This document shows positions 1 to 64,000 of a stretch of 64,000 nt of DNA, piece after piece. The DNA is taken from contig NZ_DS022277.1 of the NCBI RefSeq assembly GCF_000153725.1, positions 157,342 through 221,341 on the forward strand. The letters are read 5' to 3'. A program made the position numbers and the translations under genes. This DNA comes from Salipiger bermudensis HTCC2601 (lineage in GTDB: Bacteria > Pseudomonadota > Alphaproteobacteria > Rhodobacterales > Rhodobacteraceae). Positions within the stretch are counted from its first letter, which is position 1; every line of letters starts with the position of its first letter. The notes beneath the pieces were generated by a model. That model did not search any database. It was not told where the DNA came from and saw only the letters and a program-made list of their open reading frames with translations.

Positions 1-234
1 CTCTGCCCGGGCGCTCTCGGGGGCGTCAGGAAGCCCATGACACAGCGGGCAATGGTGATCATGCCCGGCGTGCTCGCCGCAAAGATCGGCAGGGGCCGCG
101 CCATAGGTGAGCGCATACGCCTCGTAGCCGGCAGCGGCGCGGTCGGGGGCCATGAGCATGGCGGAAATCATGCTCGACAATGCCAATAGCACGCCGAGCG
201 AGAGACCCACTACAAGAGACGCCCGTTCACACAT
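1..234 (-). CDS. DUF2946-like small protein, C-terminus cut by window edge
   Basis: An open frame runs from an ATG at 234 to the window edge (78 codons, no stop). The N-terminus has a hydrophobic stretch (residues 6-27) that could be a signal anchor. It is followed by an Ala-rich linker and a Cys/His cluster near residues 53-66 containing DLCG, then a run of His and a CPLCH motif. This layout (short hydrophobic segment, then CPLC preceded by His) is typical of DUF2946 proteins, which often sit beside copper or TonB-related genes. I infer the family from the motif only. Metal binding is plausible but unproven. Third positions are GC-rich, supporting coding. Neighbours to the left are outside the window. 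Confidence 0.6.
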   Translation of the reverse strand, partial: MCERASLVVGLSLGVLLALSSMISAMLMAPDRAAAGYEAYALTYGAAPADLCGEHAGHDHHCPLCHGLPDAPESARAE

Positions 235-848
235 GACCGGCTTGTGGCACGGGTAGAGCTCGAGCGGAAGTGCAGAAATGCCAACGCGTTCCATGAGACT
301 GTCCGGCATTCCGCGCCTCCCCCTGTGGGGGGCCCGTGTTCTGCAAGAAGCCACCGCGGGCGCCGCTCACGATCGTGTCCTGGCACGAGCATTATGACGC
401 CGCGGGCGGCGCCAAGGGCAACGAACGCTGGCGGTCACCGTCGATCTTCAGTGAAGGTTTGGCCTACGCATTCCTGCCAATCCAACGCAAGTCAGGCGCG
501 TGTGCATTGCCTCACCGACCGGATCTTGCACACGCCTTTCCTGCATCCGTACCAAAGGAGGCGTGGGACCGTCGAGCAGGAACCCATCGTCTCAGCACCA
601 AGCTTTTTCGGCGCTCGGCGAAGTCGACCGATAGTGCGCCTCCTGGTTTGTCCATCGTCCGAGCGTCGTCTCGAAGCGCGCCGACCTAGATGATGGCTCG
701 CGTCTTGTACCGGAACCTTGCAAGTCCGCGCCGACCGCCAAGTCTTGTCCACGCCCAACCGCCGCAAGCAGGCTCTTCTCGGCTGCCCTCTTCCTGTTCG
801 GCCACGCCGCGACATCCTGCCGGTGTCGCGGCGGGGCTCGTCCGGGCT
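235..848. other. 614-bp stretch with no credible gene
   Basis: Between the DUF2946-like gene and the end of the TRAP operon I see no frame with a recognisable product. Frames open here on both strands read as Arg/Ser/Pro-rich translations without domain motifs, as expected of GC-rich non-coding DNA. It holds a small C5/G5 stem with a TGT loop at 319-331 and the strong hairpin at 805-833. It could be a decayed gene, but I could not identify one. Confidence 0.5.
805..833 (-). terminator. Perfect 10-bp hairpin after the P450/TRAP operon
   Basis: Positions 805-814 (CGCCGCGACA) pair perfectly with 824-833 (TGTCGCGGCG) around a 9-nt loop. The hairpin lies 16 bp beyond the stop of the last TRAP gene, as expected for an end-of-operon terminator or RNA-stabilising stem. 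There is no clear U-tract, so termination is inferred from position and stem strength. Confidence 0.55.
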
Positions 849-2147
849 CTACATCATGCCGGGCAGCCACAGCGAGAGCTGCGGCAGCGCCACCAGAAGG
901 CCGAGCGTCACCAGCATGGCGCACCAGAACGGGATCACGCCCCAGAAAATCTCGCTCAGCGGCACGTCGCGCGCCACCGACTTCACGATGAAGACGTTTA
1001 TCCCCACCGGCGGCGAGATCAGCCCCATCTCGAGCGTCAGCACCACCAGCACCCCAAACCAGATCGGATCGATGCCGAGCGACAGGATCACTGGCATGAA
1101 GATTGGCAACGTCAGCACCAGCATCGCCAGCCCCTCGAGGAAGCAGCCAAGCACGAGGTAGATCGCGAGGATCAGGATCAGCGTACCGTAGGTGCCCAGA
1201 TCGAAGGCCACGAGCATCCGGCTGACCTCGGCGGGCAGGTGGCTGAGCGCGATGAACGGGTTGATCAGGTGCGCCGCCATCAGGATCAGCATCACCGAGG
1301 CGGTGGTCACGACGCTGCTGCGTGCCGCCTGCCAGAAGCTGCGCAGGTCGAGCGTGCGGCTCACCGCGCCGATGACGATGACCAGAGCCGCACCGACGCC
1401 GGCGGCCTCGGTGGGTGAGAACACGCCGGTATAGATGCCGCCGATGGTCAGCAGGATCACCACGAGGATCGGGATCGCACCGAGAAACGCGCGGCCCTTC
1501 TCCGACAGCGTCGTGGCCGGGCCCTTCGGTCCGAGCGAGGGTTTCAGCGCGCACAGCAGCAGCACCGTCAGCAGGAACAGCGTCAGAAGCAGGATGCCCG
1601 GCAGCACGCCTGCCATGAACAGCCGGCCGATGCTTTGCTCGGTCAGGATGGCGTAGATCACGAAGCCGGTGGAGGGCGGGATCAGGATGCCCAGCGTGCC
1701 GCCCGCCGCCACCACGCCGGTGGAAAGGCGCGGGCTGTAATTGAACCGGTCCATCTCGGCCAGCGCGGTGCGGCCCATGGTCAGCGCAGAGGCCACCGAT
1801 GAGCCCGAGAGCGCGGCGAAGCCGCCACAGCCGATCACGGTCGCCGCGGCCAGCCCGCCGCGCACCTGTCCGATGGTGGCATAGGCGGCCTCGTAGAGCC
1901 GCCGGCTCATGCCGGTCACGCTCGCCACGTTGCCCATCAGGATGAACAGCGGCACCACGATGAGCTCGGAATTCGAGGCCAGTGCGAAAGTCTCCGAGGC
2001 CAGCAGCCCGGTGGCCGCCTGAAGCCCGTTCAAGATCCAGATGCCCACGAAGCCCACGGTGAACATGGCAAAGGCAACCGGGATCCGCAGCAGAAGCAGG
2101 ACAAGAAGCAGCACGAAGCCGGCGCTGCCGATCAAAACCGGGCTCAT
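849..2147 (-). CDS. dctM: TRAP transporter large permease (DctM)
   Basis: The 432-residue membrane protein is the ion-coupled 12-TM subunit of a TRAP importer. Hydrophobic segments fill the chain from residue 2 onward. The family hallmarks are present: SGSSVASA near residue 115, the GTLGILIPPS loop, and LISPPVGINVF near the C-terminus. Length matches DctM proteins (about 425-440). ATG at 2147 overlaps the DctQ stop by 4 bp (ATGA), which fixes the start and implies translational coupling; an in-frame open stretch upstream is only the shadow of dctQ/dctP. It is the last gene of the P450-ferredoxin-reductase-dctPQM operon, suggesting the imported ligand is the P450 substrate or a relative. The ligand is unknown. 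Confidence 0.93.
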   Translation of the reverse strand: MSPVLIGSAGFVLLLVLLLLRIPVAFAMFTVGFVGIWILNGLQAATGLLASETFALASNSELIVVPLFILMGNVASVTGMSRRLYEAAYATIGQVRGGLAAATVIGCGGFAALSGSSVASALTMGRTALAEMDRFNYSPRLSTGVVAAGGTLGILIPPSTGFVIYAILTEQSIGRLFMAGVLPGILLLTLFLLTVLLLCALKPSLGPKGPATTLSEKGRAFLGAIPILVVILLTIGGIYTGVFSPTEAAGVGAALVIVIGAVSRTLDLRSFWQAARSSVVTTASVMLILMAAHLINPFIALSHLPAEVSRMLVAFDLGTYGTLILILAIYLVLGCFLEGLAMLVLTLPIFMPVILSLGIDPIWFGVLVVLTLEMGLISPPVGINVFIVKSVARDVPLSEIFWGVIPFWCAMLVTLGLLVALPQLSLWLPGMM

Positions 2148-2644
2148 GATGTCTCCTGCGCGGGATGGGGGCGGCGCGGGGTGATCAGCGCGCGCAGGAT
2201 CAGGGCCAGCGCGGCGATCAAAGACAAGGCGCAGAGCGCGTATTGAAACCACGCGGTCGGCAGGCGCAGCAGGTTGCTCGACAGGTTCAGCATTTGGCTC
2301 AGCTGCGCGCTTTTGAAGACGGTGTAGGCGATCGCAACGAAGATCGTCGCACCCAGCACACCGGCGACCAGATCGATGGCGCGGTTCAGGCGCGGCGGAA
2401 AGCGCGGCTCGAGAATGTCGACGACGATATGCCCGTCCTCGCGGCCGCAAAGCGCCATGCCGCCGAACACCACGATCACCATCGTCATCATCACCAGATC
2501 CTGCGCGCCGTAGAGCGGCGCTCCAAAATTTCGCCCGACCACGTCGACCACGATCACAGCCACCACGAAGAGCAGGCCCAGCGTGCCGATGATCGCGGAG
2601 AGGCGGATCAGCCCCTCCGCAAATTTGTGCAGGGCGCGCATCAC
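2144..2644 (-). CDS. dctQ: TRAP transporter small permease (DctQ)
   Basis: A 166-residue protein with four hydrophobic helices (about 15-37, 50-68, 90-112 and 130-152) and the DctQ-type sequence VDVVGRNFGAP after helix 1. It is the small membrane subunit that docks the binding protein and DctM. The start is either GTG at 2644 (GTGA overlap with the DctP stop) or ATG at 2641 (TGATG overlap); the difference is one residue. It sits between dctP and dctM with overlapping junctions on both sides, so the three are certainly co-translated. Confidence 0.92.
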   Translation of the reverse strand: MMRALHKFAEGLIRLSAIIGTLGLLFVVAVIVVDVVGRNFGAPLYGAQDLVMMTMVIVVFGGMALCGREDGHIVVDILEPRFPPRLNRAIDLVAGVLGATIFVAIAYTVFKSAQLSQMLNLSSNLLRLPTAWFQYALCALSLIAALALILRALITPRRPHPAQETS

Positions 2645-3621
2645 TGGCCCTGGATCGCGGCCAGCGCCGCTTCGCCACCAACCTCGGCCACATAGGCGTC
2701 AGTGACCTCGGCCAGCGCATCGTCAAAGGCCTTGCTCGCTGCGGCGTCGAGATCGTTGACGGTGATGCTGTCCGAGCTGCGCGCCTCCTCAAGCGCCTTG
2801 TCGGCAGTGGCGACCCAGGCCTCCTCGGTCATCTTCGAGATCGGCTCGCCCTTGATTTCGTCGAGCGCCGCCCGCGCCTCGTCGGAGAGGCCGTCATAGA
2901 CGCCCTTGTTCATCACCGTGTAAAAGGTGAGACGGCCGAGGTTCGGCCCGGTAGTGACGGTGCTCACAACCTCGTTGAGCTTGAAGTCCGACAGCACCGA
3001 GGCACCGCTGACCAGCCCGTCGATCAGGCCAGTCTGGAGGCCGTTATAGACCTGCGTCATCGGCAGCTGCACCGGCGTCGCGCCAAGCGCCTCCATCGCC
3101 TCGGCGGCAATTGAGCCCGCCACGCGGATCTTCAGACCGCTGAGATCGCCGGGGCTGAGCACCTCGCGCTCCTTCATCATCAGGATGTTGGGCTCGGCCC
3201 CCCAGAGTGCGATCGCCTCGGTCATCGGGAACTCGCTCTTGAGCTCGGCGTCGAACGCGCGCCAGAGCGCGGCATAGCCCGGCTCCTCGAGCGGCAGCGC
3301 GCCCGGCAGCTCGACGATCAGCGTCTTGGGGAATTGCGACGAGGTGTAGCCCGGCAGGCCCCAGCCCATGTCCGCCGTGCCCTGCACGATGCGGACATAC
3401 TGATCCGCCGGACCTGCGCCAAGCTCACCACCGTGGAAAGCGCGCAGGCTCGCGCCTTCAGTCGTGCCCTCGGCGAACGCGCTGGCGAGCGGGTCGATCT
3501 GCGCCTCGGTGATGGTATGGAACGGTGGCGCCCAGTTGGCGTATTTGAGCTCCTGCGCCTCGGTCGCGGCGGCCAGCGAGACGGCGAGCGACGCTGCCGT
3601 TGCGAGTGACGTGATCTTCAT
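2641..3621 (-). CDS. dctP: TRAP transporter solute-binding protein (DctP family)
   Basis: A 326-residue periplasmic ligand-binding protein. A Sec signal peptide covers about residues 1-20 (KITSLATAASLAVSLAAATEA). The DctP core follows: GLKIRVAGS near 150, then GATPVQLPMTQVYNGLQTGLIDGL, a family hallmark. The Arg of KIRV is the usual carboxylate anchor, so an acidic ligand is likely from family knowledge. ATG at 3621 is preceded by GGGAGGAGAACC, a strong ribosome-binding site. It lies 72 bp after the ferredoxin reductase gene in the same direction. Ligand cannot be predicted from sequence. Confidence 0.93.
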   Translation of the reverse strand: MKITSLATAASLAVSLAAATEAQELKYANWAPPFHTITEAQIDPLASAFAEGTTEGASLRAFHGGELGAGPADQYVRIVQGTADMGWGLPGYTSSQFPKTLIVELPGALPLEEPGYAALWRAFDAELKSEFPMTEAIALWGAEPNILMMKEREVLSPGDLSGLKIRVAGSIAAEAMEALGATPVQLPMTQVYNGLQTGLIDGLVSGASVLSDFKLNEVVSTVTTGPNLGRLTFYTVMNKGVYDGLSDEARAALDEIKGEPISKMTEEAWVATADKALEEARSSDSITVNDLDAAASKAFDDALAEVTDAYVAEVGGEAALAAIQGQ

Positions 3622-3693
3622 GGTTCTCCTCCCGTTTGAACCCTCTTCAAGAGCCTGAGCCGTCCGTTGCGGCGGCACAAGCCAATCTCCCGT

Positions 3694-4872
3694 TCAGGCG
3701 AAAATGGCGTCTTTCAACGCGGCAAGATCAGCCGATCCCCCCGGCGCCAGAAGCCGCCGCGCCTTCATGTGGGTCCGCGCATTGTTGACGGTTTCCACCG
3801 CCGCAAGCCCACCCGCGTCAAACCGCGCGACCAGACCGTCCGCAACGACCTCCTCCGTCGCCGCGGGGCCGGCAAAGCCCGCGATCTGCAATTTCTGATC
3901 GCCCTGATCGGACCAGAACCACGGCACCGCCGCGTAGTCCGGGCAGGCGCCCTTGGCGATGCGGGCGGCGATCAGCCGGGCGTGATCGGTCGCGGCCTGA
4001 ACGCTTTCCAGCCGTACCATGGCACCGCTGCGCGGATCGGGGAAGCTCGCACAATCGCCAAGCGCCGAGATCGCCGGGTCCGAGGTGAGGAGCTGCGCAT
4101 CCACCGAGACGCCGTTCACGGTCTCGATCCCGGCTGCCTCGGCCAGTTCGGTGTTGGGGCGCACGCCAGCCGCCAGCAGAACGAAATCGGCCTCGACCCG
4201 CGCGCCATCATCGAGCGCCACGCCCGCCGCATCGACGCCGATCGCGGCACGCCCCAGATGAAGCGCGACGCCCTGTGCCCGGTGCCACGCCTCGAAATGC
4301 CGCGACATCGCCGGCGACACCGCCCGCGCCATCAGGCGCGGCGCGGCCTCGATCACGCGCACCTCGTGGCCCAGTTTGCGCGCCACCGCGGCGAACTCGA
4401 GGCCGATGAAGCCGCCGCCGATCACCGCGATGCGCCGGGGGGCGGCGAGCGCCTCGCGCAGACGCCCGGCATCGGCAAGGGTGCGCAGATCAAAGGCATG
4501 CTCCAGCCCGTCGATGGGCGGGCGCAGGTTGCGGGTGCCGGTGGCGAGGATCAGGTGATCATAGCCCAGCCGCCGGTCGCCCCCGACGCCGTCAAGCCGG
4601 ACCTCGCAGGCCCCACGGTCGATTTCGAGCATCCGCGTGTCCGGCAGATAGGTCACCTGCTTGCTCTCGAAGAAGCTGGCGGGGCGCAGGGTCAGGGCCT
4701 CGGCCTTGCCGTCGAGCAGGTAGGCCTTCGACAGCGGCGGGCGCTGGTAGGGCAGCCCCGGCTCGGCGCCAATCAGGGTGATCGCGCCGTCAAAGCCGTT
4801 CTGCCGCAGGCTGATCGCGGCCTGAAGTCCGCCCTGCCCCGCACCGACGATGACGACCCGCGAAGGGCTCAC
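3694..4872 (-). CDS. NAD(P)H:ferredoxin reductase of a class I P450 system
   Basis: A 392-residue flavoprotein of the putidaredoxin-reductase/rhodocoxin-reductase group. It carries an FAD-binding GxGxxG (GAGQGG, 10-15), the LPYQRPPLSKAYL segment diagnostic of this group, an NAD-binding GGGFIGLE (152-159), and the second FAD motif LGDCASF (about 271-277). It passes electrons from NAD(P)H to the neighbouring 2Fe-2S ferredoxin. The start is GTG at 4872, overlapping the ferredoxin stop by 4 bp (GTGA); an upstream in-frame extension belongs to the ferredoxin gene in another frame. Its position directly after the P450 and ferredoxin makes a dedicated electron-transfer chain likely. Confidence 0.93.
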   Translation of the reverse strand: MSPSRVVIVGAGQGGLQAAISLRQNGFDGAITLIGAEPGLPYQRPPLSKAYLLDGKAEALTLRPASFFESKQVTYLPDTRMLEIDRGACEVRLDGVGGDRRLGYDHLILATGTRNLRPPIDGLEHAFDLRTLADAGRLREALAAPRRIAVIGGGFIGLEFAAVARKLGHEVRVIEAAPRLMARAVSPAMSRHFEAWHRAQGVALHLGRAAIGVDAAGVALDDGARVEADFVLLAAGVRPNTELAEAAGIETVNGVSVDAQLLTSDPAISALGDCASFPDPRSGAMVRLESVQAATDHARLIAARIAKGACPDYAAVPWFWSDQGDQKLQIAGFAGPAATEEVVADGLVARFDAGGLAAVETVNNARTHMKARRLLAPGGSADLAALKDAIFA

Positions 4873-5192
4873 AACTGCTCCTCCGGCAGGTGCACCACCA
4901 ACCCGTCGAGCGACGGGTCGAGCTTGATCTGGCAGGACAGGCGCGAGCGCTCGGTGACCTCGGAGGCGGCGCCCTCGAGCATCTCGTCCTCGTCGTCGGA
5001 GCGCTGGCCTGTTCTGGCCTCCCACGCCTCGTCGACATAGCAGTGGCAAGTCGCGCACATCATCGAGCCGCCGCACTCGCCGACGATGCCCTCGACATCG
5101 TTCGAAACCGCGGCCTGCATCACGCTGGTGCCCTCTTCGGCTTCGATCACCGTCTCGGTCCCGTCATGGGCGACATAGGTCACCTTGATCAT
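4869..5192 (-). CDS. 2Fe-2S ferredoxin, putidaredoxin type
   Basis: A 107-residue vertebrate-type (adrenodoxin/putidaredoxin) ferredoxin. The cluster ligands are C40-X5-C46-X2-C49-X37-C87, exactly the spacing of this family, and the acidic stretch SDDEDE (65-70) is a usual docking surface for the partner. Start ATG 5192 has a GGAGGAG site in the leader. It lies 38 bp after the P450 gene and overlaps the reductase gene. It shuttles single electrons from the reductase to the P450. Confidence 0.95.
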   Translation of the reverse strand: MIKVTYVAHDGTETVIEAEEGTSVMQAAVSNDVEGIVGECGGSMMCATCHCYVDEAWEARTGQRSDDEDEMLEGAASEVTERSRLSCQIKLDPSLDGLVVHLPEEQL

Positions 5193-5230
5193 CGTTGTCT
5201 CCTCCTCGAATGTCTCGCGTCCCGCAGCGC

Positions 5231-6406
5231 TCAGTTGAGCACCACCGGCAGGTTGATCGGCCCGCGGAAGCCGAAGCCTTTCCAGACCACGTCCTCCGGG
5301 TTCGGCAGGGTCATGTTCGGGAAGCGGTCGAACAGCATCGGCAGGATGATCTTGCCGACCGTGCGGCGTGCCACATGTGCGCCTGCGCAATGGTGCGGGC
5401 CGTTGCCGAAGGCCTGATGCGGGTTCTTGTCGCGGAACACAAAGAATGACTCGCCGTCCTCGTAAAGCTCTTCGTCCCGGTTGGCCGAGGCCTGGATCGT
5501 CATCACCGTATCGCCCTTGGGGATGTCGAACCCGCCAAGCTCGGTGTCCTCGGTGACCAGCCGCGAGCTGGCCTGAATCGGCGCGACCCAGCGGATGCCT
5601 TCCTCGAAGGCCTTGTCCCAGGCCTCCTGCGCGCGCACCTCCGCCAGCTGGTCGGGGTTGGTCAGCAGGCCGTAGAGGATCGTCGCCAGCGCATCGCGCG
5701 GCTCGTTGATGCCGCCGCCGATGGCGATCTTGATATTGGCGTGGATCTGGCTCATGGGGATCGGGTCGTCGGCGGTCAGCATCAGCGAATAGGCCGAGCC
5801 GTCGGGCTCGCCGCGACGGATCGGCTCGAGCTCGGCAAAGAGCGCGTCCATCTCGTCATTCGCGGCATCCGAGGCGGCGAAGGGCTCGGGCTTCCAGCCG
5901 AAATTGCCGGCCCCGTCAATGAGCAACTGCGACCAGCGCATCATCTGCTCGTCGCTGGCCTCGGGGATGCCGAGGATATGCGCGAGGATGCGGGCCGCAA
6001 GCGGGCCGCAGAGATCGGTGAAGAGATCGACCGTCTCGCCGCGCGGCAGCCGCGCGATATAGTCCTCGGCGAGCTGCTCGTAGAGCGGCCCCCAGTCGGC
6101 CTTGATCCGCTTCGGCGTCAGCGCCTTCGAGATCGCCTTGCGTTCGACGAAATGCGCCTTGCCGTCCTTGCGCATCAGCGTGTGCGCCCGGAAGGCCGGC
6201 TTCATCGGGGTCTGCGGATCATCGCTGCTGAAAAGCTCGGGGTTGTCCTTGACCGCCTTGGTCAGCGCCGCCTTGGTGAGCAGGGTCCGGCCGGTCGAGG
6301 CGACCCGCAGCACCGGGCTCTCGGCGCGCAGTCGGCGATAGATCGGATAGGGATCCGAACTCAATTGGTCGAGCGTAATCGCCCCGTCAAGCGGTGCCAG
6401 TGCCAT
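5231..6406 (-). CDS. Cytochrome P450 (bacterial class I)
   Basis: A 391-residue soluble P450. The ExxR pair is E269/R272 and the haem loop is FGNGPHHCAG with thiolate Cys340. The I-helix reads IGGGINEPRD (229-238), so the usual acid-Thr pair (D/E-T) used for dioxygen activation is replaced by Asn-Glu-Pro. Some P450s lack this Thr and work by another proton route. First gene of the operon; ATG 6406 follows a GGAGGAG site. With its own ferredoxin, reductase and a TRAP importer, it probably hydroxylates a small imported carboxylate, terpenoid or aromatic compound. The CYP family cannot be assigned without a search. Confidence 0.93.
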   Translation of the reverse strand: MALAPLDGAITLDQLSSDPYPIYRRLRAESPVLRVASTGRTLLTKAALTKAVKDNPELFSSDDPQTPMKPAFRAHTLMRKDGKAHFVERKAISKALTPKRIKADWGPLYEQLAEDYIARLPRGETVDLFTDLCGPLAARILAHILGIPEASDEQMMRWSQLLIDGAGNFGWKPEPFAASDAANDEMDALFAELEPIRRGEPDGSAYSLMLTADDPIPMSQIHANIKIAIGGGINEPRDALATILYGLLTNPDQLAEVRAQEAWDKAFEEGIRWVAPIQASSRLVTEDTELGGFDIPKGDTVMTIQASANRDEELYEDGESFFVFRDKNPHQAFGNGPHHCAGAHVARRTVGKIILPMLFDRFPNMTLPNPEDVVWKGFGFRGPINLPVVLN

Positions 6407-6488
6407 GAACTCCTCCCAAAGCTCTCCTCTGCGGAGACATTAGAGAGCCACGGCCTTGCCAAGCAATGCGATGGAATGATTACCTGCT

Positions 6489-6503
6489 ATCGAAAAATTC
6501 GAT
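6489..6503. promoter_or_regulatory. Perfect LysR-type palindrome between P450 operon and regulator
   Basis: ATCGAA-AAA-TTCGAT is a perfect inverted repeat and contains T-N11-A (T6490, A6502), the classical LysR box. It lies 83 bp upstream of the P450 start and 29 bp before the preferred LysR ATG at 6532, so it could serve both divergent promoters. Confidence 0.6.
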
Positions 6504-6531
6504 GGACGCCCAGCCGACGCGAGGTCTTCAC

Positions 6532-7434
6532 ATGGCGCAGCCAAACGCCGATCCATCCAGCATCGACTTTGCTGCCCTCAACCTCTTGCGGGTGGTGCAC
6601 GAGCTTGGCTCGTTCACCGCCGCGGCGGAAAAGCTCAACGTCAACCAGTCCGCGGTCAGCTACACAATCGCCAAGCTGCGGGCGTGTTTCCACGATCCGC
6701 TCTTCGTGCGCGAGGGCGGCCGGCAGGTCTCGACCGATCGCTGCGAGGAGATCCTCGCGCGCTCGCTCCAGATGCTCGGGATGCTTGACGAGATGCTGCA
6801 GCCCGACGCCTTCGAACCGGGCAGCGCGACGCAGAACGTCACCATCGCCTGCAATTATTACGAGCGCGTGCTGCTGATCCCGGCGCTGGTCAGCGCGATC
6901 CGCCGCGAGGCACCGGGGATGACCGTGAAGGTCATCAACGCGCTTGGGGACGGGCATCTGCGATTGCTCAACCGCGAGGCCGACGTGCTCATCGGACCGT
7001 TCGCGCGCTCGGAATCCGGGTTTCACTCACGCCGCCTCTATGCCGAGGAATATGCCTGCCTGATGGATGCCGCCCACCCACTGGCCGACACCGCGCTCGA
7101 CATCGACAGCTATCTCTGCCTCAACCACGTGCTGATCGACTACGGCGGCGGCTGGCAGTCCGCCTATCTGCGCGAGCTCGAAGCGGCGGGGCACCGGATC
7201 GCGCCGGTCGTGGTTGCGCCGAGCCCGGCGGGGCTTGCGACGCTGATCATCGAGTCCGACCTCGTGGCCACGGTTCCGCGTCGGCTCGGAGAATGGAACG
7301 CCGATCGGCTCAAGGTGGCCGACTGCCCGTTCCCGGGGCGGTTCGACGTGTCGCTGGTCTGGGCCGCGCACACCAACGCCTCCGCGATGCATCGCTGGCT
7401 GCGCGACCTGATCTGGCGCGTCGCGCGACGATAG
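6532..7434 (+). CDS. LysR-family regulator of the P450/TRAP operon
   Basis: The 300-residue chain has an N-terminal winged helix-turn-helix (about 10-65, with FTAAAEKLNVNQSAVSYTIAKLR) and a PBP2-like effector domain after about 90. I chose ATG 6532, which has GAGGT 8 nt upstream and gives the usual short N-terminus before the HTH. Upstream ATGs at 6466 and 6502 would add 22 or 10 residues, lack a ribosome-binding site, and the second lies inside the palindrome at 6489-6503. Divergent transcription from the P450 operon is the standard arrangement for a LysR activator of its neighbour. Effector unknown. Confidence 0.9.
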   Translation: MAQPNADPSSIDFAALNLLRVVHELGSFTAAAEKLNVNQSAVSYTIAKLRACFHDPLFVREGGRQVSTDRCEEILARSLQMLGMLDEMLQPDAFEPGSATQNVTIACNYYERVLLIPALVSAIRREAPGMTVKVINALGDGHLRLLNREADVLIGPFARSESGFHSRRLYAEEYACLMDAAHPLADTALDIDSYLCLNHVLIDYGGGWQSAYLRELEAAGHRIAPVVVAPSPAGLATLIIESDLVATVPRRLGEWNADRLKVADCPFPGRFDVSLVWAAHTNASAMHRWLRDLIWRVARR

Positions 7435-7609
7435 GGGACCCTCGGGGCGGCGCCTCAGCCAACAGGCCCAGCCTGAGCCTTGGCGTCACGCGACCTTCGG
7501 CTCGAGCCGCGCAACCCGCTGACGCGGGCCTTCACCTCCAGCCCATTGGACGACCGATAAGCGGTGCCTTCTTTCTGCGGGTGCCGTTTGAGTGTGCCGA
7601 ACCATTGCC

Positions 7610-8374
7610 TCAGCCGAAGCAATCTCCGATCAAGGCGTCGAGCCTGGCCATCAGCGCATCCTGAAATCCGGGGGCAGTGGTTTTTGGATCCGGGCTCCGG
7701 GTCTTCATATGATGCCAATAGCCGCCGGAGACCTGCGCTTCGACATCGTCGCTGGTCGCCAGCCAGACCTGCGTGCGATGCGCCAGATCAAGCGGATCGG
7801 AGGCCGAGGCCCCGCCCATCCGCGTCGGCACCCAGCCCGGATCGACGGTGTTGCACAGCACCTCCGGCCAACGTTGGGCGAGCGCGTTCGACAGCGCGCC
7901 AACAAGCATCTTGCTTTCGCCATAGGCCTGAGAGGATGCCCAGCGACGGGTGGTCCACTCGATGTCGTTCAGCGCGCCATCATGACCGTAATGCATGCTG
8001 CTGCCGGTGAAGATCAGACGACTCGCCGCCACCCGTTGCGACAGCAGGTAGGGCGCCAGCGTGTTGACCGCGAGCACCTGTAGGCGGCCCTCTGCCGTCT
8101 CCTTGCGCGGGGACCCGCCGAGGATACCGGCATTGTGGATGATCGCATCGATTGGACCAAGAGCATTCACCTGATCGGCCAGCGCAGCGACCTCCTGCAT
8201 CAGGGACAGGTCCCCTGTGACCACGCCAGCGGCCCGGTCTGCCAAAGCACCGAAGCTCTCGGCGCGGGCCGTGTTGCGGGCGTGCAGGATGACTTCGTGC
8301 CCTTCGTCCAGCAACTGTCGCGCGGCATTGAGGCCCACGCCCTGCGTGCTTCCGGTGATCAGGATGCGGCTCAT
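7610..8374 (-). CDS. Short-chain dehydrogenase/reductase
   Basis: A 254-residue classical-type SDR. The cofactor motif TGSTQGVG is at 7-14, the structural NNAG-like HNAG at 80-83, and the catalytic triad is Ser125/126, Tyr151 and Lys155 (YGESK). The spacing and the long substrate region after Lys resemble the retinol-dehydrogenase/WW-oxidoreductase-like branch, which acts on hydrophobic alcohols or carbonyls. That branch assignment is tentative. ATG 8374 overlaps the cupin stop by 4 bp. It is last in the cupin-SDR unit, convergent with the LysR gene. Confidence 0.88.
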   Translation of the reverse strand: MSRILITGSTQGVGLNAARQLLDEGHEVILHARNTARAESFGALADRAAGVVTGDLSLMQEVAALADQVNALGPIDAIIHNAGILGGSPRKETAEGRLQVLAVNTLAPYLLSQRVAASRLIFTGSSMHYGHDGALNDIEWTTRRWASSQAYGESKMLVGALSNALAQRWPEVLCNTVDPGWVPTRMGGASASDPLDLAHRTQVWLATSDDVEAQVSGGYWHHMKTRSPDPKTTAPGFQDALMARLDALIGDCFG

Positions 8375-8739
8375 GTCTCGTCTCCTTGGTCAGGCCATGT
8401 CACGGTGATTTCCGGCGCGAGGTGGAGGTCCGTCGTCTCCAGCCTCCCTGGCCCAAGGTTGTGGAACTTGTGCCAGACCCCGGCCGGCGCGCGCAGCATG
8501 TCGCCCTTCTGCGCGGTGATCTCCTGATCGCCCACGGTGAAGTGAGCGCAGCCTTCGCGAATGACGAAGATCTCGTCGTAAGGGTGGGTGTGAAAGCCCG
8601 GACCGGCGCCAACCTCGTTCGTCGTGTAGAACATCACCGAAATGCCGGTGCCGAGGCGATGCCCCTCGACCGTGCCGTTCCAGGTCTCGGGTTTCGTGGC
8701 CCAGTCGGCCCATGTCAGGGCAAGGGGACTGTCGGTCAT
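8371..8739 (-). CDS. Single-domain cupin protein
   Basis: A 122-residue small beta-barrel. Both cupin motifs are intact: GPGFHTHPYDEIFVIREG gives metal ligands H50, H52 and E56, and GDMLRAPAGVWHKFHN gives H90. So a divalent metal site is expected. Members act as small dioxygenases, isomerases or ligand sensors; sequence alone does not decide. It lies 17 bp after the MFS gene and overlaps the SDR gene, so the three likely form one transcript. Confidence 0.88.
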   Translation of the reverse strand: MTDSPLALTWADWATKPETWNGTVEGHRLGTGISVMFYTTNEVGAGPGFHTHPYDEIFVIREGCAHFTVGDQEITAQKGDMLRAPAGVWHKFHNLGPGRLETTDLHLAPEITVTWPDQGDET

Positions 8740-8756
8740 ATCATCCTCCGCGCGTC

Positions 8757-9959
8757 TCATTCCGCCGGTTGGCCCGCGCCCACGCCGTTGCGCAGCTTGC
8801 CCGAGACGGCAACAAAGAAGGTAAGCGCGCCGCCGGTCAGCGCCAGCCCCGCCCAGATCGACGACACGATGCCAAGGCCCGCATCCACCGTCAGCCCGCC
8901 CGCCGCCGCGCCGATGGCATTGGCGAGGTTGAAGGCCGCCATGTTCATGGCGCCCATCAGGGTCGGGGCCTCGGGGGCAAGGCGCATCAGCTGCACCGTG
9001 ACCGAAGGCACCGCCGAGTTGATCGTGGCGCCCAGCAGGAAGAAGGTCGGCAACAGGATCGCGGGGGACTGCGCCGTCAGTGCCATGAGGATCAGCACTG
9101 CCATTGCACCGGCAAAGGCCACCAGCATTGCGCCAAAGCGGTAGCGGTCCGCCGCGCGCCCGCCGATCTGCGTGCCGACGAAGATGCCAAGCCCCACCAG
9201 CATCTGCGCCGGGGCGATCATCATATCGGACAGACCCGCCACCTGGGTCACCAGTGGCCCGATGAAGGTATAGACCGAAAACAGGCTCGCCACCGCGACG
9301 GAGGCAAAGGCCAGCAGCAGCCACACGGGTCCGCGCTTCAGCGCCGCCATCTCCTGCGCGACCGGTCCGCCGTCGAGGTCATGCGAATGCGGCACCAGCT
9401 TCAAGAGCGCCAGTGCCGAGGCAAGGCCAAGGACGGCGATCACCGCGTAGGACACGCGCCAGTCGAAGAGCTGCCCGATGAAGGTGCCCATTGGCGCGCC
9501 ACCGATGGTGGCCACCGAGATGCCCGACATCACCAGAGCCACGGCCCAGCCGCCCCGGTCGCGTCCGACCATCTGCATCGCCGCCACCGTCGCCGCCCCG
9601 AAATAGGCCCCCTGCGGCAGCCCGCTGGCAAACCGCCCGACGATCAGTGACCCCAAGCCACCAGAGAACGCCGTCAGCACATTGGCCGCGCAGGCCAGCA
9701 CCATAAGCCAGATCAGCAGCACGCGTTTGTTGAGCCGCGCCGCCCCGATGGTCAGCAGTGGCGCGCCCAGCGTCACGCCAAGCGCGTAGGCGGTGATGCC
9801 ATGGGTGGCGTTCGGCAGACTGAGGCCAAGGTCGTCCGCGAAGAGCGGCAGCAGCCCCATGCTGGCAAATTCAGAGGTGGAAATCACGAAGGCCCCGAAG
9901 CCAAGCGCGATCAGCGCCCAGAGATTGGCCCGGGGGTTGGACCGTGTGTCAGTGGCCAT
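8757..9959 (-). CDS. MFS efflux transporter, AraJ/Bcr-like
   Basis: A 400-residue inner-membrane protein with 12 predicted hydrophobic helices. The start SEFASMGLLPLFADDLG and the helix-4 motif GRFASGLPQGAYFG are typical of the arabinose-efflux (AraJ/YdhP) DHA1 group, where the SEF/MGLLP segment is characteristic. It probably exports a small hydrophobic or sugar-like compound by proton antiport. ATG 9959. It leads the MFS-cupin-SDR run; the LysR at 11164 may control the whole minus-strand group together with the hydrolase. Confidence 0.9.
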   Translation of the reverse strand: MATDTRSNPRANLWALIALGFGAFVISTSEFASMGLLPLFADDLGLSLPNATHGITAYALGVTLGAPLLTIGAARLNKRVLLIWLMVLACAANVLTAFSGGLGSLIVGRFASGLPQGAYFGAATVAAMQMVGRDRGGWAVALVMSGISVATIGGAPMGTFIGQLFDWRVSYAVIAVLGLASALALLKLVPHSHDLDGGPVAQEMAALKRGPVWLLLAFASVAVASLFSVYTFIGPLVTQVAGLSDMMIAPAQMLVGLGIFVGTQIGGRAADRYRFGAMLVAFAGAMAVLILMALTAQSPAILLPTFFLLGATINSAVPSVTVQLMRLAPEAPTLMGAMNMAAFNLANAIGAAAGGLTVDAGLGIVSSIWAGLALTGGALTFFVAVSGKLRNGVGAGQPAE

Positions 9960-10048
9960 GGAAATCCTTTCGATGGGATCTTGCGCGACTTCGGGCGCGG
10001 AGCCTTTGCCTGCTCAGGCTTGCCCCGAGTGGTTCGCGGTCAAGACAG

Positions 10049-10078
10049 GTCAGCGGACGGAAAAGCCCGCCCGCTGAC
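10049..10078 (-). terminator. Hairpin after alpha/beta hydrolase gene
   Basis: GTCAGCGG (10049-10056) pairs with CCGCTGAC (10071-10078) with a further short inner stem around a 14-nt centre. Lying 75 bp beyond the hydrolase stop and upstream of the MFS start, it probably separates these two transcripts. Confidence 0.5.
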
Positions 10079-10152
10079 GCAATACGCCTTGGCTGTCATT
10101 GCCGACTATGGGTGCCGCTCTTCTGACATCCATGAGCGATGCTCATCATGGC

Positions 10153-11043
10153 TCAGAGCTTGCCAAAGAAGCTCAGCAGCTTGTCGAAGGGGATCAGCTC
10201 TTCGCGGTCGTAGAGATCCACGTGACCGGCGCCCGGCACCTCGACCAGTTCCTTGGGCTCGGCTGCGCGGGCATAGGCGTCATGGCTGAACTCAATCGAG
10301 TGGGCCTCCGTGCCGGCGACGAACATCACCGGGCGTGGCGAGATCTCGTCCAGCCGGGTAAACGGGTAAAAGTTCATGAAGCCGATGTTCGACGACAGGG
10401 TCGGCTTGGTCGTGGTGCGGGGCGAATAGCCGCGCGGGGTGCGGTAGAAGTCGTAGAACTCCTTCGACACCGGGTCCGAGGTCTCGTCGATCTCGTCCGG
10501 CGCGCCGCTGGTGTATTCCGGCGCGGCCCCTTCGTATTCCGCCTGGCGCTGGGTCATGGCGGCGTCGAGCGTCGCCCAACGATCCTCGGCGCTGACCGAG
10601 CCGCCGATGCCGTGCCGGTTGGCGTCGCCCATGTTGTACATCGACACCGTCGCGATGGCCTTCAGGCGCGGGTCGATCTGCGCCGCCGCCAGCACGAAGC
10701 CGCCCGAGCCGCAGATGCCGAGCGCGCCGATGCGGTCCCGGTCCACGATGTCCTGCGTACCAAGGAAATCCACCGCCGCGCTGATGTTGTCGACATAGAT
10801 GTCCGGCACCACGGTCTGGCGCGGGTAGCCATCGCTTTCCCCCCAGAACGACTGGTCAAAGCTCAGCGCCACATACCCTTCCGCCGCCAGTTTCCTTGCG
10901 TAGACGATGGAGGATTGCTCCTTTACCGCGCCAAAGGGGTGACCGATGACCACGGCGGGCAGCGGACCGTTGGCGTTTTCGGGGACGAATAGCGTGCCGA
11001 CCACGGACATGCCGATCTTGTTGTGAAAAACAACGCGTTTCAT
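10153..11043 (-). CDS. Alpha/beta hydrolase, YcjY-like
   Basis: A 296-residue cytoplasmic hydrolase. The oxyanion region is VIGHPFGAVKEQ (32-43), and the nucleophile elbow reads GICGSGG (109-115), where either Cys111 or Ser113 could be nucleophile. A late Asp and GAGHVDLYD (with His) complete a triad. This elbow and the DQSFWGES segment occur in the YcjY/dienelactone-hydrolase-like group. ATG 11043 was chosen because AAGGA lies 8 nt upstream; a 15-residue in-frame extension is possible but lacks support. Divergent from LysR 11164. Confidence 0.87.
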   Translation of the reverse strand: MKRVVFHNKIGMSVVGTLFVPENANGPLPAVVIGHPFGAVKEQSSIVYARKLAAEGYVALSFDQSFWGESDGYPRQTVVPDIYVDNISAAVDFLGTQDIVDRDRIGALGICGSGGFVLAAAQIDPRLKAIATVSMYNMGDANRHGIGGSVSAEDRWATLDAAMTQRQAEYEGAAPEYTSGAPDEIDETSDPVSKEFYDFYRTPRGYSPRTTTKPTLSSNIGFMNFYPFTRLDEISPRPVMFVAGTEAHSIEFSHDAYARAAEPKELVEVPGAGHVDLYDREELIPFDKLLSFFGKL

Positions 11044-11103
11044 GGGGTTATCCTTCTTTGTTACCTTCGCCTCACGGGCTTGAAGCACAAAATAGGCAGG
11101 CTT

Positions 11104-11116
11104 TACTCAGAGAGTA
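11104..11116. promoter_or_regulatory. Perfect T-N11-A palindrome between hydrolase and LysR
   Basis: TACTC-AGA-GAGTA is a perfect inverted repeat with T11104 and A11116 separated by 11 bases, the LysR-box signature. It sits centrally in the 120-bp divergent gap. A second short palindrome, ATCG-AAA-CGAT, lies at 11140-11150 just before the LysR start. Confidence 0.55.
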
Positions 11117-11163
11117 GGCGGGATAGATTTCTTGAAACCATCGAAACGATTCATGAGTGAGCC

Positions 11164-12057
11164 ATGGCGAGAGAGAAGATAGACGACCTGCGCGCCTTCA
11201 TCGCGGTGGCACGCGAGCGCAATTTCACCCGTGCCGCGGCGGGTATGGGGATCTCGCAATCCGCGCTCAGCCACACGATCCGGCAGCTCGAGGCCCGCCT
11301 TGGTGTGCGGCTGCTGACCCGCACCACGCGGGCGGTTGCCCCGACCGAGGCCGGGCAGCGCCTGCTGGAGGGGATCACGCCACATTTCGCCGGCATCGAC
11401 GCGGAACTCGACGCTCTCGGCGACCTGCGTGATACGCCTGCGGGGACGGTGCGCATCGTGTCATCGGAGTATGGCGTCAGCCACATCCTCTGGCCGCGTC
11501 TTGCGCCGTTCCTTAAGGCGCACCCCGACATCCGGGTCGAGATCACGCAGGACAACGGGCTGAACGATATCGTCTCCGAAGGCTATGACGCAGGCGTGCG
11601 GCGCGGTGAACATCTGGCGCGGGACATGATCTCGGCCCGGATCGGTCCGGACCTGCGCTACATCGTCGTGGGCACGCCGGACCTGTTCGACAGCCGCCCG
11701 CGCCCTCGTCATCCGCGCGAGCTGGCGGCATTGCCTTGCGTGAACTTCCAGCTGCAATCGACCGGCGGGTTCTTTGCATGGGAGTTCAAGGAGAGGGACC
11801 ACGAACTGCGGGTCAAGGTCGAAGGCCAGCTTGCTTTCAACAACATCTTCGATTGCCTGCGCGCAGCCGAGGCCGGGTTCGGCCTGACCTATGTGCCAGA
11901 AGAGATCGCCCGTCCCGGCTTGGCAGAGGGACGCCTGGTGCAGGTGCTCGAGGACTTTTGCCCGGTCTGGGACGGCTTCCATCTCTACTACCCCAACCGA
12001 CGTCAAGCCTCTGCGGCCTTTCGCGCCGTGCTGGAGGCGCTGCGCCATCGCAGGTGA
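11164..12057 (+). CDS. LysR-family regulator (second)
   Basis: A 297-residue regulator. The HTH spans about residues 6-62 (FTRAAAGMGISQSALSHTIRQLE), followed by the linker and an effector domain containing the segment DAGVRRGEHLARDM, typical of the large CrgA/DsdC-like clade of LysR proteins. ATG 11164 begins right after the divergent promoter region. It likely controls the hydrolase gene and perhaps the MFS-cupin-SDR group further along the same strand. Confidence 0.9.
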   Translation: MAREKIDDLRAFIAVARERNFTRAAAGMGISQSALSHTIRQLEARLGVRLLTRTTRAVAPTEAGQRLLEGITPHFAGIDAELDALGDLRDTPAGTVRIVSSEYGVSHILWPRLAPFLKAHPDIRVEITQDNGLNDIVSEGYDAGVRRGEHLARDMISARIGPDLRYIVVGTPDLFDSRPRPRHPRELAALPCVNFQLQSTGGFFAWEFKERDHELRVKVEGQLAFNNIFDCLRAAEAGFGLTYVPEEIARPGLAEGRLVQVLEDFCPVWDGFHLYYPNRRQASAAFRAVLEALRHRR

Positions 12058-12229
12058 GAAGCTTCGACCTCTGGCGCACGCACTCTAATCGAGAACACGT
12101 GGTCGTCGGTCAGCCCCGCATGACCGCGATGTGCAGCGGCCGGGCAGACTCCGAGTGTCGATAGACCCACCGTGGCGCAGCCTGTTGCAGGAAGCGTCGT
12201 TCTCGCGCGGGTCTGGCCAGCGCAGTGCA

Positions 12230-12252
12230 GGGGCCGACAGAAGATCGGCCCC
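12230..12252. terminator. GC-rich hairpin between convergent genes
   Basis: GGGGCCGA (12230-12237) and TCGGCCCC (12245-12252) form a perfect 8-bp stem with a 7-nt loop. It lies between the end of the LysR gene and the end of the NTF2-like gene, so it can act on both strands. No U-tract is present. Confidence 0.5.
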
Positions 12253-12342
12253 CACCATGGCAGGTCTTGCGACCCAGAAGGGCATGGCTGCGGTGACGAG
12301 GGCGTTCGCACAAGCCGCCCACACCGGGATCGCCCCCTGTGC

Positions 12343-12834
12343 TTAGGCCTCTGCCGCGTCGTCATTCGGCCAGAGCACGTCGAGCTCGGACCGGCTGATG
12401 CGCCAGGCGCCATTCACGCGGACGTAGCTGTCGACGTAACGCCCCAGCAACAGGAAGGGATGCTGCGTACCGGGACGGTCGGTCACGAAATCGAGCAGGT
12501 AGCAACTGCCGGTCGCAGTATCGCGGCCGGTCAGGGTGATCTCGTGGTTGGCAATGGCGTGCACGAAGGGGAAATGCCCGGCCTTGCGGCTATCGAACAT
12601 CTGGTAGGCGCCGCGCAGGCTGGTCTTGATCTCGTCGAGGCCCTTCATCGACCCAACCGTGACGATCACCTCGGCGTCATCGGTGAAAACCTCGCCAATA
12701 CGGTCGGCCTGATTGCCGTCCAAGAGCGCGCTGTAGTGTTGGCGCAGGGCGCGGATGTCTTCGCGGTCCAGCATCGCGCTGATGCGGTCTTCGCGGCGGG
12801 TGTCTATCACGGACGCGTGGCTCATATCATTCAT
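12343..12834 (-). CDS. NTF2-like (SnoaL-type) protein
   Basis: A 163-residue single-domain protein of the NTF2/SnoaL cone fold: an N-terminal helix REDIRALRQHYSALLDGNQADRIGEVFTDD, the alternation of beta strands after it, and a C-terminal GAWRISRSELDVLW strand typical of the family. Members include small isomerases, dehydratases and epoxide hydrolases as well as binding proteins. ATG 12834 overlaps the OYE gene by 8 bp; ATG 12825 is an alternative. Coupling to the OYE gene suggests it works on the same substrate. Confidence 0.8.
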   Translation of the reverse strand: MNDMSHASVIDTRREDRISAMLDREDIRALRQHYSALLDGNQADRIGEVFTDDAEVIVTVGSMKGLDEIKTSLRGAYQMFDSRKAGHFPFVHAIANHEITLTGRDTATGSCYLLDFVTDRPGTQHPFLLLGRYVDSYVRVNGAWRISRSELDVLWPNDDAAEA

Positions 12835-13945
12835 CGATCTTGTCTTTCTCTTCGTCCCAAGTGGGGAAATCGGTGTACCCGGCAGCGCCGTTGCCGCCGT
12901 AGAACGCCTCGCGCGACGGCGTGTTGATCGGCCAGCCGTTCTGCATCCGCTCGACGAGGTCGGGGTTGGCGATGAAGGGCTTGCCGAAGGCGATGAGGTC
13001 CAGCGCGCCGTCCTTGAGCGCCTGCTCGCCGGTCTCCTGCGTGAAGCCGCCTGCGGCGATCAGCGTGCCGGTGAAGGTCTTGCAGAACTGCGAGGGGAAG
13101 CCCGCGGGCATCGCCTCGCCGCCGATGGTTAGCTGGTCGCTGAGGTGAACGTAGGCGGGCTGCCGCGCTTCGAGCGCCTCGGCAAGGGCGAGCCAGGTGT
13201 CGGCCTCGCCTTCGTATCCCTGCATCCCCGACAGCCGCCCGAACGGCGAAATGCGCACGCCCACGCGGTTCATGCCGATCTCGGCTGCGACGGCGTCGAT
13301 GGTCTCCAGCAGGAAGCGCATGCGGTTCTCGATGCTGCCGCCGTAGCGGTCGGTGCGCAGGTTGGAGTTGGCGTTCAGGAACTGCTCGAACAGGTAGCTG
13401 TTGGCGCCGTGGATCTCGACCCCGTCAAAGCCGGCACGAATGGCGCGTTTGGCCGCCATCACGAAATCGGCGGTGACGCGGGCGACCTCCTCGGTTTCAA
13501 GCGCGCGCGGCGTCGAGGCGGGCTGCTGGCCCGGCTCTCCGTCCGGCCCGGTGGCGAAGGAGAACGCGGCCTCGCCGCGCTGTGCGGAGGCCGAGACCGG
13601 CGCAGCTCCGTCCGGTTGCAGCGACGTGTGCGACACCCGACCAACGTGCCAGAGCTGCACGAAGATGCGGCCACCGCGATCATGCACGGCCTTGGTGACC
13701 TTGGCCCAGGCCGCCTCGTGTTCGTCGGTGTAGATGCCGGGAGTATAGAGATAGCCGTTGCCTTCCTGGCTGATCGGAGCGCCTTCAGTGATCAGCAGCC
13801 CGGCGCTGGCGCGCTGCGCGTAGTACAGCGCGGTATGCGCGTCGGGGGCACCGGTCGCGGCGCGGGACCGGGTCATCGGGGCCATGACGGTGCGGTTCGG
13901 CAGGGGCAGGCCCGCGAGGTCGTAGGGCGAAAAGAGTTGCGACAT
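12827..13945 (-). CDS. Old-yellow-enzyme family alkene reductase
   Basis: A 372-residue FMN-dependent ene-reductase like NemA. PMTRSRA near 23-29 contributes to FMN binding. The substrate-anchoring pair is H179 and N182 within HGANSYLFEQFL, and DRYGGSIENR follows. The motif IAAGGF/FGKPFIANPDL binds the FMN phosphate. It reduces activated C=C bonds of enals, enones or nitro compounds. ATG 13945 has GGACCCACCC before it rather than a good site. Divergent from the third LysR, whose likely target it is. Confidence 0.92.
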   Translation of the reverse strand: MSQLFSPYDLAGLPLPNRTVMAPMTRSRAATGAPDAHTALYYAQRASAGLLITEGAPISQEGNGYLYTPGIYTDEHEAAWAKVTKAVHDRGGRIFVQLWHVGRVSHTSLQPDGAAPVSASAQRGEAAFSFATGPDGEPGQQPASTPRALETEEVARVTADFVMAAKRAIRAGFDGVEIHGANSYLFEQFLNANSNLRTDRYGGSIENRMRFLLETIDAVAAEIGMNRVGVRISPFGRLSGMQGYEGEADTWLALAEALEARQPAYVHLSDQLTIGGEAMPAGFPSQFCKTFTGTLIAAGGFTQETGEQALKDGALDLIAFGKPFIANPDLVERMQNGWPINTPSREAFYGGNGAAGYTDFPTWDEEKDKIDE

Positions 13946-14058
13946 GGGTGGGTCCTCGAAGGAATATAAGCAGTTGGCAGGAAGACATCTGTGCCCCGGC
14001 TTCATGGCCAGCGGCGTTTCAGAGGCTTGGGGGCCTTCCTTACTGAGCGCCAATCTAT

Positions 14059-14087
14059 TGATCCTGTCACCGAATATAATAGGATCA
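14059..14087. promoter_or_regulatory. Inverted repeat around a TATAAT box between OYE and LysR
   Basis: TGATCCT (14059-14065) and AGGATCA (14081-14087) are perfect inverted arms with their starts 22 bp apart, two helical turns. A consensus -10 hexamer TATAAT lies at 14075-14080 in the spacer, 39 bp ahead of the LysR ATG. A regulator bound here would block its own promoter and could act on the divergent OYE promoter. Confidence 0.5.
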
Positions 14088-14119
14088 CAGTTCCAGTCAT
14101 TTCGTCCCAAGGTTCCGCA

Positions 14120-15046
14120 ATGCCCGAGCACGATGATCCCTTCTCCGGCGTGCGCGAGTTCGTCGAGACCATGCGCAACGGCTCCTTCACCGCGGCCGGT
14201 GCGCGCCTCGGGCTGACCGGCTCTGCCGTGGGCAAAAGCGTCAGTCGTCTCGAGGCGCGGCTTGGCACGAAGCTGCTGCACCGGACCACCCGCCGGTTGT
14301 CGCTGACGCCCGAGGGACAGCGCTATTTCGATGGCTGGGTGGCGATCCTGAGCGATGTCCAGGGGCTGGAGCAATCTGTCACCGTAGGCAGCGGGCAGGT
14401 GTCGGGGCGTCTGAGCATCCATCTGCCGGCGGCCTTCGGGCGGCGTCACGTCATGCCGGTGCTGAGCCGGCTGGCCGAGGATCACCCGGCGCTCGACCTC
14501 GCCGTCAGCTTTACCGAACGACGGGTGAACCTGATCGACGAGGGGGTGGACCTCGTGGTGCGGATCGGCGCGCTGAGCGACGATGCCGATCTTGTGGCCC
14601 GCAGGCTGGGGCGTCAGCGGCTGGTGATCTGCGCCAGCCCCGCCTACCTCGCCGCGCATGGCACCCCGGCCGCCGCGGCGGCACTCACCGAGCATGACTG
14701 CATCATCGGCAGCCGGCGGGACGGTGTGCCGCCCTCATGGCTCCTGCGACAGCCCGACGGGTCCATCAGCACGCAAGCCATCCGCGCGCGGCACGAATTC
14801 AGCGACGGCGATGCCATGCTGGAGGCCACGCTGGCGGGCGCGGGGCTGTCGCAGCTGCCGACATGGCTGGTGAGTGACGCGCTGGCGTCAGGGGACTTGA
14901 TCACGGTGCTGGACGATGTTTCCGGGGCCGAAATGCCGATCCACGCGGTCTGGCCACGCTCGCGCTATCTCAAGCCCGGCCAGCGCGCCCTGATCGACGC
15001 GCTGGTTGCCGACGCGGCCCGTGCAGAGGCCGGCTACTGGCTCTGA
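14120..15046 (+). CDS. LysR-family regulator (third)
   Basis: A 308-residue regulator with HTH at about 10-66 (FTAAGARLGLTGSAVGKSVSRLE) and the effector-domain segment VDLVVRIG typical of the CrgA-like clade. ATG 14120 was chosen because AAGG precedes it and it gives the normal distance to the HTH; an in-frame extension to 13991 would run through the promoter. Divergent from the OYE/NTF2 pair. Confidence 0.9.
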   Translation: MPEHDDPFSGVREFVETMRNGSFTAAGARLGLTGSAVGKSVSRLEARLGTKLLHRTTRRLSLTPEGQRYFDGWVAILSDVQGLEQSVTVGSGQVSGRLSIHLPAAFGRRHVMPVLSRLAEDHPALDLAVSFTERRVNLIDEGVDLVVRIGALSDDADLVARRLGRQRLVICASPAYLAAHGTPAAAAALTEHDCIIGSRRDGVPPSWLLRQPDGSISTQAIRARHEFSDGDAMLEATLAGAGLSQLPTWLVSDALASGDLITVLDDVSGAEMPIHAVWPRSRYLKPGQRALIDALVADAARAEAGYWL

Positions 15047-15052
15047 CAACTC

Positions 15053-15071
15053 GCGCCTTGCACAAAGGCGC
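15053..15071 (+). terminator. Stem-loop after third LysR gene
   Basis: GCGCCTT (15053-15059) and AAGGCGC (15065-15071) form a 7-bp stem with a 5-nt loop, starting 6 bp after the stop codon. No U-run follows, so termination is probable from position only. Confidence 0.45.
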
Positions 15072-15305
15072 CTCGGCTTTGCCGCAAAAACCCCGCTCAC
15101 GCGGTCCCTGACCTGACGGGGCCTGTGTCAGGCGGGGTCTACGCCCTACAATTGCGGAACCATAGGATCGACTGATCGGAAAAACCTCAGGGTTATGGAT
15201 TCTGAGGGTGGGAATATGTTCGAGATCAACGCAACACCGTTGAGTCCTCTCAGGCAGGACCGCTGCAACGACCCGCCCACGCCAAGCCCCGCAAGGACCG
15301 ATCCC

Positions 15306-16295
15306 GTGCCCCGACACTCCCGCTTCGATCCGCTGCAACAGGACCGCGGCGCCGATCCCCTCGATGCCGTTTTCGGCACGCAAGGGATGACGGTCGGCCT
15401 CGTCACACCGCTCGAAGCCTATGCCGAAAGCCCCGTGCCGACGCTGGACGGCCATGCCGCCGCGGCGCGGCGCGCCGAAGAGGCGGGGTTTGCCAGCATC
15501 TGGCTGCGCGACGTGCCCTTCTTCGACCCGAAGTTCGGCGACGCGGCGCAGATCATGGATCCGCTGGTCTACGCCGGGTTTCTCGCCGCTGAAACGCGGA
15601 CCATCGCGATCGGCACCGCCGGCATCGTGCTGCCGCTGCGCGAGCCGATCGCGGTGGCGAAACAGGCCGCCAGCATCGACATGCTGACGCAGGGCCGCTT
15701 CCTCCTCGGGCTGTCGTCGGGCGACCGTCCGACAGAATACCCCGCCTTCGGCGTCCGCTTCGACAAGCGCGCCGACCGGTTCCGCGAGGCGTACAGGCTG
15801 ATCCGCAAACTGCAGGACGAGGCGTTCCCGCGCGGCAAGACCCAAGGCTTCGGTACGCTGTCGGGGAATCTCGACCTGCTGCCCAAACCGCAAGGCGATC
15901 GGCTGCCGATGATTGCAGTCGGGCGCGCCGGGCAGACGGTGCCGTGGATTGCGAAGAATGCCGATGCCTGGATCTGGACGGTGGATGACCCGAAATCGGT
16001 CACGAAGATCCTGAACGAGCTGAAGGCCGCCTCCGGCAAGCGGCGCCCGCCGCCCTATGGCTATTCGACCTTCCTCGACCTCGACCGCAACCCCGATGCC
16101 CCGGCGCGGCGCGACCACAACGTGCTGCGCATCGGGCGCAAGGCACTGCTGGCACGGTTGCAGCAGCAGGCCGCGCAGGGCGTGAAACACGTAGCATTCA
16201 ACCTGCGCCCGTCGCGGCGCCCGGCCGAACGCATCATCGACGAAATGGGCGCGCACATCCTGCCTGCGCTTGCCCGTCCTTCCCGCAAAAGGTGA
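15306..16295 (+). CDS. Luciferase-like (LLM) flavin oxidoreductase, BA3436-like subgroup
   Basis: A 329-residue TIM-barrel flavin-dependent oxidoreductase. MTVGLVTPLEAY near the N-terminus, then RRAEEAGFASIWLRDVPFFDP, TRTIAIGTAGIVLPLREP and LLGLSSGDRPTEYPAFGV are the conserved blocks of the BA3436-type group. Such enzymes use reduced FMN or F420 for oxygenation or reduction. I chose GTG 15306 because AAGGA lies 8 nt upstream and the length then fits the family. ATG 15216 (GGTGGGA upstream) or 15195 would add 30 or 37 residues of Pro/Arg-rich sequence unlike the family. It is 3 bp from the next gene. Confidence 0.85.
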   Translation: MPRHSRFDPLQQDRGADPLDAVFGTQGMTVGLVTPLEAYAESPVPTLDGHAAAARRAEEAGFASIWLRDVPFFDPKFGDAAQIMDPLVYAGFLAAETRTIAIGTAGIVLPLREPIAVAKQAASIDMLTQGRFLLGLSSGDRPTEYPAFGVRFDKRADRFREAYRLIRKLQDEAFPRGKTQGFGTLSGNLDLLPKPQGDRLPMIAVGRAGQTVPWIAKNADAWIWTVDDPKSVTKILNELKAASGKRRPPPYGYSTFLDLDRNPDAPARRDHNVLRIGRKALLARLQQQAAQGVKHVAFNLRPSRRPAERIIDEMGAHILPALARPSRKR

Positions 16296-16298
16296 CAC

Positions 16299-17279
16299 AT
16301 GACCCATGAACTTCAAGGTCCGGAACAGGACCGCGCGGCGCTTCTGGCGTTGATCGACAGGCTTGCGGCGGCATGGTCCGGCGACAGCCCGGGCGCGCCC
16401 TCCTGGCTGGACCCCGAAGCCCGGCTGGACAGCAACCTTCACGGGCAGCTCGGCGGCGCGCAGGACATCCAGAACGCGCTTGCCGCGGACGGTCGGCAGG
16501 GTGCCTGCACCATCCGCACCAGCAACCGCTACGCCGCCGCCCACGGCGATGAGGGCGTGGCCAGCTTCTATGCCTATGGGCTGTTGCAGAACCGCAGCGA
16601 CGCCCAGCAGGCGCTGCTCTTCGGCGCGACCGTGGTGCTGCGCGCGACGCGCACCGAAGGCGACTGGCAGGTGAGCCATGTCCGGATCTCAAGCAGCTGG
16701 ATGCGTGGCAGCGACCGGCTTGCCGTGCACTGGCTCTTGCCGCCCAGCGATGCGGGCTGGCAGGTGGGCGACCCGCCCCCTGTTCTGGTCAGCGAACTGC
16801 ATTCCCCGTGGGCGTTGCAGCCCATCGGCACGCCGCCAAGCGATCTCTTCGATGCGATTTCCGAGCTTTACAGCCGCTATTCCTTTGCCATCGACCAGGG
16901 CGACATCACCCTGCTGATCGGCAGCTACACGGACGACGTCGCGGGCGGTTTTGCCCCGATGGGCCAGTACGAAGGGCGCCACGCCGTCATCGGCCAGCTG
17001 CGCAGCTTCCGGCGGCACTGGCCGTGGATGCAGCACTTCGCCGAGCTTGTCCGGGTCGAGGCCGATCCCGATGGGCGGCACGCCAATGCCATCGTCGGCC
17101 GGATCGTGCCCGAACAACCGATGACCCCGGAAGGCAAACCGCTTTACGGCGCGCATTACCAGCTGCGTGCGCGGCGCGAAGAGGACGGCCAGTGGCGATT
17201 CTGCTGGACGGATTACCGCCCCGGCTGGTTCGACACCGACAGCATTCCCGAATTCGACATCGGCCACAGCACCGCCTGA
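16299..17279 (+). CDS. Tandem NTF2-like domain protein
   Basis: A 326-residue protein made of two NTF2/SnoaL-type domains, about residues 5-165 and 180-320. Each begins with a helix (DRAALLALIDRLAAAWSGD; DLFDAISELYSRYSFAIDQGD), runs through a sheet and ends in a Trp-containing strand (GDWQVSHVRISSSW; GQWRFCWTDYRPGW). Tandem fusion suggests an internal pseudo-dimer, since single NTF2-like proteins usually dimerise. It sits 3 bp after one LLM gene and 62 bp before another, so it may shape or hydrate the oxygenase product. No catalytic residue can be named with confidence. Confidence 0.75.
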   Translation: MTHELQGPEQDRAALLALIDRLAAAWSGDSPGAPSWLDPEARLDSNLHGQLGGAQDIQNALAADGRQGACTIRTSNRYAAAHGDEGVASFYAYGLLQNRSDAQQALLFGATVVLRATRTEGDWQVSHVRISSSWMRGSDRLAVHWLLPPSDAGWQVGDPPPVLVSELHSPWALQPIGTPPSDLFDAISELYSRYSFAIDQGDITLLIGSYTDDVAGGFAPMGQYEGRHAVIGQLRSFRRHWPWMQHFAELVRVEADPDGRHANAIVGRIVPEQPMTPEGKPLYGAHYQLRARREEDGQWRFCWTDYRPGWFDTDSIPEFDIGHSTA

Positions 17280-17341
17280 CCGGCCCGTTCCGCCATCGCC
17301 CGCGCAACGCGGGCAACCCACTCTTGTCAAAAGGATATCCC

Positions 17342-18361
17342 ATGCGACTGAGCATCCTTGATTACGTTCCCGTCGACGAAGGCCTTGAGGCGCAGGACGC
17401 GCTGGCCGCCTCGCTGCGCCTTGCACAGACCGCCGATGCAGCCGGCCTTCATCGCTACTGGTTTTCTGAGCACCACGGCATGCCCGCCATGGTCAGCAGC
17501 GCGCCCGAGCTGATGATGGCACGCACTGCTGCCGCCACCGACACGATCCGCCTTGGCTCGGGCGGTGTGCTGCTGCCGAACCACAGCAGTTACAAGATTG
17601 CCGGGAACTTCCAGTTGCTGGAAGGCATGTTCCCGGACCGGATCGACCTTGGGCTGGGGCGCGCTCCGGGCGCCGACCAGCGCGTCACCGCCGCGCTCAA
17701 CGAAGAGAAGACGAGCCAGCTGCCCTACGGCCAGAAGCTCGGCGATCTGCTGGGCTTCCTGAGCGGGCAACACCCGTCCCAGAGCCGGCATGCCGGGATG
17801 CAGGCCCTGCCGCGCACGGCCCGCATTCCGCAGACCTTCGTGCTGGGCGCCTCCGGATCCACGGCAGGGGTCGCGGCGCAGGCCGGGCTTGGCTTCACCT
17901 TTGCGCATTTCATCAATCCCGGCCCGCAGGGCGCTGAAGCGGCTGCCGCCTACCGGTCGGCCTTCCAGCCCACCGTCTTCGGCGACAAACCGTCTGTCGT
18001 CGTCGCGGTCTTTGCCGCCGTGGGTGAAACCGACGCCGAAGCAAAGCAGTTCGCCGACACCTTCCACCTGTGGCTGTCGCATGCCGAGAGCGCGCAGCCC
18101 TTCGACCGGCTTCCGTCGCTCGAGACCACGCGCAACCACGACTGGAGCATTCAGGAACGGATGGTGCGGCAGCGCAACGAAGGCCGCCTGATCTACGGCA
18201 CGGCGGAGAGCGTCGCATCGCAGCTGCGGGAACTGGGCCAGGCCTATGGCACCGACGAGGTCATGGTGAACCTGATGATGCCGGGGGAAGCCGCGCGCCA
18301 GACCGCCCTGACCAGCCTCGCGCAGGCGCTCGAGGTCACCCCGCAGGCAATCCCCGCCTGA
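17342..18361 (+). CDS. Luciferase-like (LLM) flavin oxidoreductase, group 1 (MsnO8-like)
   Basis: A 339-residue LLM-family enzyme. The N-terminal LSILDYVPVDEG, then YWFSEHHGMPAMVSSAPELM, RLGSGGVLLPNHSSYKIA and DLGLGRAPGADQ are the hallmarks of the group-1 luciferase-like proteins. The EHH pair belongs to the flavin/substrate pocket. ATG 17342 follows AAAGGATATCCC, a good site. Third gene of the LLM-NTF2-LLM-NTF2 series; probably FMNH2-dependent. Confidence 0.92.
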   Translation: MRLSILDYVPVDEGLEAQDALAASLRLAQTADAAGLHRYWFSEHHGMPAMVSSAPELMMARTAAATDTIRLGSGGVLLPNHSSYKIAGNFQLLEGMFPDRIDLGLGRAPGADQRVTAALNEEKTSQLPYGQKLGDLLGFLSGQHPSQSRHAGMQALPRTARIPQTFVLGASGSTAGVAAQAGLGFTFAHFINPGPQGAEAAAAYRSAFQPTVFGDKPSVVVAVFAAVGETDAEAKQFADTFHLWLSHAESAQPFDRLPSLETTRNHDWSIQERMVRQRNEGRLIYGTAESVASQLRELGQAYGTDEVMVNLMMPGEAARQTALTSLAQALEVTPQAIPA

Positions 18362-18441
18362 TCCCCGCGCACAGCACCTCTCAGAAACATGTGCCCCGGC
18401 CAGTCGCAGGCCGGGGCGGCTTCCATTTCAAAGGGTCCGGC

Positions 18442-19149
18442 ATGACATCCTCCTCCGACCAGCTGCGCGCGCAGCATGACGCCCTGCACCTTGCCTACCG
18501 CTGGTTCGCCTTTTTCGAAGCACCGGGCAGCGCCCTCGCGCCGCATCTTGAGATCTTTGATCCGCAGGTCAGGCTGAGCGGCCATCAGGGGCGCCACCTG
18601 TTCGCCGATGACCGCGACAGCCTTGCCGCATGGTTCGCCACGGTGCCGGGCGAGCGCAGTTCGCACCACATCCTGCATGCGGCATTCGAACCCGCCCCCC
18701 AGGGGACGTTACGGCTGAACATGCTCGTCGCCTACCAGGCGATGCGCCCGACAGGCATTCAGGGCGCCATCATCCGCTACGAGACCGAGCTGTCGCATGG
18801 GCCCGACGGCGCGCGGTTCCTCTCGCTCGACAAGACACCAATCCTGCCCGACACGCAGGCACATTTTGCGCCATCCTGGGCTGCGAACCGCGTTCTGGCG
18901 CTGGCCCATGCAGCCCTGGCCGAGCTGCCCGAGAGCGATGCGCGCCTGCGCGAGGCGCTCGGGGCGTCGACGTCGCAGCTACAGGTGCAGGCCAACGTGC
19001 CCGAGGGCAGCCTGCGCTACCACGCCCTGCTGAGCGCCGCCGGCACGGAGGCAGCAGGCGGTTGCCACCTGCTGCTGGATCTCGAGGATGATGCCTCGGC
19101 GCCGCTGCCTGCCCTGTCCCGCATCGTTCAGGCAGAACGGTCCTCGTAG
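18442..19149 (+). CDS. NTF2-like protein, last gene of LLM operon
   Basis: A 235-residue protein. Residues 5-140 resemble an NTF2-like domain (an initial helix YRWFAFFEAPGS, an SSHHILHAAFE strand and a long mixed sheet). The C-terminal 90 residues have no recognised domain. ATG 18442 follows AAGGG with a 6-nt spacer. It lies 80 bp after the LLM gene. Its role is inferred only from being the third NTF2-like domain in this operon. Confidence 0.65.
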   Translation: MTSSSDQLRAQHDALHLAYRWFAFFEAPGSALAPHLEIFDPQVRLSGHQGRHLFADDRDSLAAWFATVPGERSSHHILHAAFEPAPQGTLRLNMLVAYQAMRPTGIQGAIIRYETELSHGPDGARFLSLDKTPILPDTQAHFAPSWAANRVLALAHAALAELPESDARLREALGASTSQLQVQANVPEGSLRYHALLSAAGTEAAGGCHLLLDLEDDASAPLPALSRIVQAERSS

Positions 19150-19327
19150 CATTCTCTGGCGTGATCCTGTTTGGACCGGCGGGTGTCTGTGCACGGCCGG
19201 CAGAAAGCAGCTACGGGGCAGGCCCACTCCTCGCCCTTTCTGCCCGAGGTGCTTTCCCCATTTCCAGCTCCTCGGCGCATGGAAAGAAAGCAAAGCGTCG
19301 GCAATTCCTGAGGCAGATCAGAAACGC

Positions 19328-19353
19328 GGGGCGCCCCATTGCGGAGGCGCCCC
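19328..19353. terminator. Strong hairpin after pao operon
   Basis: GGGGCGCC (19328-19335) pairs with GGCGCCCC (19346-19353) around a 10-nt loop. It is 22 bp beyond the paoC stop, and on the minus strand it is followed by GCGTTTCT. It also lies downstream of the plus-strand LLM operon, so it is probably bidirectional. Confidence 0.6.
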
Positions 19354-19374
19354 GTCGAAAGCGTGTTGGCCGGC

Positions 19375-21555
19375 TCAGATCGCCGGAAGGCGGTCGATGA
19401 ACTTGTCCATGGTCAGCGGGTAGTCGCGGACCCGGACTCCGGTGGCGTTGTAGACGCCGTTGGCGATGGCCGCCGCCACCCCGCAGAGACCCAGCTCGCC
19501 CACGCCCTTGGCCTTGAGCGGCGTTGCCACCCCATCGAGCGTGTCGAGGAAGATCACGTCCTGCTCGGGGATGTCCGCGTGCACCGCGACCTCGTAATTG
19601 GCCATGTCGTGGTTGGCAAAGAAGCCCCGGCCACGATCAAGCGCCATGTCCTCAGAGAGCGCCGCGCCGACGCCCATCACCATGCCACCGATGACCTGGC
19701 TGCGCGCGGTGATCGGGTTGATGATCCGCCCCGCGTCGCAGACCGCCAGCATCCGCCGCACCCGGGTCTCGCCGGTATAGGCATGCACACCCACCTCGAC
19801 GAAATGCGCGCCGAAGGTGCCCATGGCATAGCCCTGCTGGAAGTCGCCCCACTGGATCGCGTCCTCGGCCGAGACCTCCTCGTTGATCTCAGAGAGCGCC
19901 ATGTCGGTGTCGCCACCGGTGACTCGACCGCCGTTGAACGACGCCTCATCGATGCCGAGATTGCCGGCGATCTTCTCGCGCAGTGCCATGCAGGCGGCAT
20001 AGACGCCCGAGGTCGAGCTCGGGGCGCCGAACTGGCCGCCGGAACCGGACGAGACCGGGTAGGCACTGTTGGCCATGCGCATCTCGACGTCGGCCACGTC
20101 CATGCCCATGGTCTCGGCGGCGGTCTGCGCGAGGATGGTGTAGGAGCCGGTGCCGATGTCGGTCATGTCGGTCTCGATGATCAGCTTGCCGCCATCGAGG
20201 ATCGCCCGCGCGCCCGAGGGCAACACGAGCGCGCCGCGATAGGCCCCGGCCACGCCGTGGCCGATCAGCCAGTCACCGTCGCGCTGACCACCGGGAGTGG
20301 TGTTGCGCTCGGACCAGCCGAAGGCCTCGGCGCCCCGCTCGAGACATTCCACGAAATGTCGGTCGCTGAAGGGAATGTCGGGGTTGGCGGGGTCGACCTG
20401 CGTGTCGTTGACAATGCGAAACTGCACCGGGTCCATGTCGAGCGCCTCGGCCATCTCGTCCATGGCAATCTCGAGCGCCATCAGGCCTGACGCCTCGCCC
20501 GGAGCGCGCATGTCGGCGGTCTCGGGCAGCGGCATGTCGACCACGTGGTTCTTCACGCGGCGGCTGTCGCCGGCATAGAAGATCGGGGTCTGCGCGGTGG
20601 CGTTCTCGCCACGCCCACCGGGCAGGCAGTAGGCCGCGGCCTCGTGCCAGATGCCGGTGAGGTGACCATCCGCATTGGCAGCGAGACGAATGCGCTGCAC
20701 GGTGGCCGAGCGATGGGTGGTGTTGTTCATCACCATCGGGCGCGGCAGCGCGAGCTTCACCGGCACACCAGCGGCGCGCGAGCCGAGCGCCGCCAGAACC
20801 GCGTCGGCGCGCAGCCAGAGCTTGGCGCCGAACCCGCCGCCCACGTAGGGGCTCTCGACGCGGATGCGGTCCTGGTCGATGCCGAAGGTGGTGGCGATCG
20901 ACTGGTGGTTCCAGTTGATCATCTGGTTCGAGGTCCAGACCGTCATGTTCTCGCCGTCGGACCAGTCGACGGTGGAGCTGTGCGGCTCCATCATCGTGTG
21001 GCTCTCACCGGGCGTGTGATACATCTGGTCGATGACCTGTGCAGCATCGCGGAAGGCAGCGCCGACATCGCCCACCAGCGTGTCGGGCTCGCCGGTGCCC
21101 TGAACCCGCTCAAAGGCCGCGTCGAGGTCGAGGTCGGCGGGTGTGCCCTCCTCGTAATCGACCTCGATCATCGCACTCGCGGCGCGCGCCTGCTCGAACG
21201 TGTCGGCCACGATCACGGCGATGGCCTGATGATAGTGCTGCACCTCGTCGCCGCCGAACAGGCGGGCGACGTTGTTCATGCCCTTCTCGAGCGGGTCTAC
21301 CTCGAGTGTGGTCACCACCGCCCGCACGCCCGGCGCGCTGCGCGCAGCCTCGGCGTCCATGCGGGTGATGCGGCCATGTCCGATGGCGGCCCCGAGCGGG
21401 TAACCGTAGAGCGCATCGGGCGCCGCGTCGTTGCGCTCATAGGCGTAGGGCGCGGTGCCGGTGACCTTGAGCGGGCCGTCGATGCGCTGCATCGGCTTGC
21501 CCACGACCTTGGCGTCGTCGAAGAGATTGCTGTCGACCGGTTGGTTGAATTCCAT
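19375..21555 (-). CDS. paoC: Molybdenum aldehyde oxidoreductase, large subunit (PaoC-like)
   Basis: The 726-residue molybdopterin-binding subunit of the xanthine-oxidase family. The substrate-loop GGGFGAK, the RAPGEASG block and the catalytic base Glu687 (GVGELG near the C-terminus) are all present. Length matches E. coli PaoC (about 730). It would oxidise aldehydes to acids in a heterotrimer with the two upstream products. Start ATG 21555 is 1 nt after the paoB stop. PaoC proteins usually need a dedicated XdhC-like chaperone (PaoD), which is not found next to this operon. Confidence 0.92.
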   Translation of the reverse strand: MEFNQPVDSNLFDDAKVVGKPMQRIDGPLKVTGTAPYAYERNDAAPDALYGYPLGAAIGHGRITRMDAEAARSAPGVRAVVTTLEVDPLEKGMNNVARLFGGDEVQHYHQAIAVIVADTFEQARAASAMIEVDYEEGTPADLDLDAAFERVQGTGEPDTLVGDVGAAFRDAAQVIDQMYHTPGESHTMMEPHSSTVDWSDGENMTVWTSNQMINWNHQSIATTFGIDQDRIRVESPYVGGGFGAKLWLRADAVLAALGSRAAGVPVKLALPRPMVMNNTTHRSATVQRIRLAANADGHLTGIWHEAAAYCLPGGRGENATAQTPIFYAGDSRRVKNHVVDMPLPETADMRAPGEASGLMALEIAMDEMAEALDMDPVQFRIVNDTQVDPANPDIPFSDRHFVECLERGAEAFGWSERNTTPGGQRDGDWLIGHGVAGAYRGALVLPSGARAILDGGKLIIETDMTDIGTGSYTILAQTAAETMGMDVADVEMRMANSAYPVSSGSGGQFGAPSSTSGVYAACMALREKIAGNLGIDEASFNGGRVTGGDTDMALSEINEEVSAEDAIQWGDFQQGYAMGTFGAHFVEVGVHAYTGETRVRRMLAVCDAGRIINPITARSQVIGGMVMGVGAALSEDMALDRGRGFFANHDMANYEVAVHADIPEQDVIFLDTLDGVATPLKAKGVGELGLCGVAAAIANGVYNATGVRVRDYPLTMDKFIDRLPAI

Positions 21556-21556
21556 C

Positions 21557-22507
21557 TCAGGCCTCCTTCAGCATGGCGGCGAGCGTGCGCTCGGCAAGGG
21601 TGATCTTGAAGGCGTTCTCCTCGGTGGGACGGGCGCCATCGAGCAGCACCGACATCACCGCAGAGGCGCCGTTGGGCAGCTCCGCATCCGCAGCGTCCGA
21701 GCGCCACGGTTTCGGCGCGACGCCGCCAAGCGCCACGCGGCCAGAGCCGTCGGCCTGACGGACCAGCGCCACCGAAACCAGCGCGAAGGCATAGGAAGCG
21801 CGGTCGCGGACCTTGTGATACTCCTGCGTACCGCCCACCGGCGCGGGCAGCCGCACATGGGTGATCAGCTCCCCCGGCATCAGCGCGGTCTCGTCCTCGG
21901 GGGTGTCGCCCGGCAGCAGGTGGAACTCCTCGAGCGGGATCTCGCGGGTCATACCGGCGGGCGTCACCGTCTCGACCACCGCGTCGAGCGCGCGCATCGC
22001 CACCGCCATGTCGGACGGATGTGTCGCGATGCAGGCATCCGAGGTGCCGATGACGCCGAGCTGACGCGAAAACGCGCCTTCGGTCAGCGCGCCACACCCC
22101 GAGCCGGGCGCGCGCTTGTTGCAGGGCATGTTGGTGTCGTAGAAATACGGACACCGGGTGCGCTGCAGCAGGTTGCCGCCCGTGGTCGCCTTATTGCGCA
22201 GCTGGCCTGTTGCACCGGCGGCGATGGCCCGGGTCAGCAGCGGATAGTCGCGGCGGATGCGGCTGTCAGCCGAGAGCGCGGTGTTGGTGACGAGCGTGCC
22301 GACGCGCAGGCCGCCCTCCTCGGTCTCGCTGATCTCGTCAAGCCCGAGCCCGTTCACGTCGATCACGTGTAGGGGGGTCTCGATCTCAAGCTTCATCAGG
22401 TCGAGAAGATTGGTGCCCCCGGCGAGGAACTTGGCACCCTCGACCTCGGCGGCACGCGCCGCGGCAGCGGCGGGATCGGCGGGTTTTTCGTAGGAAAAGG
22501 CCCTCAT
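21557..22507 (-). CDS. paoB: Aldehyde oxidoreductase FAD subunit (PaoB-like)
   Basis: A 316-residue FAD subunit of the xanthine-oxidase family. FAD-binding motifs are [13 protein letters not shown] (27-39) and [15 protein letters not shown] (108-122). An insertion after it carries C119, C129 and C138 in the [16 protein letters not shown] pattern that in PaoB binds an extra 4Fe-4S cluster, which is absent from most family members. ATG 22507 overlaps the paoA stop (ATGA). Electrons flow from the Mo centre via the 2Fe-2S clusters to this FAD. Confidence 0.92.
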
Positions 22508-23145
22508 GCGCTTTCCTCCGCAACTTGGGTGATGGCCGCGAGGATGTTGGCGTATGCGCCACAGCGGCAGATATTGCCCGACATGCGCTCGCGGATCTCG
22601 GCATCGGTGATGGCGATCTCGGCGGTCAGGTCGCCGGTCACGTGGGAGGGGATGCCGGCGCGGATCTCCTCGATGACCTTGCGGGCCGACTGGATCTGTC
22701 CCGGGGTGCAATAGCCGCACTGGAAGCCATCATGCTCGACGAAGGCCGCCTGCATCGGGTCCATGCTCTCGGGCTGGCCGATACCTTCGATGGTCTCGAC
22801 CTCGTCGCCGTCATGCATCACCGCGAGGCTCAGGCAGGAATTGATACGCTCGCCATTCACCGTGCAGGTGCAGGCGCCGCACTGGCCGTGATCGCAACCC
22901 TTCTTGGTGCCGGTCAGTTGCAGGTGCTCGCGCAGCGCGTCGAGCAGAGTGGTGCGGTTGTCGACGGTGAGCTCACGCTCTTCGCCATTGACCGAGAGCG
23001 TAACGGTCGTGGTCTCCGGGCCTGCGGTCGCCCCCGTGGACTGTGCCGCGGCACCGCCACGATTGACGGCAGAGAAGGCTGCGGCTGCGGCGGTTCCGGC
23101 CAGAAGGGTCCGGCGGCGCAGGCTGAAATCGATGGGTGGGCTCAT
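22504..23145 (-). CDS. paoA: Aldehyde oxidoreductase 2Fe-2S subunit with Tat signal (PaoA-like)
   Basis: A 213-residue subunit. The N-terminus [17 protein letters not shown] is a Tat signal, so the whole complex is exported folded to the periplasm. A plant-type 2Fe-2S domain follows ([12 protein letters not shown], with another Cys in INSCLS), then the alpha-helical 2Fe-2S domain ([10 protein letters not shown] and CRCGAY). ATG 23145 has AAGGAAC 7 nt upstream. It is the first gene of the operon; the 330-bp leader contains palindromic candidate operators. Confidence 0.93.
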
Positions 23146-23475
23146 AAGAGTTCCTTCCTCTCGCGTGGTCGGTCGGGGCGGGAGACAGCCGCGCCGGATG
23201 ATCGTGATGGGAGGAATGCTAGGGCTCGAAAGGGGAGAGCAAAGCAAATTGAGTCTCATGATGACAATCGATCGGGCTCATGAAACCAAATTGGTTTTCA
23301 GGCGTTTGTCATCGTTTGGAGCGACCGCGAAACTGCGTTGGTCGCACATGTCCTCAGGGACCCAAGGCCCTGTTCTTCCATGTCGGCAGCTGATCCGGAC
23401 GCCGTTCTTTTCCTGCAGCCTGAAGGCCTCTACCGAAAGGCCCGCGCCTTTCGCGCCAGCCGCAGCGTTCCGATC
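23146..23475. other. 330-bp leader of the pao operon, no gene
   Basis: No coding frame is credible. The segment holds the putative pao promoter. Visible structure: TCATGA palindromes at 23256-23261 and 23278-23283 (22 bp apart), the second overlapping an imperfect palindrome at 23281-23300 (TGAAACCAA, A, TTGGTTTTCA). These are candidate operators for an unidentified regulator. Confidence 0.5.
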
Positions 23476-23946
23476 TCAGCGGCGGCTCATGCCCGCGGCA
23501 TGCGCCAGCAGCAGGCTGCTTTCAGAGTTCACCACGCCCGGCACGCCTCGGATCTCGCGCAGGACGGTGTCGAAGGCCACGAGGCTGCCGGTACGGATGT
23601 CGACCACCAGATCCCACGCCCCGTTTGTCGACCAGATCGTGGTGACGCCGGGGATCTTCGCCAGTGCCCGGATCACCTGATGCGACATCTGCCCCTGAAG
23701 CTCGACCATGGTGATGGCGCGGACCTCGCCCTCGACATCGACATCGGTCTCGATGGTGAAGCGCCGGATGCGTCCCGAGCGCACCAGTTGGTCGAGCCGG
23801 GTCCGCACGGTGGTGCGGGACAGGCCGGTGATGTGGGCAAGCTCGGTCACGGACCGGCGGGCATCGTCCCGCAGCGCCGAGATGAGCGCCTGGTCGGACG
23901 CGGAGAGCGCCCCTGCAGCCTCTGCCGGAGTTTGATCATTTTGCAC
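23476..23946 (-). CDS. Lrp/AsnC-family regulator
   Basis: A 156-residue regulator: N-terminal HTH (DQALISALRDDARRSVTELAHITGLSRTTVRTRLDQLV) and a C-terminal RAM domain that binds amino acids and makes octamers. I chose GTG 23946 because GGAAAG precedes it by 6 nt and the length matches the family (about 150-160); the frame stays open further upstream through the intergenic region, giving an implausible Cys/Phe-rich tail. Divergent from arginase and ornithine cyclodeaminase, so it probably senses arginine or ornithine. Confidence 0.88.
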   Translation of the reverse strand: MQNDQTPAEAAGALSASDQALISALRDDARRSVTELAHITGLSRTTVRTRLDQLVRSGRIRRFTIETDVDVEGEVRAITMVELQGQMSHQVIRALAKIPGVTTIWSTNGAWDLVVDIRTGSLVAFDTVLREIRGVPGVVNSESSLLLAHAAGMSRR

Positions 23947-23990
23947 GATCAGCTTTCCAATTTGCGCAATCTGAGAGAACAATTGATCAT
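23932..23990. promoter_or_regulatory. Repeated TTGATCAT sites in Lrp-arginase gap
   Basis: TTGATCAT occurs at 23932-23939 (inside the first codons of the regulator) and at 23983-23990, 51 bp apart, about five helical turns. A TTGCGCAA palindrome lies between, at 23962-23969. Phased AT-rich repeats fit wrapping by an Lrp-type octamer. Confidence 0.4.
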
Positions 23991-24065
23991 CAAATCCGTC
24001 GAAAATGTCAACGCAACATGGGACAAGGCCCCAAAACCGGATCATTCGCGGAAAGGACAATCGAC

Positions 24066-24995
24066 ATGCCCGGAACCTGTGCCCTGCTCGGAGCCCCCAT
24101 CGAGACCGGCGCCTCGCAGCGCGGCTGCATCATGGGCCCGGCCAGCCTGCGCACCGCCGGCCTCGCCGAGGGTCTCGCCGGACTCGGCTGGGAGGTTTCG
24201 GACCGTGGTGATGTGAGCATCGCGCCGCAAGCTTCGCAGCCCCACGCCAATCCCGCCCTGCATCACCTCGCCGAGACCTCGGCCTGGATCGCCGCGCTGC
24301 ACGCTGCCGCCTATGATGCCGGCGCGGCCTGCGATCTGCCGATCTTCATGGGCGGCGATCACTCCATGGCCGCGGGCACCGTGCCCGCCATGGCGCGCCG
24401 CGCGCAGGAGGCGGGCCGTCCGCTCTTTGTCCTGTGGCTCGATGCTCACCCGGACCTGCACACGCTCGAGACCAGCGAAAGCGGCAACCTGCACGGCACG
24501 CCGGTGGCCTATTTCACCGGCCAGCCGGGCTGCGATGCCTACCCAACCCTGCCCGCGACGGTCGATCCGGCCAACATCTGCATGATGGGCATCCGCTCGG
24601 TCGACGCGGCCGAGCAGGTCCGCATCCGCGAGCTTGGCGTCGAGGTCCATGACATGCGCGCCATCGACGAGACCGGCGTGCTCGAACCGCTGCGCCGCTT
24701 CCTTGACCGTGTTCGCGAGGCGAACGGCATGCTGCACGTCTCCTTCGACGTGGATTTCCTCGACCCCGCCATCGCGCCCGCGGTCGGCACCACCGTCCCC
24801 GGCGGCGCCACCTTCCGCGAGGCGCACCTGATCATGGAGACGCTCTGCGACAGCGAGCTGGTGAGCTCGCTCGATCTGGTCGAGCTCAACCCCTTCCTCG
24901 ACGAACGCGGCAAGACCGCCAAGCTGATGTGCGACCTGACCGCGAGCCTGTTCGGCCGCCGCGTCATGGATCGGATGACCCGGAGTGCCTATTGA
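24066..24995 (+). CDS. rocF: Arginase
   Basis: A 309-residue ureohydrolase converting L-arginine to ornithine and urea. The Mn2+ ligands are visible: GGDHS (96-100), DAHPDLHT (126-133) and SFDVDFLDP (about 224-232). The substrate-binding Ser/Asn of LHGTP and the C-terminal VELNPFLD also match arginases rather than agmatinases. ATG 24066 has AAAGGAC upstream. It overlaps the ornithine cyclodeaminase gene by one base (TGATG), giving a two-step arginine-to-proline route. Confidence 0.93.
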   Translation: MPGTCALLGAPIETGASQRGCIMGPASLRTAGLAEGLAGLGWEVSDRGDVSIAPQASQPHANPALHHLAETSAWIAALHAAAYDAGAACDLPIFMGGDHSMAAGTVPAMARRAQEAGRPLFVLWLDAHPDLHTLETSESGNLHGTPVAYFTGQPGCDAYPTLPATVDPANICMMGIRSVDAAEQVRIRELGVEVHDMRAIDETGVLEPLRRFLDRVREANGMLHVSFDVDFLDPAIAPAVGTTVPGGATFREAHLIMETLCDSELVSSLDLVELNPFLDERGKTAKLMCDLTASLFGRRVMDRMTRSAY

Positions 24996-26059
24996 TGACC
25001 GCCGATGCCGCAAAAACCGCCCCGTCCGATCTGGCCTACGTGCCCTTCGTCTCGGTCGAGAACATGATGCGCCTCGTGCACCATGTCGGCATCGAGACCT
25101 TCCTCGAGGAGCTCGCGAGCCATATCGAGGCCGATTTCAAACGCTGGCCCGAGTTCGACAAGAGCCCGCGCGTCGCCTCGCACGTGCCCGGCGGCGTGAT
25201 CGAGCTGATGCCGACCGCCGACAACGCGCTTTATGGCTTCAAGTATGTCAACGGCCACCCCAAGAACACCCGCACCGGCCACCAGACCGTGACCGCCTTC
25301 GGCGTGCTCTCGGAGGTCGCCACCGGCTACCCTGTGCTGCTGACCGAGATGACGGTGCTGACCGCGCTGCGCACAGCGGCGACCTCGGCGCTGGTGGCAC
25401 GCCATCTCGCGCCGAAGGATGCCAGCGTCATGGCGATGATCGGCTGCGGCGCGCAATGCGAGTTCCAGGCCATGGCCTTCCGCGCGCTCTGCGGCATCAA
25501 CCGGCTGCGGCTCTACGACCTCGACCCGAAGGCTGTCGAGAAGGCCAGCCGCAACCTGACCGCGCAAGGCTTCGAGGTGACACGGTGCGGCTCGGGGCAG
25601 GAGGCGGTCGAGGGTGCGCAGGTGATCACCACCTGCACCGCAGACAAGCAATACGCCACCATCCTGACCGACAACATGGTCGGCGCGGGCCAGCACATCA
25701 ACGCCATCGGCGGCGACTGCCCCGGCAAAACGGAGCTGCACCGCGATATCCTGCTGCGCGCCGAGATCTTCGTCGAATACCCCGAGCAGACCCGCATCGA
25801 GGGCGAGATCCAGGCGCTCGACCCGGACCACCCGGTCACCGAGCTCTGGCAGGTGATGCGGGGCGAGACGCCGGGGCGGCGGGATGCGAAGCAGATCACG
25901 CTCTTCGACAGCGTGGGGTTCGCGATCGAGGATTTCTCCGCCCTGCGCTACGTGCGTGACAAGGTGCAGGGCACGTCGTTTGCCGAGCCGCTCGACATGC
26001 TGGCCGACCCGGACGACCCGCGCGACCTCTTCGGGATGCTCACCCGCTCCGCCGGGTGA
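24995..26059 (+). CDS. Ornithine cyclodeaminase
   Basis: A 354-residue NAD-dependent enzyme of the OCD/mu-crystallin family. It has the substrate-binding segment YGFKYVNGHPKNT (with Lys), LTEMTVLTALRTAATSALVA, and a Rossmann motif MIGCGAQCEFQAMAF near 150. GGDCPGKTELHRDIL is characteristic of genuine ornithine cyclodeaminases. It converts ornithine to proline and ammonia. ATG 24995 is fused to the arginase stop. A hairpin 20 bp downstream (26080-26098) probably ends the transcript. Confidence 0.93.
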   Translation: MTADAAKTAPSDLAYVPFVSVENMMRLVHHVGIETFLEELASHIEADFKRWPEFDKSPRVASHVPGGVIELMPTADNALYGFKYVNGHPKNTRTGHQTVTAFGVLSEVATGYPVLLTEMTVLTALRTAATSALVARHLAPKDASVMAMIGCGAQCEFQAMAFRALCGINRLRLYDLDPKAVEKASRNLTAQGFEVTRCGSGQEAVEGAQVITTCTADKQYATILTDNMVGAGQHINAIGGDCPGKTELHRDILLRAEIFVEYPEQTRIEGEIQALDPDHPVTELWQVMRGETPGRRDAKQITLFDSVGFAIEDFSALRYVRDKVQGTSFAEPLDMLADPDDPRDLFGMLTRSAG

Positions 26060-26079
26060 GCAGCGCCATGCCACGCTCC

Positions 26080-26098
26080 GGGCCGGAACGACCGGCCC
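26080..26098 (+). terminator. Hairpin after arginase operon
   Basis: GGGCCGG (26080-26086) and CCGGCCC (26092-26098) form a 7-bp stem with loop AACGA, 20 bp after the cyclodeaminase stop. No U-tract. Confidence 0.5.
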
Positions 26099-26178
26099 GA
26101 CGCCCATCCTGAAAGCCGGCGGGACCGGGCATCGCCTGCCGCCCCGTCGCGCCAAGGTGGGCCCGCATTCCACGCAGC

Positions 26179-26207
26179 TTGACACGCCCCGTGCGCTCGC
26201 AGAGATT
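26179..26207 (+). promoter_or_regulatory. Possible promoter of the siderophore locus
   Basis: TTGACA at 26179-26184 is a perfect -35 hexamer. A 17-bp spacer leads to GAGATT (26202-26207), a weak -10. It lies 116 bp upstream of the SIP gene. Confidence 0.35.
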
Positions 26208-26322
26208 GCGCGCAGCAAGGCATGCGCCCAGCCGGACCGAGACGGTCCCCCTCCCCCGACATTCTCGCCGCAGACGGCCTGCTCGTGGCCCGCATATCGG
26301 CGTTTGACCCGACAAGGTTCCC

Positions 26323-27321
26323 ATGCAGCGCGCCGATGCCACGCTCGAAATCGACAGCACCACCGCCATCGCGACCTTCCGAAACTATGCCGCCGATGCC
26401 GGCCGGCCGGTGTCCGACCACGGCGAGAGCATCACCGTCGCGCTTCCTCGCGGATCCCTGACCGTGATGCCAGACGGCGCTGGCACGCGGCTGCGGATCG
26501 AGAGCCCGGACGCGGTCGCGCTGCAGCTTGCGCGCGACCTGCTGGTCTCGAAGCTGGCCTTGCAGGGCGTGGTGCCGCGCTGGCAGGAGGATCTGGCGGG
26601 TCGTCAACCCGGCAACCAGTCGCGCGCCACGGTGCTCGCGGCGCGGCGGCTGTCTCCGAATTACAGCCGCGTGGTGATCGAGGGACCGGATCTGGCGCGG
26701 TTCGCCGAAGCCGGGCTGCATTTTCGCCTGCTCTTCGGACCCGAGGGCGGCGGCTGGCCCGAGACCGACGCGGGCGGCGCCACGCGCTGGCCCGGCGGCA
26801 TGACCGCCTGGCATCGCCCGGTCTACACCACGCGCGCCATCGAGGTATCGGGCGCTGCCGCGCGCATCACCTTCGACGTCTTCCGCCATGCGGGCGGTCG
26901 GGTGACCGAGTGGTGTGACCGGGTCGCGCCGGGCGCCGAGATTGCCATGACCGGCCCCGGCGGCGGCGGCCTGCCCGAAATGGCCGGCTGGATGGGGCTT
27001 GTCGGCGACGAGACTGCGCTGCCGGTGATGATCCGCATCCTCGAGGCGATGCCTGACAACACCCGTGGCGAGGCGGTGCTCTTCGTGCCCGATGCCGCCG
27101 ACATCCAGAGCGTGAGGCATCCCGAGGGCGTCTCGTTGCGCTGGGTTCTGCGCGGCGGTGACGAGACCCCGCTCGCGGCCCTGAAGACGCTGAACGTGCC
27201 AGCGCAGGATCGCTATGTCTTCTTCGCGGGGGAGAAGGCGCAGGCGCTGGCGGCGCGGGCTTGGCTGCCGGAACAGGGGTTGAAGAAGGGCGAATTCATC
27301 TCCGCCGCCTACTGGTCCTGA
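26323..27321 (+). CDS. DUF2218-SIP fusion: siderophore-interacting ferric reductase
   Basis: A 332-residue protein. Residues 3-85 match DUF2218, often found next to or fused with siderophore reductases. From about 100 there is a SIP/ViuB-type flavoreductase: an FAD-binding barrel (RPVYTTRAIEV, the RxYT-type flavin motif, and TGPGGGGLPE) and a C-terminal NAD(P)H domain ending KGEFISAAYW, the SIP signature. It would reduce ferric siderophore in the cytoplasm to release iron. First gene of the siderophore locus, followed by a 10-bp hairpin and the AraC gene. Confidence 0.9.
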   Translation: MQRADATLEIDSTTAIATFRNYAADAGRPVSDHGESITVALPRGSLTVMPDGAGTRLRIESPDAVALQLARDLLVSKLALQGVVPRWQEDLAGRQPGNQSRATVLAARRLSPNYSRVVIEGPDLARFAEAGLHFRLLFGPEGGGWPETDAGGATRWPGGMTAWHRPVYTTRAIEVSGAAARITFDVFRHAGGRVTEWCDRVAPGAEIAMTGPGGGGLPEMAGWMGLVGDETALPVMIRILEAMPDNTRGEAVLFVPDAADIQSVRHPEGVSLRWVLRGGDETPLAALKTLNVPAQDRYVFFAGEKAQALAARAWLPEQGLKKGEFISAAYWS

Positions 27322-27346
27322 GACCTGCGCGCCGAACGCCCGGATC

Positions 27347-27392
27347 CCGCGCCCCGGTTCCTGGACGAAGCACCGGGCGACGCGGGGCGCGG
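27347..27392 (+). terminator. Long-stem hairpin after SIP gene
   Basis: CCGCGCCCCG (27347-27356) pairs with CGGGGCGCGG (27383-27392) over 10 bp, enclosing 26 nt. It lies 26 bp after the SIP stop. It may end or attenuate the SIP transcript before the AraC gene. Confidence 0.45.
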
Positions 27393-27569
27393 TGTCCGAC
27401 CCGCCCGTCTCGCTGCTGCCCCTGTCGGGCAAGCTTTCGGCACAGGCGGCACGACAGGCCGCGCCCCTTAATTGACTATTCCTGTCAGAAATGCGACTCT
27501 TCCAGCGCTCAGCAAGCCGGAGGACGGCCCGCCAGGCTGCCCTCCGCCCTTTCTGTCGAGCGTTCCCCG

Positions 27570-28475
27570 ATGACCTTCATGCCCCGCATGACCGCCGAAA
27601 CCCGTGCCATCCGCACCTTGCGCCCGCTCAGCTGGCGGCGCTGGCCGGGGGTGATCGCGGATGTCTGGCACGTGCACGGAGAGGCCGGCGGCGGCGGGTT
27701 CTACAGCGCCCCGGATCCAAGGCTGGTGGTGTTTCTCGGCAGTGGCGAGGGGCTTCACCTGCGCACCGAGGATGGCAGCCCGTGGCAGAGCGATGTCTCG
27801 GTGATGTACGTGCCCGCGCATGTGCCACTGTGGAGCCGCTTCGACACGGGCGGGGATCACGCGCATCTCGACCTGCATCTCGATGCGGGCCCTCTTCAGC
27901 AGCGCCTTCGCGGCCAGCCGCGAGAGGCGCTGACACGCCCCCGCCTTGCCGGCACCACACCCCGCATCGAAACGCTCGCAAGGATGATCGCGGACGAGGT
28001 CGAGCGCCCGGGCCGGCCCGACATCTCGAGTGACGGCCTGCTCTCGGCGCTGCTTTCGGAGGTGCTCGACCTCGGGCCGCCCACCCCGGGCGGCGAGCGC
28101 GGTGGCCTGCCTCCTCACCTTCTCCAGCGGCTCGAGACTCACGCCCGCGCGGCGCTGCACCGTCGCATCCCCAGCGCCGAACTGGCCGAGGTGGCTGGGC
28201 TGTCGGAAAGCTGGCTCACCCGGGGCTTCCGCGCCAGCCGCGGACAAACGCCGCAGAAATGGCTGATGGCGCTGCGACTCGAGGCCGCCGGGGCGATGAT
28301 GCCCGACCCGAAGATCAGCCTCGCCGAGATCGCCGCCGCATGCGGCTTTGCCGATCAGGCCCACCTCACACGCGCCTTCCGGGCCCGGCATGGCGAAACG
28401 CCGGGAGAATGGAGACGCAGAAGATTTGTCCCGGATGCTTCAAAGCCCGCCGGTCCTGTACAAGCGGCACGATAA
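27570..28475 (+). CDS. AraC-family regulator of the siderophore locus
   Basis: A 301-residue regulator with an N-terminal cupin-like sensor domain (about 15-130) and two C-terminal HTH motifs (about 190-290; SAELAEVAGLSESWLTRGFRASRGQTPQKW, then SLAEIAAACGFADQAHLTRAFRARHGETPGEWRR). AraC regulators beside TonB receptors commonly sense the cognate ferric siderophore (PchR/AlcR type), which I infer here. ATG 27570 is the best-placed start; ATG 27579 is an alternative. Same strand as, and 49 bp upstream of, the receptor gene. Confidence 0.88.
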   Translation: MTFMPRMTAETRAIRTLRPLSWRRWPGVIADVWHVHGEAGGGGFYSAPDPRLVVFLGSGEGLHLRTEDGSPWQSDVSVMYVPAHVPLWSRFDTGGDHAHLDLHLDAGPLQQRLRGQPREALTRPRLAGTTPRIETLARMIADEVERPGRPDISSDGLLSALLSEVLDLGPPTPGGERGGLPPHLLQRLETHARAALHRRIPSAELAEVAGLSESWLTRGFRASRGQTPQKWLMALRLEAAGAMMPDPKISLAEIAAACGFADQAHLTRAFRARHGETPGEWRRRRFVPDASKPAGPVQAAR

Positions 28476-28524
28476 TATCTGATCTATTTGATCGGGAAAT
28501 GCCAACAACCCTCCGGACAGTGAC
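28476..28524 (+). promoter_or_regulatory. Short AraC-receptor gap with a near iron-box
   Basis: The 49-bp gap is AT-rich and includes TGATCTATTTGATCG, one base away from the TGA-N9-TCA pattern known for RirA-type iron boxes in alphaproteobacteria. The match is imperfect, so iron control is only a suggestion. Confidence 0.25.
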
Positions 28525-30639
28525 ATGACCCTTCCCCATCGTGCCGCCCTTGCCGCTGGCGCAAGCCTCTTGGCGCTGGCCACCGCCGCCTCGGCGCAGT
28601 CGACCGCTGACCTCTACGACCTCGGCACGCTGGTGGTCGACGGCTCTGCCGATCCCTCCGATCCGGTGCCGGGCTACGTCGCCACCACCGCCGCCACCGC
28701 CACCAAGACCGGCACGCCGATCCTCGAGACGCAGCAGTCGATCTCGGTCATCACCGGCGAGCAGATCGAGGATCAGGGCGCCACCACGCTGGGCGACACG
28801 CTGGGCTACACCGCCGGCCTGACGGCGCAGCCCTACGGCACCGACCCGCGCTTCGACGCGCCGACGATCCGCGGCTTCGACGGGTCGGATGCGCAGTATC
28901 TCAACGGCCTGCGCCTGATCCGCGACCTCGGCGCGCCGGCCTTCGAGATCTACTCGCTCGAGCGGGTCGAGGTGCTCAAGGGCCCGTCCTCGGCGCTTTA
29001 CGGTGCCGGCATTCCGGGTGGCGTGATCAACCAGATCCAGAAGCGGGCGCAATTCCTCAGCTTCGGCGAGCTTGGCGTGGGCGTCGGGGACCCCAAGGCC
29101 ACCGAGGGCTTCGTCGACTACAACCACGCCTTCTCCGACACCTTTGCCGCCCGCATCACCGCGGTGGCCCGCGACAGCGAGGAGGATGTCGAGGAGCTGA
29201 CCAACGAGCGCAAGTATATCGGCCTCGCCACCCGCTGGGCGCCGACCGCCGCCACCCAGATCGAATTCCTCGGCTCGTGGCTGAAGGACAGCCCGATCAC
29301 GCCCGCGGGCGTGCCCTACGGCCTTGTCGACAAGGTCGATGACGACGATCTGCGCAGCTTCTATGCCGGCGATCCGAGCGACGATGACAGCGAGCGCGAG
29401 ATGCTCAACCTCGGCTTCTCGGCGCATCAGGAGATCAACGCCGACTGGTCGGTCGATGCAAATTTCCGCTACCAGAAATTCGACTGGGACTACACCGGCT
29501 TCTACGTCAACAGCGTCGATGCCGATCGCGATACCATCAGCCGTGGGGCCAACGACACCTCCGAGGACAGCTACACCCAGAACCTCGACCTGCGCCTTAA
29601 CGGCCATTTCGACACCGGCGCCGTGGCGCACAGGGTTGTCGTCGGCCTTGATGCCCGGCGCTACGGGGTCGAGAGCGAGACCGGCTTCCGCTATGCCGAC
29701 CCGATCAGCTATTCCGACCCCAGCTATGACGGCGCCAATCTCAGCGATGCGTGGTATGTCTCCGCCGACGACCTGACGCTCGAGCAGATCGGCCTCTACG
29801 CGCAGGACGAGATGTCGTTCGGCAACTGGCGCGCCAGCCTCGCGCTGCGCCACGACTGGACCAGCCAGACCGGCAGCACCTACACCAATTTCGCCGGGAC
29901 CTCCCCGGTGGATCAGGAAGACGAGGCCACCACCGGCCGCGCCGGCATCTCCTATGTCTTCGACAACGGCCTCGCGCCCTACCTGAGCTATGCCACCTCG
30001 TTCGACCCCGAGATCGGCACCGACAACAGCGGCAGCGCCTTCGAGCCGACCCGCGGGCGGCAGTGGGAAGCCGGGGTGAAGTACCAGCCGCTCGGCTTCG
30101 ACGGCTTCTTCTCGGCGGCGGTCTACAACCTCCGGCAGGAGAACGTGCTCTCGGCCTATACCGACGCCAACGGCATCGGCGATTACCGGCAGGAGGGCGA
30201 GGTTCTGTCGCGCGGCATCGAGCTGGAAGGCTCCGCCGATCTGGCGCAGGGCTGGAACATCCGCGGCCAGTACAGCTGGAACGACACCAAGGTGCTGAGC
30301 GGCGACAATGACGGCAAGTTGCTGGCCAATGCCCCCGCGCACAACGCGAGCCTGTGGCTGAACTACCAGTTCGCCTCTGCCAGCGCGCTTGACGGGCTGC
30401 AGCTCGGCGGTGGCGTGCGCTACATCGGCGAGCGCTATGGCGATGCGGCCAACAGCTATGATCTCGAGGACGTGACGCTGGTCGACCTTCAGGCCTCCTA
30501 CGCGATCACCGAGGATCTCGGCATGTCGGTCAACGTGTCGAACCTCTTCGACGAGGCCTATGTCGCCAATTGCGGCTCCTTCGGCTGCTACTACGGCGAT
30601 GGACGCACCGTGCAGGCCCGCCTGACCTGGAAGTGGTAA
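28525..30639 (+). CDS. TonB-dependent ferric siderophore receptor (FhuA-like)
   Basis: A 704-residue outer-membrane receptor. A signal peptide ends near AQS (residues 24-26), and the likely TonB box is DLGTLVVDG (31-39). The plug domain has QQSISVITGEQIEDQG and RVEVLKGPSSALYGAGIPGGVIN; a 22-strand barrel follows with the C-terminal terminal-aromatic W at the end. The near-terminal NCGSFGCYYGDGRTV motif is typical of hydroxamate receptors of the FhuA/FoxA group. Heads the uptake operon with FhuD-, FhuB- and FhuC-like genes. Confidence 0.93.
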   Translation: MTLPHRAALAAGASLLALATAASAQSTADLYDLGTLVVDGSADPSDPVPGYVATTAATATKTGTPILETQQSISVITGEQIEDQGATTLGDTLGYTAGLTAQPYGTDPRFDAPTIRGFDGSDAQYLNGLRLIRDLGAPAFEIYSLERVEVLKGPSSALYGAGIPGGVINQIQKRAQFLSFGELGVGVGDPKATEGFVDYNHAFSDTFAARITAVARDSEEDVEELTNERKYIGLATRWAPTAATQIEFLGSWLKDSPITPAGVPYGLVDKVDDDDLRSFYAGDPSDDDSEREMLNLGFSAHQEINADWSVDANFRYQKFDWDYTGFYVNSVDADRDTISRGANDTSEDSYTQNLDLRLNGHFDTGAVAHRVVVGLDARRYGVESETGFRYADPISYSDPSYDGANLSDAWYVSADDLTLEQIGLYAQDEMSFGNWRASLALRHDWTSQTGSTYTNFAGTSPVDQEDEATTGRAGISYVFDNGLAPYLSYATSFDPEIGTDNSGSAFEPTRGRQWEAGVKYQPLGFDGFFSAAVYNLRQENVLSAYTDANGIGDYRQEGEVLSRGIELEGSADLAQGWNIRGQYSWNDTKVLSGDNDGKLLANAPAHNASLWLNYQFASASALDGLQLGGGVRYIGERYGDAANSYDLEDVTLVDLQASYAITEDLGMSVNVSNLFDEAYVANCGSFGCYYGDGRTVQARLTWKW

Positions 30640-31523
30640 GCTCTCGCACAAGACACCTGAAGCGCCGCGCTCTCCTGCGCGGCGCTTTGTCGTCGCTGGC
30701 CCTCGCCGCGACGCCCGGCCTTTCGGCTGGCGGGGAGGCGCGCGTCGCGGCGATCGACTGGGCGATGCTCGAGACGGCGCTGGCGCTCGGGGTGACGCCG
30801 GTCGCGGCCTGCGAGCTGATCCGCTTCCGCGCCGACGCCATCGAGCCGGAGGTGCCCGAGAGCGTCACCGACCTCGGCCTGCGTGGGTCTCCGAATTTCG
30901 AGCTGCTTCAGCTCACCCGGCCGACGCTGATCCTGACTTCGCCATGGTACGCCCAGATCGCGCCGCGGCTCGAGGCGATTGCGCCGGTGTTCTCGCACGC
31001 GGTCTACACCGGTGAGCCGCCCTTCCCGCTGGCCGTCGCCGGGATGCACGCGCTGGCCGAACGGCTGGGCCGCGAGGCGGCAGCGCGCGCGGCAGAACGT
31101 GCCGCGATGCAAACGCTTGAAAGCCTGCGCGCCCGTCTGGCGCCGCTGCGTGCGCGCCCGGTCTATATCGTCCAGATCGGCGACGCGCGGCACTTTCGCG
31201 CCTTCGGCCCCGACAGCATGTTCGGCAATGTCGCCGCGTTGCTCGGCCTCGAGAACGCGTGGACCGCGCCGACCGAGTTCAGCTTTGCCGCGCCCACCCC
31301 GCTCGAGCGGCTCGCCGCCCGGCCCGAGGCGCGTATCCTGTCGGTCGGACCCATCCCGCCGGGGGCAGCGCCGGGACTGCGCCGCTCGGTGCTGTGGAAT
31401 CGGCTCACGCCGGTGGCCGAGGACCGGTTCGAGGTCCTTCCGCCGGTCAACCCGTTCGGCGCGGTACCCGCCGCGCTGCGCTTTGCCCGGCTCGCCACCG
31501 AGGCGCTGGAGCGCATGGCATGA
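30633..31523 (+). CDS. fhuD: FhuD-like ferric siderophore periplasmic binding protein
   Basis: A 296-residue class III binding protein. A Tat-type start (HLKRRALLRGALSSLAL) precedes the mature domain; AAIDWAMLETALALGVTPVA and DLGLRGSPNFELLQLTRPTLIL are FhuD-type blocks. GTG 30633 overlaps the receptor stop and gives a normal length; ATG 30570 would overlap the receptor by 70 bp. No clear ribosome-binding site is seen, so coupling to the receptor gene is likely. It delivers ferric siderophore to FhuB. Confidence 0.82.
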   Translation: MVSSRTRHLKRRALLRGALSSLALAATPGLSAGGEARVAAIDWAMLETALALGVTPVAACELIRFRADAIEPEVPESVTDLGLRGSPNFELLQLTRPTLILTSPWYAQIAPRLEAIAPVFSHAVYTGEPPFPLAVAGMHALAERLGREAAARAAERAAMQTLESLRARLAPLRARPVYIVQIGDARHFRAFGPDSMFGNVAALLGLENAWTAPTEFSFAAPTPLERLAARPEARILSVGPIPPGAAPGLRRSVLWNRLTPVAEDRFEVLPPVNPFGAVPAALRFARLATEALERMA

Positions 31524-33457
31524 AGTTCGTCCTGCCGCTCGCCTTGCTGCTCTCGGCCCTGCTCTGGGCGCTGGCCGCGCCTTCGGGTCTGCCGGATCGG
31601 TTCGCGACCGAGGCGCTGAGCCTCGACGAATTGCTTATGCTCTATGGCCACATGCCGCGCGGGGCCATGGCGCTCGTCGCTGGGGGCTGTCTCGGGCTTT
31701 CGGGGGCGCTGTTGCAGGTGGTGCTGCGCAACCCGATCGCCGACCCTTCGACACTGGGCATCTCGTCCGGTGCGCAGTTGGCACTGGTGGCGGTGACGGT
31801 GCTCTTTCCGGGGTTACTTGGCTGGGGCCGCGCGCCGGTGGCATTGGCGGGCGCCGGCGCCGCGGCGGCGCTGGTCATGGGGATGGGCGCACTGCGTGGC
31901 TTCCACCCGGTGACCATGGTGATCGCTGGCATGCTGGTCTCGCTTTTCGCCTCGTCTTTCGCGGGCGCGCTGACGCTGGCGCAGGGTCAGTATCTGTTCT
32001 CGCTGGTGGTCTGGACCGGGGGCTCGCTGGTGCAGACCGGCTGGGGCCCGGTGCTGGCGCTTGCGCTGGTGCTGGCGCTTGGCGGCGGGCTCGCGGCGCT
32101 GATGGCGCGTCCGCTGTCGGTGCTCGGGCTCGAGGCCGAGAGCGCGCGCGCGCTCGGGCTTTCGGTGGGCCGGGTGCGGGCGCTGGCGGTGGTGCTGGCC
32201 TGCGTGCTGGCGGCGAGCGTCTCTGCCGCGGTGGGGCTGGTGGCCTTCGTGGGCCTCGCCGCCCCGGCGCTCGCCCGCGCGCTGGGAGCGCGCCGCCCGG
32301 GGCAGATCCTCGCGCTGGCACCGCTCACCGGCGCGGTGCTGCTGTCGCTGGTCGACGGGCTGGTGCTGACCGCCGCCGGCTACGGCACCGAGATGTTCCC
32401 GACCGGCGCCGTCACCGGCCTGATCGGCGGCCCGCTGCTGCTGTGGCTGCTGCCACGCCTGCGCGCCACGCCGCCCCCTGCCCCCGACGCGCACCTGCCA
32501 CGAAAGGCTCGCCCGCTGCGGCGCGTGGGGCTGATCGCCCTTGCGACGGTCGTGCTGCTAGGCCTGCTGCTGATGCTCGGCCGCACGCCCGACGGCTGGA
32601 GCCTGCTCGACCGCGAACGCCTCGCGCTGTTCCTGCCGAACCGCCTGCCACGGCTCGCCGGGGCCGCCGCCGCCGGGGGCCTGCTGGCGCTGGCCGGCGC
32701 GGCGCTACAGCGGCTGACGGCCAACCCGCTCGCCTCGCCGGAGGTTCTGGGCGTCTCGGGCGGGGCCGCGATCGGCTATGCCGGGGTGCTGTTCCTCGCC
32801 GCTGCGCCCTCGGCCGTCGCACTGACGTCCGGCGCGGCGCTTGGCGGGGCGCTGGCCATGGCGGTGCTCACCTGCGCCGTGCTGGGCCGCGACGCACGGC
32901 CCGAGCGCCTGCTTCTGGCCGGCGTCGCGGTCTCGTCGCTGGCCGCGGCGCTGCTGTCGATCCTGATGGCCGCCGGCACGATGAAGAGCTTTGCCGTGCT
33001 CGCGTGGCTCTCGGGCTCGGCCTCGGCGCTCACGGCATCCGGCGCGGCGCTGCTGGTCGCCCTGCTCGCCTTCGCCTGCGCGGCGGCGGTGCTGATGGCG
33101 CGCTGGCTCACCATCCTGCCGCTCGGCCCCGAGGTCGCCCGCGCGCTCGGCCTGCCGCTGCGTGGCGCCACGCTCTGTGTCGTCGCGCTTGCGGCGCTGG
33201 CCACCGGTGCGGCCACGGTGCTCGTCGGCCCGCTGAGCTTCGTCGGGCTGATGGCGCCGCACCTTGCCCGGCGCTGCGGGCTTGCGCAGGCGGTGCCGCA
33301 CCTGCTTGGCAGTGCCGCTCTCGGCGCGGCCCTCATGCTCGCCGCCGATTTCGGCGCCCGCATGGCGAGCTTTCCCTATGACCTGCCGCTCGGCCTCTTC
33401 GCGTCGCTTCTGGGCACGCCCTGGCTGATCTGGATGATGCTGAGGCGCCCGACATGA
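31520..33457 (+). CDS. fhuB: Fused ferric siderophore permease (FhuB-like)
   Basis: A 645-residue inner-membrane permease made of two homologous FecCD-type halves (about 1-320 and 335-645), as in E. coli FhuB (about 660). Each half has the GxLGLSGALLQ/GLLALAGAALQ..NPLA(D/S)P..LG(I/V)S.GA motif and an FVGL..P helix (VAFVGLAAPALAR; LSFVGLMAPHLAR). ATG 31520 overlaps the fhuD stop, and its own stop overlaps fhuC, each by 4 bp. The double permease makes a single-chain channel. Confidence 0.95.
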   Translation: MKFVLPLALLLSALLWALAAPSGLPDRFATEALSLDELLMLYGHMPRGAMALVAGGCLGLSGALLQVVLRNPIADPSTLGISSGAQLALVAVTVLFPGLLGWGRAPVALAGAGAAAALVMGMGALRGFHPVTMVIAGMLVSLFASSFAGALTLAQGQYLFSLVVWTGGSLVQTGWGPVLALALVLALGGGLAALMARPLSVLGLEAESARALGLSVGRVRALAVVLACVLAASVSAAVGLVAFVGLAAPALARALGARRPGQILALAPLTGAVLLSLVDGLVLTAAGYGTEMFPTGAVTGLIGGPLLLWLLPRLRATPPPAPDAHLPRKARPLRRVGLIALATVVLLGLLLMLGRTPDGWSLLDRERLALFLPNRLPRLAGAAAAGGLLALAGAALQRLTANPLASPEVLGVSGGAAIGYAGVLFLAAAPSAVALTSGAALGGALAMAVLTCAVLGRDARPERLLLAGVAVSSLAAALLSILMAAGTMKSFAVLAWLSGSASALTASGAALLVALLAFACAAAVLMARWLTILPLGPEVARALGLPLRGATLCVVALAALATGAATVLVGPLSFVGLMAPHLARRCGLAQAVPHLLGSAALGAALMLAADFGARMASFPYDLPLGLFASLLGTPWLIWMMLRRPT

Positions 33458-34227
33458 CCGCGCTCTACACCCTTTCCGACGTGACCCTGACCGTGCCCGG
33501 CCGCACCTTGCTGCACGGGCTCGACCTGAGCCTGCCCTCTGGCAAGGTGACCGGGCTGATCGGGCACAACGGCTCGGGCAAATCGACGCTGCTGAAACTG
33601 CTCTCGCGCCAGACGCAGCCCACGCGGGGCAGCATCACTTTCGCAGAGCGTCCGCTGCCCGACTGGCCGACACGCGCGCTTGCCCGCCATCTCGCCTACC
33701 TGCCCCAGCATCCGCCCGCCGCCGAGGGGCTGAGCGTGCGCGAGCTGGCGGCCCTTGGGCGCTACCCTTGGCACGGCGCGCTTGGTCGTCCCGGCCCCGA
33801 GGACCGCAACGCCACCGATGCCGCCATCGCCGCCTGCGGACTCGACGGCCTTGCCGCGCGCCGCGTCGATACGCTCTCGGGCGGCGAGGCGCAGCGGGCG
33901 TGGCTTGCCATGCTGATCGCCCAGGAGGCCGGCACCCTGCTGCTCGACGAGCCGATCTCGGCGCTCGACATCGCGCATCAGGTCGAGGTCCTGACGCTGG
34001 TGCAGAGCCTCAGCCGCGCGCGCGGACGCTCCGTCGTGGTGGTGCTGCACGATCTCAACATGGCGGCACGCTATTGCGACCATATCGTCGCGCTCAAATC
34101 CGGGCGGCTGGTCTTCGAAGGCACTCCCGACGACCTGATGACCCCGGACCGTCTTCATGACATCTATGGCGCGCGCATGGAGGTCATGACCCGCGCCGAC
34201 GGCTCCCCCGTCGCCCTCCCCGTGTAA
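33454..34227 (+). CDS. fhuC: Ferric siderophore ABC ATPase (FhuC-like)
   Basis: The 257-residue ATPase energises FhuB. Walker A is GHNGSGKS (37-44), the Q-loop is in YLPQHPP, the signature is TLSGGEAQRAWLA, Walker B is LLLDEPISALD and the switch His lies in VLHDLNMAARYCD. It overlaps fhuB by 4 bp and lies 8 bp before the exporter-fold ABC gene. Confidence 0.95.
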   Translation: MTALYTLSDVTLTVPGRTLLHGLDLSLPSGKVTGLIGHNGSGKSTLLKLLSRQTQPTRGSITFAERPLPDWPTRALARHLAYLPQHPPAAEGLSVRELAALGRYPWHGALGRPGPEDRNATDAAIAACGLDGLAARRVDTLSGGEAQRAWLAMLIAQEAGTLLLDEPISALDIAHQVEVLTLVQSLSRARGRSVVVVLHDLNMAARYCDHIVALKSGRLVFEGTPDDLMTPDRLHDIYGARMEVMTRADGSPVALPV

Positions 34228-34235
34228 GGCCCAAA

Positions 34236-35936
34236 ATGCTCAGACAGTTCTTCGACTACTACCGCCCGCACATGCGGCTCTTCTGGCTCGATTTCGGCTC
34301 TGCCGTGCTCTCGGGCCTGCTCGAGCTGGCCTTTCCGCTGGCCATCGCGGGCTTCATCGACCACCTGCTGCCGGGCGGCGACTGGGGGCTGATCGTACTG
34401 GCCTCTGTGGCGCTGGTCTGCGTCTACGTCATCAATGCCGGGCTGATGCTGGTGGTGACCTACTGGGGCCACATGCTGGGCATCAATATCGAGACCGAGA
34501 TGCGCGCCCGCGCCTTCGGACACCTCACCCGGCTGGGCTGGGGCTGGTTCGACCGCGCCGAGACCGGCAAGCTCGTCGCCCGTGTGACCCGCGATCTCGA
34601 GGAGATCGGCGAGGTCGCCCATCACGGTCCCGAGGACCTCTTCATCGCCATCATGACCTTTGCCGGCGCCTTCGGGCTGATGCTCTGGCTGCACCCGCCG
34701 CTGGCGCTGATGACGTTGGTGATCGTGCCGGCGATGGGCTGGCTTCTGGCAGTCTATGGCGGCCGGATGACGCGGACCTGGCAGGCGATCTACGGCCGCG
34801 TGGGGGCCTTCAACGTGCGGCTCGAAGAAAGCATCGGCGGCATCCGCGTGGTGCAGGCCTTCACCAACGAGGCGCATGAGCGCGCGCTCTTCGCCGAGGA
34901 TAACGCCCGCTACCGCGCCACCAAGCTCGACGCCTACCGCATCATGGCGGCGCTGAGCGCGCTGCAGTATTCCGGCATGCGGCTGGTGCAGGTGGTGGTG
35001 ATGGTGGCCGGCGCGGGCTTTGTCTTCGAGGGCGCAATGAGCACCGGCGACTACGTCGCCTTCCTGCTGCTGGTGGGCGTGTTCTTCCGCCCGCTGGAAA
35101 AGATCGCCGCGGTGATCGAGCTCTACCCCCGCGGAATCGCGGGCTTCCGCCGCTATCTCGAACTTCTGGACGAGCACCCCGAAATCGCCGACGCCCCTGA
35201 GGCGCGCGAGGCCCCGGCCCTGCGCGGCGAGATCGCCTTCGACAATGTCGAGTTCACCTATGACGGGGCGCGCGGCGTCTTGCACGGCGTGTCACTGACC
35301 GTGCAACCCGGTGAGACCGTGGCGCTGGTCGGACCCTCCGGCGCCGGCAAGACCACGATGATGGCGCTGGTGCCGCGCTTCTACGAGCCCACCGCCGGCG
35401 AGATCCGCATCGACGGGCTGCCGCCGGCCTCGTTGACCCTCGAGAGCCTGCGCCGGCAGGTCGGGCTGGTGTCGCAGGACGTGTTCCTGTTCGCCGGAAC
35501 CCTGCGCGAGAACATCGCCTATGGCCGGCTCGGTGCGACCGAGGAGGAGATCCTCGAGGCGGTGCGCGATGCCCAGCTCGGCCCGCTGGTCGACAGCCTG
35601 CCGAGCGGGCTCGACACGGTCGTGGGCGAGCGCGGGGTGATGCTCTCGGGCGGGCAACGCCAGCGGGTCGCCATCGCGCGGGTCTTCCTGCGCAACCCGC
35701 CGATCCTGCTGCTCGATGAGGCCACCTCGGCGCTCGACCGCTCGACCGAGCGCGAGGTGCAGGCGGCGCTGGCGCGGCTCGCGGTCGGACGTACGACGCT
35801 GATCATCGCGCACCGGCTCGAGACCATCCGCCACGCCGACCGCATCGTGGTGATGGATGGCGGGCGCATCGTCGAGATCGGCAGCCACGATGATCTGGTC
35901 GCCCGGCAGGAGGCCTATTTCCGGCTGCTGGACTGA
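34236..35936 (+). CDS. Exporter-fold ABC half-transporter in the siderophore operon
   Basis: A 566-residue type IV (exporter-fold) half-transporter with six TM helices (about 1-310) fused to an ATPase domain (about 335-566). Motifs are GPSGAGKTT (Walker A), VSQDVFLF (Q-loop), LSGGQRQRVAIAR (signature), LLLDEATSALD (Walker B) and IAHRLET (switch). It would work as a homodimer. Its place as last gene of the Fhu-like operon suggests siderophore export or recycling, or, as in mycobacterial IrtAB and Yersinia YbtPQ, import of ferric siderophore despite the exporter fold. Confidence 0.9.
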   Translation: MLRQFFDYYRPHMRLFWLDFGSAVLSGLLELAFPLAIAGFIDHLLPGGDWGLIVLASVALVCVYVINAGLMLVVTYWGHMLGINIETEMRARAFGHLTRLGWGWFDRAETGKLVARVTRDLEEIGEVAHHGPEDLFIAIMTFAGAFGLMLWLHPPLALMTLVIVPAMGWLLAVYGGRMTRTWQAIYGRVGAFNVRLEESIGGIRVVQAFTNEAHERALFAEDNARYRATKLDAYRIMAALSALQYSGMRLVQVVVMVAGAGFVFEGAMSTGDYVAFLLLVGVFFRPLEKIAAVIELYPRGIAGFRRYLELLDEHPEIADAPEAREAPALRGEIAFDNVEFTYDGARGVLHGVSLTVQPGETVALVGPSGAGKTTMMALVPRFYEPTAGEIRIDGLPPASLTLESLRRQVGLVSQDVFLFAGTLRENIAYGRLGATEEEILEAVRDAQLGPLVDSLPSGLDTVVGERGVMLSGGQRQRVAIARVFLRNPPILLLDEATSALDRSTEREVQAALARLAVGRTTLIIAHRLETIRHADRIVVMDGGRIVEIGSHDDLVARQEAYFRLLD

Positions 35937-35950
35937 CGCACAGGGGTGCG
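35937..35950 (+). terminator. Short stem-loop after siderophore operon
   Basis: CGCAC (35937-35941) and GTGCG (35946-35950) with loop AGGG begin directly after the ABC stop. The operon is convergent with the GntR gene here. The stem is short, so support is weak. Confidence 0.3.
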
Positions 35951-36007
35951 CCAACTGAAGGGGCACAACGCAGGTCGCGACGATAGGACCGGCGCCGGGC
36001 GGTGTGC

Positions 36008-36790
36008 TCACTCCGTACCCGAGGCGCCCATGACCGGGCGCCACTCTCGGCTCTCGCCCTGCCCGACGCGGTTCAGCGTCATCTCGAGCCGGAAGGTCTC
36101 GGGTAGGTAGAGGGCCTGCAGATACTCGACCCCACGTCCCTCGCGATCGCGCACGATCCGTCGCAACGACAGGAGCGGTGCGCCCGTCGCGACGGACAGC
36201 GCCTCTGCCACGTCTGCGCGGGCAAGCGTCGCGCTGACCGACTGGTGCGCGCTCTCCACCTCGACCCCGGAGCGCTCGAGCAGGGCATAGAGCGGCGAAC
36301 TCGCAAGGTCGGTCTCGGTGTAGTTCCGTGCGATCCGCTCGGGGACGTAGGTCGTCAGGTAGGACATCGGGCGGTCCTTGTAATAGCGCACCCGGATCGC
36401 TGTCTGGCACCTCTCCGACGGATCGATGGCCATCTGTTCGGCCACGTGAGGCGGCGCGATGTCATAAGTAAAGGACAGTAGGCGGGCGGTCGTTTCATGG
36501 CCGATCTGTTCCAGCTGCGGGATCAGCTTCGTGAAGTCCGCGTCCAGAGGTGCCTCCGCGACGTGGCCGCGAACGGCTCCGGTCTGGTCCCGCTTGATCA
36601 GGCCCTCGTCTTCGAGCGCGGCCAGCACCTTGCGCACCGTGGCGCGCGAGACTCCATACTCGGCGGCGAGGCGGGTTTCCCCGGGCAAGGCCGCCCCGTC
36701 CGCATGCGCCCCTGCGGTCAGACTGTCGCGAAGCAGAAGATAGACTCGACGGGCTTTGCCGCCCGGAGCCAGACCGATTGTTCCACTCAT
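36008..36790 (-). CDS. GntR/HutC-family regulator with UTRA domain (copy 1)
   Basis: A 260-residue regulator: winged HTH at about 10-80 (LPGETRLAAEYGVSRATVRKVLAALEDEGLI) and a UTRA effector domain at about 100-245 (LTTYVPERIARNY, LRRIVRDREGRGVEYLQALYLP). ATG 36790 has GGAAGGA with a 7-nt spacer; an extended frame upstream is not needed. Divergent from the amidase-ABC operon, its likely target. It is a clear paralogue of the regulator at 57218, sharing LTTYVP, VRD..G..VEYL..LY.P and the UTRA layout. Confidence 0.92.
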   Translation of the reverse strand: MSGTIGLAPGGKARRVYLLLRDSLTAGAHADGAALPGETRLAAEYGVSRATVRKVLAALEDEGLIKRDQTGAVRGHVAEAPLDADFTKLIPQLEQIGHETTARLLSFTYDIAPPHVAEQMAIDPSERCQTAIRVRYYKDRPMSYLTTYVPERIARNYTETDLASSPLYALLERSGVEVESAHQSVSATLARADVAEALSVATGAPLLSLRRIVRDREGRGVEYLQALYLPETFRLEMTLNRVGQGESREWRPVMGASGTE

Positions 36791-36827
36791 CCCTGTTCCT
36801 TCCGACCGAATGACCCGACGCAGTGCC

Positions 36828-36935
36828 ACTTGTTTGGGCAGGTTAGTCGGCCAGACCAGCCAAGCAAGTGTCAAGTGGACCAAACCGTTTGACGTGCAAA
36901 AATATAGCCATCTATTTGTAGTGCACATAATACAA
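36828..36935. promoter_or_regulatory. Candidate operators between GntR copy 1 and amidase operon
   Basis: ACTTGTTTGG (36828-36837) and CCAAGCAAGT (36860-36869) are inverted with one mismatch, their starts 32 bp apart. TTGTA (36916-36920) and TACAA (36931-36935) form a second inverted repeat with a 10-bp spacer. CATAATACAA (36926-36935) is 9/10 identical to CATTATACAA at 52897-52906, upstream of the ADP-forming acyl-CoA synthetase gene. Confidence 0.4.
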
Positions 36936-36980
36936 CTATGTTTCGCCGCCTTTGACGATACGCCCGGATTGAAGCCACGA

Positions 36981-37169
36981 ATGACACAGAGCACAAATCC
37001 TGACCCCATGGCCTTCGCCGCGCTGACGCAGCGCTCGGAGCAGACTGCCACCCAAGCCGAGGCCATGCGGCCCGGCAGCCACGACACCTCTGCCACGCAG
37101 ACCGGCGCGGCGCTCTGCAGCCACGCAAAGATGGCCGAGAGGCGCTGCCCGGGTCAGCGGGAGGTCTAG
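36981..37169 (+). CDS. Doubtful 62-residue ORF upstream of amidase operon
   Basis: ATG 36981 to TAG 37169. Third codon positions are mostly G or C, which favours coding, but no domain or convincing ribosome-binding site is visible and composition is low in hydrophobic residues. It ends 4 bp before the next small gene. It may be a real small subunit, a leader, or chance in GC-rich DNA. Confidence 0.3.
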   Translation: MTQSTNPDPMAFAALTQRSEQTATQAEAMRPGSHDTSATQTGAALCSHAKMAERRCPGQREV

Positions 37170-37173
37170 GGCG

Positions 37174-37371
37174 ATGGAGAAGACACAGCCCGACCCCGTC
37201 ACCGCCCTGATCCGCGACCGGCTCGACGGAAAGCGCGCCCTGCTGGACGAAGAACTCGCCCCCTGTGCCGCCGAAAGCGCCGCGATCGGCGCGGATGTTG
37301 CGGGCTTTCGCAACCGCCTGTCGCCCGGCTGCGGCCCCTTCGACTTCGAACTGGGGAGCCGCCGGAAATGA
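37174..37371 (+). CDS. 65-residue protein coupled to amidase
   Basis: A small soluble protein of unknown function. Third positions are almost all G or C, and its stop overlaps the amidase ATG by 4 bp (ATGA), so it is very likely translated with the amidase. Residues 8-50 could form helices (ALIRDRLDGKRALLDEELAP; ESAAIGADVAGFRNRL) and the tail reads GPFDFELGSR. Some amidase-signature hydrolases need a small GatC-like or AtzG-like partner, and this could be an analogue. I see no clear similarity to either. Confidence 0.6.
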   Translation: MEKTQPDPVTALIRDRLDGKRALLDEELAPCAAESAAIGADVAGFRNRLSPGCGPFDFELGSRRK

Positions 37372-38723
37372 GCCGCGACATCCGCCTGCTGTCCATCGCC
37401 GAGCTTCAGGCGCGCTATTCTGATGGCAGCCTGACGCCCTCCGAGACGACCGAGGCCTGTCTGTCCCGCGCCGAAGAGATGAATCCCGAACTGGGCGCCT
37501 TCATCTCGATAGACGCTCAAGCCGCGCGCGCCGCCGCTCAGACCCCGCGGCCGGGGGCGCTTTCGGGTGTGCCGCTGGCTCACAAGGACATCTTCGCGAC
37601 CCCGGACCGGCAGCCCGGGTGCGGCGTCGTGCGCGGGGCGCTGCCCTGTCCACCGCTGCCTCCGTCACCGCTTCTGGCACGCATGGAGGCGGCCGGCGCC
37701 ATCGACCTCGGTCCGCTGAACATGGCCGGGTTCGCGCTTGGCACGACCGGCGCGAACGCTCTGGTGGGCGATGCCCGCAACCCGTGGGACCCGGCCTTCT
37801 GCACCGGCGCCTCCTCGTCCGGCTCGGCGGTGGCGGTCGCGGCGGGGCTGGCCTTCGGATCGATCGGAACCGACAGCGGTGCCTCGGTACGGGTTCCTGC
37901 CGCGCTGTGCGGCATCGTCGGCTACATGCCCGAACACGGTGCGCTGGACGGCACCGGCTGCTTCCCGCTGAGCTGGTCCGCGGACCGGCCCGGCGTTCTG
38001 GCGCGCAACGTGGCCGACGCGGCCCTGCTGACGGCGGTGGCGCGGGGGCAAACGCCTGCACCGGTCGAACGCCCGGCGGGTCCACTGCGCATCGGCCTGC
38101 CCGAAAGCTACTATACAGAAGGCCTCAGCCCCGCGATGGCAGATGCGTTCAGCGCGGCGATCCGGCATATCGAGCAGTGCGGCCACAGCATCGTGCCCGT
38201 TCCGGTGGTCGAGACGACCGAGATGCGCTCGCTGCACCGGGCGCTGATGCGCACCGAGACCGCGGCGGTCCATCGCGCGATGATGTCGAGTCACCCCGCG
38301 CTCTACGAGCTCTCGGTGCGCAAGTTCATCACCGGCGGCGAGGGGATCCTCGCGGTGGATTACGTGGATGCCCTGAGGCTGCGCGCGGTCATGCAGGCCG
38401 AGGCGCGCCAGCTGACCTATGCCCATTGCGACGTGCTGCTGACGCCGACGACCCGCTCGCCCGCGCTGCGCTACGACGCGATCGCCGACACCTCTCGCGC
38501 AGAGACATGGGCACAGGTGACCGGGCTTGCGCATTTCACCCAGCCCGCCAGCTACCTTGGCCTGCCCGCCATCTCGGTGCCCTTCACGCTGAGCCCGGAC
38601 GGGCTGCCCCTTGGCGTTCAGCTGATCGCCCCCGCCGAACGCGAGGCGACGCTGCTGTCCGCGGCCTTGGATTTCGAGCGCCATTGGACCGACCTTGCGG
38701 CCTTCCCGCCCCTTGCCGGCTGA
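37368..38723 (+). CDS. Amidase-signature hydrolase
   Basis: A 451-residue AS-family enzyme. The Ser-cisSer-Lys triad is visible: Lys73 (AHKDIF), Ser of GASSSGSAVAV (about 149-151), and nucleophile Ser173 in GTDSGASVRVP. The usual GGSS...GTDTGGS is altered to GASS...GTDSGAS, conservative changes. It cleaves an amide or carbamate, or an aryl/alkyl acyl-amide. Followed after 37 bp by an ABC importer, so the substrate is probably brought in by that system. GatA is excluded by the operon context and the absence of GatB. Confidence 0.9.
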   Translation: MSRDIRLLSIAELQARYSDGSLTPSETTEACLSRAEEMNPELGAFISIDAQAARAAAQTPRPGALSGVPLAHKDIFATPDRQPGCGVVRGALPCPPLPPSPLLARMEAAGAIDLGPLNMAGFALGTTGANALVGDARNPWDPAFCTGASSSGSAVAVAAGLAFGSIGTDSGASVRVPAALCGIVGYMPEHGALDGTGCFPLSWSADRPGVLARNVADAALLTAVARGQTPAPVERPAGPLRIGLPESYYTEGLSPAMADAFSAAIRHIEQCGHSIVPVPVVETTEMRSLHRALMRTETAAVHRAMMSSHPALYELSVRKFITGGEGILAVDYVDALRLRAVMQAEARQLTYAHCDVLLTPTTRSPALRYDAIADTSRAETWAQVTGLAHFTQPASYLGLPAISVPFTLSPDGLPLGVQLIAPAEREATLLSAALDFERHWTDLAAFPPLAG

Positions 38724-38760
38724 CCCGGCACCCCGCGAACACCCCAACAGGAGAAACAAA

Positions 38761-39771
38761 ATGACGACGAAAATGACCCGCCGCGCCTTTGCCAGTATGG
38801 CACTTGCCGCCCCGTTGGTGATCCGCTCGGGCACCCGGCTCTCGGCACAGACGCTGAGGGAAATCAATTACATCACTCCCTACGGCAACTCCACCGTCTA
38901 CGCCCCCGACTACGTGGCCATCACCAATGGCTACTTCGAGGAGCAGGGCCTCAAGGTGAACCTGATCCCCGGCAACGGCTCCTCCGCGTCGGTCCAGCAG
39001 CTGCTGGCTGGCCAGGTCCAGATCGCTCGCACCGGCGGGCTCGACCTGATCGCGGCGCTGTCGACCGGCAACGCGCCGATCCGCGCGTTCGGCACCATCG
39101 CCCACACCTCGACCTGGTGGATCATCTCGGGCGCCGACGCGCCGATTGAGACCCCCGAGGACTTCCGGGGCAAGACCATCGGCATCGTTTCGGCCGGTGG
39201 CGGATCGGAAAAGGTGATCGACATCCTTCTGGCCGGCGCCGGCGTGCCCAAGGACGAGGTCACCTTCCAGGTGGTCGGCAACTCGCCCGGCTCGATGGAC
39301 CTGATCGAGATGGGCCGCCTCGACGGCTTCATCGGCGACATGTCCGTCTGGGCGCCGCTGAACGATCGCGGCGCGGCGATGCACGCGATGTCGCTCGACC
39401 CCTACATGGACGTGCCGGGGCAGGTCTACTTCACCACCAACGAGATGCTTGAGACCGACCCCGATGTCTGCCTCGCCTACATGCGTGCCGTGAAAAAGGC
39501 GGTTCAGGTCATCGAGGCCGACGAGACCGGCGCCGCCAGCATCGAGGCGATGATGCCCTTTGCGTTCCCGGAGCTCGACACTCCCGAGGCCGCGACGCTG
39601 ACGCTGCAGGCCGAGAAGGAGCTGTGGGTCGCCCGGGGCGACGAGGGCATCGGCAAGATCTATCCCGAGGCCTTTGCCAAGGGCTGGGAACAAATGGCCG
39701 CCGCGAACCTGTCTGATCCCGACATGGACCCCTCGGTCGCCTACACCACCGCCATCTCGGATCAGCTCTGA
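38761..39771 (+). CDS. ABC importer substrate-binding protein, NMT1/SsuA type
   Basis: A 336-residue periplasmic protein with Tat-like signal TRRAFASMALAAPLVI. The fold is NMT1/SsuA-like: YVAITNGYFEEQGLKVNLIPGNGSSASVQQLLAGQVQIA and PEDFRGKTIGIVSAGGGSEKVIDILL. ATG 38761 has AGGAG upstream. Family members bind aromatic and aliphatic sulfonates, taurine, thiamine precursors or phthalate-like acids. The ligand here is unknown, but the amidase context suggests an amide or its acid. Confidence 0.92.
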   Translation: MTTKMTRRAFASMALAAPLVIRSGTRLSAQTLREINYITPYGNSTVYAPDYVAITNGYFEEQGLKVNLIPGNGSSASVQQLLAGQVQIARTGGLDLIAALSTGNAPIRAFGTIAHTSTWWIISGADAPIETPEDFRGKTIGIVSAGGGSEKVIDILLAGAGVPKDEVTFQVVGNSPGSMDLIEMGRLDGFIGDMSVWAPLNDRGAAMHAMSLDPYMDVPGQVYFTTNEMLETDPDVCLAYMRAVKKAVQVIEADETGAASIEAMMPFAFPELDTPEAATLTLQAEKELWVARGDEGIGKIYPEAFAKGWEQMAAANLSDPDMDPSVAYTTAISDQL

Positions 39772-39798
39772 GCCAACGCAAGCACGAACAGGACCACA

Positions 39799-40548
39799 AT
39801 GACTGTCGCTATTTCATGCCAACAGGTCAGCAAGACCTACGAGACCCGCAACGGACCGGTGAATGCCCTGAGTCCCTGCGATCTCGAGATTTCACCTGGC
39901 GAGTTCGTCGTCCTGCTGGGGCCCTCGGGCTGCGGCAAGACGACCCTGCTGCGCATGATCGGCCGGCTTCATGACCACACGTCCGGTTCGCTTGATCTGA
40001 CCCCTGTCGAAGCCGGTGAAACCACCACCGGCTTCGTCTTCCAGCAGGCCAACCTGATGCCCTGGATGACCGTGGAGGAGAACGTGGCCCTGCCGCTGCG
40101 TCTCAAGAAACAGCCCAAGGCCACCCGGATGGAGACGGCGCGCGACCTGTGCAGCCGCGTGGGCCTCGAGAATTTCACCAAGAGCTGGCCCCGCGAGCTC
40201 TCGGGCGGCATGCAGCAGCGTGTCTCGATCGCACGCGCGTTGGCCGATGACCCCCAGCTTCTGCTCATGGACGAACCCTTCGGCGCGCTGGACGCGCTGA
40301 CCCGGACCCGCATGAACAGCGAGCTGGAACGGCTGTGGATGGCCTCCGGCGCCACCGTGGTTCTGGTCACGCATTCCATCACCGAGGCGATCATGCTGGC
40401 CGACCGCATCGTGGTGATGAGCGCGCGCCCCGGTCGCATCGTCAGCGAGACCCGCGTGCCATTCCCGCGGCCACGCGGCACCCAGATCGAGAACACCCCC
40501 GAATTCCAGGCCATCGCGGCCGACCTTCGCAGCCAGTTGGAGCACTGA
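39799..40548 (+). CDS. ABC importer ATPase, SsuB/TauB type
   Basis: A 249-residue ATPase. Walker A GPSGCGKTT, Q-loop VFQQANLMPW, signature ELSGGMQQRVSIARAL, Walker B LLMDEPFGALD, switch VTHSITEA. ITEAIMLADRIVVMSARPGRI and the DEPFGALD sequence are typical of the nitrate/sulfonate/taurine branch. It pairs with the permease starting 2 bp after its stop. Confidence 0.95.
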   Translation: MTVAISCQQVSKTYETRNGPVNALSPCDLEISPGEFVVLLGPSGCGKTTLLRMIGRLHDHTSGSLDLTPVEAGETTTGFVFQQANLMPWMTVEENVALPLRLKKQPKATRMETARDLCSRVGLENFTKSWPRELSGGMQQRVSIARALADDPQLLLMDEPFGALDALTRTRMNSELERLWMASGATVVLVTHSITEAIMLADRIVVMSARPGRIVSETRVPFPRPRGTQIENTPEFQAIAADLRSQLEH

Positions 40549-40549
40549 C

Positions 40550-41320
40550 ATGAACCGGATCAGGCATTTCGCACCCGGCATCGTGTCGGTCGTGGGCTTC
40601 TTCGCAGTGTGGGAGATCTACTGCCGCATGTCGGGGATCAACCCGCTCATCCTGCCGCCGCCCAGCCAGATTGGAGCGATTTTCTTCGACGTCGCGCTGG
40701 ATCCGCGCACCCTGCGCCACGCCAGCATTACCCTGACCGAGACACTGGCCGGCTTCGGGCTTGCCACGGTGATCGGTATGACCGTGGGCTGGGCCGTCGC
40801 CGCCTCTCCGCTGATCGAGCGCGCGGTGCACCCGTTCATCGTCGCGAGCCAGGTCATCCCCAAGGTGGCGCTGGTGCCGCTGTTCGTGGTCTGGTTCGGC
40901 TTCGGCATGACCTCGAAGATCGTCGTGGCGGCCGTCATCGCCTTCTTCCCGGTGCTGGTGAACACCGTTCTCGGCCTGCGCTCGGTTCAGCCCGGGCACG
41001 CGGATGTGTTCCATTCGCTGAAGGCCACCCTGTGGCAGCGCATCTGGCTGCTGCAAATTCCTTCGGCCCTGCCGGCCATTCTGGCGGGCATGGAGATGGC
41101 GATCGTGCTGGCCACGATCGGCGCCGTGGTCGGCGAATTCCTCGGCGGCAGCAGCGGCCTTGGCTACATGGCCGTGGCGACGATGAACGCCTTCCAGACC
41201 GACCGTCTGTTCGTCATCATCATCCTGCTGACGCTCATCGGCTTTGTCCTCTACGCCATGATGGCGGGGCTGAAACGCGCGCTCGTCTCATGGTCGGACA
41301 ACCAGAAGGCAGGGTCCTGA
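40550..41320 (+). CDS. ABC importer permease, SsuC/TauC type
   Basis: A 256-residue permease with about six TM helices, LPPPSQI near the N-terminus and the cytoplasmic EAA-type coupling loop (around VFHSLKATLWQRIWLLQIPSALPAILAGMEMAI). VGEFLGGSSGLGYM matches the SsuC/TauC group. ATG 40550 follows the ATPase stop by 1 nt. It is 3 bp from the acyl-CoA dehydrogenase gene, so transport and catabolism share one transcript. Confidence 0.95.
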   Translation: MNRIRHFAPGIVSVVGFFAVWEIYCRMSGINPLILPPPSQIGAIFFDVALDPRTLRHASITLTETLAGFGLATVIGMTVGWAVAASPLIERAVHPFIVASQVIPKVALVPLFVVWFGFGMTSKIVVAAVIAFFPVLVNTVLGLRSVQPGHADVFHSLKATLWQRIWLLQIPSALPAILAGMEMAIVLATIGAVVGEFLGGSSGLGYMAVATMNAFQTDRLFVIIILLTLIGFVLYAMMAGLKRALVSWSDNQKAGS

Positions 41321-41323
41321 GCC

Positions 41324-42463
41324 ATGCTCGAACCCGATGAGAACCAGCGCCTGATCCTCGATACGGTCGACCGTTTCATGGCGCGCCACATGCCGTCCGA
41401 AGAGGCCGGCCGCCGGGACGAGGCCCACACCCCGCCATATGACCTGCTGCCGCATCTCGGTGAAGCCGGGTTTCTGGGACTGCCCGTCCCGGAGGCGCAT
41501 GGCGGGCTGGGCCTCGACTGGACCACCATGGCGCTGGTGCAGGAGCGGCTGGCCTGGCACGCCTATGCGGTCGGCTCGATCGTCAACCGCGTGGTGGGCT
41601 TCGGGGCGATGTCGGTCCTGTCCTACGGATCCGAGGCCCAGAAGGCCCGGCTGCTGCCGCGCATCACCTCCGGGCGCTGCCTGATCGCGCTGGCCCTGAC
41701 AGAACCGCAGGCGGGATCGGATGCGGGTGCAATCCGCACCCGGGCCGAGCGCAGCGGCGATGGCTGGGTCCTGACCGGCGGCAAGACCTGGATCAGCGAC
41801 GCCGGCGGCGCCGATTACCTGCTGACCGCCGCGCGCACCGACCCCGACAGCCGTGGCTCGCGCGGGGTCTCGATGTTTCTCGTGCCGCGCGACGCGCCCG
41901 GCATCGCCATGACCCAGATCCCCAAGGTCGGCAACAATTGCATGCCGAGCTGGGAGATCGGCCTTGATGGCGTGCAGGTGGGCGCGGAAGCGCTGATGGG
42001 CGAGGAGGGCAAAGGGTTTTCCGGCCTGATGTCGACCCTGCACTACTCGCGCGCCAGTATGGCCGCGACGGTGCTGGGCTGTGCGCAGGCGGCGCTGGAT
42101 CTCACCATCGCCCATGCCAAAGAGCGCAAGCAGTTCGGGCGCCCCATCGGGTCGTTCCAGACCATCCGCCACCGGATCGCCGACATGCAGATGCGCGTCG
42201 ATGCCACCCGGCTGGTCGTGCGCCACCTCGCCTGGATGATCGCCGAGGGGCGCGACAGCAGCCGCTTTGCCTCGCAGGCGAAGGTTCAGGCCACCGAATG
42301 CCTGCAATTCGTGACCGATCACGGCATGCAGATCCTCGCCAGCGCCGGCTATGCCCGCGAAAGCGCCATGCAGCGCTACTGGCGCGACGCACGGCTCTAT
42401 TCCTTCGGGGAGGGCTCGAACGAAATTCAGCGCGACCTCATCGCGCGCCAGCTTGGCCTTTGA
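41324..42463 (+). CDS. Acyl-CoA dehydrogenase family protein
   Basis: A 379-residue FAD enzyme. The FAD/CoA segments LALTEPQAGSDAGAIRTRA and KTWISDAGGADYLLTAART, RKQFGRPIGSFQTIRHRIADMQ, and the C-terminal FGEGSNEIQRD with candidate base Glu363 are intact. It is at the short end of the family length range. It would introduce an alpha,beta double bond in a CoA thioester, which fits the two acyl-CoA synthetases nearby. Start 3 bp after the permease gene. Confidence 0.92.
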   Translation: MLEPDENQRLILDTVDRFMARHMPSEEAGRRDEAHTPPYDLLPHLGEAGFLGLPVPEAHGGLGLDWTTMALVQERLAWHAYAVGSIVNRVVGFGAMSVLSYGSEAQKARLLPRITSGRCLIALALTEPQAGSDAGAIRTRAERSGDGWVLTGGKTWISDAGGADYLLTAARTDPDSRGSRGVSMFLVPRDAPGIAMTQIPKVGNNCMPSWEIGLDGVQVGAEALMGEEGKGFSGLMSTLHYSRASMAATVLGCAQAALDLTIAHAKERKQFGRPIGSFQTIRHRIADMQMRVDATRLVVRHLAWMIAEGRDSSRFASQAKVQATECLQFVTDHGMQILASAGYARESAMQRYWRDARLYSFGEGSNEIQRDLIARQLGL

Positions 42464-42494
42464 GACGCGCCGAGGCGCAAGGGAGACAGACGAC

Positions 42495-43355
42495 ATGCAC
42501 GACATTATGGCCATCGACACGGTTGTGAACCTGTTCACCGACGAGGTCGAGGCGCTGCGCCCGGCCAACCGGAAGCAGTTCTATCAAGGCAAGATGAAGG
42601 TCAGCGACTCGACCATGAACGGCGTCTCGCTGGACGAGATGCTGCGCCGCATGGATGCGGCAGGGATCGAGAAGTCCTTCCTGATCGCCGCCAAATGTGG
42701 CCCCGAGGGCCCCGCCGCCTGCTACCGCCTGCCCCCCGCGATGGTGGCGCGGGCGGTGAAGGCGCATCCCGACCGGTTTCTCGGGATGATCGGCATCGAT
42801 CCGACCGAAGGCATGACCGGCGTACGCGAGATGGAGCACGCGATCACCGAGCTGGGCTTTGTCGGCGCACATTCCTATCCGCACTGGTTCGAGCTCGCGC
42901 CCAACCATGCGCGCTACTACCCGTTCTATGCCAAGTGCGTGGAGCTGGACGTGCCGATGCAGCTTCAGGTCGGCCAGTCGATGATCTACGATCCGACCTA
43001 TCCGCGCCGCTCGGTCGGCCGGCCGATCACGCTCGACGACGTCGCCTGCGACTTCCCCGAGCTGAAGCTCATCGGCATTCACGTGGGCATCCCGTGGACC
43101 GAGGAGATGATCGCGATGGCGTGGAAACACCGCAACGTCTACATCGCCTCGGACGCGCATTCGCCCAAGTACTGGCCGGAGAGCTTCAAGCACTACATCC
43201 GCTCCTACGGGCAAGACAAAGTGCTGTTCGGGACCGATTTCCCGGTCCTCGACTTCGAACGCACACGGAACGAGATCGAGGCCATGGAGCTGCCCGAGGC
43301 CGCGAAGCGCAAGTTCCTGCGCGACAACGCCCGCCGCCTCTACAAGCTGGACTGA
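42495..43355 (+). CDS. Amidohydrolase_2-family metal hydrolase or decarboxylase, N-terminal HxH missing
   Basis: A 286-residue TIM-barrel protein of the Amidohydrolase_2/ACMSD-type family. The family normally starts with a D-x-H-x-H metal motif, but here the start is MAIDTVVNLFTDE, with no HxH. Other likely ligand residues remain: GAHSYPHW (about 128-135), GIHVGIPWTEEM, and the C-terminal FGTDFPVLDFERTRNE with its Asp. Such proteins hydrolyse lactones or amides or decarboxylate aromatic acids. ATG 42495 has GGGAGAC upstream. End of the amidase operon. Confidence 0.82.
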   Translation: MHDIMAIDTVVNLFTDEVEALRPANRKQFYQGKMKVSDSTMNGVSLDEMLRRMDAAGIEKSFLIAAKCGPEGPAACYRLPPAMVARAVKAHPDRFLGMIGIDPTEGMTGVREMEHAITELGFVGAHSYPHWFELAPNHARYYPFYAKCVELDVPMQLQVGQSMIYDPTYPRRSVGRPITLDDVACDFPELKLIGIHVGIPWTEEMIAMAWKHRNVYIASDAHSPKYWPESFKHYIRSYGQDKVLFGTDFPVLDFERTRNEIEAMELPEAAKRKFLRDNARRLYKLD

Positions 43356-43379
43356 GGTCGCCGCGCCGCCGCGTCCGGT

Positions 43380-44204
43380 TCAGGCGTCTAGGAACCTCAG
43401 CAATGCCGCCGCGGCCTCGTCGGGCCGGGCGGTTACCGACGGGATCACCCGCGCCTCGGCCTCTGGTATCAGCGCGGCATATTCCGCGTGCCATTGCAGC
43501 AGCATGTCCCCCTCGCCGCAGGCCGCCAGCGTGGGGCGCGTGATACGTGGGAACTCGGCCCGCTTGTCGAAGCGGAAGGCAGCGCGATAGGACAGGTGAT
43601 AGGTCCTGTAGGCCTTGGCCACGTCGATGACCTTCTCGTGCAGCACATCGGGCGGCGGCAGGCCGATCTTGCGCGCGTGGACGGCATCGGTCGCATACCA
43701 TGGCCAGAACATGTAGGTGTCGCGCACGAAGTGCCAGATCCAGTTCAGATGCCCGCCGTGCAGATCCGCCTCGAGCGCGGGCGCGTAGCGGTCGAGGATC
43801 TCGGCCTGCATCTCGTCGGAATAGAGCCCGATCCCGTCCAGCACCAGCCGCCGCACCCGCGCGGGCCGTGCGATACTCAGCGCTGCGGCGATCGAGCCGC
43901 CCGTGTGGGTGCCGTAGAGGTCGCATTGCGCGATCCCCAGCCCGTCCAGCGCCTCGGCCAGCCGGTCGGCAAAGAAGTCGATCTCGGGCACGTCAGGCAT
44001 GTCGCCGGCGGAGTCGCCGTTGCCCATCGTGTCAGGCGCAATCACCCGGCGCCCGCGCGCGGCAAGAGCCTCCATCAGGGGCACCAGCCCGCTGGACGAG
44101 CCCGGCGAGGCATGGATCAGCACCACGACAGGCGCATCCTCGGGACCGGCGGCACGGTAGTGCACCTGCCCGCCGGCGACATCGACAAAGCCGCGCCGGA
44201 TCAT
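43380..44204 (-). CDS. Alpha/beta hydrolase with His at the nucleophile position
   Basis: A 274-residue alpha/beta-hydrolase-fold protein. The oxyanion loop is LIHASPGSSSG (29-39). The elbow that is normally GxSxG reads GTHTGG (98-103), so His100 stands at the nucleophile. Asp and a later ITRPTLAACGEGDML strand match the fold, but the terminal catalytic His region is also weak. It may catalyse a lyase or addition reaction, or work as a non-hydrolytic protein. ATG 44204 overlaps the TRAP permease stop by 4 bp. Confidence 0.85.
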   Translation of the reverse strand: MIRRGFVDVAGGQVHYRAAGPEDAPVVVLIHASPGSSSGLVPLMEALAARGRRVIAPDTMGNGDSAGDMPDVPEIDFFADRLAEALDGLGIAQCDLYGTHTGGSIAAALSIARPARVRRLVLDGIGLYSDEMQAEILDRYAPALEADLHGGHLNWIWHFVRDTYMFWPWYATDAVHARKIGLPPPDVLHEKVIDVAKAYRTYHLSYRAAFRFDKRAEFPRITRPTLAACGEGDMLLQWHAEYAALIPEAEARVIPSVTARPDEAAAALLRFLDA

Positions 44205-46507
44205 GCCGGGACCTCGGCCATGTCGGGTGCGCCGCGCCGCTTGGAGCGCCACAGCACCGCGGCAAGGGCCAGCGTGAAGACAAGGCTGAGCACCGCCATC
44301 TGCAAGACCCAGAGCTGCGGCTCGCGCGCCTGGATCAGCGCCCGCCCCATCAGATGCATGGCCACGGCCAGCCCGCCGAAGATCGCCCATCCACCCCAGA
44401 GACCGGCACGATCATGGGCTGCGATGCCGCCCGGGGGCTCTTCCTCGCGGGTCAGGTCCGAAAGATCGCGCGGGGCCTCCGCCGCGACCTGGCCGTCGCC
44501 CTCTCCCACGGCAGCCCGCTCCATGCGCCGGGCCATCAGCCGCGCGAGCAGTCCGCCCTGCGCCGCAGCGGCCTTTTTGCCGGCCCCCGGCGCGGAGCCG
44601 TCGCCCGAGGTGGTCACGGTGAAGAAACGCGACGCCAACAGCGCCAGCAGGATCACCGCGACGCCGGCAAGGTCCGTGCGGACCTCGGGGACGATCATCA
44701 TGCCCGCGCCGACGATCATCACCAGCCGCAGCGGCAGGGCGATCGGCGCGGAGAAGTAACCCACGAAGGCGATCGACAGCGTTGCCAGCCCGAAGGCCGC
44801 CGTCAACGAAGCCTGAAGGATCTCGGCCGGGCTGCCCTGCATCAGCAGCGCGGGCTGGTAGACGAACATCACCGGGATGATGAAGGCCGCGATCCCGAGC
44901 CGGGCCGCCGCCACCGAGGTGGCCATCGGGTTCGCCCGCGCGAGCGGCGCCGCCGCAAAGGCCGCGAGCGCGACCGGCGGCGTGATGTTCGAGACGATGC
45001 CGAAATAGAAGGCGAACATGTGCGCGGCCATTTCGTCGACGCCGAGGGCGCGCAGGATCGGCACGATGGTGGCGACCATGGTGATGTAGACCGCCGAGGC
45101 GGTCATGCCCATGCCCAGCACGATGGCGACCAGCCCGCTCATCGCCAGCAGCAGCCACAGCTGTTCGCCCGCCGCCGACAGGGCGCCCTGCGTGATCTGG
45201 AAGCTGAGCCCGGTTGAGAAGATGGCCCCGATGATGATGCCCGCCGCGGCCGCGGTGACCGACAGCGCCGCGGTCGAGCGCGCGGTCTGCTCCATCGCTG
45301 CGGCGAGCCGCATCGGTGTCGGCCAGGTGCGGCGGCTGGCGAAGCCGGTGATGACCGTCCCGGCCAGCGCGATCACCGCCACGAACACGATGGAGTAGCC
45401 GGCCACGAGCCCGCCGATGATGAGCGCAATGGGGATCAGTAGGTAGCCCTGCCGCCGCAGCACCTCCCAGGTGCGCGGCAGGCTGTCGCGCGGCAGTGTC
45501 CGCAGGCCGGTGCGCTTGGCCTCGAAATGCACCGCGACGAAGATCACCAGGAAATACAGCAGAGCCGGGATCAGGGCCGCCAGGATGATTTCCGAATAGG
45601 GGCGGCCAAGGAACTCGGCCATGATGAAGGCGATGGCGCCCATCACCGGCGGCATGATCATGCCGCCCGTCGAGGCCGCGGCCTCTGCGCCGCCCGCAAA
45701 GGCCGGACGATAGCCGAGCTGACGCATCAGCGGAATGGTGAAGGCTCCGGTGGTGAGCACGTTGCCGATGGCGCTGCCCGACAGTGTGCCCATCATCGCC
45801 GAGGACACCACGGCAGCCTTGGCCGGCCCGCCAGTGCGGTGCCCGAACATCGAGAAGGCGAGGCGCAGGAAAAAACTGCCGACACCGACCACGGCCAGCA
45901 GGTTGCCGAACAGGATGAACAGCACGACATATTGCGCCATCACCCCCAGCGGCGTGCCGAAGATGCCGCTGTCGCCCAGCACCAGCGCTCGCAGCAGGGT
46001 AAGCGGTTTCGTTGGCGGGCCGTAGAACACGCCGGGCGCGTGGTTCGCGAACAACGCATGCAGCACGAAGGCCCCGGCCACGAACAGCAGGATCGGGCCC
46101 AGCGTCCGGCGCACCCCTTCGACCACCAGCCCCAGTGTCAGCAATGCCGCGAACAGGTCGGTGTTGGACATGATGACCTGTCGCAGGGCCCAGTTCGGCA
46201 GCGTGCTGACATAATACCACGACAACCAGATTGCCCCGGCCAGCAGCGCCCCGTCGATCACCGACCAGCGGTTGAACGGGTCGGACCAGCTCCGTCCGAG
46301 CGGGTGCACCAGCACCACCAGAGCCATGGCGAGGGTCAGGTGCAGCGGGTTCATCAGCATGGTCGGCGGTGCCCCGTAGATCGCCGCGTAGAGGTGGATC
46401 AGCGAGAAGAAGACGGCGCCGAAGAGGATCAGCAGACCGTTCAGGCGCGCAGCGCCGGAGCCCTGCACGAGCAGGCTCAACGCGTTCTGAGGCGGGGTGT
46501 CGGACAT
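44201..46507 (-). CDS. TRAP transporter fused permease (DctQM type, TAXI-associated)
   Basis: A 768-residue protein fusing the small and large TRAP permease subunits. DctM-like blocks include SSAMMGTLSGSAIGNVLTTG, ASTGGMIMPPVMGAIAFIMAEFLG and SNITPPVALAAFAAAPLA. About 18 hydrophobic segments are seen; a charged linker at about 630-700 precedes two extra C-terminal helices. Partner of the TAXI binding protein 70 bp upstream on the same strand. Such systems import dicarboxylates or related organic anions. Confidence 0.92.
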   Translation of the reverse strand: MSDTPPQNALSLLVQGSGAARLNGLLILFGAVFFSLIHLYAAIYGAPPTMLMNPLHLTLAMALVVLVHPLGRSWSDPFNRWSVIDGALLAGAIWLSWYYVSTLPNWALRQVIMSNTDLFAALLTLGLVVEGVRRTLGPILLFVAGAFVLHALFANHAPGVFYGPPTKPLTLLRALVLGDSGIFGTPLGVMAQYVVLFILFGNLLAVVGVGSFFLRLAFSMFGHRTGGPAKAAVVSSAMMGTLSGSAIGNVLTTGAFTIPLMRQLGYRPAFAGGAEAAASTGGMIMPPVMGAIAFIMAEFLGRPYSEIILAALIPALLYFLVIFVAVHFEAKRTGLRTLPRDSLPRTWEVLRRQGYLLIPIALIIGGLVAGYSIVFVAVIALAGTVITGFASRRTWPTPMRLAAAMEQTARSTAALSVTAAAAGIIIGAIFSTGLSFQITQGALSAAGEQLWLLLAMSGLVAIVLGMGMTASAVYITMVATIVPILRALGVDEMAAHMFAFYFGIVSNITPPVALAAFAAAPLARANPMATSVAAARLGIAAFIIPVMFVYQPALLMQGSPAEILQASLTAAFGLATLSIAFVGYFSAPIALPLRLVMIVGAGMMIVPEVRTDLAGVAVILLALLASRFFTVTTSGDGSAPGAGKKAAAAQGGLLARLMARRMERAAVGEGDGQVAAEAPRDLSDLTREEEPPGGIAAHDRAGLWGGWAIFGGLAVAMHLMGRALIQAREPQLWVLQMAVLSLVFTLALAAVLWRSKRRGAPDMAEVPA

Positions 46508-46577
46508 TCGGAACCTGTGCTGTCTTGTTGAGGGGGCGAAACCGCCGCCCCCCAGTGAGAACGGATCGGTGGCGCGA

Positions 46578-47540
46578 TCAGTCGTCGGCGAGTCCGGCCT
46601 CGGAGTAGAACATCATCGCGCCGGGATGGGTCTCGACCGAGGCAAGGTCGAGCATGGTCTCGGGCTGGATTTCCTCGGAGCCCGCGAAGAGGCCTTCGAA
46701 TTCACCAACGTTCTCGACCAGGGCCTTGGTGATCTCGTAGACGATCTCGTCCGGCACGTCGGCCGAGATCACGGCCTCGTTCATCAGGTAGGGCAGCATC
46801 ACCGCCTCGTCCTGGCCGGCATAGGTGCCGGCGGGCAGCTCCTGCATCGTGGTTCCGGCCAGAGCCGCGGTATAGGCCTCGCCTGCCGCCTCGTCGAAGC
46901 CCATCAGGGTGAAGCCCGGCTGGTTCTCGATCTGCATCAGCATGCTGTAGGGCGCCGGCCCGGCAAAGAAGCCGACGTCGAGACGCCCGTCCTGAAGCGC
47001 GCCCGCCGTGTCGCCATAACCGATCTCGTCCACCGTGCCGCCCGCAGCGCGCACGGCGTCGAAGCTGCTGCCGTTCGCCTCCAGCGCCTCGGCAATCATC
47101 GGCAGGAAGATCGACGTCGCGTTGGCGCCCCAGATACGGTAGGCCTCATCATCGATGTCGGCCAGCGAGGTCAGCTCGGTGTCGGCCGAGGCGACGGGCT
47201 GGAAGTAGGCCCCGTAGAGCGTCATCAGGTGGCGCACCTGGGGTGTCGGCACGCCAAGCGATCCCTCGCCACGCTGGACCACCGGCGTCAGGAAGCCGTA
47301 GGTCAGCACAATCTCGACCTCGCCCTGCGCCATCAGAGCCATATTCGCCTCGGTGCCGCCCGCGATGGTCGTCGCGGTGACCCCCTCGACATTGGCATTG
47401 ATGATCTCGGCCATCTTGGCGCCCACCACGGGGTAGGTGCCTGCAAGGCCCGAGCCGATGCGGATGAAGGTTTCGGCCTGCGCGCCGGTGGCGACGAGAA
47501 GGGCCGCAGCGGCGGCGGTCATGACAAAAGTGCGTTTCAT
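46578..47540 (-). CDS. TAXI-type TRAP solute-binding protein
   Basis: A 320-residue protein with Sec signal KRTFVMTAAAAALLVATGAQA. The TAXI start IRIGSGLAGTYPVVGAKMAEIIN and the later GATxxxN-like block (TIAGGTEANMALMAQGEVEI) identify the family, as does GYGDTAGALQDGRLDVGFFAG. It delivers an unknown ligand to the fused permease. ATG 47540. Confidence 0.93.
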   Translation of the reverse strand: MKRTFVMTAAAAALLVATGAQAETFIRIGSGLAGTYPVVGAKMAEIINANVEGVTATTIAGGTEANMALMAQGEVEIVLTYGFLTPVVQRGEGSLGVPTPQVRHLMTLYGAYFQPVASADTELTSLADIDDEAYRIWGANATSIFLPMIAEALEANGSSFDAVRAAGGTVDEIGYGDTAGALQDGRLDVGFFAGPAPYSMLMQIENQPGFTLMGFDEAAGEAYTAALAGTTMQELPAGTYAGQDEAVMLPYLMNEAVISADVPDEIVYEITKALVENVGEFEGLFAGSEEIQPETMLDLASVETHPGAMMFYSEAGLADD

Positions 47541-47630
47541 TGAGGCATCCCTGTGTGGAAATCGGGTCAGATATGAGCTTCGCCGCTGAAGCGGTCTTTT
47601 TCTTCTTGATGGGTCATACTGCTAAAGTTT

Positions 47631-47645
47631 ATGTCAATAAGACAT
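47631..47645. promoter_or_regulatory. Inverted repeat between TAXI and AMP-ligase genes
   Basis: ATGTC-AATAA-GACAT is a perfect inverted repeat containing T-N11-A (T47632, A47644). It lies in the 162-bp divergent gap, 91 bp upstream of the TAXI start and 58 bp upstream of the ligase start. Confidence 0.4.
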
Positions 47646-47702
47646 TTAACGTATCGCAAAAATAACGCGTTCTTGTATTCCCGACAGGCTGGAGATGATG
47701 AA

Positions 47703-49187
47703 ATGAGCAGCGGATTCAACTTTGCAGAAACGCTGGACCATGCGGCCCGATCGCGCGGGGATCACCCGGCACTGATCCACGACGGCACCACGCTCAGCCA
47801 CGCCGAGTTTGCCGCCCTGGTGCGCCGCACCGCCACCGTTCTGACCGAAGACGGGATCGGGCGCGGCGATCTCGTGGGGCTCGGCATGCAGGACAGCATC
47901 GAATATGTCGCCCTGCTGTTCGCGCTGGCCCGGGTCGGGGCGATCACGCTGCCCGTCGATGCCCGCTGGCACGAGGATGAAAAGCGCCGGATGGTCGAGT
48001 TCTTCGCGCCGCGCCTGTTGTTCTCGGACGACCCTCTTCCCGGGATCGAGGGCTGCCCGGTGCAGCTGGCCGATGACGTGTGGAAGGCCCGGGTTGCCAC
48101 GGCTTCGGAGGATGCGCCGATCGTGCATGCGCCCGACCTCGGCATGGTCGTGTCGCTGTCCTCGGGCACCACGGGGCGACCCACTGGCCCGCTTCTGACC
48201 CACGAGCAAATGTATGCCCGCACCGTCAGCCAGATGGCCTCGCTGGGGTTCTCCTGCTACGATCGCTTCATGACCGCGACGCCGCTCTACTTCGGCGGCG
48301 GGCGAGCCTTTACCCTTTCGCAGATCGCCATCGGTGCGACGCTCATCCTGAACACCCCACCCTTCAAGGCGCAGGAGCTGGCCCGCGCCGTGGCCGAGAC
48401 GGAAACCACGGCGCTGTTCCTCGTGCCGACGCTGCTGCGCCGCCTGCTCGAGCTGCCCGACTCCGAGCTGGCCGGGTTCCACGGCCTGCGGCAGCTGATC
48501 TCGTCCGGGTCGCCGCTGCATGCCCATGAGCGCGAGGCCGTGCGCGCGCGCCTGACCCCGAATTACTACGAATACTACGCCTCGACCGAGGGCGGCGGCG
48601 TCTCGGTGCTGGCCCCGGCGGATCAGCGTGCGCACCCCGAAACCGTGGGCCGCCCCGCTTTCAGGGTCGACCTGCAGATCGTCGATGACGCCCATGCCCC
48701 CGTGGCGCCCGGCGAAACCGGCCATGTCCGATATCGCGGGCCCGGCGTTGCCGAATGGTTCTTCCGCGACGAGGATGCGGCCGCGAAGGCCTTCCACGAT
48801 GGCTATTTCTATCCCGGCGATCTCGGCGCGCTGGACGCAGGCGGTTTCCTGACCCTGAAGGGCCGCTCGAAAGACGTCATCATCCGTGGCGGCGTCAACA
48901 TCTATCCCCCCGAGATCGAGCGGATCGCGTCGGCGCTGCCTGCAGTGGCGGAATGCTGCGTCTTCCCGGTGCCGCACGCCGCCTTCGGCGAGGAGGTGGG
49001 CATTGCCGTGGTGCTGCGCGACGGTGCCGATGCAACGGCGGTGCAGACCAGCATCACCGAGGAATGCGCCGCGAAACTGGCGCGCTACAAGCTGCCGCAG
49101 CATTTCTTCGTGATGGACAGCTTCCCCAAGAACAGCGGCGGAAAGGTCATCAAACCCAAGGTGATGGAAGCCGCGCTGAAGAGCTGA
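47703..49187 (+). CDS. AMP-forming acyl-CoA synthetase
   Basis: A 494-residue ANL-superfamily ligase. The P-loop is SLSSGTTGRPTGPLLTH (151-167), where the usual Lys of PKG is Thr. YYASTEGG, YPGDLGALDAGGFLTLKGRSKDVIIRGGVNIYPPEIE and the catalytic Lys481 (SGGKVIK) follow. It would activate a carboxylic acid as CoA thioester using ATP to AMP. ATG 47703 has GGAG 8 nt upstream; an earlier in-frame ATG at 47631 lies in the promoter palindrome. Single gene, flanked by convergent and divergent units. Confidence 0.93.
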   Translation: MSSGFNFAETLDHAARSRGDHPALIHDGTTLSHAEFAALVRRTATVLTEDGIGRGDLVGLGMQDSIEYVALLFALARVGAITLPVDARWHEDEKRRMVEFFAPRLLFSDDPLPGIEGCPVQLADDVWKARVATASEDAPIVHAPDLGMVVSLSSGTTGRPTGPLLTHEQMYARTVSQMASLGFSCYDRFMTATPLYFGGGRAFTLSQIAIGATLILNTPPFKAQELARAVAETETTALFLVPTLLRRLLELPDSELAGFHGLRQLISSGSPLHAHEREAVRARLTPNYYEYYASTEGGGVSVLAPADQRAHPETVGRPAFRVDLQIVDDAHAPVAPGETGHVRYRGPGVAEWFFRDEDAAAKAFHDGYFYPGDLGALDAGGFLTLKGRSKDVIIRGGVNIYPPEIERIASALPAVAECCVFPVPHAAFGEEVGIAVVLRDGADATAVQTSITEECAAKLARYKLPQHFFVMDSFPKNSGGKVIKPKVMEAALKS

Positions 49188-49229
49188 CGCGGACAGCGCC
49201 GGTCCCGCAGCGGGCGGGACCGGACACGT

Positions 49230-49577
49230 TCAGCGCTGCCCATCCTCGGGCAGCAGCCTGAAGACGGGATAGCCATCCGGGCTTGCGTCCAGCTCGACCC
49301 GGGCGCCGCAGCGGGGCGCGTCGGATCCGGTCAGCCGACCGGGAAGGCGCAGCCCCTCCTCGAGATCGATCAGCGCGATGATGTAGGGCACCTCCTCGCC
49401 GAACGCGGACGAGGGCGCGCGATGCACTTCGGTAAAGGTGTAGACCGTGCCGCGCCCCGATGGCGTGAACGGCACGGTGTCCGGCGAATGACACGCGGGA
49501 CAAAGCGGGCGCGGGTAGGCGCGCGGTTGCCCGCAGGCCTCGCAGCGCACCACGGTGTCGAAGGGGGCGTTGCCCAT
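49230..49577 (-). CDS. DUF35 OB-fold/zinc-ribbon protein
   Basis: A 115-residue protein with a rubredoxin-like zinc ribbon (CEACGQPRAYPRPLCPACH, Cys12-15 and Cys26-29) and an OB-fold domain (TVYTFTEVHRAPSS onward). DUF35 proteins pair with thiolase-like enzymes, and with Ltp2-type aldolases they form retro-aldolases. Its ATG shares one base with the stop of the thiolase-like gene (TGATG), so the two are co-translated. Confidence 0.92.
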   Translation of the reverse strand: MGNAPFDTVVRCEACGQPRAYPRPLCPACHSPDTVPFTPSGRGTVYTFTEVHRAPSSAFGEEVPYIIALIDLEEGLRLPGRLTGSDAPRCGARVELDASPDGYPVFRLLPEDGQR

Positions 49578-50749
49578 CAGCTGTCCTCCCCGCCCAGAAC
49601 GAGCGTGCAATGTACTCCGATGATCCCGCCGTTGCCGTGCACCAGCGCATGATCCGTGCGGTCGAGCTGACGCGCCCCGCCATGGCCGAGGATCTGCCGT
49701 GCGGCCTCGACCACGTGGAAGAGCCCGGCCGGCACGCCGCAATGGCCCGCAGACAGCAGCCCGCCATGCGGGTTTACCGGCAGTGCGCCCTCGGCGCCGA
49801 TGGCACCCGAAAGCACAAAATCCCCCGCCTCGCCCTTCGGGCAGAACCCAAGGTCCTCAAGCTCGAGCAACACGGTGATCGTGAAGCAATCATAGAGGCA
49901 GGCGAAATCCATGTCCGTTGCGGCCAGCCCCGCCGTCGCGAAGGCCGAGGCCCCCGACCGGGTGGCGGAGGTGGTCGACAGGTCGGCGGAATCTCCGACC
50001 CAGGGGTGCCCCATGGCATAACCCGACCCTAGCAGCCACGCCGCACGGCGCGACAGCGCACGGGCGCGTTCGGGCGTCGTCACGATGACCGCCCCTGCCC
50101 CATCCGAGACCAGCGAGCAGTCCAGCCGCCCGAACGGCGTCGCGATGCGCGGCGCGTCCAGCACGTCCTCGACCGAGATCGGACGGCTCTTGTGGGCATT
50201 GGGGTTGCGGCCGGCATGGCGACGCGCCTCGACGGCGACCTGTGCCAGCGCTTCGGGAGTGGTCCCGAAATCATGCATGTGGCGCTGTGCCACCATGGCG
50301 TAGAGCGCAGGAATGGGCGGGCCCAGCGGCTGCTCGAGCTCGGCATGGGCGGCCGATCCCTTGCTGGCCATCGCGGCCACCGCGCCGTCGCGTGACAGAC
50401 CGCTGAGCAGGTTCTGACCGGCGACGCACAGCACCGTGTGGCAGGCACCGCTGGCCACGGCCATCGCCGCCTGATGCACCATGGCGGTTCCCGAGGCGCC
50501 GGCGATGTCGACCGTGGTGAAGAAATCCGGTTGGATCCCAAGCGCAGAGGCAACGACAGTACAGGGCATCATCCAGCCGTCGATGCGGGTGGGGGTGGTG
50601 ATCAGCCCGTCGATGTCGTCAAAGCCAAGGCCAGCCTGCGCCAGCGCGTCGGTGGCTGCCTCGGCCATCAGCCCCAGCGAGGTGCTGTCCGGGTGCTTGC
50701 CGATGCGGCTTTCTCCCGCGCCGACGATGGCGGCCGCGCCACGCCTCAT
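49577..50749 (-). CDS. Thiolase-like protein without nucleophile Cys (Ltp2-type aldolase candidate)
   Basis: A 390-residue protein of the SCP-x/Ltp thiolase-like family. The segment where thiolases carry the acyl-accepting Cys reads TTVDIAGASGTAMVHQA (79-93), with no Cys. Other conserved blocks remain: YDCFTITVLLELEDLGFCPKGEAGDF, NPHGGLLSAGHCGVPAG and HGNGG. Loss of the Cys together with a coupled DUF35 gene matches Ltp2-type retro-aldolases, which cleave a beta-hydroxyacyl-CoA to ketone or aldehyde plus acetyl- or propionyl-CoA. The stop overlaps DUF35; its start overlaps the synthetase stop (ATGA). Confidence 0.85.
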   Translation of the reverse strand: MRRGAAAIVGAGESRIGKHPDSTSLGLMAEAATDALAQAGLGFDDIDGLITTPTRIDGWMMPCTVVASALGIQPDFFTTVDIAGASGTAMVHQAAMAVASGACHTVLCVAGQNLLSGLSRDGAVAAMASKGSAAHAELEQPLGPPIPALYAMVAQRHMHDFGTTPEALAQVAVEARRHAGRNPNAHKSRPISVEDVLDAPRIATPFGRLDCSLVSDGAGAVIVTTPERARALSRRAAWLLGSGYAMGHPWVGDSADLSTTSATRSGASAFATAGLAATDMDFACLYDCFTITVLLELEDLGFCPKGEAGDFVLSGAIGAEGALPVNPHGGLLSAGHCGVPAGLFHVVEAARQILGHGGARQLDRTDHALVHGNGGIIGVHCTLVLGGEDS

Positions 50750-52851
50750 CGACTCAGCACCACGAGCGCGTCACAGACCGTGGCGCCCTGCCCCGCTTCG
50801 CCGACGATGACCGGGTTGAGGTCGAGCGTCTCGATGCGGCCATCGCTGCCCATGCCCAGATCCGACAGCGTCGTGATCGTGCGCACCAGCGCGGACACGT
50901 CTGCTGGCGCCCGGCCTCGATGGCCGTCGAGCAGCGGCCACCCGCGCAACTGGCGCAACATCGACAGCGCCTCGTCCTCGCTCACCGGGAGCAGGCGATG
51001 CGCCACATCCTCCAGCAGCTCGGCCATGATCCCGCCCAAGCCGACGGTCAGCACCATGCCGAAGACCGGGTCACGTGACAGGCCGAGGATCATCTCGACC
51101 CCGGGGGCCGCCATTTCCTCGATCAGGAAGCCCCGCAGCTCGAGGTCCGGAGCCACCTCGCGGATCCGCGCGCCCATCTCTTCGGCGGCGGCGCTGGCCG
51201 TGGCGCCGTTCAGGTTCAGCTGCACACCGCCGAGTTCGGTCTTGTGACCGATCTCGGCCGACAGGATCTTGACCACGACCGCCCCGCCGAGACGGTCGGC
51301 CAGCGGTCCAGCGTCGGCTGCGGTTTCGGCCACCATCCCGCGCGGCACGTCGAAGCCGTTGGCGGCGAGGAAGGCCTTCGCGTCCGCCTCGTCCGGCTGG
51401 CCGGGCAACGTGTCCAGCCCCTGAACCGGCGGCACCGGGGCGACCACCGGCCGGGCCGCCTGTGCGAGCTCCGCGTAGCGCGCGGCGGCATCGATGACCT
51501 GCATGGCGGGGGCAATGTCGCGGAAGACCGGCAGGCCCATGCGGACCAGCTCGGCATGGGTCAAGGTGTCGTCGTCGGTGCAGTTGCCGCTCCAGATCAC
51601 CGCGCAGGGCTTGGGGCTTGCCAGAAGCGCCTGCGCCGTACCCCGGATAAGCTCGGCAGAATGCAGGGTCAGGACCGGTAGGATCACGTCCACGGCCGGG
51701 TCCTGTGCGATTGTCTCCAGCACCCCGGCAAAGATCTCGGGCGAGCCGATCGCTGCCGAGGTGACGTCGGCGGGGTTCGAGGCCTGCCCGTAATTCGGGA
51801 TCAGCTCGGCCATCCGGGTCTTGGTCGCGCTGCCGAAGTCGGGAAAGGCAAGGCCATGCATCGGACCCTGGTCGGCAAGGTGCACGAGGTTCCCCCCCGA
51901 GATCGACACCGCCGCCAGTCCGCGCCCACCCAGTCTCCGGCCTGTGCGCAGCATCATCGCCACGTCGATCATCTCGTGACAATCGTCGACGCGCAGGATG
52001 CCGAGCTGGCGCAGGACGTCATCGGCCACGCTGTCGCTGCTGGCCAGCGCCCCGGTATGCGACACCGCCGCCTGCATGCCCTCTTCCGAGCGCCCGAGCT
52101 TCATCATCACGATGGGCTTGTCCGCGGCGCGCGCCCGGTCGGAGAGCGCGCGCAGCTTGCCGCCGTCACGGATGGTTTCGGCCAGCATCAGGATGACACG
52201 GGTCTCGGGGTCGTCGACCATGAAGGCCGCGTAGTCGAGGATGTCGAGATCCGCGTCGTTGCCGCAGGACACCTGGTAGCTGATCCCCAGCCCGGCCTGC
52301 TGGGCGCGGTACATCACATTGACCTGGGCCAGCCCGCCGGAATGACCGAGGACCGCGACATCGCCTTTGGGCGCGCGCGGACCGTTGATTGTCGCGGTAG
52401 AGGTCAGGGCAAAACCGTCGACATAGTTGATCAGGCCGTTGCAATTGGGCCCCATCAGGCGAATGCCGTGTTCCCGTGCCAGGGCGACGATCTCTGCCTG
52501 GAAGGCGGCGCCGTCGGCGCTGCCGCCCTCGGAGAAGCCGGAGCTGAAGATCGTGACATGGCGCACGCCACGATCTCCGCACTGTTTCAGGACGCCGGGT
52601 ATGGCCTTGCCAGGCACGACGATGCCGACGTGGTCGGGCGCCTCCGGAAGGCTGGCGATGTCAGGGTAGCAGGGCATGCCCAGGATGGTGTCGGCCTTTG
52701 GATTGACCGGGTAGATCCGCCCCTCATAGCCGAAATCGACAAGCTGCTTCAGACAGCGGCCGCCGAATTTCCTCAGGTCCGCGCTGGCGCCGACGAGGGC
52801 CGCCGATTTGGGCGAAAAGAACGGTTTCAGGTCGGGAAAGCTGGCCGGCAT
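50746..52851 (-). CDS. ADP-forming acyl-CoA synthetase (fused alpha-beta)
   Basis: A 701-residue NDP-forming acyl-CoA synthetase. A CoA-binding domain (KSAALVGASADLRKFGG, about 15-31) and succinyl-CoA-ligase-like domains carry the phospho-His265 in VSHTGALAS. A C-terminal ATP-grasp domain (about 470-701; VVKILSAEIGHKTELGGVQLNL and GVEMILGLSRDPVFGMVLTVGLGG) completes the enzyme. It interconverts acyl-CoA and acid with ADP/ATP, and so could conserve energy at the end of the pathway or activate the substrate cheaply. First gene of the synthetase-thiolase-DUF35 operon. Confidence 0.92.
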   Translation of the reverse strand: MPASFPDLKPFFSPKSAALVGASADLRKFGGRCLKQLVDFGYEGRIYPVNPKADTILGMPCYPDIASLPEAPDHVGIVVPGKAIPGVLKQCGDRGVRHVTIFSSGFSEGGSADGAAFQAEIVALAREHGIRLMGPNCNGLINYVDGFALTSTATINGPRAPKGDVAVLGHSGGLAQVNVMYRAQQAGLGISYQVSCGNDADLDILDYAAFMVDDPETRVILMLAETIRDGGKLRALSDRARAADKPIVMMKLGRSEEGMQAAVSHTGALASSDSVADDVLRQLGILRVDDCHEMIDVAMMLRTGRRLGGRGLAAVSISGGNLVHLADQGPMHGLAFPDFGSATKTRMAELIPNYGQASNPADVTSAAIGSPEIFAGVLETIAQDPAVDVILPVLTLHSAELIRGTAQALLASPKPCAVIWSGNCTDDDTLTHAELVRMGLPVFRDIAPAMQVIDAAARYAELAQAARPVVAPVPPVQGLDTLPGQPDEADAKAFLAANGFDVPRGMVAETAADAGPLADRLGGAVVVKILSAEIGHKTELGGVQLNLNGATASAAAEEMGARIREVAPDLELRGFLIEEMAAPGVEMILGLSRDPVFGMVLTVGLGGIMAELLEDVAHRLLPVSEDEALSMLRQLRGWPLLDGHRGRAPADVSALVRTITTLSDLGMGSDGRIETLDLNPVIVGEAGQGATVCDALVVLSR

Positions 52852-53377
52852 GGTGTCTCACTGTGCTGGAAAGGGGCACTCCAAACCTCACAATTGCATT
52901 ATACAAAGATCAAATGATTGTTGTCAGCCTTGCCCAATTTTCTCGTTTTTGGGGTCGATTTCCGTTGTTCGGCCAAAAGTTTAGTCGCCGGGACGTTGCT
53001 CGGCTGCACAGCCGGATGGTCAAGGCATGCCGATGCCGAGAGCCAGTGTCCTTCGCTATACCGCGTTGAAGGCAGCCAATCTCCCATCGGATTCATGGTC
53101 CCGCGGCCACACGACCTTCAGATGCAAAGAAAGGCAGCACTTTGCCAGCGCATCGACCCGGCATGAGGCGCACTCCCCCAAAATGTGCGTTTTTTGTTGT
53201 TATTTAATTATGCCTTTATAACAAATGGAATCGACGAGAGGCGCCCACGACCGGACATGCCTCTTTCGTACGTGAATTCTGACTGACTGAAGCCGGGCGC
53301 CCCGCGCATCGACCTCGACCCGCGGGAGAGGCCGGACGATGCGTTGCGCCCTGCGCCGATCAAGGAGCCACATCATC
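52852..53377. other. 526-bp divergent intergenic region, AT-rich, no gene
   Basis: Lower GC than the rest of the window and no frame with GC-rich third positions. Contains the candidate motif CATTATACAA (52897-52906) upstream of the synthetase and the inverted repeat at 53197-53224 upstream of the ABC operon. Short frames here look like chance. Confidence 0.5.
53197..53224. promoter_or_regulatory. Inverted repeat upstream of second ABC importer
   Basis: TTGTTAT (53197-53203) and ATAACAA (53218-53224) are perfect inverted arms, their starts 21 bp apart (two turns), in an AT-rich stretch 154 bp upstream of the ATPase start. Candidate operator or promoter region for one of the GntR/UTRA regulators. 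Confidence 0.4.
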
Positions 53378-54223
53378 ATGAGCATTGCAGCGGATCCGAC
53401 CGCCGCCGACCGGTCCGCGCCTTCGGGCCAGCCGGCCCCGGCGCGTGAAGGCGCCATCGAAATAGATGGCATCACCAAGGTCTATGACACCAAGGGTCAG
53501 CGCACGCTGGCCGTCGAAGACGTGAGCCTAGAAATCGAGCCGGGAGAGTTCGTCGTGCTGATCGGCCGGTCCGGCTGCGGCAAGAGCACCCTGCTCCGCA
53601 CGCTGGCGGGCCTGCAGGCGCCGACCGACGGTGCGATCCGCATCAGCGGCCAATCGCTCTATTCCCCGGAGGGCAAGGCCGTGCCCGAAGTCATCGGCGA
53701 CCTCGGGTTCGTGTTCCAGGATGCCAACCTACTGCCGTGGCGCTCGGTATGGAAGAACATCGCCTTGCCGCTGGAGGTGCAGCGCATGTCCCGTCCCGAC
53801 CGGCGCCGCCGCGCCGAGGAGCTGGGAGAGCTTTCGGGGCTCAGCGAATTCCTCGATCACCTGCCCCGGCAGTTGTCGGGCGGGATGCGCCAGCGGGTCG
53901 CGATCATGCGGGCGCTGGCGCCCGAGCCGTCGATCCTGTTGATGGATGAACCGTTCAGCGCGCTGGATGCGATCACGCGGGACGAGTTGAACATGGCCCT
54001 GCAGCTGATCTGGCTCGAGTTTCGCAAGACCGTGGTGCTGGTCACGCACTCGATCACCGAGGCGGCCTTCCTTGCCGACAAGATCGTCCTGCTGTCGCCG
54101 CATCCGGGACGGCTGCAGAAGGTCATCAAGGTCGACTTCCCGCGTCCCCGCCCGCTGGAACTGACCAAGGACGACGCCTTCCAGTCGCTCGTCGCCGAAC
54201 TTCGGACGGAGCTGGGGGAATGA
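53378..54223 (+). CDS. ABC importer ATPase, SsuB/TauB type (second system)
   Basis: A 281-residue ATPase. A 30-residue N-terminal tail precedes the core. Walker A GRSGCGKST, Q-loop VFQDANLLPWRS, signature QLSGGMRQRVAIMRAL, Walker B LLMDEPFSALD, switch VTHSITEA. It resembles the ATPase at 39799 in the nitrate/sulfonate branch. ATG 53378 is preceded by AAGGAG. Its stop overlaps the permease start (ATGA). Confidence 0.93.
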   Translation: MSIAADPTAADRSAPSGQPAPAREGAIEIDGITKVYDTKGQRTLAVEDVSLEIEPGEFVVLIGRSGCGKSTLLRTLAGLQAPTDGAIRISGQSLYSPEGKAVPEVIGDLGFVFQDANLLPWRSVWKNIALPLEVQRMSRPDRRRRAEELGELSGLSEFLDHLPRQLSGGMRQRVAIMRALAPEPSILLMDEPFSALDAITRDELNMALQLIWLEFRKTVVLVTHSITEAAFLADKIVLLSPHPGRLQKVIKVDFPRPRPLELTKDDAFQSLVAELRTELGE

Positions 54224-55068
54224 CGATGACCAACCGCGACGACGCAAGCCCCGTCCGCAGCATGGCTCCCGCAGAGGGTGGGCGGTCCCTTCGAGAGCTG
54301 CTCGACACTTACCTGACCTGGATAACCACGCCACTGCTGCTGCTGGCCTTCATCGCGCTGTGGAAGCTTTATGTCGTGGTGCTCGACATCAGCCCCTTCA
54401 TGCTGCCCCCGCCAGAGGCGGTGGCGCTGGCGCTGGTCGAGCTGCTCCAGGAGCCGTTCTTCTGGAATTTCTTCCGCATCACCGTGACCGAGATCCTGGT
54501 GGGGTTCGGCCTCGCCGTCGTGGTGGGGGCGGGGCTGGGCATCCTGCTCGGACGCTCGAAGTTGTTCGAGCGCATCGCCTCGCCCTTCATCGTCGCTTCG
54601 CAGGTGACACCCAAGGTGGCGCTGATGCCGCTGTTCCTTCTGTGGATGGGCTTCGGCATGCAATCCAAGATCGCCATGGTGGTGCTGCTGTCCTTCTTCC
54701 CGGTGATGAAGGCCACGATCCTCGGCGTCCGGTCGATCGGAAGCGAACAGCGCGACCTGTTCACGGTGATCCGCGCACCGGTCTGGAAGCGTTTGCTGTC
54801 GCTCGATGTACCAGCGGTGCTTCCCTACCTGCTGACCGGCATCGAGACGGCCAGCGTGCTTGCCGTGACCGGCGCCATCGTCGGCGAGTACCTCGGCGGC
54901 AACGAGGGCCTTGGCGCGATGGTGGTCATGACGCTGAACGCCATGCGCGTCGACCAGATGTTCGCCACGATCGTCGCCCTCGCGATCTTCGGCTTCCTTT
55001 TCTACGCGGTGATCGCCTCGATCCGGAAGATCGCCGTGCCCTGGCACGATTCAGCACAGAACGACTGA
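54220..55068 (+). CDS. ABC importer permease, SsuC/TauC type (second system)
   Basis: A 282-residue permease with about six TM helices from residue 35 on, LPPPEAVALALV near the first periplasmic loop and the coupling-loop region RAPVWKRLLSLDVPAVLPYLLTGIE. VGEYLGGNEGLGAMVVM corresponds to VGEFLGGSSGLGYM in the first permease, so the two systems are homologous. Start overlaps the ATPase stop by 4 bp. Confidence 0.93.
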   Translation: MTMTNRDDASPVRSMAPAEGGRSLRELLDTYLTWITTPLLLLAFIALWKLYVVVLDISPFMLPPPEAVALALVELLQEPFFWNFFRITVTEILVGFGLAVVVGAGLGILLGRSKLFERIASPFIVASQVTPKVALMPLFLLWMGFGMQSKIAMVVLLSFFPVMKATILGVRSIGSEQRDLFTVIRAPVWKRLLSLDVPAVLPYLLTGIETASVLAVTGAIVGEYLGGNEGLGAMVVMTLNAMRVDQMFATIVALAIFGFLFYAVIASIRKIAVPWHDSAQND

Positions 55069-55136
55069 ACCGGGCCCGCCCCCGGGATCCGATCCCCGGA
55101 CACCCGTGCAAATCCACAACAGGAGAGCTTGACGAC

Positions 55137-56174
55137 ATGACCATCGACAGAAGAACCTTCCTTACCGGCGCCTCGGGCGCGACCGTTACCGCCACGCTGG
55201 GCGCTGCCAGCGTGACCTTCGGCCTGGGATCACCCGCCGCCGCGCAGGGTATGGCGCAGACCTACATGGCCCCCTCGCGCCTGACGCTGTTCCAGGGCTT
55301 CATCCTTGCCGCCGAAGCGCGCGGGTATTTCACCGACGAGGGGCTGGATATCACCGTGCAACCCGGCACCGGCACCGCCATCGCCGTGCAACAGGTGACC
55401 GCTGGTGCCACCGCCTTCGGCCTCGCCGGCCCCTCGACCACCTGCCCGCCAATCGCCAACCAGGGCGCGCCGCTGGTGTCGATCGGCCAGATCGGCTATC
55501 GGAACTTCTGGGAAATTGCCTCGCTCCCCGACAAGCCGCTGACCCATCCCTCCGAATTCCAGGGCAAGACGATCGGCATCGCCTCCGTTGGCGGCGCCAT
55601 CGACAAGCACCTCGACCTGATGTCGATGGCCGAAGGGCTCGATCCGAGCAACGTCAACAAGGTCGTCACCGGGCTCGGCCCCAGCGGCTATGCCTTTCTC
55701 GAGCGGGGCGAGGTCGACGGCTTCTTCGTGTTCTACGAATCCAAGACCGCATTGCTGGAGCAGGGGGTCGAGCTGCACTACATCGCCGCCGACGATTTCG
55801 CCCCCCTGCCCTCTGACGCGCTGATCACTTCGACCGACTTTGCCGAGGACCCCGCGAATGAAGAGGTCATCGTCAAGTTCCTGCGCGCCTGCCGGCGAGG
55901 TGTCGAAGCGATGCAGGATCCGGCGAACTACGAGGACATCATCGGATACCTCGCAACCTATAATCCAATCGAGGGCGCTGAGGTCGAGAAGGGCAAGAAG
56001 ATCCTCGATGCGCTGAAATTCTACATGACACCGCCCGAGGGCGTGGCGCAGATGGCCTTCAGCGAGGCGGACTGGGCCAGGGCGATCGAGTTGCTCGAGG
56101 TGTCCGGCGCCATCGAGACACCCGGCACCCCGCCGGAGCGGTTCTATACCAACCGCTTCATCTCGCAGGTCTGA
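55137..56174 (+). CDS. ABC importer substrate-binding protein, NMT1/SsuA type (second system)
   Basis: A 345-residue periplasmic protein with Tat signal (DRRTFLTGASGATVTATLG). NMT1/SsuA-like: FILAAEARGYFTDEGLDITVQPGTGTAIAVQQVTAGATAFGLAG and FQGKTIGIASVGGAIDKHLDLMS. ATG 55137 has AGGAGAG upstream. Gene order is ATPase-permease-binding protein, the reverse of the first system (binding protein-ATPase-permease). Confidence 0.93.
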   Translation: MTIDRRTFLTGASGATVTATLGAASVTFGLGSPAAAQGMAQTYMAPSRLTLFQGFILAAEARGYFTDEGLDITVQPGTGTAIAVQQVTAGATAFGLAGPSTTCPPIANQGAPLVSIGQIGYRNFWEIASLPDKPLTHPSEFQGKTIGIASVGGAIDKHLDLMSMAEGLDPSNVNKVVTGLGPSGYAFLERGEVDGFFVFYESKTALLEQGVELHYIAADDFAPLPSDALITSTDFAEDPANEEVIVKFLRACRRGVEAMQDPANYEDIIGYLATYNPIEGAEVEKGKKILDALKFYMTPPEGVAQMAFSEADWARAIELLEVSGAIETPGTPPERFYTNRFISQV

Positions 56175-56255
56175 CCCCTGCGCGCTATAAAGCAACGACG
56201 CCTGCCGCCCCGCCCGGGCGGCGGGCCCCTGCTTAGGTCCGTGCGTGCGGAGCGA

Positions 56256-56858
56256 TCAGCCGGGCTGTTTCATCTGGAACGTGTCGGTCAGGCGCGCGTA
56301 ATGCCCCTGACCGGAGATGCGCCCGATGGCGCCCAGCCGGTCACCGTCGCAGCACAGATCCGGTCCGAGCAGCCCGTCATGGGCATGCACCTGAAGGACC
56401 TCGGCGACCACCGCGACGTGGGGGCGCGTGCCGATATCGAGGAATTGCGCCACCCGGCATTCCAGTTGCACCGGGAATTCGGCCAGCCGCGGCGGCGCCA
56501 CCGCAACCGAGGGCTTCAGGGCGAAGCCCTGTTCGGCCACTTCGCTCTGCTCGCGGGGCAGCGACGCGGCGCAGGCGTTCATCCGGGCCGCCAGCGCCTC
56601 GGGGACGATATGCACCACGCATTCGGGCAGATCACGCAGGTTGCAGATGGTATCCTTCTCGCCACCGTCGCGCGGCCCGGCCGAGAAGATCAGCGTTGGC
56701 GGTGCGACGCCGAGCATGGTGAAGAAGCTGAAGGGCGCGGCATTCCAGCCCGCCGGGCCTTGCGTGACCACGAGGGCAATCGGCCGCGGCACGACGATAC
56801 TGGACAGCAGTCGGTATTGCTCGGCGGCGGACAGGGATGTCGGATCTAGGTCGGTCAT
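56256..56858 (-). CDS. Flavin reductase-like protein (DIM6/NTAB family)
   Basis: A 200-residue protein of the flavin-reductase-like family. IVVPRPIALVVTQGPAGWNAAPFSFFTMLGVAPPTLIFS is the flavin-binding block; KDTICNLRDLPECVVHIV follows. These proteins reduce FMN with NAD(P)H for a two-component monooxygenase, or bind flavin as stand-alone enzymes. ATG 56858 was chosen; a GTG at 56870 would add four residues. No FMNH2-dependent oxygenase is adjacent; the closest are the LLM enzymes 37 kb away. Confidence 0.88.
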   Translation of the reverse strand: MTDLDPTSLSAAEQYRLLSSIVVPRPIALVVTQGPAGWNAAPFSFFTMLGVAPPTLIFSAGPRDGGEKDTICNLRDLPECVVHIVPEALAARMNACAASLPREQSEVAEQGFALKPSVAVAPPRLAEFPVQLECRVAQFLDIGTRPHVAVVAEVLQVHAHDGLLGPDLCCDGDRLGAIGRISGQGHYARLTDTFQMKQPG

Positions 56859-57217
56859 AGTCTCTTGCACTGCAGCGAGCGCCGCGGAGATCTGGGAGGG
56901 GAGGCCGGAAAGGGCATGGATTCAATGGGAAAAGTAGAGGCGGAAAAATGTATTGTATACCCGACACGAAGCGATCGAAGCGGCTTTCGGGCGGCCCTGC
57001 ATTCTCTTTATGCAGGAATGGCATGGCAAATGGCCGGAATTGTTGCCCTGCTGGTCAAGTTCGGCACGGGAATGGCCAATCGGGCAGGCCGAGTATTTAC
57101 GCGATAATGGACGCCTAGCGTTTTTCGCCCTAATACGAATAGGCAGCCTTTTTTCGGGCTGCGACTCCCGGCCTCGCCGGGCCATGTTTCACCAGAATTT
57201 TCCTGCCAGGAGATCCC
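56859..57217. other. 359-bp divergent region between flavin reductase and GntR copy 2
   Basis: No gene. AT-rich at 56930-56970 with a GTAT-TGT-ATAC palindrome at 56950-56960, a candidate operator. The right end carries two tandem hairpins described at 57143-57181. Confidence 0.5.
57143..57181 (+). other. Two tandem hairpins in the leader of GntR copy 2
   Basis: GCAGCC (57143-57148) pairs with GGCTGC (57157-57162) around a U-rich loop TTTTTTCG. Directly after it, CCCGGC (57167-57172) pairs with GCCGGG (57176-57181). Together they lie about 27 bp before the ribosome-binding site, so they could modulate translation or act as an attenuator. Confidence 0.4.
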
Positions 57218-58000
57218 GTGCGCAACCGCATCATGCTGGACCAAGAAGAGGTGACGCCGAAACACCATCAGGCCTATCTGCTCCTGCGCCAGCGGATCGA
57301 GGATGGTGTTTACCCGGTCGACAAGCCCATGCCGTCAGAGCCCGAACTGACCGCGATGTTCGGTGTTTCGCGCATCACCATTCGCCGCGCGCTGGAACGG
57401 CTACAGTCCGAGGGGCTGATTTCGCGGGCGCGGGGGCGAGGGACATTCCCGCTGGAACTGCCGCGCAAGACGACGAGCGTCGGGGCCGAGATCAGCGGAA
57501 ACTTCGACAACCTCGTCGCCATGGGGCTGAAATCCCGTGCCCGGCTGATCGAGTTCGCCTATGTCACGCCACCCGAGGACATCCGCACCGCCCTCGACCT
57601 GACGCCGGACGCCAAGGTGCAGCGCGCCGTTCGGGTGCGGTCGGCGGACGACAAGCCGTTTTCGCACCTGACAACCTACGTGCCCCGCGAAATCGGGCAG
57701 AACTTCTCTTCGGCCGACCTCGAAGCGCGGCCGTTGCTACTGCTGCTCGAAGCCCAGGGCCACCGGATCCACTCCGCGACGCAGGCGCTCTCGGCGCGGC
57801 TGGCCGACCATCAGGTCGCACAGGTGCTCGAAGTCAGTCCCGGCTCGGCACTGCTGTGCATCCGCCGCCTGGTACGCGACGCGACGGGCAAGCCGGTCGA
57901 ATACCTCGAGGGGCTGTATCGTCCCGACATGTATGAGTATTCCCAAAACCTCCTACGCGACGAAAACCTCGACGGTGTCGCCTGGACACCCCGCGACTGA
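57218..58000 (+). CDS. GntR/HutC-family regulator with UTRA domain (copy 2)
   Basis: A 260-residue regulator, the same length as copy 1. Winged HTH at about 15-80 (MPSEPELTAMFGVSRITIRRALERLQSEGLI) and a UTRA domain at about 100-245 (LTTYVPREIGQNF, IRRLVRDATGKPVEYLEGLYRP). The GTG start at 57218 has AGGAG six nt upstream. It faces the flavin reductase gene and follows the second ABC importer; with copy 1 it brackets the 36-58 kb island. Confidence 0.92.
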   Translation: MRNRIMLDQEEVTPKHHQAYLLLRQRIEDGVYPVDKPMPSEPELTAMFGVSRITIRRALERLQSEGLISRARGRGTFPLELPRKTTSVGAEISGNFDNLVAMGLKSRARLIEFAYVTPPEDIRTALDLTPDAKVQRAVRVRSADDKPFSHLTTYVPREIGQNFSSADLEARPLLLLLEAQGHRIHSATQALSARLADHQVAQVLEVSPGSALLCIRRLVRDATGKPVEYLEGLYRPDMYEYSQNLLRDENLDGVAWTPRD

Positions 58001-58064
58001 CCAAGGCACCCGGCCCATCCTCGCCCGGAAAAACGCCGATATCGCCCCGACCCCCGCGCCTGGC

Positions 58065-58169
58065 TCTCTCGGGGTCGGGATGCCGCAGAGGGTCGAGATC
58101 ACGCGCGCGGTCGGCGGGGACGGTCGCATTCTCGTACTCGACGAGCCTGCTTCTGTAACTGCCTCCCTG
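58065..58169 (+). pseudogene. Relic of a BMP/nucleoside-type ABC ATPase
   Basis: A 35-codon stretch encodes a recognisable ABC ATPase segment: a signature-like VGMPQRVEITRAV followed after five residues by Walker B ILVLDEPASV. This matches the middle of sugar/nucleoside-type ATPases (VGMQQRVEI..AL, ILILDEPTAVLT). No Walker A or other ATPase part is found around it. It is therefore a decayed fragment, left by a deletion between the GntR gene and the PdxA operon. Confidence 0.65.
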
Positions 58170-58178
58170 AAAAGACGA

Positions 58179-58211
58179 GGCCTCCGCGCCCGGGAGGACG
58201 GCGAGGAGGCC
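58179..58211 (-). terminator. Hairpin after PdxA-like gene
   Basis: GGCCTCC (58179-58185) and GGAGGCC (58205-58211) form a 7-bp stem enclosing 19 nt. It begins 25 bp beyond the stop of the last minus-strand gene, so it is a candidate operon terminator. Confidence 0.45.
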
Positions 58212-58236
58212 AGTTCGCCAATCGCGGTGCCTCTGT

Positions 58237-59226
<990 letters not shown>

Positions 59227-59257
59227 CTTGGTCTCTCCAGATTTGCGTGCCGCGCCC

Positions 59258-60238
59258 TCAGCGGGCGGCGAGCGCGTCTGCGTTCAACATGCGCGGCGGG
59301 GTCTCTCCCGCCAGCACAGCGTCGAGGCTTTCGATCACCATCAGCCCGACATTCTCGAGCGCTTCGCGGGTGTCGGCCCCGGAATGCGGCGTGAAGACCG
59401 CGTTCGGGTGGCTAAACACCGGGTGCGAGGTGTCGGGCGGCTCGGAGACATAGGCGTCGATGGCCACGCCGCCGAGCTGGCCGCTTTCCAGCGCCTTGGC
59501 CACCGCGTCGAGATCGACAACCTCGCCCCGCGCCAGGTTGATGAGCTTCGCACCGGGCTTGATCTGAGCGAGGGTCGCCTCGTTGATCAGCGCGGCATTA
59601 TCCGCCCCGCCGAAGACGTGCAGCGAAATGTAGTCGGACTGCGCCAGCAACTCCTCGAGTGGCAGGAAGCTTATGCCGTGCTCGGCGGCGAAGGCTTCAT
59701 CGGGATATTTGTCGGTGGCCACCACCTGCATCCCCAGCCCCCGCGCCAGCTTTGCCAGCCGCTTGCCGATATTCCCGAGCCCCACGATGCCCAGCGTCTT
59801 GCCGCCAAGCTGGGTGCCGATGCGGCGGTCCCAGCCGCCGGCGGTCACCGATGCGTGGCCCTGCGGGATCCAGCGCGCCATCGAGAACATCAGCCCGACG
59901 GCCAGCTCGGCGACCGCGTCGGCATTGGCCGCGGGTGTGTTGCAGACCGGCAGCCCGGCCTCGGTGCAGGCGGGGATGTCGATATTGTCGACGCCGACAC
60001 CGTGCTTGATCACGGCACGCAGCTTGCCGCCCTGCGTGAGCGTCTCGGGTGTCACCGGAACGAGGCCGACGACCAGCGCATCGGCGCGGCCGATATGCTC
60101 GGACACCCCGCCGTCCGGTTTCGACGTATCTGTACAGGAGATGAACTCCCAGCCACGTTCGCGGATCAGCTCCGGGACGCGGCCATGCTTGCCGAACCCC
60201 GGAGAGGTGGTGACGATCACCGGTTTACGATCGGGCAT
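59258..60238 (-). CDS. D-2-hydroxyacid dehydrogenase
   Basis: A 326-residue NAD-binding enzyme of the D-isomer-specific family. Rossmann motif GLGNIG (153-158), catalytic Arg237 (NLARGEVV), Glu266 (SEPPDT) and His285 (TPHSGAD) are all present. It interconverts a 2-hydroxyacid and the 2-ketoacid. Its ATG shares one base with the stop of the aldolase gene (TGATG), so the reactions are probably linked, for example reducing a keto-acid product. Confidence 0.92.
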
Positions 60239-61125
60239 CAGATCAGCTCGTATGTCTTGAGGATGGCCTCGATCTGCTTGTCCTGCTCGGGATCAGGCAG
60301 CAGCGCGGGCTGCCGCGACGCGCCGACCGAATTGTCCATGACCCAGAGCGCGCGCTTCACCAGCGCAGGCGGATATCCCAGCTTGTAGAGATCGGTGCGG
60401 AACGCGCCGTAGGTTTCCTGCGCCTTGGCCGCGCCCTCTTCGTCGCCGGCGTTGAAGCACGAGACGATCTTGGCCAGCACCTCGGGCATCACGTTGCCGA
60501 GGCCCGAGATCGCGCCCTTGGCCCCGTTCTGGAAGGCCCAGTGCACGAGGTGGTCGGGACCGGAATAGACGTCGAAGCCGTCTTCGTCGCGGCCCACGGC
60601 CATGTATTGCTCGAGCGTCTCCTGCGCGCCGCCGGAATCCTTGATGCCGGCGATGTTGGGGTGCTTTGCCAGCGCCCGCGCGGTCTCGGGCTCGATGTGG
60701 TTCTGGGTGCGGGCCGGGATGTCATAAAGATAGACGGGCGTCTTCACAGCGTCGGCCACGGTGGTGAAGTGGCGCACCAGCCCGTCCTGGGTGCAGGCGA
60801 TGAAGAACGGCGTGATCACCGCGATCCCGTCGACGCCGATGCGGTCGAATTCCTTCGCCAGCGCCACGGTCTCGAAGGTGGCGGGCATGCCGGCGTTGAC
60901 GATGACCTTGGCCTGTCCGTCCACCTCGGCCACGACCTCCTCGGTCAGCCTTACCTTTTCATCAAAGGTCAGCGCCGAGAAATCGCCGTTGGTGCCGGCG
61001 CACATGATGTTGTTGCCGGCGGCGACCTGTCGGCGCACCTGCGCGCGGGTGGCCTCGTAGTTGATCGTCTCATCGTCGTTGAAACAGGTGACGAGGGCGA
61101 CAAAGGCCTCTTTCTGCGAGCTCAT
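60238..61125 (-). CDS. Dihydrodipicolinate synthase/2-keto-3-deoxy-aldonate aldolase family protein
   Basis: A 295-residue TIM-barrel lyase. Schiff-base Lys162 (AGIKDSGG), Tyr134 (VYLYDIPAR) and CAGTNGDFSALTFDEK (GTTGE equivalent, with G-D in place of G-E) are visible. The lack of the DapA-type substrate Arg cluster and the operon favour a catabolic aldolase or dehydratase. It sits 15 bp after the TctA gene. Confidence 0.9.
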   Translation of the reverse strand: MSSQKEAFVALVTCFNDDETINYEATRAQVRRQVAAGNNIMCAGTNGDFSALTFDEKVRLTEEVVAEVDGQAKVIVNAGMPATFETVALAKEFDRIGVDGIAVITPFFIACTQDGLVRHFTTVADAVKTPVYLYDIPARTQNHIEPETARALAKHPNIAGIKDSGGAQETLEQYMAVGRDEDGFDVYSGPDHLVHWAFQNGAKGAISGLGNVMPEVLAKIVSCFNAGDEEGAAKAQETYGAFRTDLYKLGYPPALVKRALWVMDNSVGASRQPALLPDPEQDKQIEAILKTYELI

Positions 61126-61140
61126 GCGAGGACTCCTTGG

Positions 61141-62625
61141 TCAGATGTTTTGCGCGGCGCGGCGGCGCTGGATCGCGCGGGAGAGGAAGGGCCAGCCGGC
61201 AGAGAGCACGGTCAGCGCGAGGAACAGCAGCGTGATCGGCGTCGAGATGAAGGCGAGCACGTTGTCATCGTTCTGCAGCAGACCGCGGCGAAGGTTGGAT
61301 TCGAGCAGCGGGCCGAGGATCAGCGCGATGCAGAGCGCCGCCTGGCTGAAGCCGAACTTCTGCATCCCCCAGCCCAGCACGCCGAAGCCCACCATGGTGT
61401 AGAGATCGACCGGGTTCAGGTTGATCGAGAACGAGCCGATGAAGCAGAAGACGACGATCGACATGGCCAGAAGGCGGCGCGGGATCATCAGGATGCGGCT
61501 GAACAGCGGGATCAGAGCCATGCCGAAGATGAACATGAAGATCGTCGCGATGAAGGTGCCGCCGAACATGCCCACGACCACGTCGGGGTTGGTCTGGAAC
61601 AGCATCGGTCCCGGCGCGAGGCCCTGGATCAGCAGACCGCCCATCAGCACCGCGGTCACCACGTCACCGGGGATGCCGAGCGCCAGCAGCGGGATCAGGG
61701 CCGAGGCGCAGACCGCATTGTTGGCGGATTCTGTGGCGGCGATGCCGGGCGCGTAGCCGGTGCCGAATTTCTCCGGGGTCTTCGAGGCACGGCGGGTCTC
61801 GTTGTATGAGATCCACGACGCGGTGCCCGAGCCGGTGCCGGGCACGATGCCGATCAGCGTGCCGATGATGGAGCCGCGCACCAGTGCGCCGCGGCTGGCC
61901 TTGAGCTCTCCGCGCGAGGGCCAGCGGCCCGAGACGCTCTTGATCGGCTCTTCCTTGGCGGCGATGCGCTCCATCTGGGTAAAGACCTCGGACAGCGCGA
62001 AGAGGCCGATGAGGGCGGGCGTGAAGGAGAAGCCCGAGGCAAAGCCCTGAATGCCGAAGGTGTAGCGCATCACGCCCGAGATCGGGTCGGCCCCGACGGT
62101 CGAGATCAGAATGCCCAGAAGGCCCGAGATCGCGCCCTTGAGCAGGTCGCCCGAGAGCGAGGCGATGATGGTGAGACCAAAGAGGGCCAGCGCGAAATAC
62201 TCCGGTGCGCCGAACTCCAGCGCGATGCCGGCCAGCTGCGGCGCGAGCGTCGCCAGCACGATGGCGGCGATCAGGCCGCCCACGGTCGAGGCGATGGTCG
62301 CCATGCCAAGCGCCTTGCCGGCCTCGCCTTTCTGCGCCATCGGGTAGCCGTCGAGCACCGTCGCGGCGGAGGCCGGGGTGCCCGGCGTGCGCAGCAGGAT
62401 CGACGAGACGCAGCCGCCGTAGATGCCGCCGATATAGATGCCGATCAACATGTTGAGCCCCATCACCGGGGTCATGCCGAAGGTCAGCGGGATCAGCAGC
62501 GCCACGCCCATGGTCGCGGTCAACCCGGGCAGTGCGCCGATGACGAGCCCGCCCAGCGTGCCGGCGGCGATGGTCAGCAGCACCTGCAGATCGAGAAGCG
62601 GTGTAAGAAAGGCGATCGAGTCCAT
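61141..62625 (-). CDS. tctA: Tripartite tricarboxylate transporter large permease (TctA)
   Basis: A 494-residue membrane protein with 12 or more hydrophobic segments. TctA hallmarks: GALPGLTATMGVALLIPLTFGM, GGIYGGCVSSILLRTPGTPASAATVLDGYPMA, GIVPGTGSGTASWISY and AALIPLLALGIPGD. ATG 62625 is the family-conserved start; an open frame further upstream is spurious. It imports an organic acid with TctC and TctB. Confidence 0.93.
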   Translation of the reverse strand: MDSIAFLTPLLDLQVLLTIAAGTLGGLVIGALPGLTATMGVALLIPLTFGMTPVMGLNMLIGIYIGGIYGGCVSSILLRTPGTPASAATVLDGYPMAQKGEAGKALGMATIASTVGGLIAAIVLATLAPQLAGIALEFGAPEYFALALFGLTIIASLSGDLLKGAISGLLGILISTVGADPISGVMRYTFGIQGFASGFSFTPALIGLFALSEVFTQMERIAAKEEPIKSVSGRWPSRGELKASRGALVRGSIIGTLIGIVPGTGSGTASWISYNETRRASKTPEKFGTGYAPGIAATESANNAVCASALIPLLALGIPGDVVTAVLMGGLLIQGLAPGPMLFQTNPDVVVGMFGGTFIATIFMFIFGMALIPLFSRILMIPRRLLAMSIVVFCFIGSFSINLNPVDLYTMVGFGVLGWGMQKFGFSQAALCIALILGPLLESNLRRGLLQNDDNVLAFISTPITLLFLALTVLSAGWPFLSRAIQRRRAAQNI

Positions 62626-62734
62626 GACGGTCCTGAAGCTCTGTCCTGCGGCCCCTGCGCGGGCCGGTGCGGGGAAGAGGCAGGACGCGGATGCGCCCTG
62701 CCCCGGTGTCATGCGCCCGAAGGCGCACGTCAGA
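62626..62734 (-). other. Gap between TctC and TctA genes
   Basis: About 109 bp, GC-rich, no gene. The TctA start lacks a good ribosome-binding site close by. Confidence 0.4.
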
Positions 62735-63694
62735 TCAGTTGTTCATGCCGAGCATGCCGAGGTTCTCGAGCACGGTGCGCGAGGTCTCCATGTCGCGGCG
62801 GGCGCGCGCCTCGAAGGCTTCGCCGTCCTCGAAGGTGACGAATTCGCCCATGTCGGTCAGCGTTTCGCGGAACTGCTCGTCCGTGGCAATCTGCTCGACC
62901 GCATCGCGCAGCCAGGTCAGCGTTGCCTCGTCCATGCCCTTGGGACCGATCAGGCCCTTCCAGGACGACCAGGTGAAATCAACGCCCTTCTCGACCGCCG
63001 TGGGCGTGTCGGGGAACAGGTCGATGCGCTCGTCTTCCATCACGAAGAGCGGCGTCATCTGGCCGGCATCCGATGCCGACTTGGCCTCGGCAGGCGAGGC
63101 CACCATGGCGTCGATATGACCCCCGATGCAGGCGGTGCGGGCCTCGGACGAGCCGTTGAACGGCACCGACTCGATGGAGATGTCGGCGGCAGCGGCGAAA
63201 GCCTCGGCCGAGATCTGGTTGGCACCGCCGGCGCCCGAGTTGCCAACCTGCGGCGCGTTCTCGCCGGCATAGTCGATGAAGCTGTCATAGTCCGAGAACG
63301 GCGCGTCGGCACAGGCCACCATGACCTGCAGCGAACGGGCGTAGAGGCCAATGAACTCGACATCGTCGAGCTGGTAGTCGTTGCCGCCGATCAGCGGCTT
63401 GATGACCAGCGGGCCCTGGGCGCCGGCGCCCAGCGTGTAGCCGTCGGCACGGGCATTGACCGCTGCCGAGGAGCCGATCGCCCCGCCGCCGCCGGGCTGG
63501 TTGCGCACCACCATGGTGCTGTCGTCGAAGATGCGCTCGAACGCGTCGGCGACAACCCGCATCGACAGGTCGGTCGAGCCGCCCGCGGAGTAGGGCACCA
63601 CCACCTGCACGGGGCGCTGCGGGAAATCCTGCGCCAGGGCGCCGGTTGCCGCGATGGCCGCCACGGCGGCACCGATGAATGTCGTCTTGAACAT
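62735..63694 (-). CDS. tctC: Tripartite tricarboxylate transporter binding protein (TctC)
   Basis: A 319-residue Bug-type periplasmic receptor. Sec signal FKTTFIGAAVAAIAATGALA, then PQRPVQVVVPYSAGGSTDLSMRVVADAFER and VRNQPGGGGAIGSSAAVN, the Bug ligand-clamp motifs. The ligand is probably a carboxylate. ATG 63694 has AGGGAGGAAC upstream. It follows TctB by 38 bp. Confidence 0.93.
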   Translation of the reverse strand: MFKTTFIGAAVAAIAATGALAQDFPQRPVQVVVPYSAGGSTDLSMRVVADAFERIFDDSTMVVRNQPGGGGAIGSSAAVNARADGYTLGAGAQGPLVIKPLIGGNDYQLDDVEFIGLYARSLQVMVACADAPFSDYDSFIDYAGENAPQVGNSGAGGANQISAEAFAAAADISIESVPFNGSSEARTACIGGHIDAMVASPAEAKSASDAGQMTPLFVMEDERIDLFPDTPTAVEKGVDFTWSSWKGLIGPKGMDEATLTWLRDAVEQIATDEQFRETLTDMGEFVTFEDGEAFEARARRDMETSRTVLENLGMLGMNN

Positions 63695-63732
63695 GAAGTT
63701 CCTCCCTTCAGATTGAATGAGTGCAATAACGC

Positions 63733-64000
63733 TCAGGGCAGCCAGACCGAGAGAAGCTCGGTAAAGCCGAAGTAGATCGCGAGGGTCATGCCGACCGGGA
63801 ACAGGATCACCACCAGCCAGTTGCGCTCGCCCAGGAGCAGCAGGCCGAGGATGAAGGCCACCATCGTCGAAGGCAGGCAACCCACCGGCATGAAGGCCGC
63901 GGCGTAGCCGATCATCACCAGCGTGAAGGCGGCCATCGACAGCAGCACCGACTTGCCCGGCAGCGAGACGTCGGATGCAGGATCGTGCTCGGCCCGCAGC
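63733..64000 (-). CDS. tctB: Tripartite tricarboxylate transporter small permease (TctB-like), N-terminus beyond window
   Basis: The C-terminal 88 residues or so of a small membrane protein reach the window edge. Three hydrophobic stretches (starting about LLSMAAFTLVMIGYAAAFMP, then TMVAFILGLLLLG and WLVVILFPVGMTLAIYFGF) and the final FTELLSVWLP match TctB. It heads the operon in this window. The order B-C-A differs from the commoner C-B-A. Confidence 0.85.
   Translation of the reverse strand, partial: LRAEHDPASDVSLPGKSVLLSMAAFTLVMIGYAAAFMPVGCLPSTMVAFILGLLLLGERNWLVVILFPVGMTLAIYFGFTELLSVWLP

Follow-up and report, generated by a model that had tools for sequence, protein, structure and literature searches.

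The Sal/Shy and Ltp2/ChsH2-DUF35 steroid side-chain aldolases are thiolase-fold proteins that lack the canonical Cys and sit beside a DUF35 partner; in the published account (PMC12329534) the Y-D-C motif is given for Sal and for an SCP2-thiolase-like protein, and the zinc ribbon of Sal's partner is of a variant Cys3His1 type. The locus examined here, a 20-gene island at positions 36008-58000 of a 64,000-nucleotide stretch of Salipiger bermudensis HTCC2601 DNA (the window), likewise has a thiolase-fold protein without the canonical Cys and with Y-D-C as in Sal, an adjacent DUF35 protein, here with a C4 zinc ribbon, and an acyl-CoA ligase and dehydrogenase nearby. It differs from these systems in having no MaoC hydratase domain, in its small-acid importers and amidase, and in a His at the place of Ltp2 Tyr344.

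Other components have relatives elsewhere. Lyase modules of the methylcitrate cycle and of nicotinate fermentation are known relatives of a second locus in the same genome, which likewise joins an aconitase-family hydratase to a KRCGH-bearing PrpB-like lyase but differs from them in that no citrate synthase was noticed and in having HyuAB and an isochorismatase as partners. The island's amidase-signature enzyme, with its small overlapping ORF, recalls AtzE-AtzG and IaaH, yet it scores under every cut-off of the NCBIfam models (best 25 of 26). Metal-dependent Amidohydro_2 enzymes have an N-terminal HxH; the sequence and fold neighbours, within Amidohydro_2, of the island's member of this family (AH2) are 3IRS (BB4693; uncharacterised, according to its own title), LigW, gamma-resorcylate decarboxylase and LigJ, and in place of the HxH metal motif AH2 has VxN. 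Open-access text searches of the literature found no described pathway with the island's gene set, in line with the original prediction.

Make-up and regulation of the island

The prediction had been of one catabolic system bracketed by two paralogous UTRA regulators. Pfam and NCBIfam profiles bear out every gene class named between them, and the regulator genes, both profile matches, lie exactly where placed, at 36008-36790 (UTRA1, minus strand) and 57218-58000 (UTRA2, plus strand). The island is carried by an 814-kb contig that also has a RepC gene. G+C, in 2-kb windows, shows no step at its edges and the window has no tRNA genes (ARAGORN); judged by these two features, nothing marks the island as freshly inserted. 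A search for plasmid DNA relatives returned 28 matching records, none with a single place covering 80% of the query.

We defined the island core as four genes: an acyl-CoA dehydrogenase (ACAD; 41324-42463, plus), AH2, a TIM barrel that we also used as system marker (42495-43355, plus), an alpha/beta-hydrolase-fold protein (ABH; 43380-44204, minus) and an AMP-forming acyl-CoA ligase (47703-49187, plus), which no solved structure matches at E <= 1e-60. AH2 follows the Amidohydro_2 family profile from profile position 67 onward and has DxVxN in place of DxHxH, the second position of the HxH site being Asn in 92 of 92 sequences and the first Val in 90; AH2 thus lacks the N-terminal HxH of the metal-dependent Amidohydro_2 enzymes. 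Classical alpha/beta hydrolases have a Ser, Cys or Asp nucleophile and a C-terminal His. ABH has the fold, but its nucleophile site is His (His100) in 23/23 and no C-terminal His is conserved (0/23 in columns 255-265; His in column 254 in 2/23), and the classical identity was rejected. The residue counts for both proteins leave out L161-L163, L165, L167-L169 and L175-L177, meant as duplicates of earlier loci.

The two acyl-CoA synthetases are indeed unlike, the second being of the ADP-forming type (50746-52851, minus). Next to it lie the thiolase-fold aldolase candidate (49577-50749, minus) and its DUF35 partner (OB/Zn-ribbon, C-x2-C-x10-C-x2-C; 49230-49577, minus). Description of the former as a Cys-less thiolase holds for the canonical nucleophile, AGASG standing where 6ESQ has ACASG, but not for the protein as a whole, which has another Cys in Y286-D-C-F. 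This motif aligns with Y294DHF of TcLtp2 and reads YDCF in four of five relatives, YDSF in the other. Y-D-C at the Ltp2 Y294-D-H site, the missing nucleophilic Cys and the adjacent zinc-ribbon DUF35 make the protein, by its sequence, a candidate Sal-like retro-aldolase for a beta-hydroxyacyl-CoA. An Ltp2-type aldolase was rejected on the His at the site of the second catalytic residue, Tyr344.

The amidase (37368-38723, plus; profile match) is overlapped at its start by a 65-aa ORF (37174-37371, plus), a putative small partner that is AtzG/GatC-like in position alone; the ORF has no Pfam match, and the 71-aa ORF found in its position in Chelativorans shows no significant similarity to it. The Chelativorans amidase (L080) is 51% identical to that of the island. 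An AtzE-AtzG identity was rejected (206.1 against 425.75 bits for the amidase, and no recognisable AtzG-type match for the small ORF), as was indoleacetamide hydrolase, IaaH (257.2 bits against an equivalog cut-off of 532). Uptake genes comprise two NMT1-type ABC importers, one at 38761-41320 (plus; binding protein SBP1 38761-39771, ATPase 39799-40548, permease 40550-41320) and one at 53378-56174 (plus; ATPase 53378-54223, permease 54220-55068, SBP2 55137-56174), and a TAXI-TRAP importer at 44201-47522 (minus), whose fused permease (44201-46507) and TAXI binding protein (46578-47522) both exceed the curated cut-offs (572.1 against 320.65 and 132.3 against 84.35 bits). A flavin-reductase-like protein (56256-56858, minus; profile match) had been counted as a member of the system; it occurs in 1/43 AH2 loci and 1/20 control regions, and comparison gives its membership no support.

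UTRA1 and UTRA2 are alike, as proposed (260 aa each, 37% identity over 244 aa), but they are not a special bracketing pair: each is closer to a third UTRA, and the Chelativorans locus has a single, mid-locus UTRA, 49% identical to UTRA2. Seven genes of the genome match the UTRA profile, among them UTRA3 (G000:C6:339333-340139), with 56% identity to UTRA1 and 45% to UTRA2; the Oceanibacterium regulator shares 63% identity with UTRA1 and 64% with UTRA3. HutC identity was rejected for both island regulators (93.3 and 107.8 bits against an equivalog cut-off of 220). Between UTRA1 and the amidase operon lies an operator-like palindrome, TTGTA-N10-TACAA (36916-36935), which has this single exact match in the 5.48-Mb genome and is also present, exactly, in the Oceanibacterium UTRA promoter. 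It is not island-specific, since copies with one mismatch precede UTRA3 and one further UTRA gene; at up to one mismatch there are 18 per strand genome-wide, fewer than the 100 per strand counted for the reversed pattern that served as control. A second element, TGTCTTATTGACA (47632-47644, minus), in the divergent promoter of the TAXI and AMP-ligase genes, is identical and in the same place in Oceanibacterium, while in the Chelativorans locus the 13-base element is not enriched (10 matches at 3 mismatches, 5.8 expected). Conservation of promoter elements is thus pairwise, with Oceanibacterium only, and no palindrome common to all four divergent promoters was found.

Recurrence of the gene set near AH2

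The genome collection holds 326 relatives of AH2, of which the best 80 were examined; their records name Alpha-, Beta- and some Gammaproteobacteria. For the controlled comparison loci under 20 kb (37/80) were left out, and 43 AH2 loci were set against 20 control regions. A ligase with 40% identity or more is found near AH2 in 41/43 loci, an isochorismatase in 24, an NMT1 binding protein in 19, an ACAD of at least 50% identity in 18 and a UTRA regulator in 15, each against 0/20 controls; ABH at 40% identity or more also occurs in 1/20 control regions. Aldolase (4/43), TRAP (3/43), DUF35 (3/43) and ADP-ligase (2/43), each against 0/20, are too rare to tell. Enrichment is not significant for HyuAB (6/43 against 1/20) or the PrpB-like lyase (6/43 against 0/20), and reference proteins for isochorismatase, HyuAB and the like were picked from AH2 loci, a bias that favours the test set. 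The amidase shows no general enrichment (2/43 against 2/20) and, having no close counterpart in 60 relatives, was discarded as a system marker.

All four core genes are present in 18 of the 80 loci, in eight different arrangements. Conservation of the block as a unit is accordingly borne out only in part: the core recurs near AH2, but its order is shuffled, and within the organism's own family AH2 is rare, reaching E <= 1e-110 in 4/374 genomes, its own included. At the thresholds set, the aldolase appears in 1/385 and 1/374 genomes of two samples, in each case the genome studied here.

A near-complete set has been seen in one other genome only, that of Chelativorans (L080/L162/L163), where 16 of the 20 island genes, including amidase, aldolase and DUF35, have counterparts in two divergent operons plus ABH. 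One operon runs UTRA, ADP-ligase, aldolase, DUF35, small ORF, amidase, SBP1, ATPase 1, permease 1, and the other ACAD, AH2, AMP-ligase, ATPase 2, permease 2, SBP2, followed by ABH; the aldolase is about 4.6 kb from AH2. Identities for 15 proteins are 44-79%, the AMP-ligase being at just 44%. Oceanibacterium (L041) keeps the window order in UTRA ... ACAD-AH2, ABH-TRAP-TAXI and AMP-ligase at 63-85% identity, with 78-79% and unchanged gene order for the TRAP and TAXI genes. Importers and amide hydrolases vary between species.

A second locus under UTRA3

The 4.08-Mb contig of the same genome carries, under UTRA3, genes for HyuAB, an isochorismatase, LeuCD, a methylisocitrate-lyase-like enzyme and a TcuA-like FAD dehydrogenase. 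Seven of its genes are 54-82% identical to genes within the Oceanibacterium AH2 locus, and related genes prolong the AH2 cluster in two further members of the family. The lyase has KRCGH, the signature of PrpB methylisocitrate lyase, but scores 290.5 bits against the PrpB equivalog cut-off of 354.4. Caprolactamase (CapAB, NCBIfam) is the best named model for HyuA of the second locus and HyuB of L041, yet at 524.5 and 298.2 bits both lie below the cut-offs of 1000, and the neighbourhood is different. Of three isochorismatase representatives scanned, one has no match, and the other two have their top scores, under the cut-offs, with biuret and ureidoacrylate hydrolases. The island system may extend to this partner locus, but the link is not universal, as Chelativorans has no close HyuA (best 44%). 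HyuA was seen together with AH2 in 6 of 12 cases.

Proposed pathway and alternative readings

Because much of the gene set recurs, reshuffled, in distant bacteria, the island looks like one genuine system, and on balance we favour a single modular, patchily distributed catabolic system with the uptake-to-retro-aldol steps proposed. What stands of the original prediction is that the block behaves as one catabolic system, its genes coming together again near AH2 in distant bacteria; the unit is modular and not a fixed block. The predicted route, from import through amide cleavage, CoA activation and desaturation to retro-aldol cleavage, fits the families and motifs. NMT1-ABC and TAXI-TRAP importers would bring in a small organic acid bearing an amide, from which the amidase would release the acid and ammonia; the AMP-ligase would form the CoA ester and ACAD desaturate it. 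AH2 and ABH would carry out the next step, not hydrolase-like, with hydration or decarboxylation likeliest, since the island has no crotonase or MaoC hydratase and both decarboxylases and a hydratase are among the structural neighbours of AH2. A beta-hydroxyacyl-CoA could then undergo retro-aldol cleavage by the Sal-like aldolase and its DUF35 partner, with the ADP-forming ligase feeding or following this step. The UTRA3 locus, with its cyclic-amide-hydrolase-family HyuAB, isochorismatase-type amidase and LeuCD hydratase, probably acts on the substrate of the island or on one connected with it. A branched di- or tricarboxylic acid, masked as an amide or imide, is the probable substrate.

That the island and the UTRA3 locus together degrade substituted maleimides or succinimides, for example hematinic acid and methylethylmaleimide, which arise when tetrapyrroles are broken down, is a distinctly unlikely specific form of this proposal; among the matches listed, the literature holds no genetic work on bacterial degradation of hematinic acid or maleimides. 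We infer that HyuAB would open the imide, the isochorismatase or amidase take nitrogen off the half-amide, LeuCD hydrate the alkylmaleate so formed (a methylaconitate homologue), and the PrpB-like lyase yield pyruvate and a plain acid (glutarate or butyrate) for the island AMP-ligase and ACAD to burn, AH2 and ABH being new decarboxylase- or hydratase-type enzymes. It is possible, though we incline against it, that the amide-opening front end instead acts on hydantoins or on cyclic ureides of a pyrimidine- or allantoin-like kind, the amidase and isochorismatases being ureido or carbamoyl hydrolases. The sub-cut-off isochorismatase matches point that way, as do a ureidoglycolate-lyase-family gene in L112, dihydroorotase-family genes in 4/80 loci and a pair of polysaccharide-deacetylase-family proteins, a family that includes allantoinases, in Comamonas. 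Against this, caprolactamase is the best-scoring model for HyuA and HyuB, and the LeuCD, PrpB-like and TcuA-like partners suggest an aconitate-like skeleton, which ureides would not give.

The island might also be two unrelated systems side by side, UTRA1, amidase, ABC1, ACAD, AH2, ABH, TRAP and AMP-ligase making up the left two thirds and ADP-ligase, aldolase, DUF35, ABC2 and UTRA2 a separate retro-aldol unit. Oceanibacterium has left-part genes only at its locus and no aldolase match at E <= 1e-60 in its genome, and the scarcity of aldolase near AH2 agrees with such a split; but in Chelativorans aldolase, DUF35, ADP-ligase and amidase are consecutive on one strand and ABC2 comes after ACAD-AH2-AMP-ligase, in G223 AH2 has a permease-2 homologue (50%) as its neighbour, and aldolase and DUF35 lie within AH2 loci in L105 and in L050/L165 (ADP-ligase, crotonase, ACAD and aldolase in a row in L050, followed by DUF35 when the stretch is extended as L165). 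We consider two systems doubtful. That unrelated peripheral operons for catabolism came together by chance on a large replicon of RepABC type, as the RepC gene and the other small catabolic operons read in the window might suggest, is very improbable: repeated co-location in distant taxa and differing gene orders, set against the control regions, and the joint occurrence of rare genes have already strongly weakened it. Steroid or bile-acid side-chain degradation of the Sal/Shy kind would account for the Sal-like motif and DUF35 partner, but the 20 genes include no MaoC or crotonase hydratase, the importers are of small-acid type and no steroid ring-degradation gene was read in the window's gene list, making it extremely improbable.

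For the preferred single modular system, AH2 is a marker of a defined, recurring gene set, which would serve the use of a carbon source, perhaps also a nitrogen source, with no described pathway match in the literature searched. Two enzyme subfamilies of the set, a His-for-Ser alpha/beta hydrolase and an amidohydrolase without HxH, are conserved but altered at the active site, and a Sal-like aldolase stands in an apparently non-steroid setting. If the imide proposal were true, the microbial fate of the maleimides of chlorophyll and haem would become testable.

Gene content and replicon

The interval 36008-58000, which the original prediction had proposed as a candidate undescribed catabolic system, has the gene content expected of it: mechanical gene picking over the window and profile searches yield 20 genes. 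UTRA1, a GntR/UTRA regulator on the minus strand, is followed on the plus strand by a small ORF, an amidase, the binding protein, ATPase and permease (SBP1, ATP1, perm1) of an NMT1-type ABC importer, an acyl-CoA dehydrogenase (ACAD) and an Amidohydro_2 protein (AH2, 42495-43355, our probe for relatives). The middle holds an alpha/beta hydrolase (ABH), TRAP permease and TAXI protein (minus), an AMP-ligase (plus), then a DUF35 protein, a thiolase-like protein ("aldolase") and an ADP-ligase (minus); a second NMT1-type importer (ATP2, perm2, SBP2; plus), a flavin reductase (minus) and UTRA2 (plus) complete the row. The two regulators are paralogous as supposed (37% identity over 244 aa) but are not the closest pair, a third UTRA of the genome, UTRA3, being nearer to both. 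Among the best 25 NCBIfam models listed, none is reached at its curated cut-off by the amidase, ligases, ACAD, AH2, ABH, UTRA or thiolase-like proteins.

The genome (5.48 Mb) is in six contigs. That of the window, 814 kb, is likely a RepABC-type secondary replicon since it carries a RepC gene; the 4.08-Mb contig, taken as the chromosome, has a weaker RepC match too. Elsewhere in the window, sequence reading suggests a class I P450 system at 3694-6406 (ferredoxin reductase, 2Fe-2S ferredoxin, cytochrome P450) adjoining a TRAP importer (849-3621), a three-subunit, CoxLMS-like molybdenum hydroxylase (19375-23145), and an arginine catabolic unit of arginase-like and ornithine-cyclodeaminase-like genes beside an Lrp/AsnC-type regulator (24066-26059 and 23476-23850). 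Beyond UTRA2, a convergent operon at 58237-63948 (by sequence reading PdxA2-like, SerA-like dehydrogenase, DapA-like aldolase, TctA/TctC, small TctB-like) probably serves a separate sugar-acid or dicarboxylate pathway.

Recurrence of the gene set around AH2

For the probe, AH2 was aligned with two relatives from Variovorax; scanning the genome collection with it turned up 326 relatives. The 80 best were retrieved together with as much as 10 kb of flank per side. AMP-ligase at 40% identity or more is present in 72 of these loci (within 200 bp of AH2 in 58), ACAD at 33% or more in 40 (26), and ABH at 40% or more in 21 (7); all three occur together in 18 loci and none in 7. The 18 loci display eight distinct gene arrangements, which argues against mere common descent of one block.

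The 43 loci of at least 20 kb were compared with 20 control regions of 20 kb, distant from AH2 in five AH2-bearing genomes. Absent from every control were AMP-ligase at 40% or more (41/43 loci), ACAD at 50% or more (18/43), NMT1 (19/43) and Tct (24/43) binding proteins, UTRA (15/43) and LeuCD (8/43); ABH at 40% or more was found in 14/43 loci and 1/20 controls. For the amide front end the extra reference proteins were drawn from AH2 loci, biasing the scoring in their favour: isochorismatase 24/43 against 0/20, C-N hydrolases of any kind 29/43 against 3/20. No enrichment was seen for amidase (2/43, 2/20), flavin reductase (1/43, 1/20), HyuAB (6/43, 1/20) or ATP2-like ATPases (6/43, 7/20). Counts for PrpB-like and MmgE (6/43 each), aldolase and TAXI (4/43 each), TRAP permease and DUF35 (3/43 each), and ADP-ligase and SBP2 (2/43 each), all against 0/20, are too small to judge. 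The sole ABH-bearing control region belongs to a genome with AH2 at another place; a 43% ABH homologue apart from AH2, in an AH2-carrying genome, lies at L193 6684-7436.

AH2 is patchy: counting its own genome, it occurs in 21/385 genomes of the class sample (E <= 1e-85) and 4/374 of the family sample (E <= 1e-110). The aldolase was found in only one genome of each (E <= 1e-120 and 1e-110), both times its own, in scans scoring the best 4-5 candidates from each genome's first look; permease 2 (E <= 1e-80) was found in 2/385 of the class sample, the second adjoining AH2. This rarity gives their presence in AH2 loci more weight. The AH2 core is also present in plasmid records of large size, from Variovorax of linuron-contaminated soil and from Comamonas endophytica (L038 16740-22264, L039, L181 13905-19351); IclR regulators and Tct binding proteins are encoded close by.

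Two loci together provide counterparts for all island genes except the flavin reductase, that of the small ORF being by position and length only. Oceanibacterium hippocampi (L041) keeps the window's order, with UTRA (63% to UTRA1, 64% to UTRA3), ACAD (79%) and AH2 (85%), then ABH (74%), TRAP permease (78%) and TAXI (79%), then AMP-ligase (76%); HyuB, HyuA, isochorismatase and a PrpB-like lyase stand where the window has amidase and importer 1, and LeuC and LeuD lie behind the regulator. Chelativorans sp. Marseille-P2723 (L080, extended by L161-L163) has on one strand UTRA (49% to UTRA2), ADP-ligase (65%), aldolase (72%), DUF35 (50%), a 71-aa ORF in the position of the small amidase partner, amidase (51%), SBP1 (54%), ATP1 (69%) and perm1 (70% over 250 aa), and divergently ACAD (67%), AH2 (71%), AMP-ligase (44%), ATP2 (75%), perm2 (79%) and SBP2 (69%), with ABH (65%) beyond this operon. 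After that ABH, on the same strand (L080 16390-20834), come thiD, a ThiG-ThiE fusion, a ThiO-like FAD oxidoreductase and thiC; a thiamine connection of this neighbourhood is conjectural.

Amide front end and the UTRA3 locus

At least one C-N hydrolase class is present in 47 of the 80 loci: isochorismatase-family hydrolases (40), HyuA (8), polysaccharide-deacetylase-family proteins (5), dihydroorotase-family proteins and nitrilase (4 each), and amidase (2). Isochorismatase sits between the NMT1 binding protein and ATPase in 7 of 21 loci compared for gene order, and amidase adjoins an NMT1 importer in the window and Chelativorans. In our reading, differing enzymes perform the same kind of task here, hydrolysing a C-N bond in a compound that has been imported. 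PMC4437985 places imidase and dihydropyrimidinase in one family.

UTRA3 (contig C6, 339333-340139), the paralogue closest to UTRA1 (56%), lies on the 4.08-Mb contig in a locus (334427-347406; L209, L210) with DctPQM-type TRAP genes (by sequence reading), LeuD and LeuC on its strand, and on the other a tautomerase/SnoaL-like two-domain protein, HyuB, HyuA, isochorismatase, a PrpB-like lyase carrying KRCGH and an FAD protein of the flavocytochrome-c/TcuA group. For seven of these (LeuD, LeuC, UTRA, HyuB, HyuA, isochorismatase, PrpB-like) the Oceanibacterium AH2 locus has counterparts at 54-82% identity. Another family member, G649, has much the same locus on a contig other than that of its AH2, and in two further members (L175 with L224, L177 with L225) the AH2 cluster runs on into HyuA, HyuB and PrpB-like genes (62-64%), isochorismatase (66-67%) and, at lower identity (32-41%), LeuC and LeuD. 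HyuA at 61% or more occurs in 6 of 12 chosen AH2-bearing genomes and 0 of 12 congeners (Fisher p 0.014). Because these congeners may themselves carry AH2, two of the six genomes have HyuA right next to AH2, and Chelativorans lacks a close HyuA, this co-occurrence is only suggestive. A TTGTA-N10-TACAA palindrome, its sole exact match in the genome, precedes UTRA1; it recurs with one mismatch ahead of UTRA3 and of a further UTRA gene, and also precedes the Oceanibacterium UTRA gene. The palindrome appears to be an operator for autoregulation in this UTRA group, and is no proof of a single regulon.

Unusual enzymes and a proposed pathway

The nucleophile-elbow residue of ABH is His100 in 23/23 sequences, the window's included, and Asp233 is invariant; the alignment has no conserved His in the C-terminal stretch (none in columns 255-265, and at 254 in 2/23). 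Its model (pLDDT 93.7) adopts the alpha/beta-hydrolase fold, and the closest structures include dehalogenases, C-C hydrolases and esterases; serine-hydrolase activity is unlikely. In place of D-x-H-x-H, the family motif, AH2 reads D-x-V-x-N (Val 90/92, Asn 92/92, the window's included), while His126, His130, His196, His222 and Asp248 are invariant in the 92; its model (pLDDT 92.8) is closest to LigW-type and resorcylate decarboxylases, uncharacterised 3IRS and the hydratase LigJ. The thiolase-like protein, whose DUF35 neighbour has a C4 zinc ribbon, lacks the canonical Cys, and its Y286-D-C-F aligns to Y294-D-H-F of Ltp2. It shares Y-D-C with Sal, which according to PMC12329534 relies on Y302 and C304 within a Y-D-C-Y motif.

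These families and motifs are established at the level of sequence; the reactions in this organism we infer. A small amide-bearing acid would be taken up, hydrolysed at its amide, activated to a CoA ester and desaturated at the alpha,beta position; AH2 and/or ABH would then act, and the Sal-like aldolase would carry out a retro-aldol cleavage. At L050, ADP-ligase, crotonase, ACAD and aldolase follow one another and DUF35 adjoins them in the extension L165, which amounts to a set of ligase, dehydrogenase, hydratase and aldolase. As profile searches found no crotonase or MaoC gene among the island's 20, AH2 or ABH may supply the hydratase step. At the UTRA3 locus a ring would be opened, an amide hydrolysed and the product desaturated by the FAD enzyme, then hydrated as by an aconitase and cleaved as by a methylisocitrate lyase. 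These steps point, as a guess, to a branched di- or tricarboxylate masked as an imide or amide; the boldest substrate reading, maleimides from tetrapyrrole breakdown, is improbable. Among the papers listed by text searches of an open-access library, none matched the gene combination. Every island enzyme is a member of a known superfamily, and the island is of the peripheral catabolic kind.
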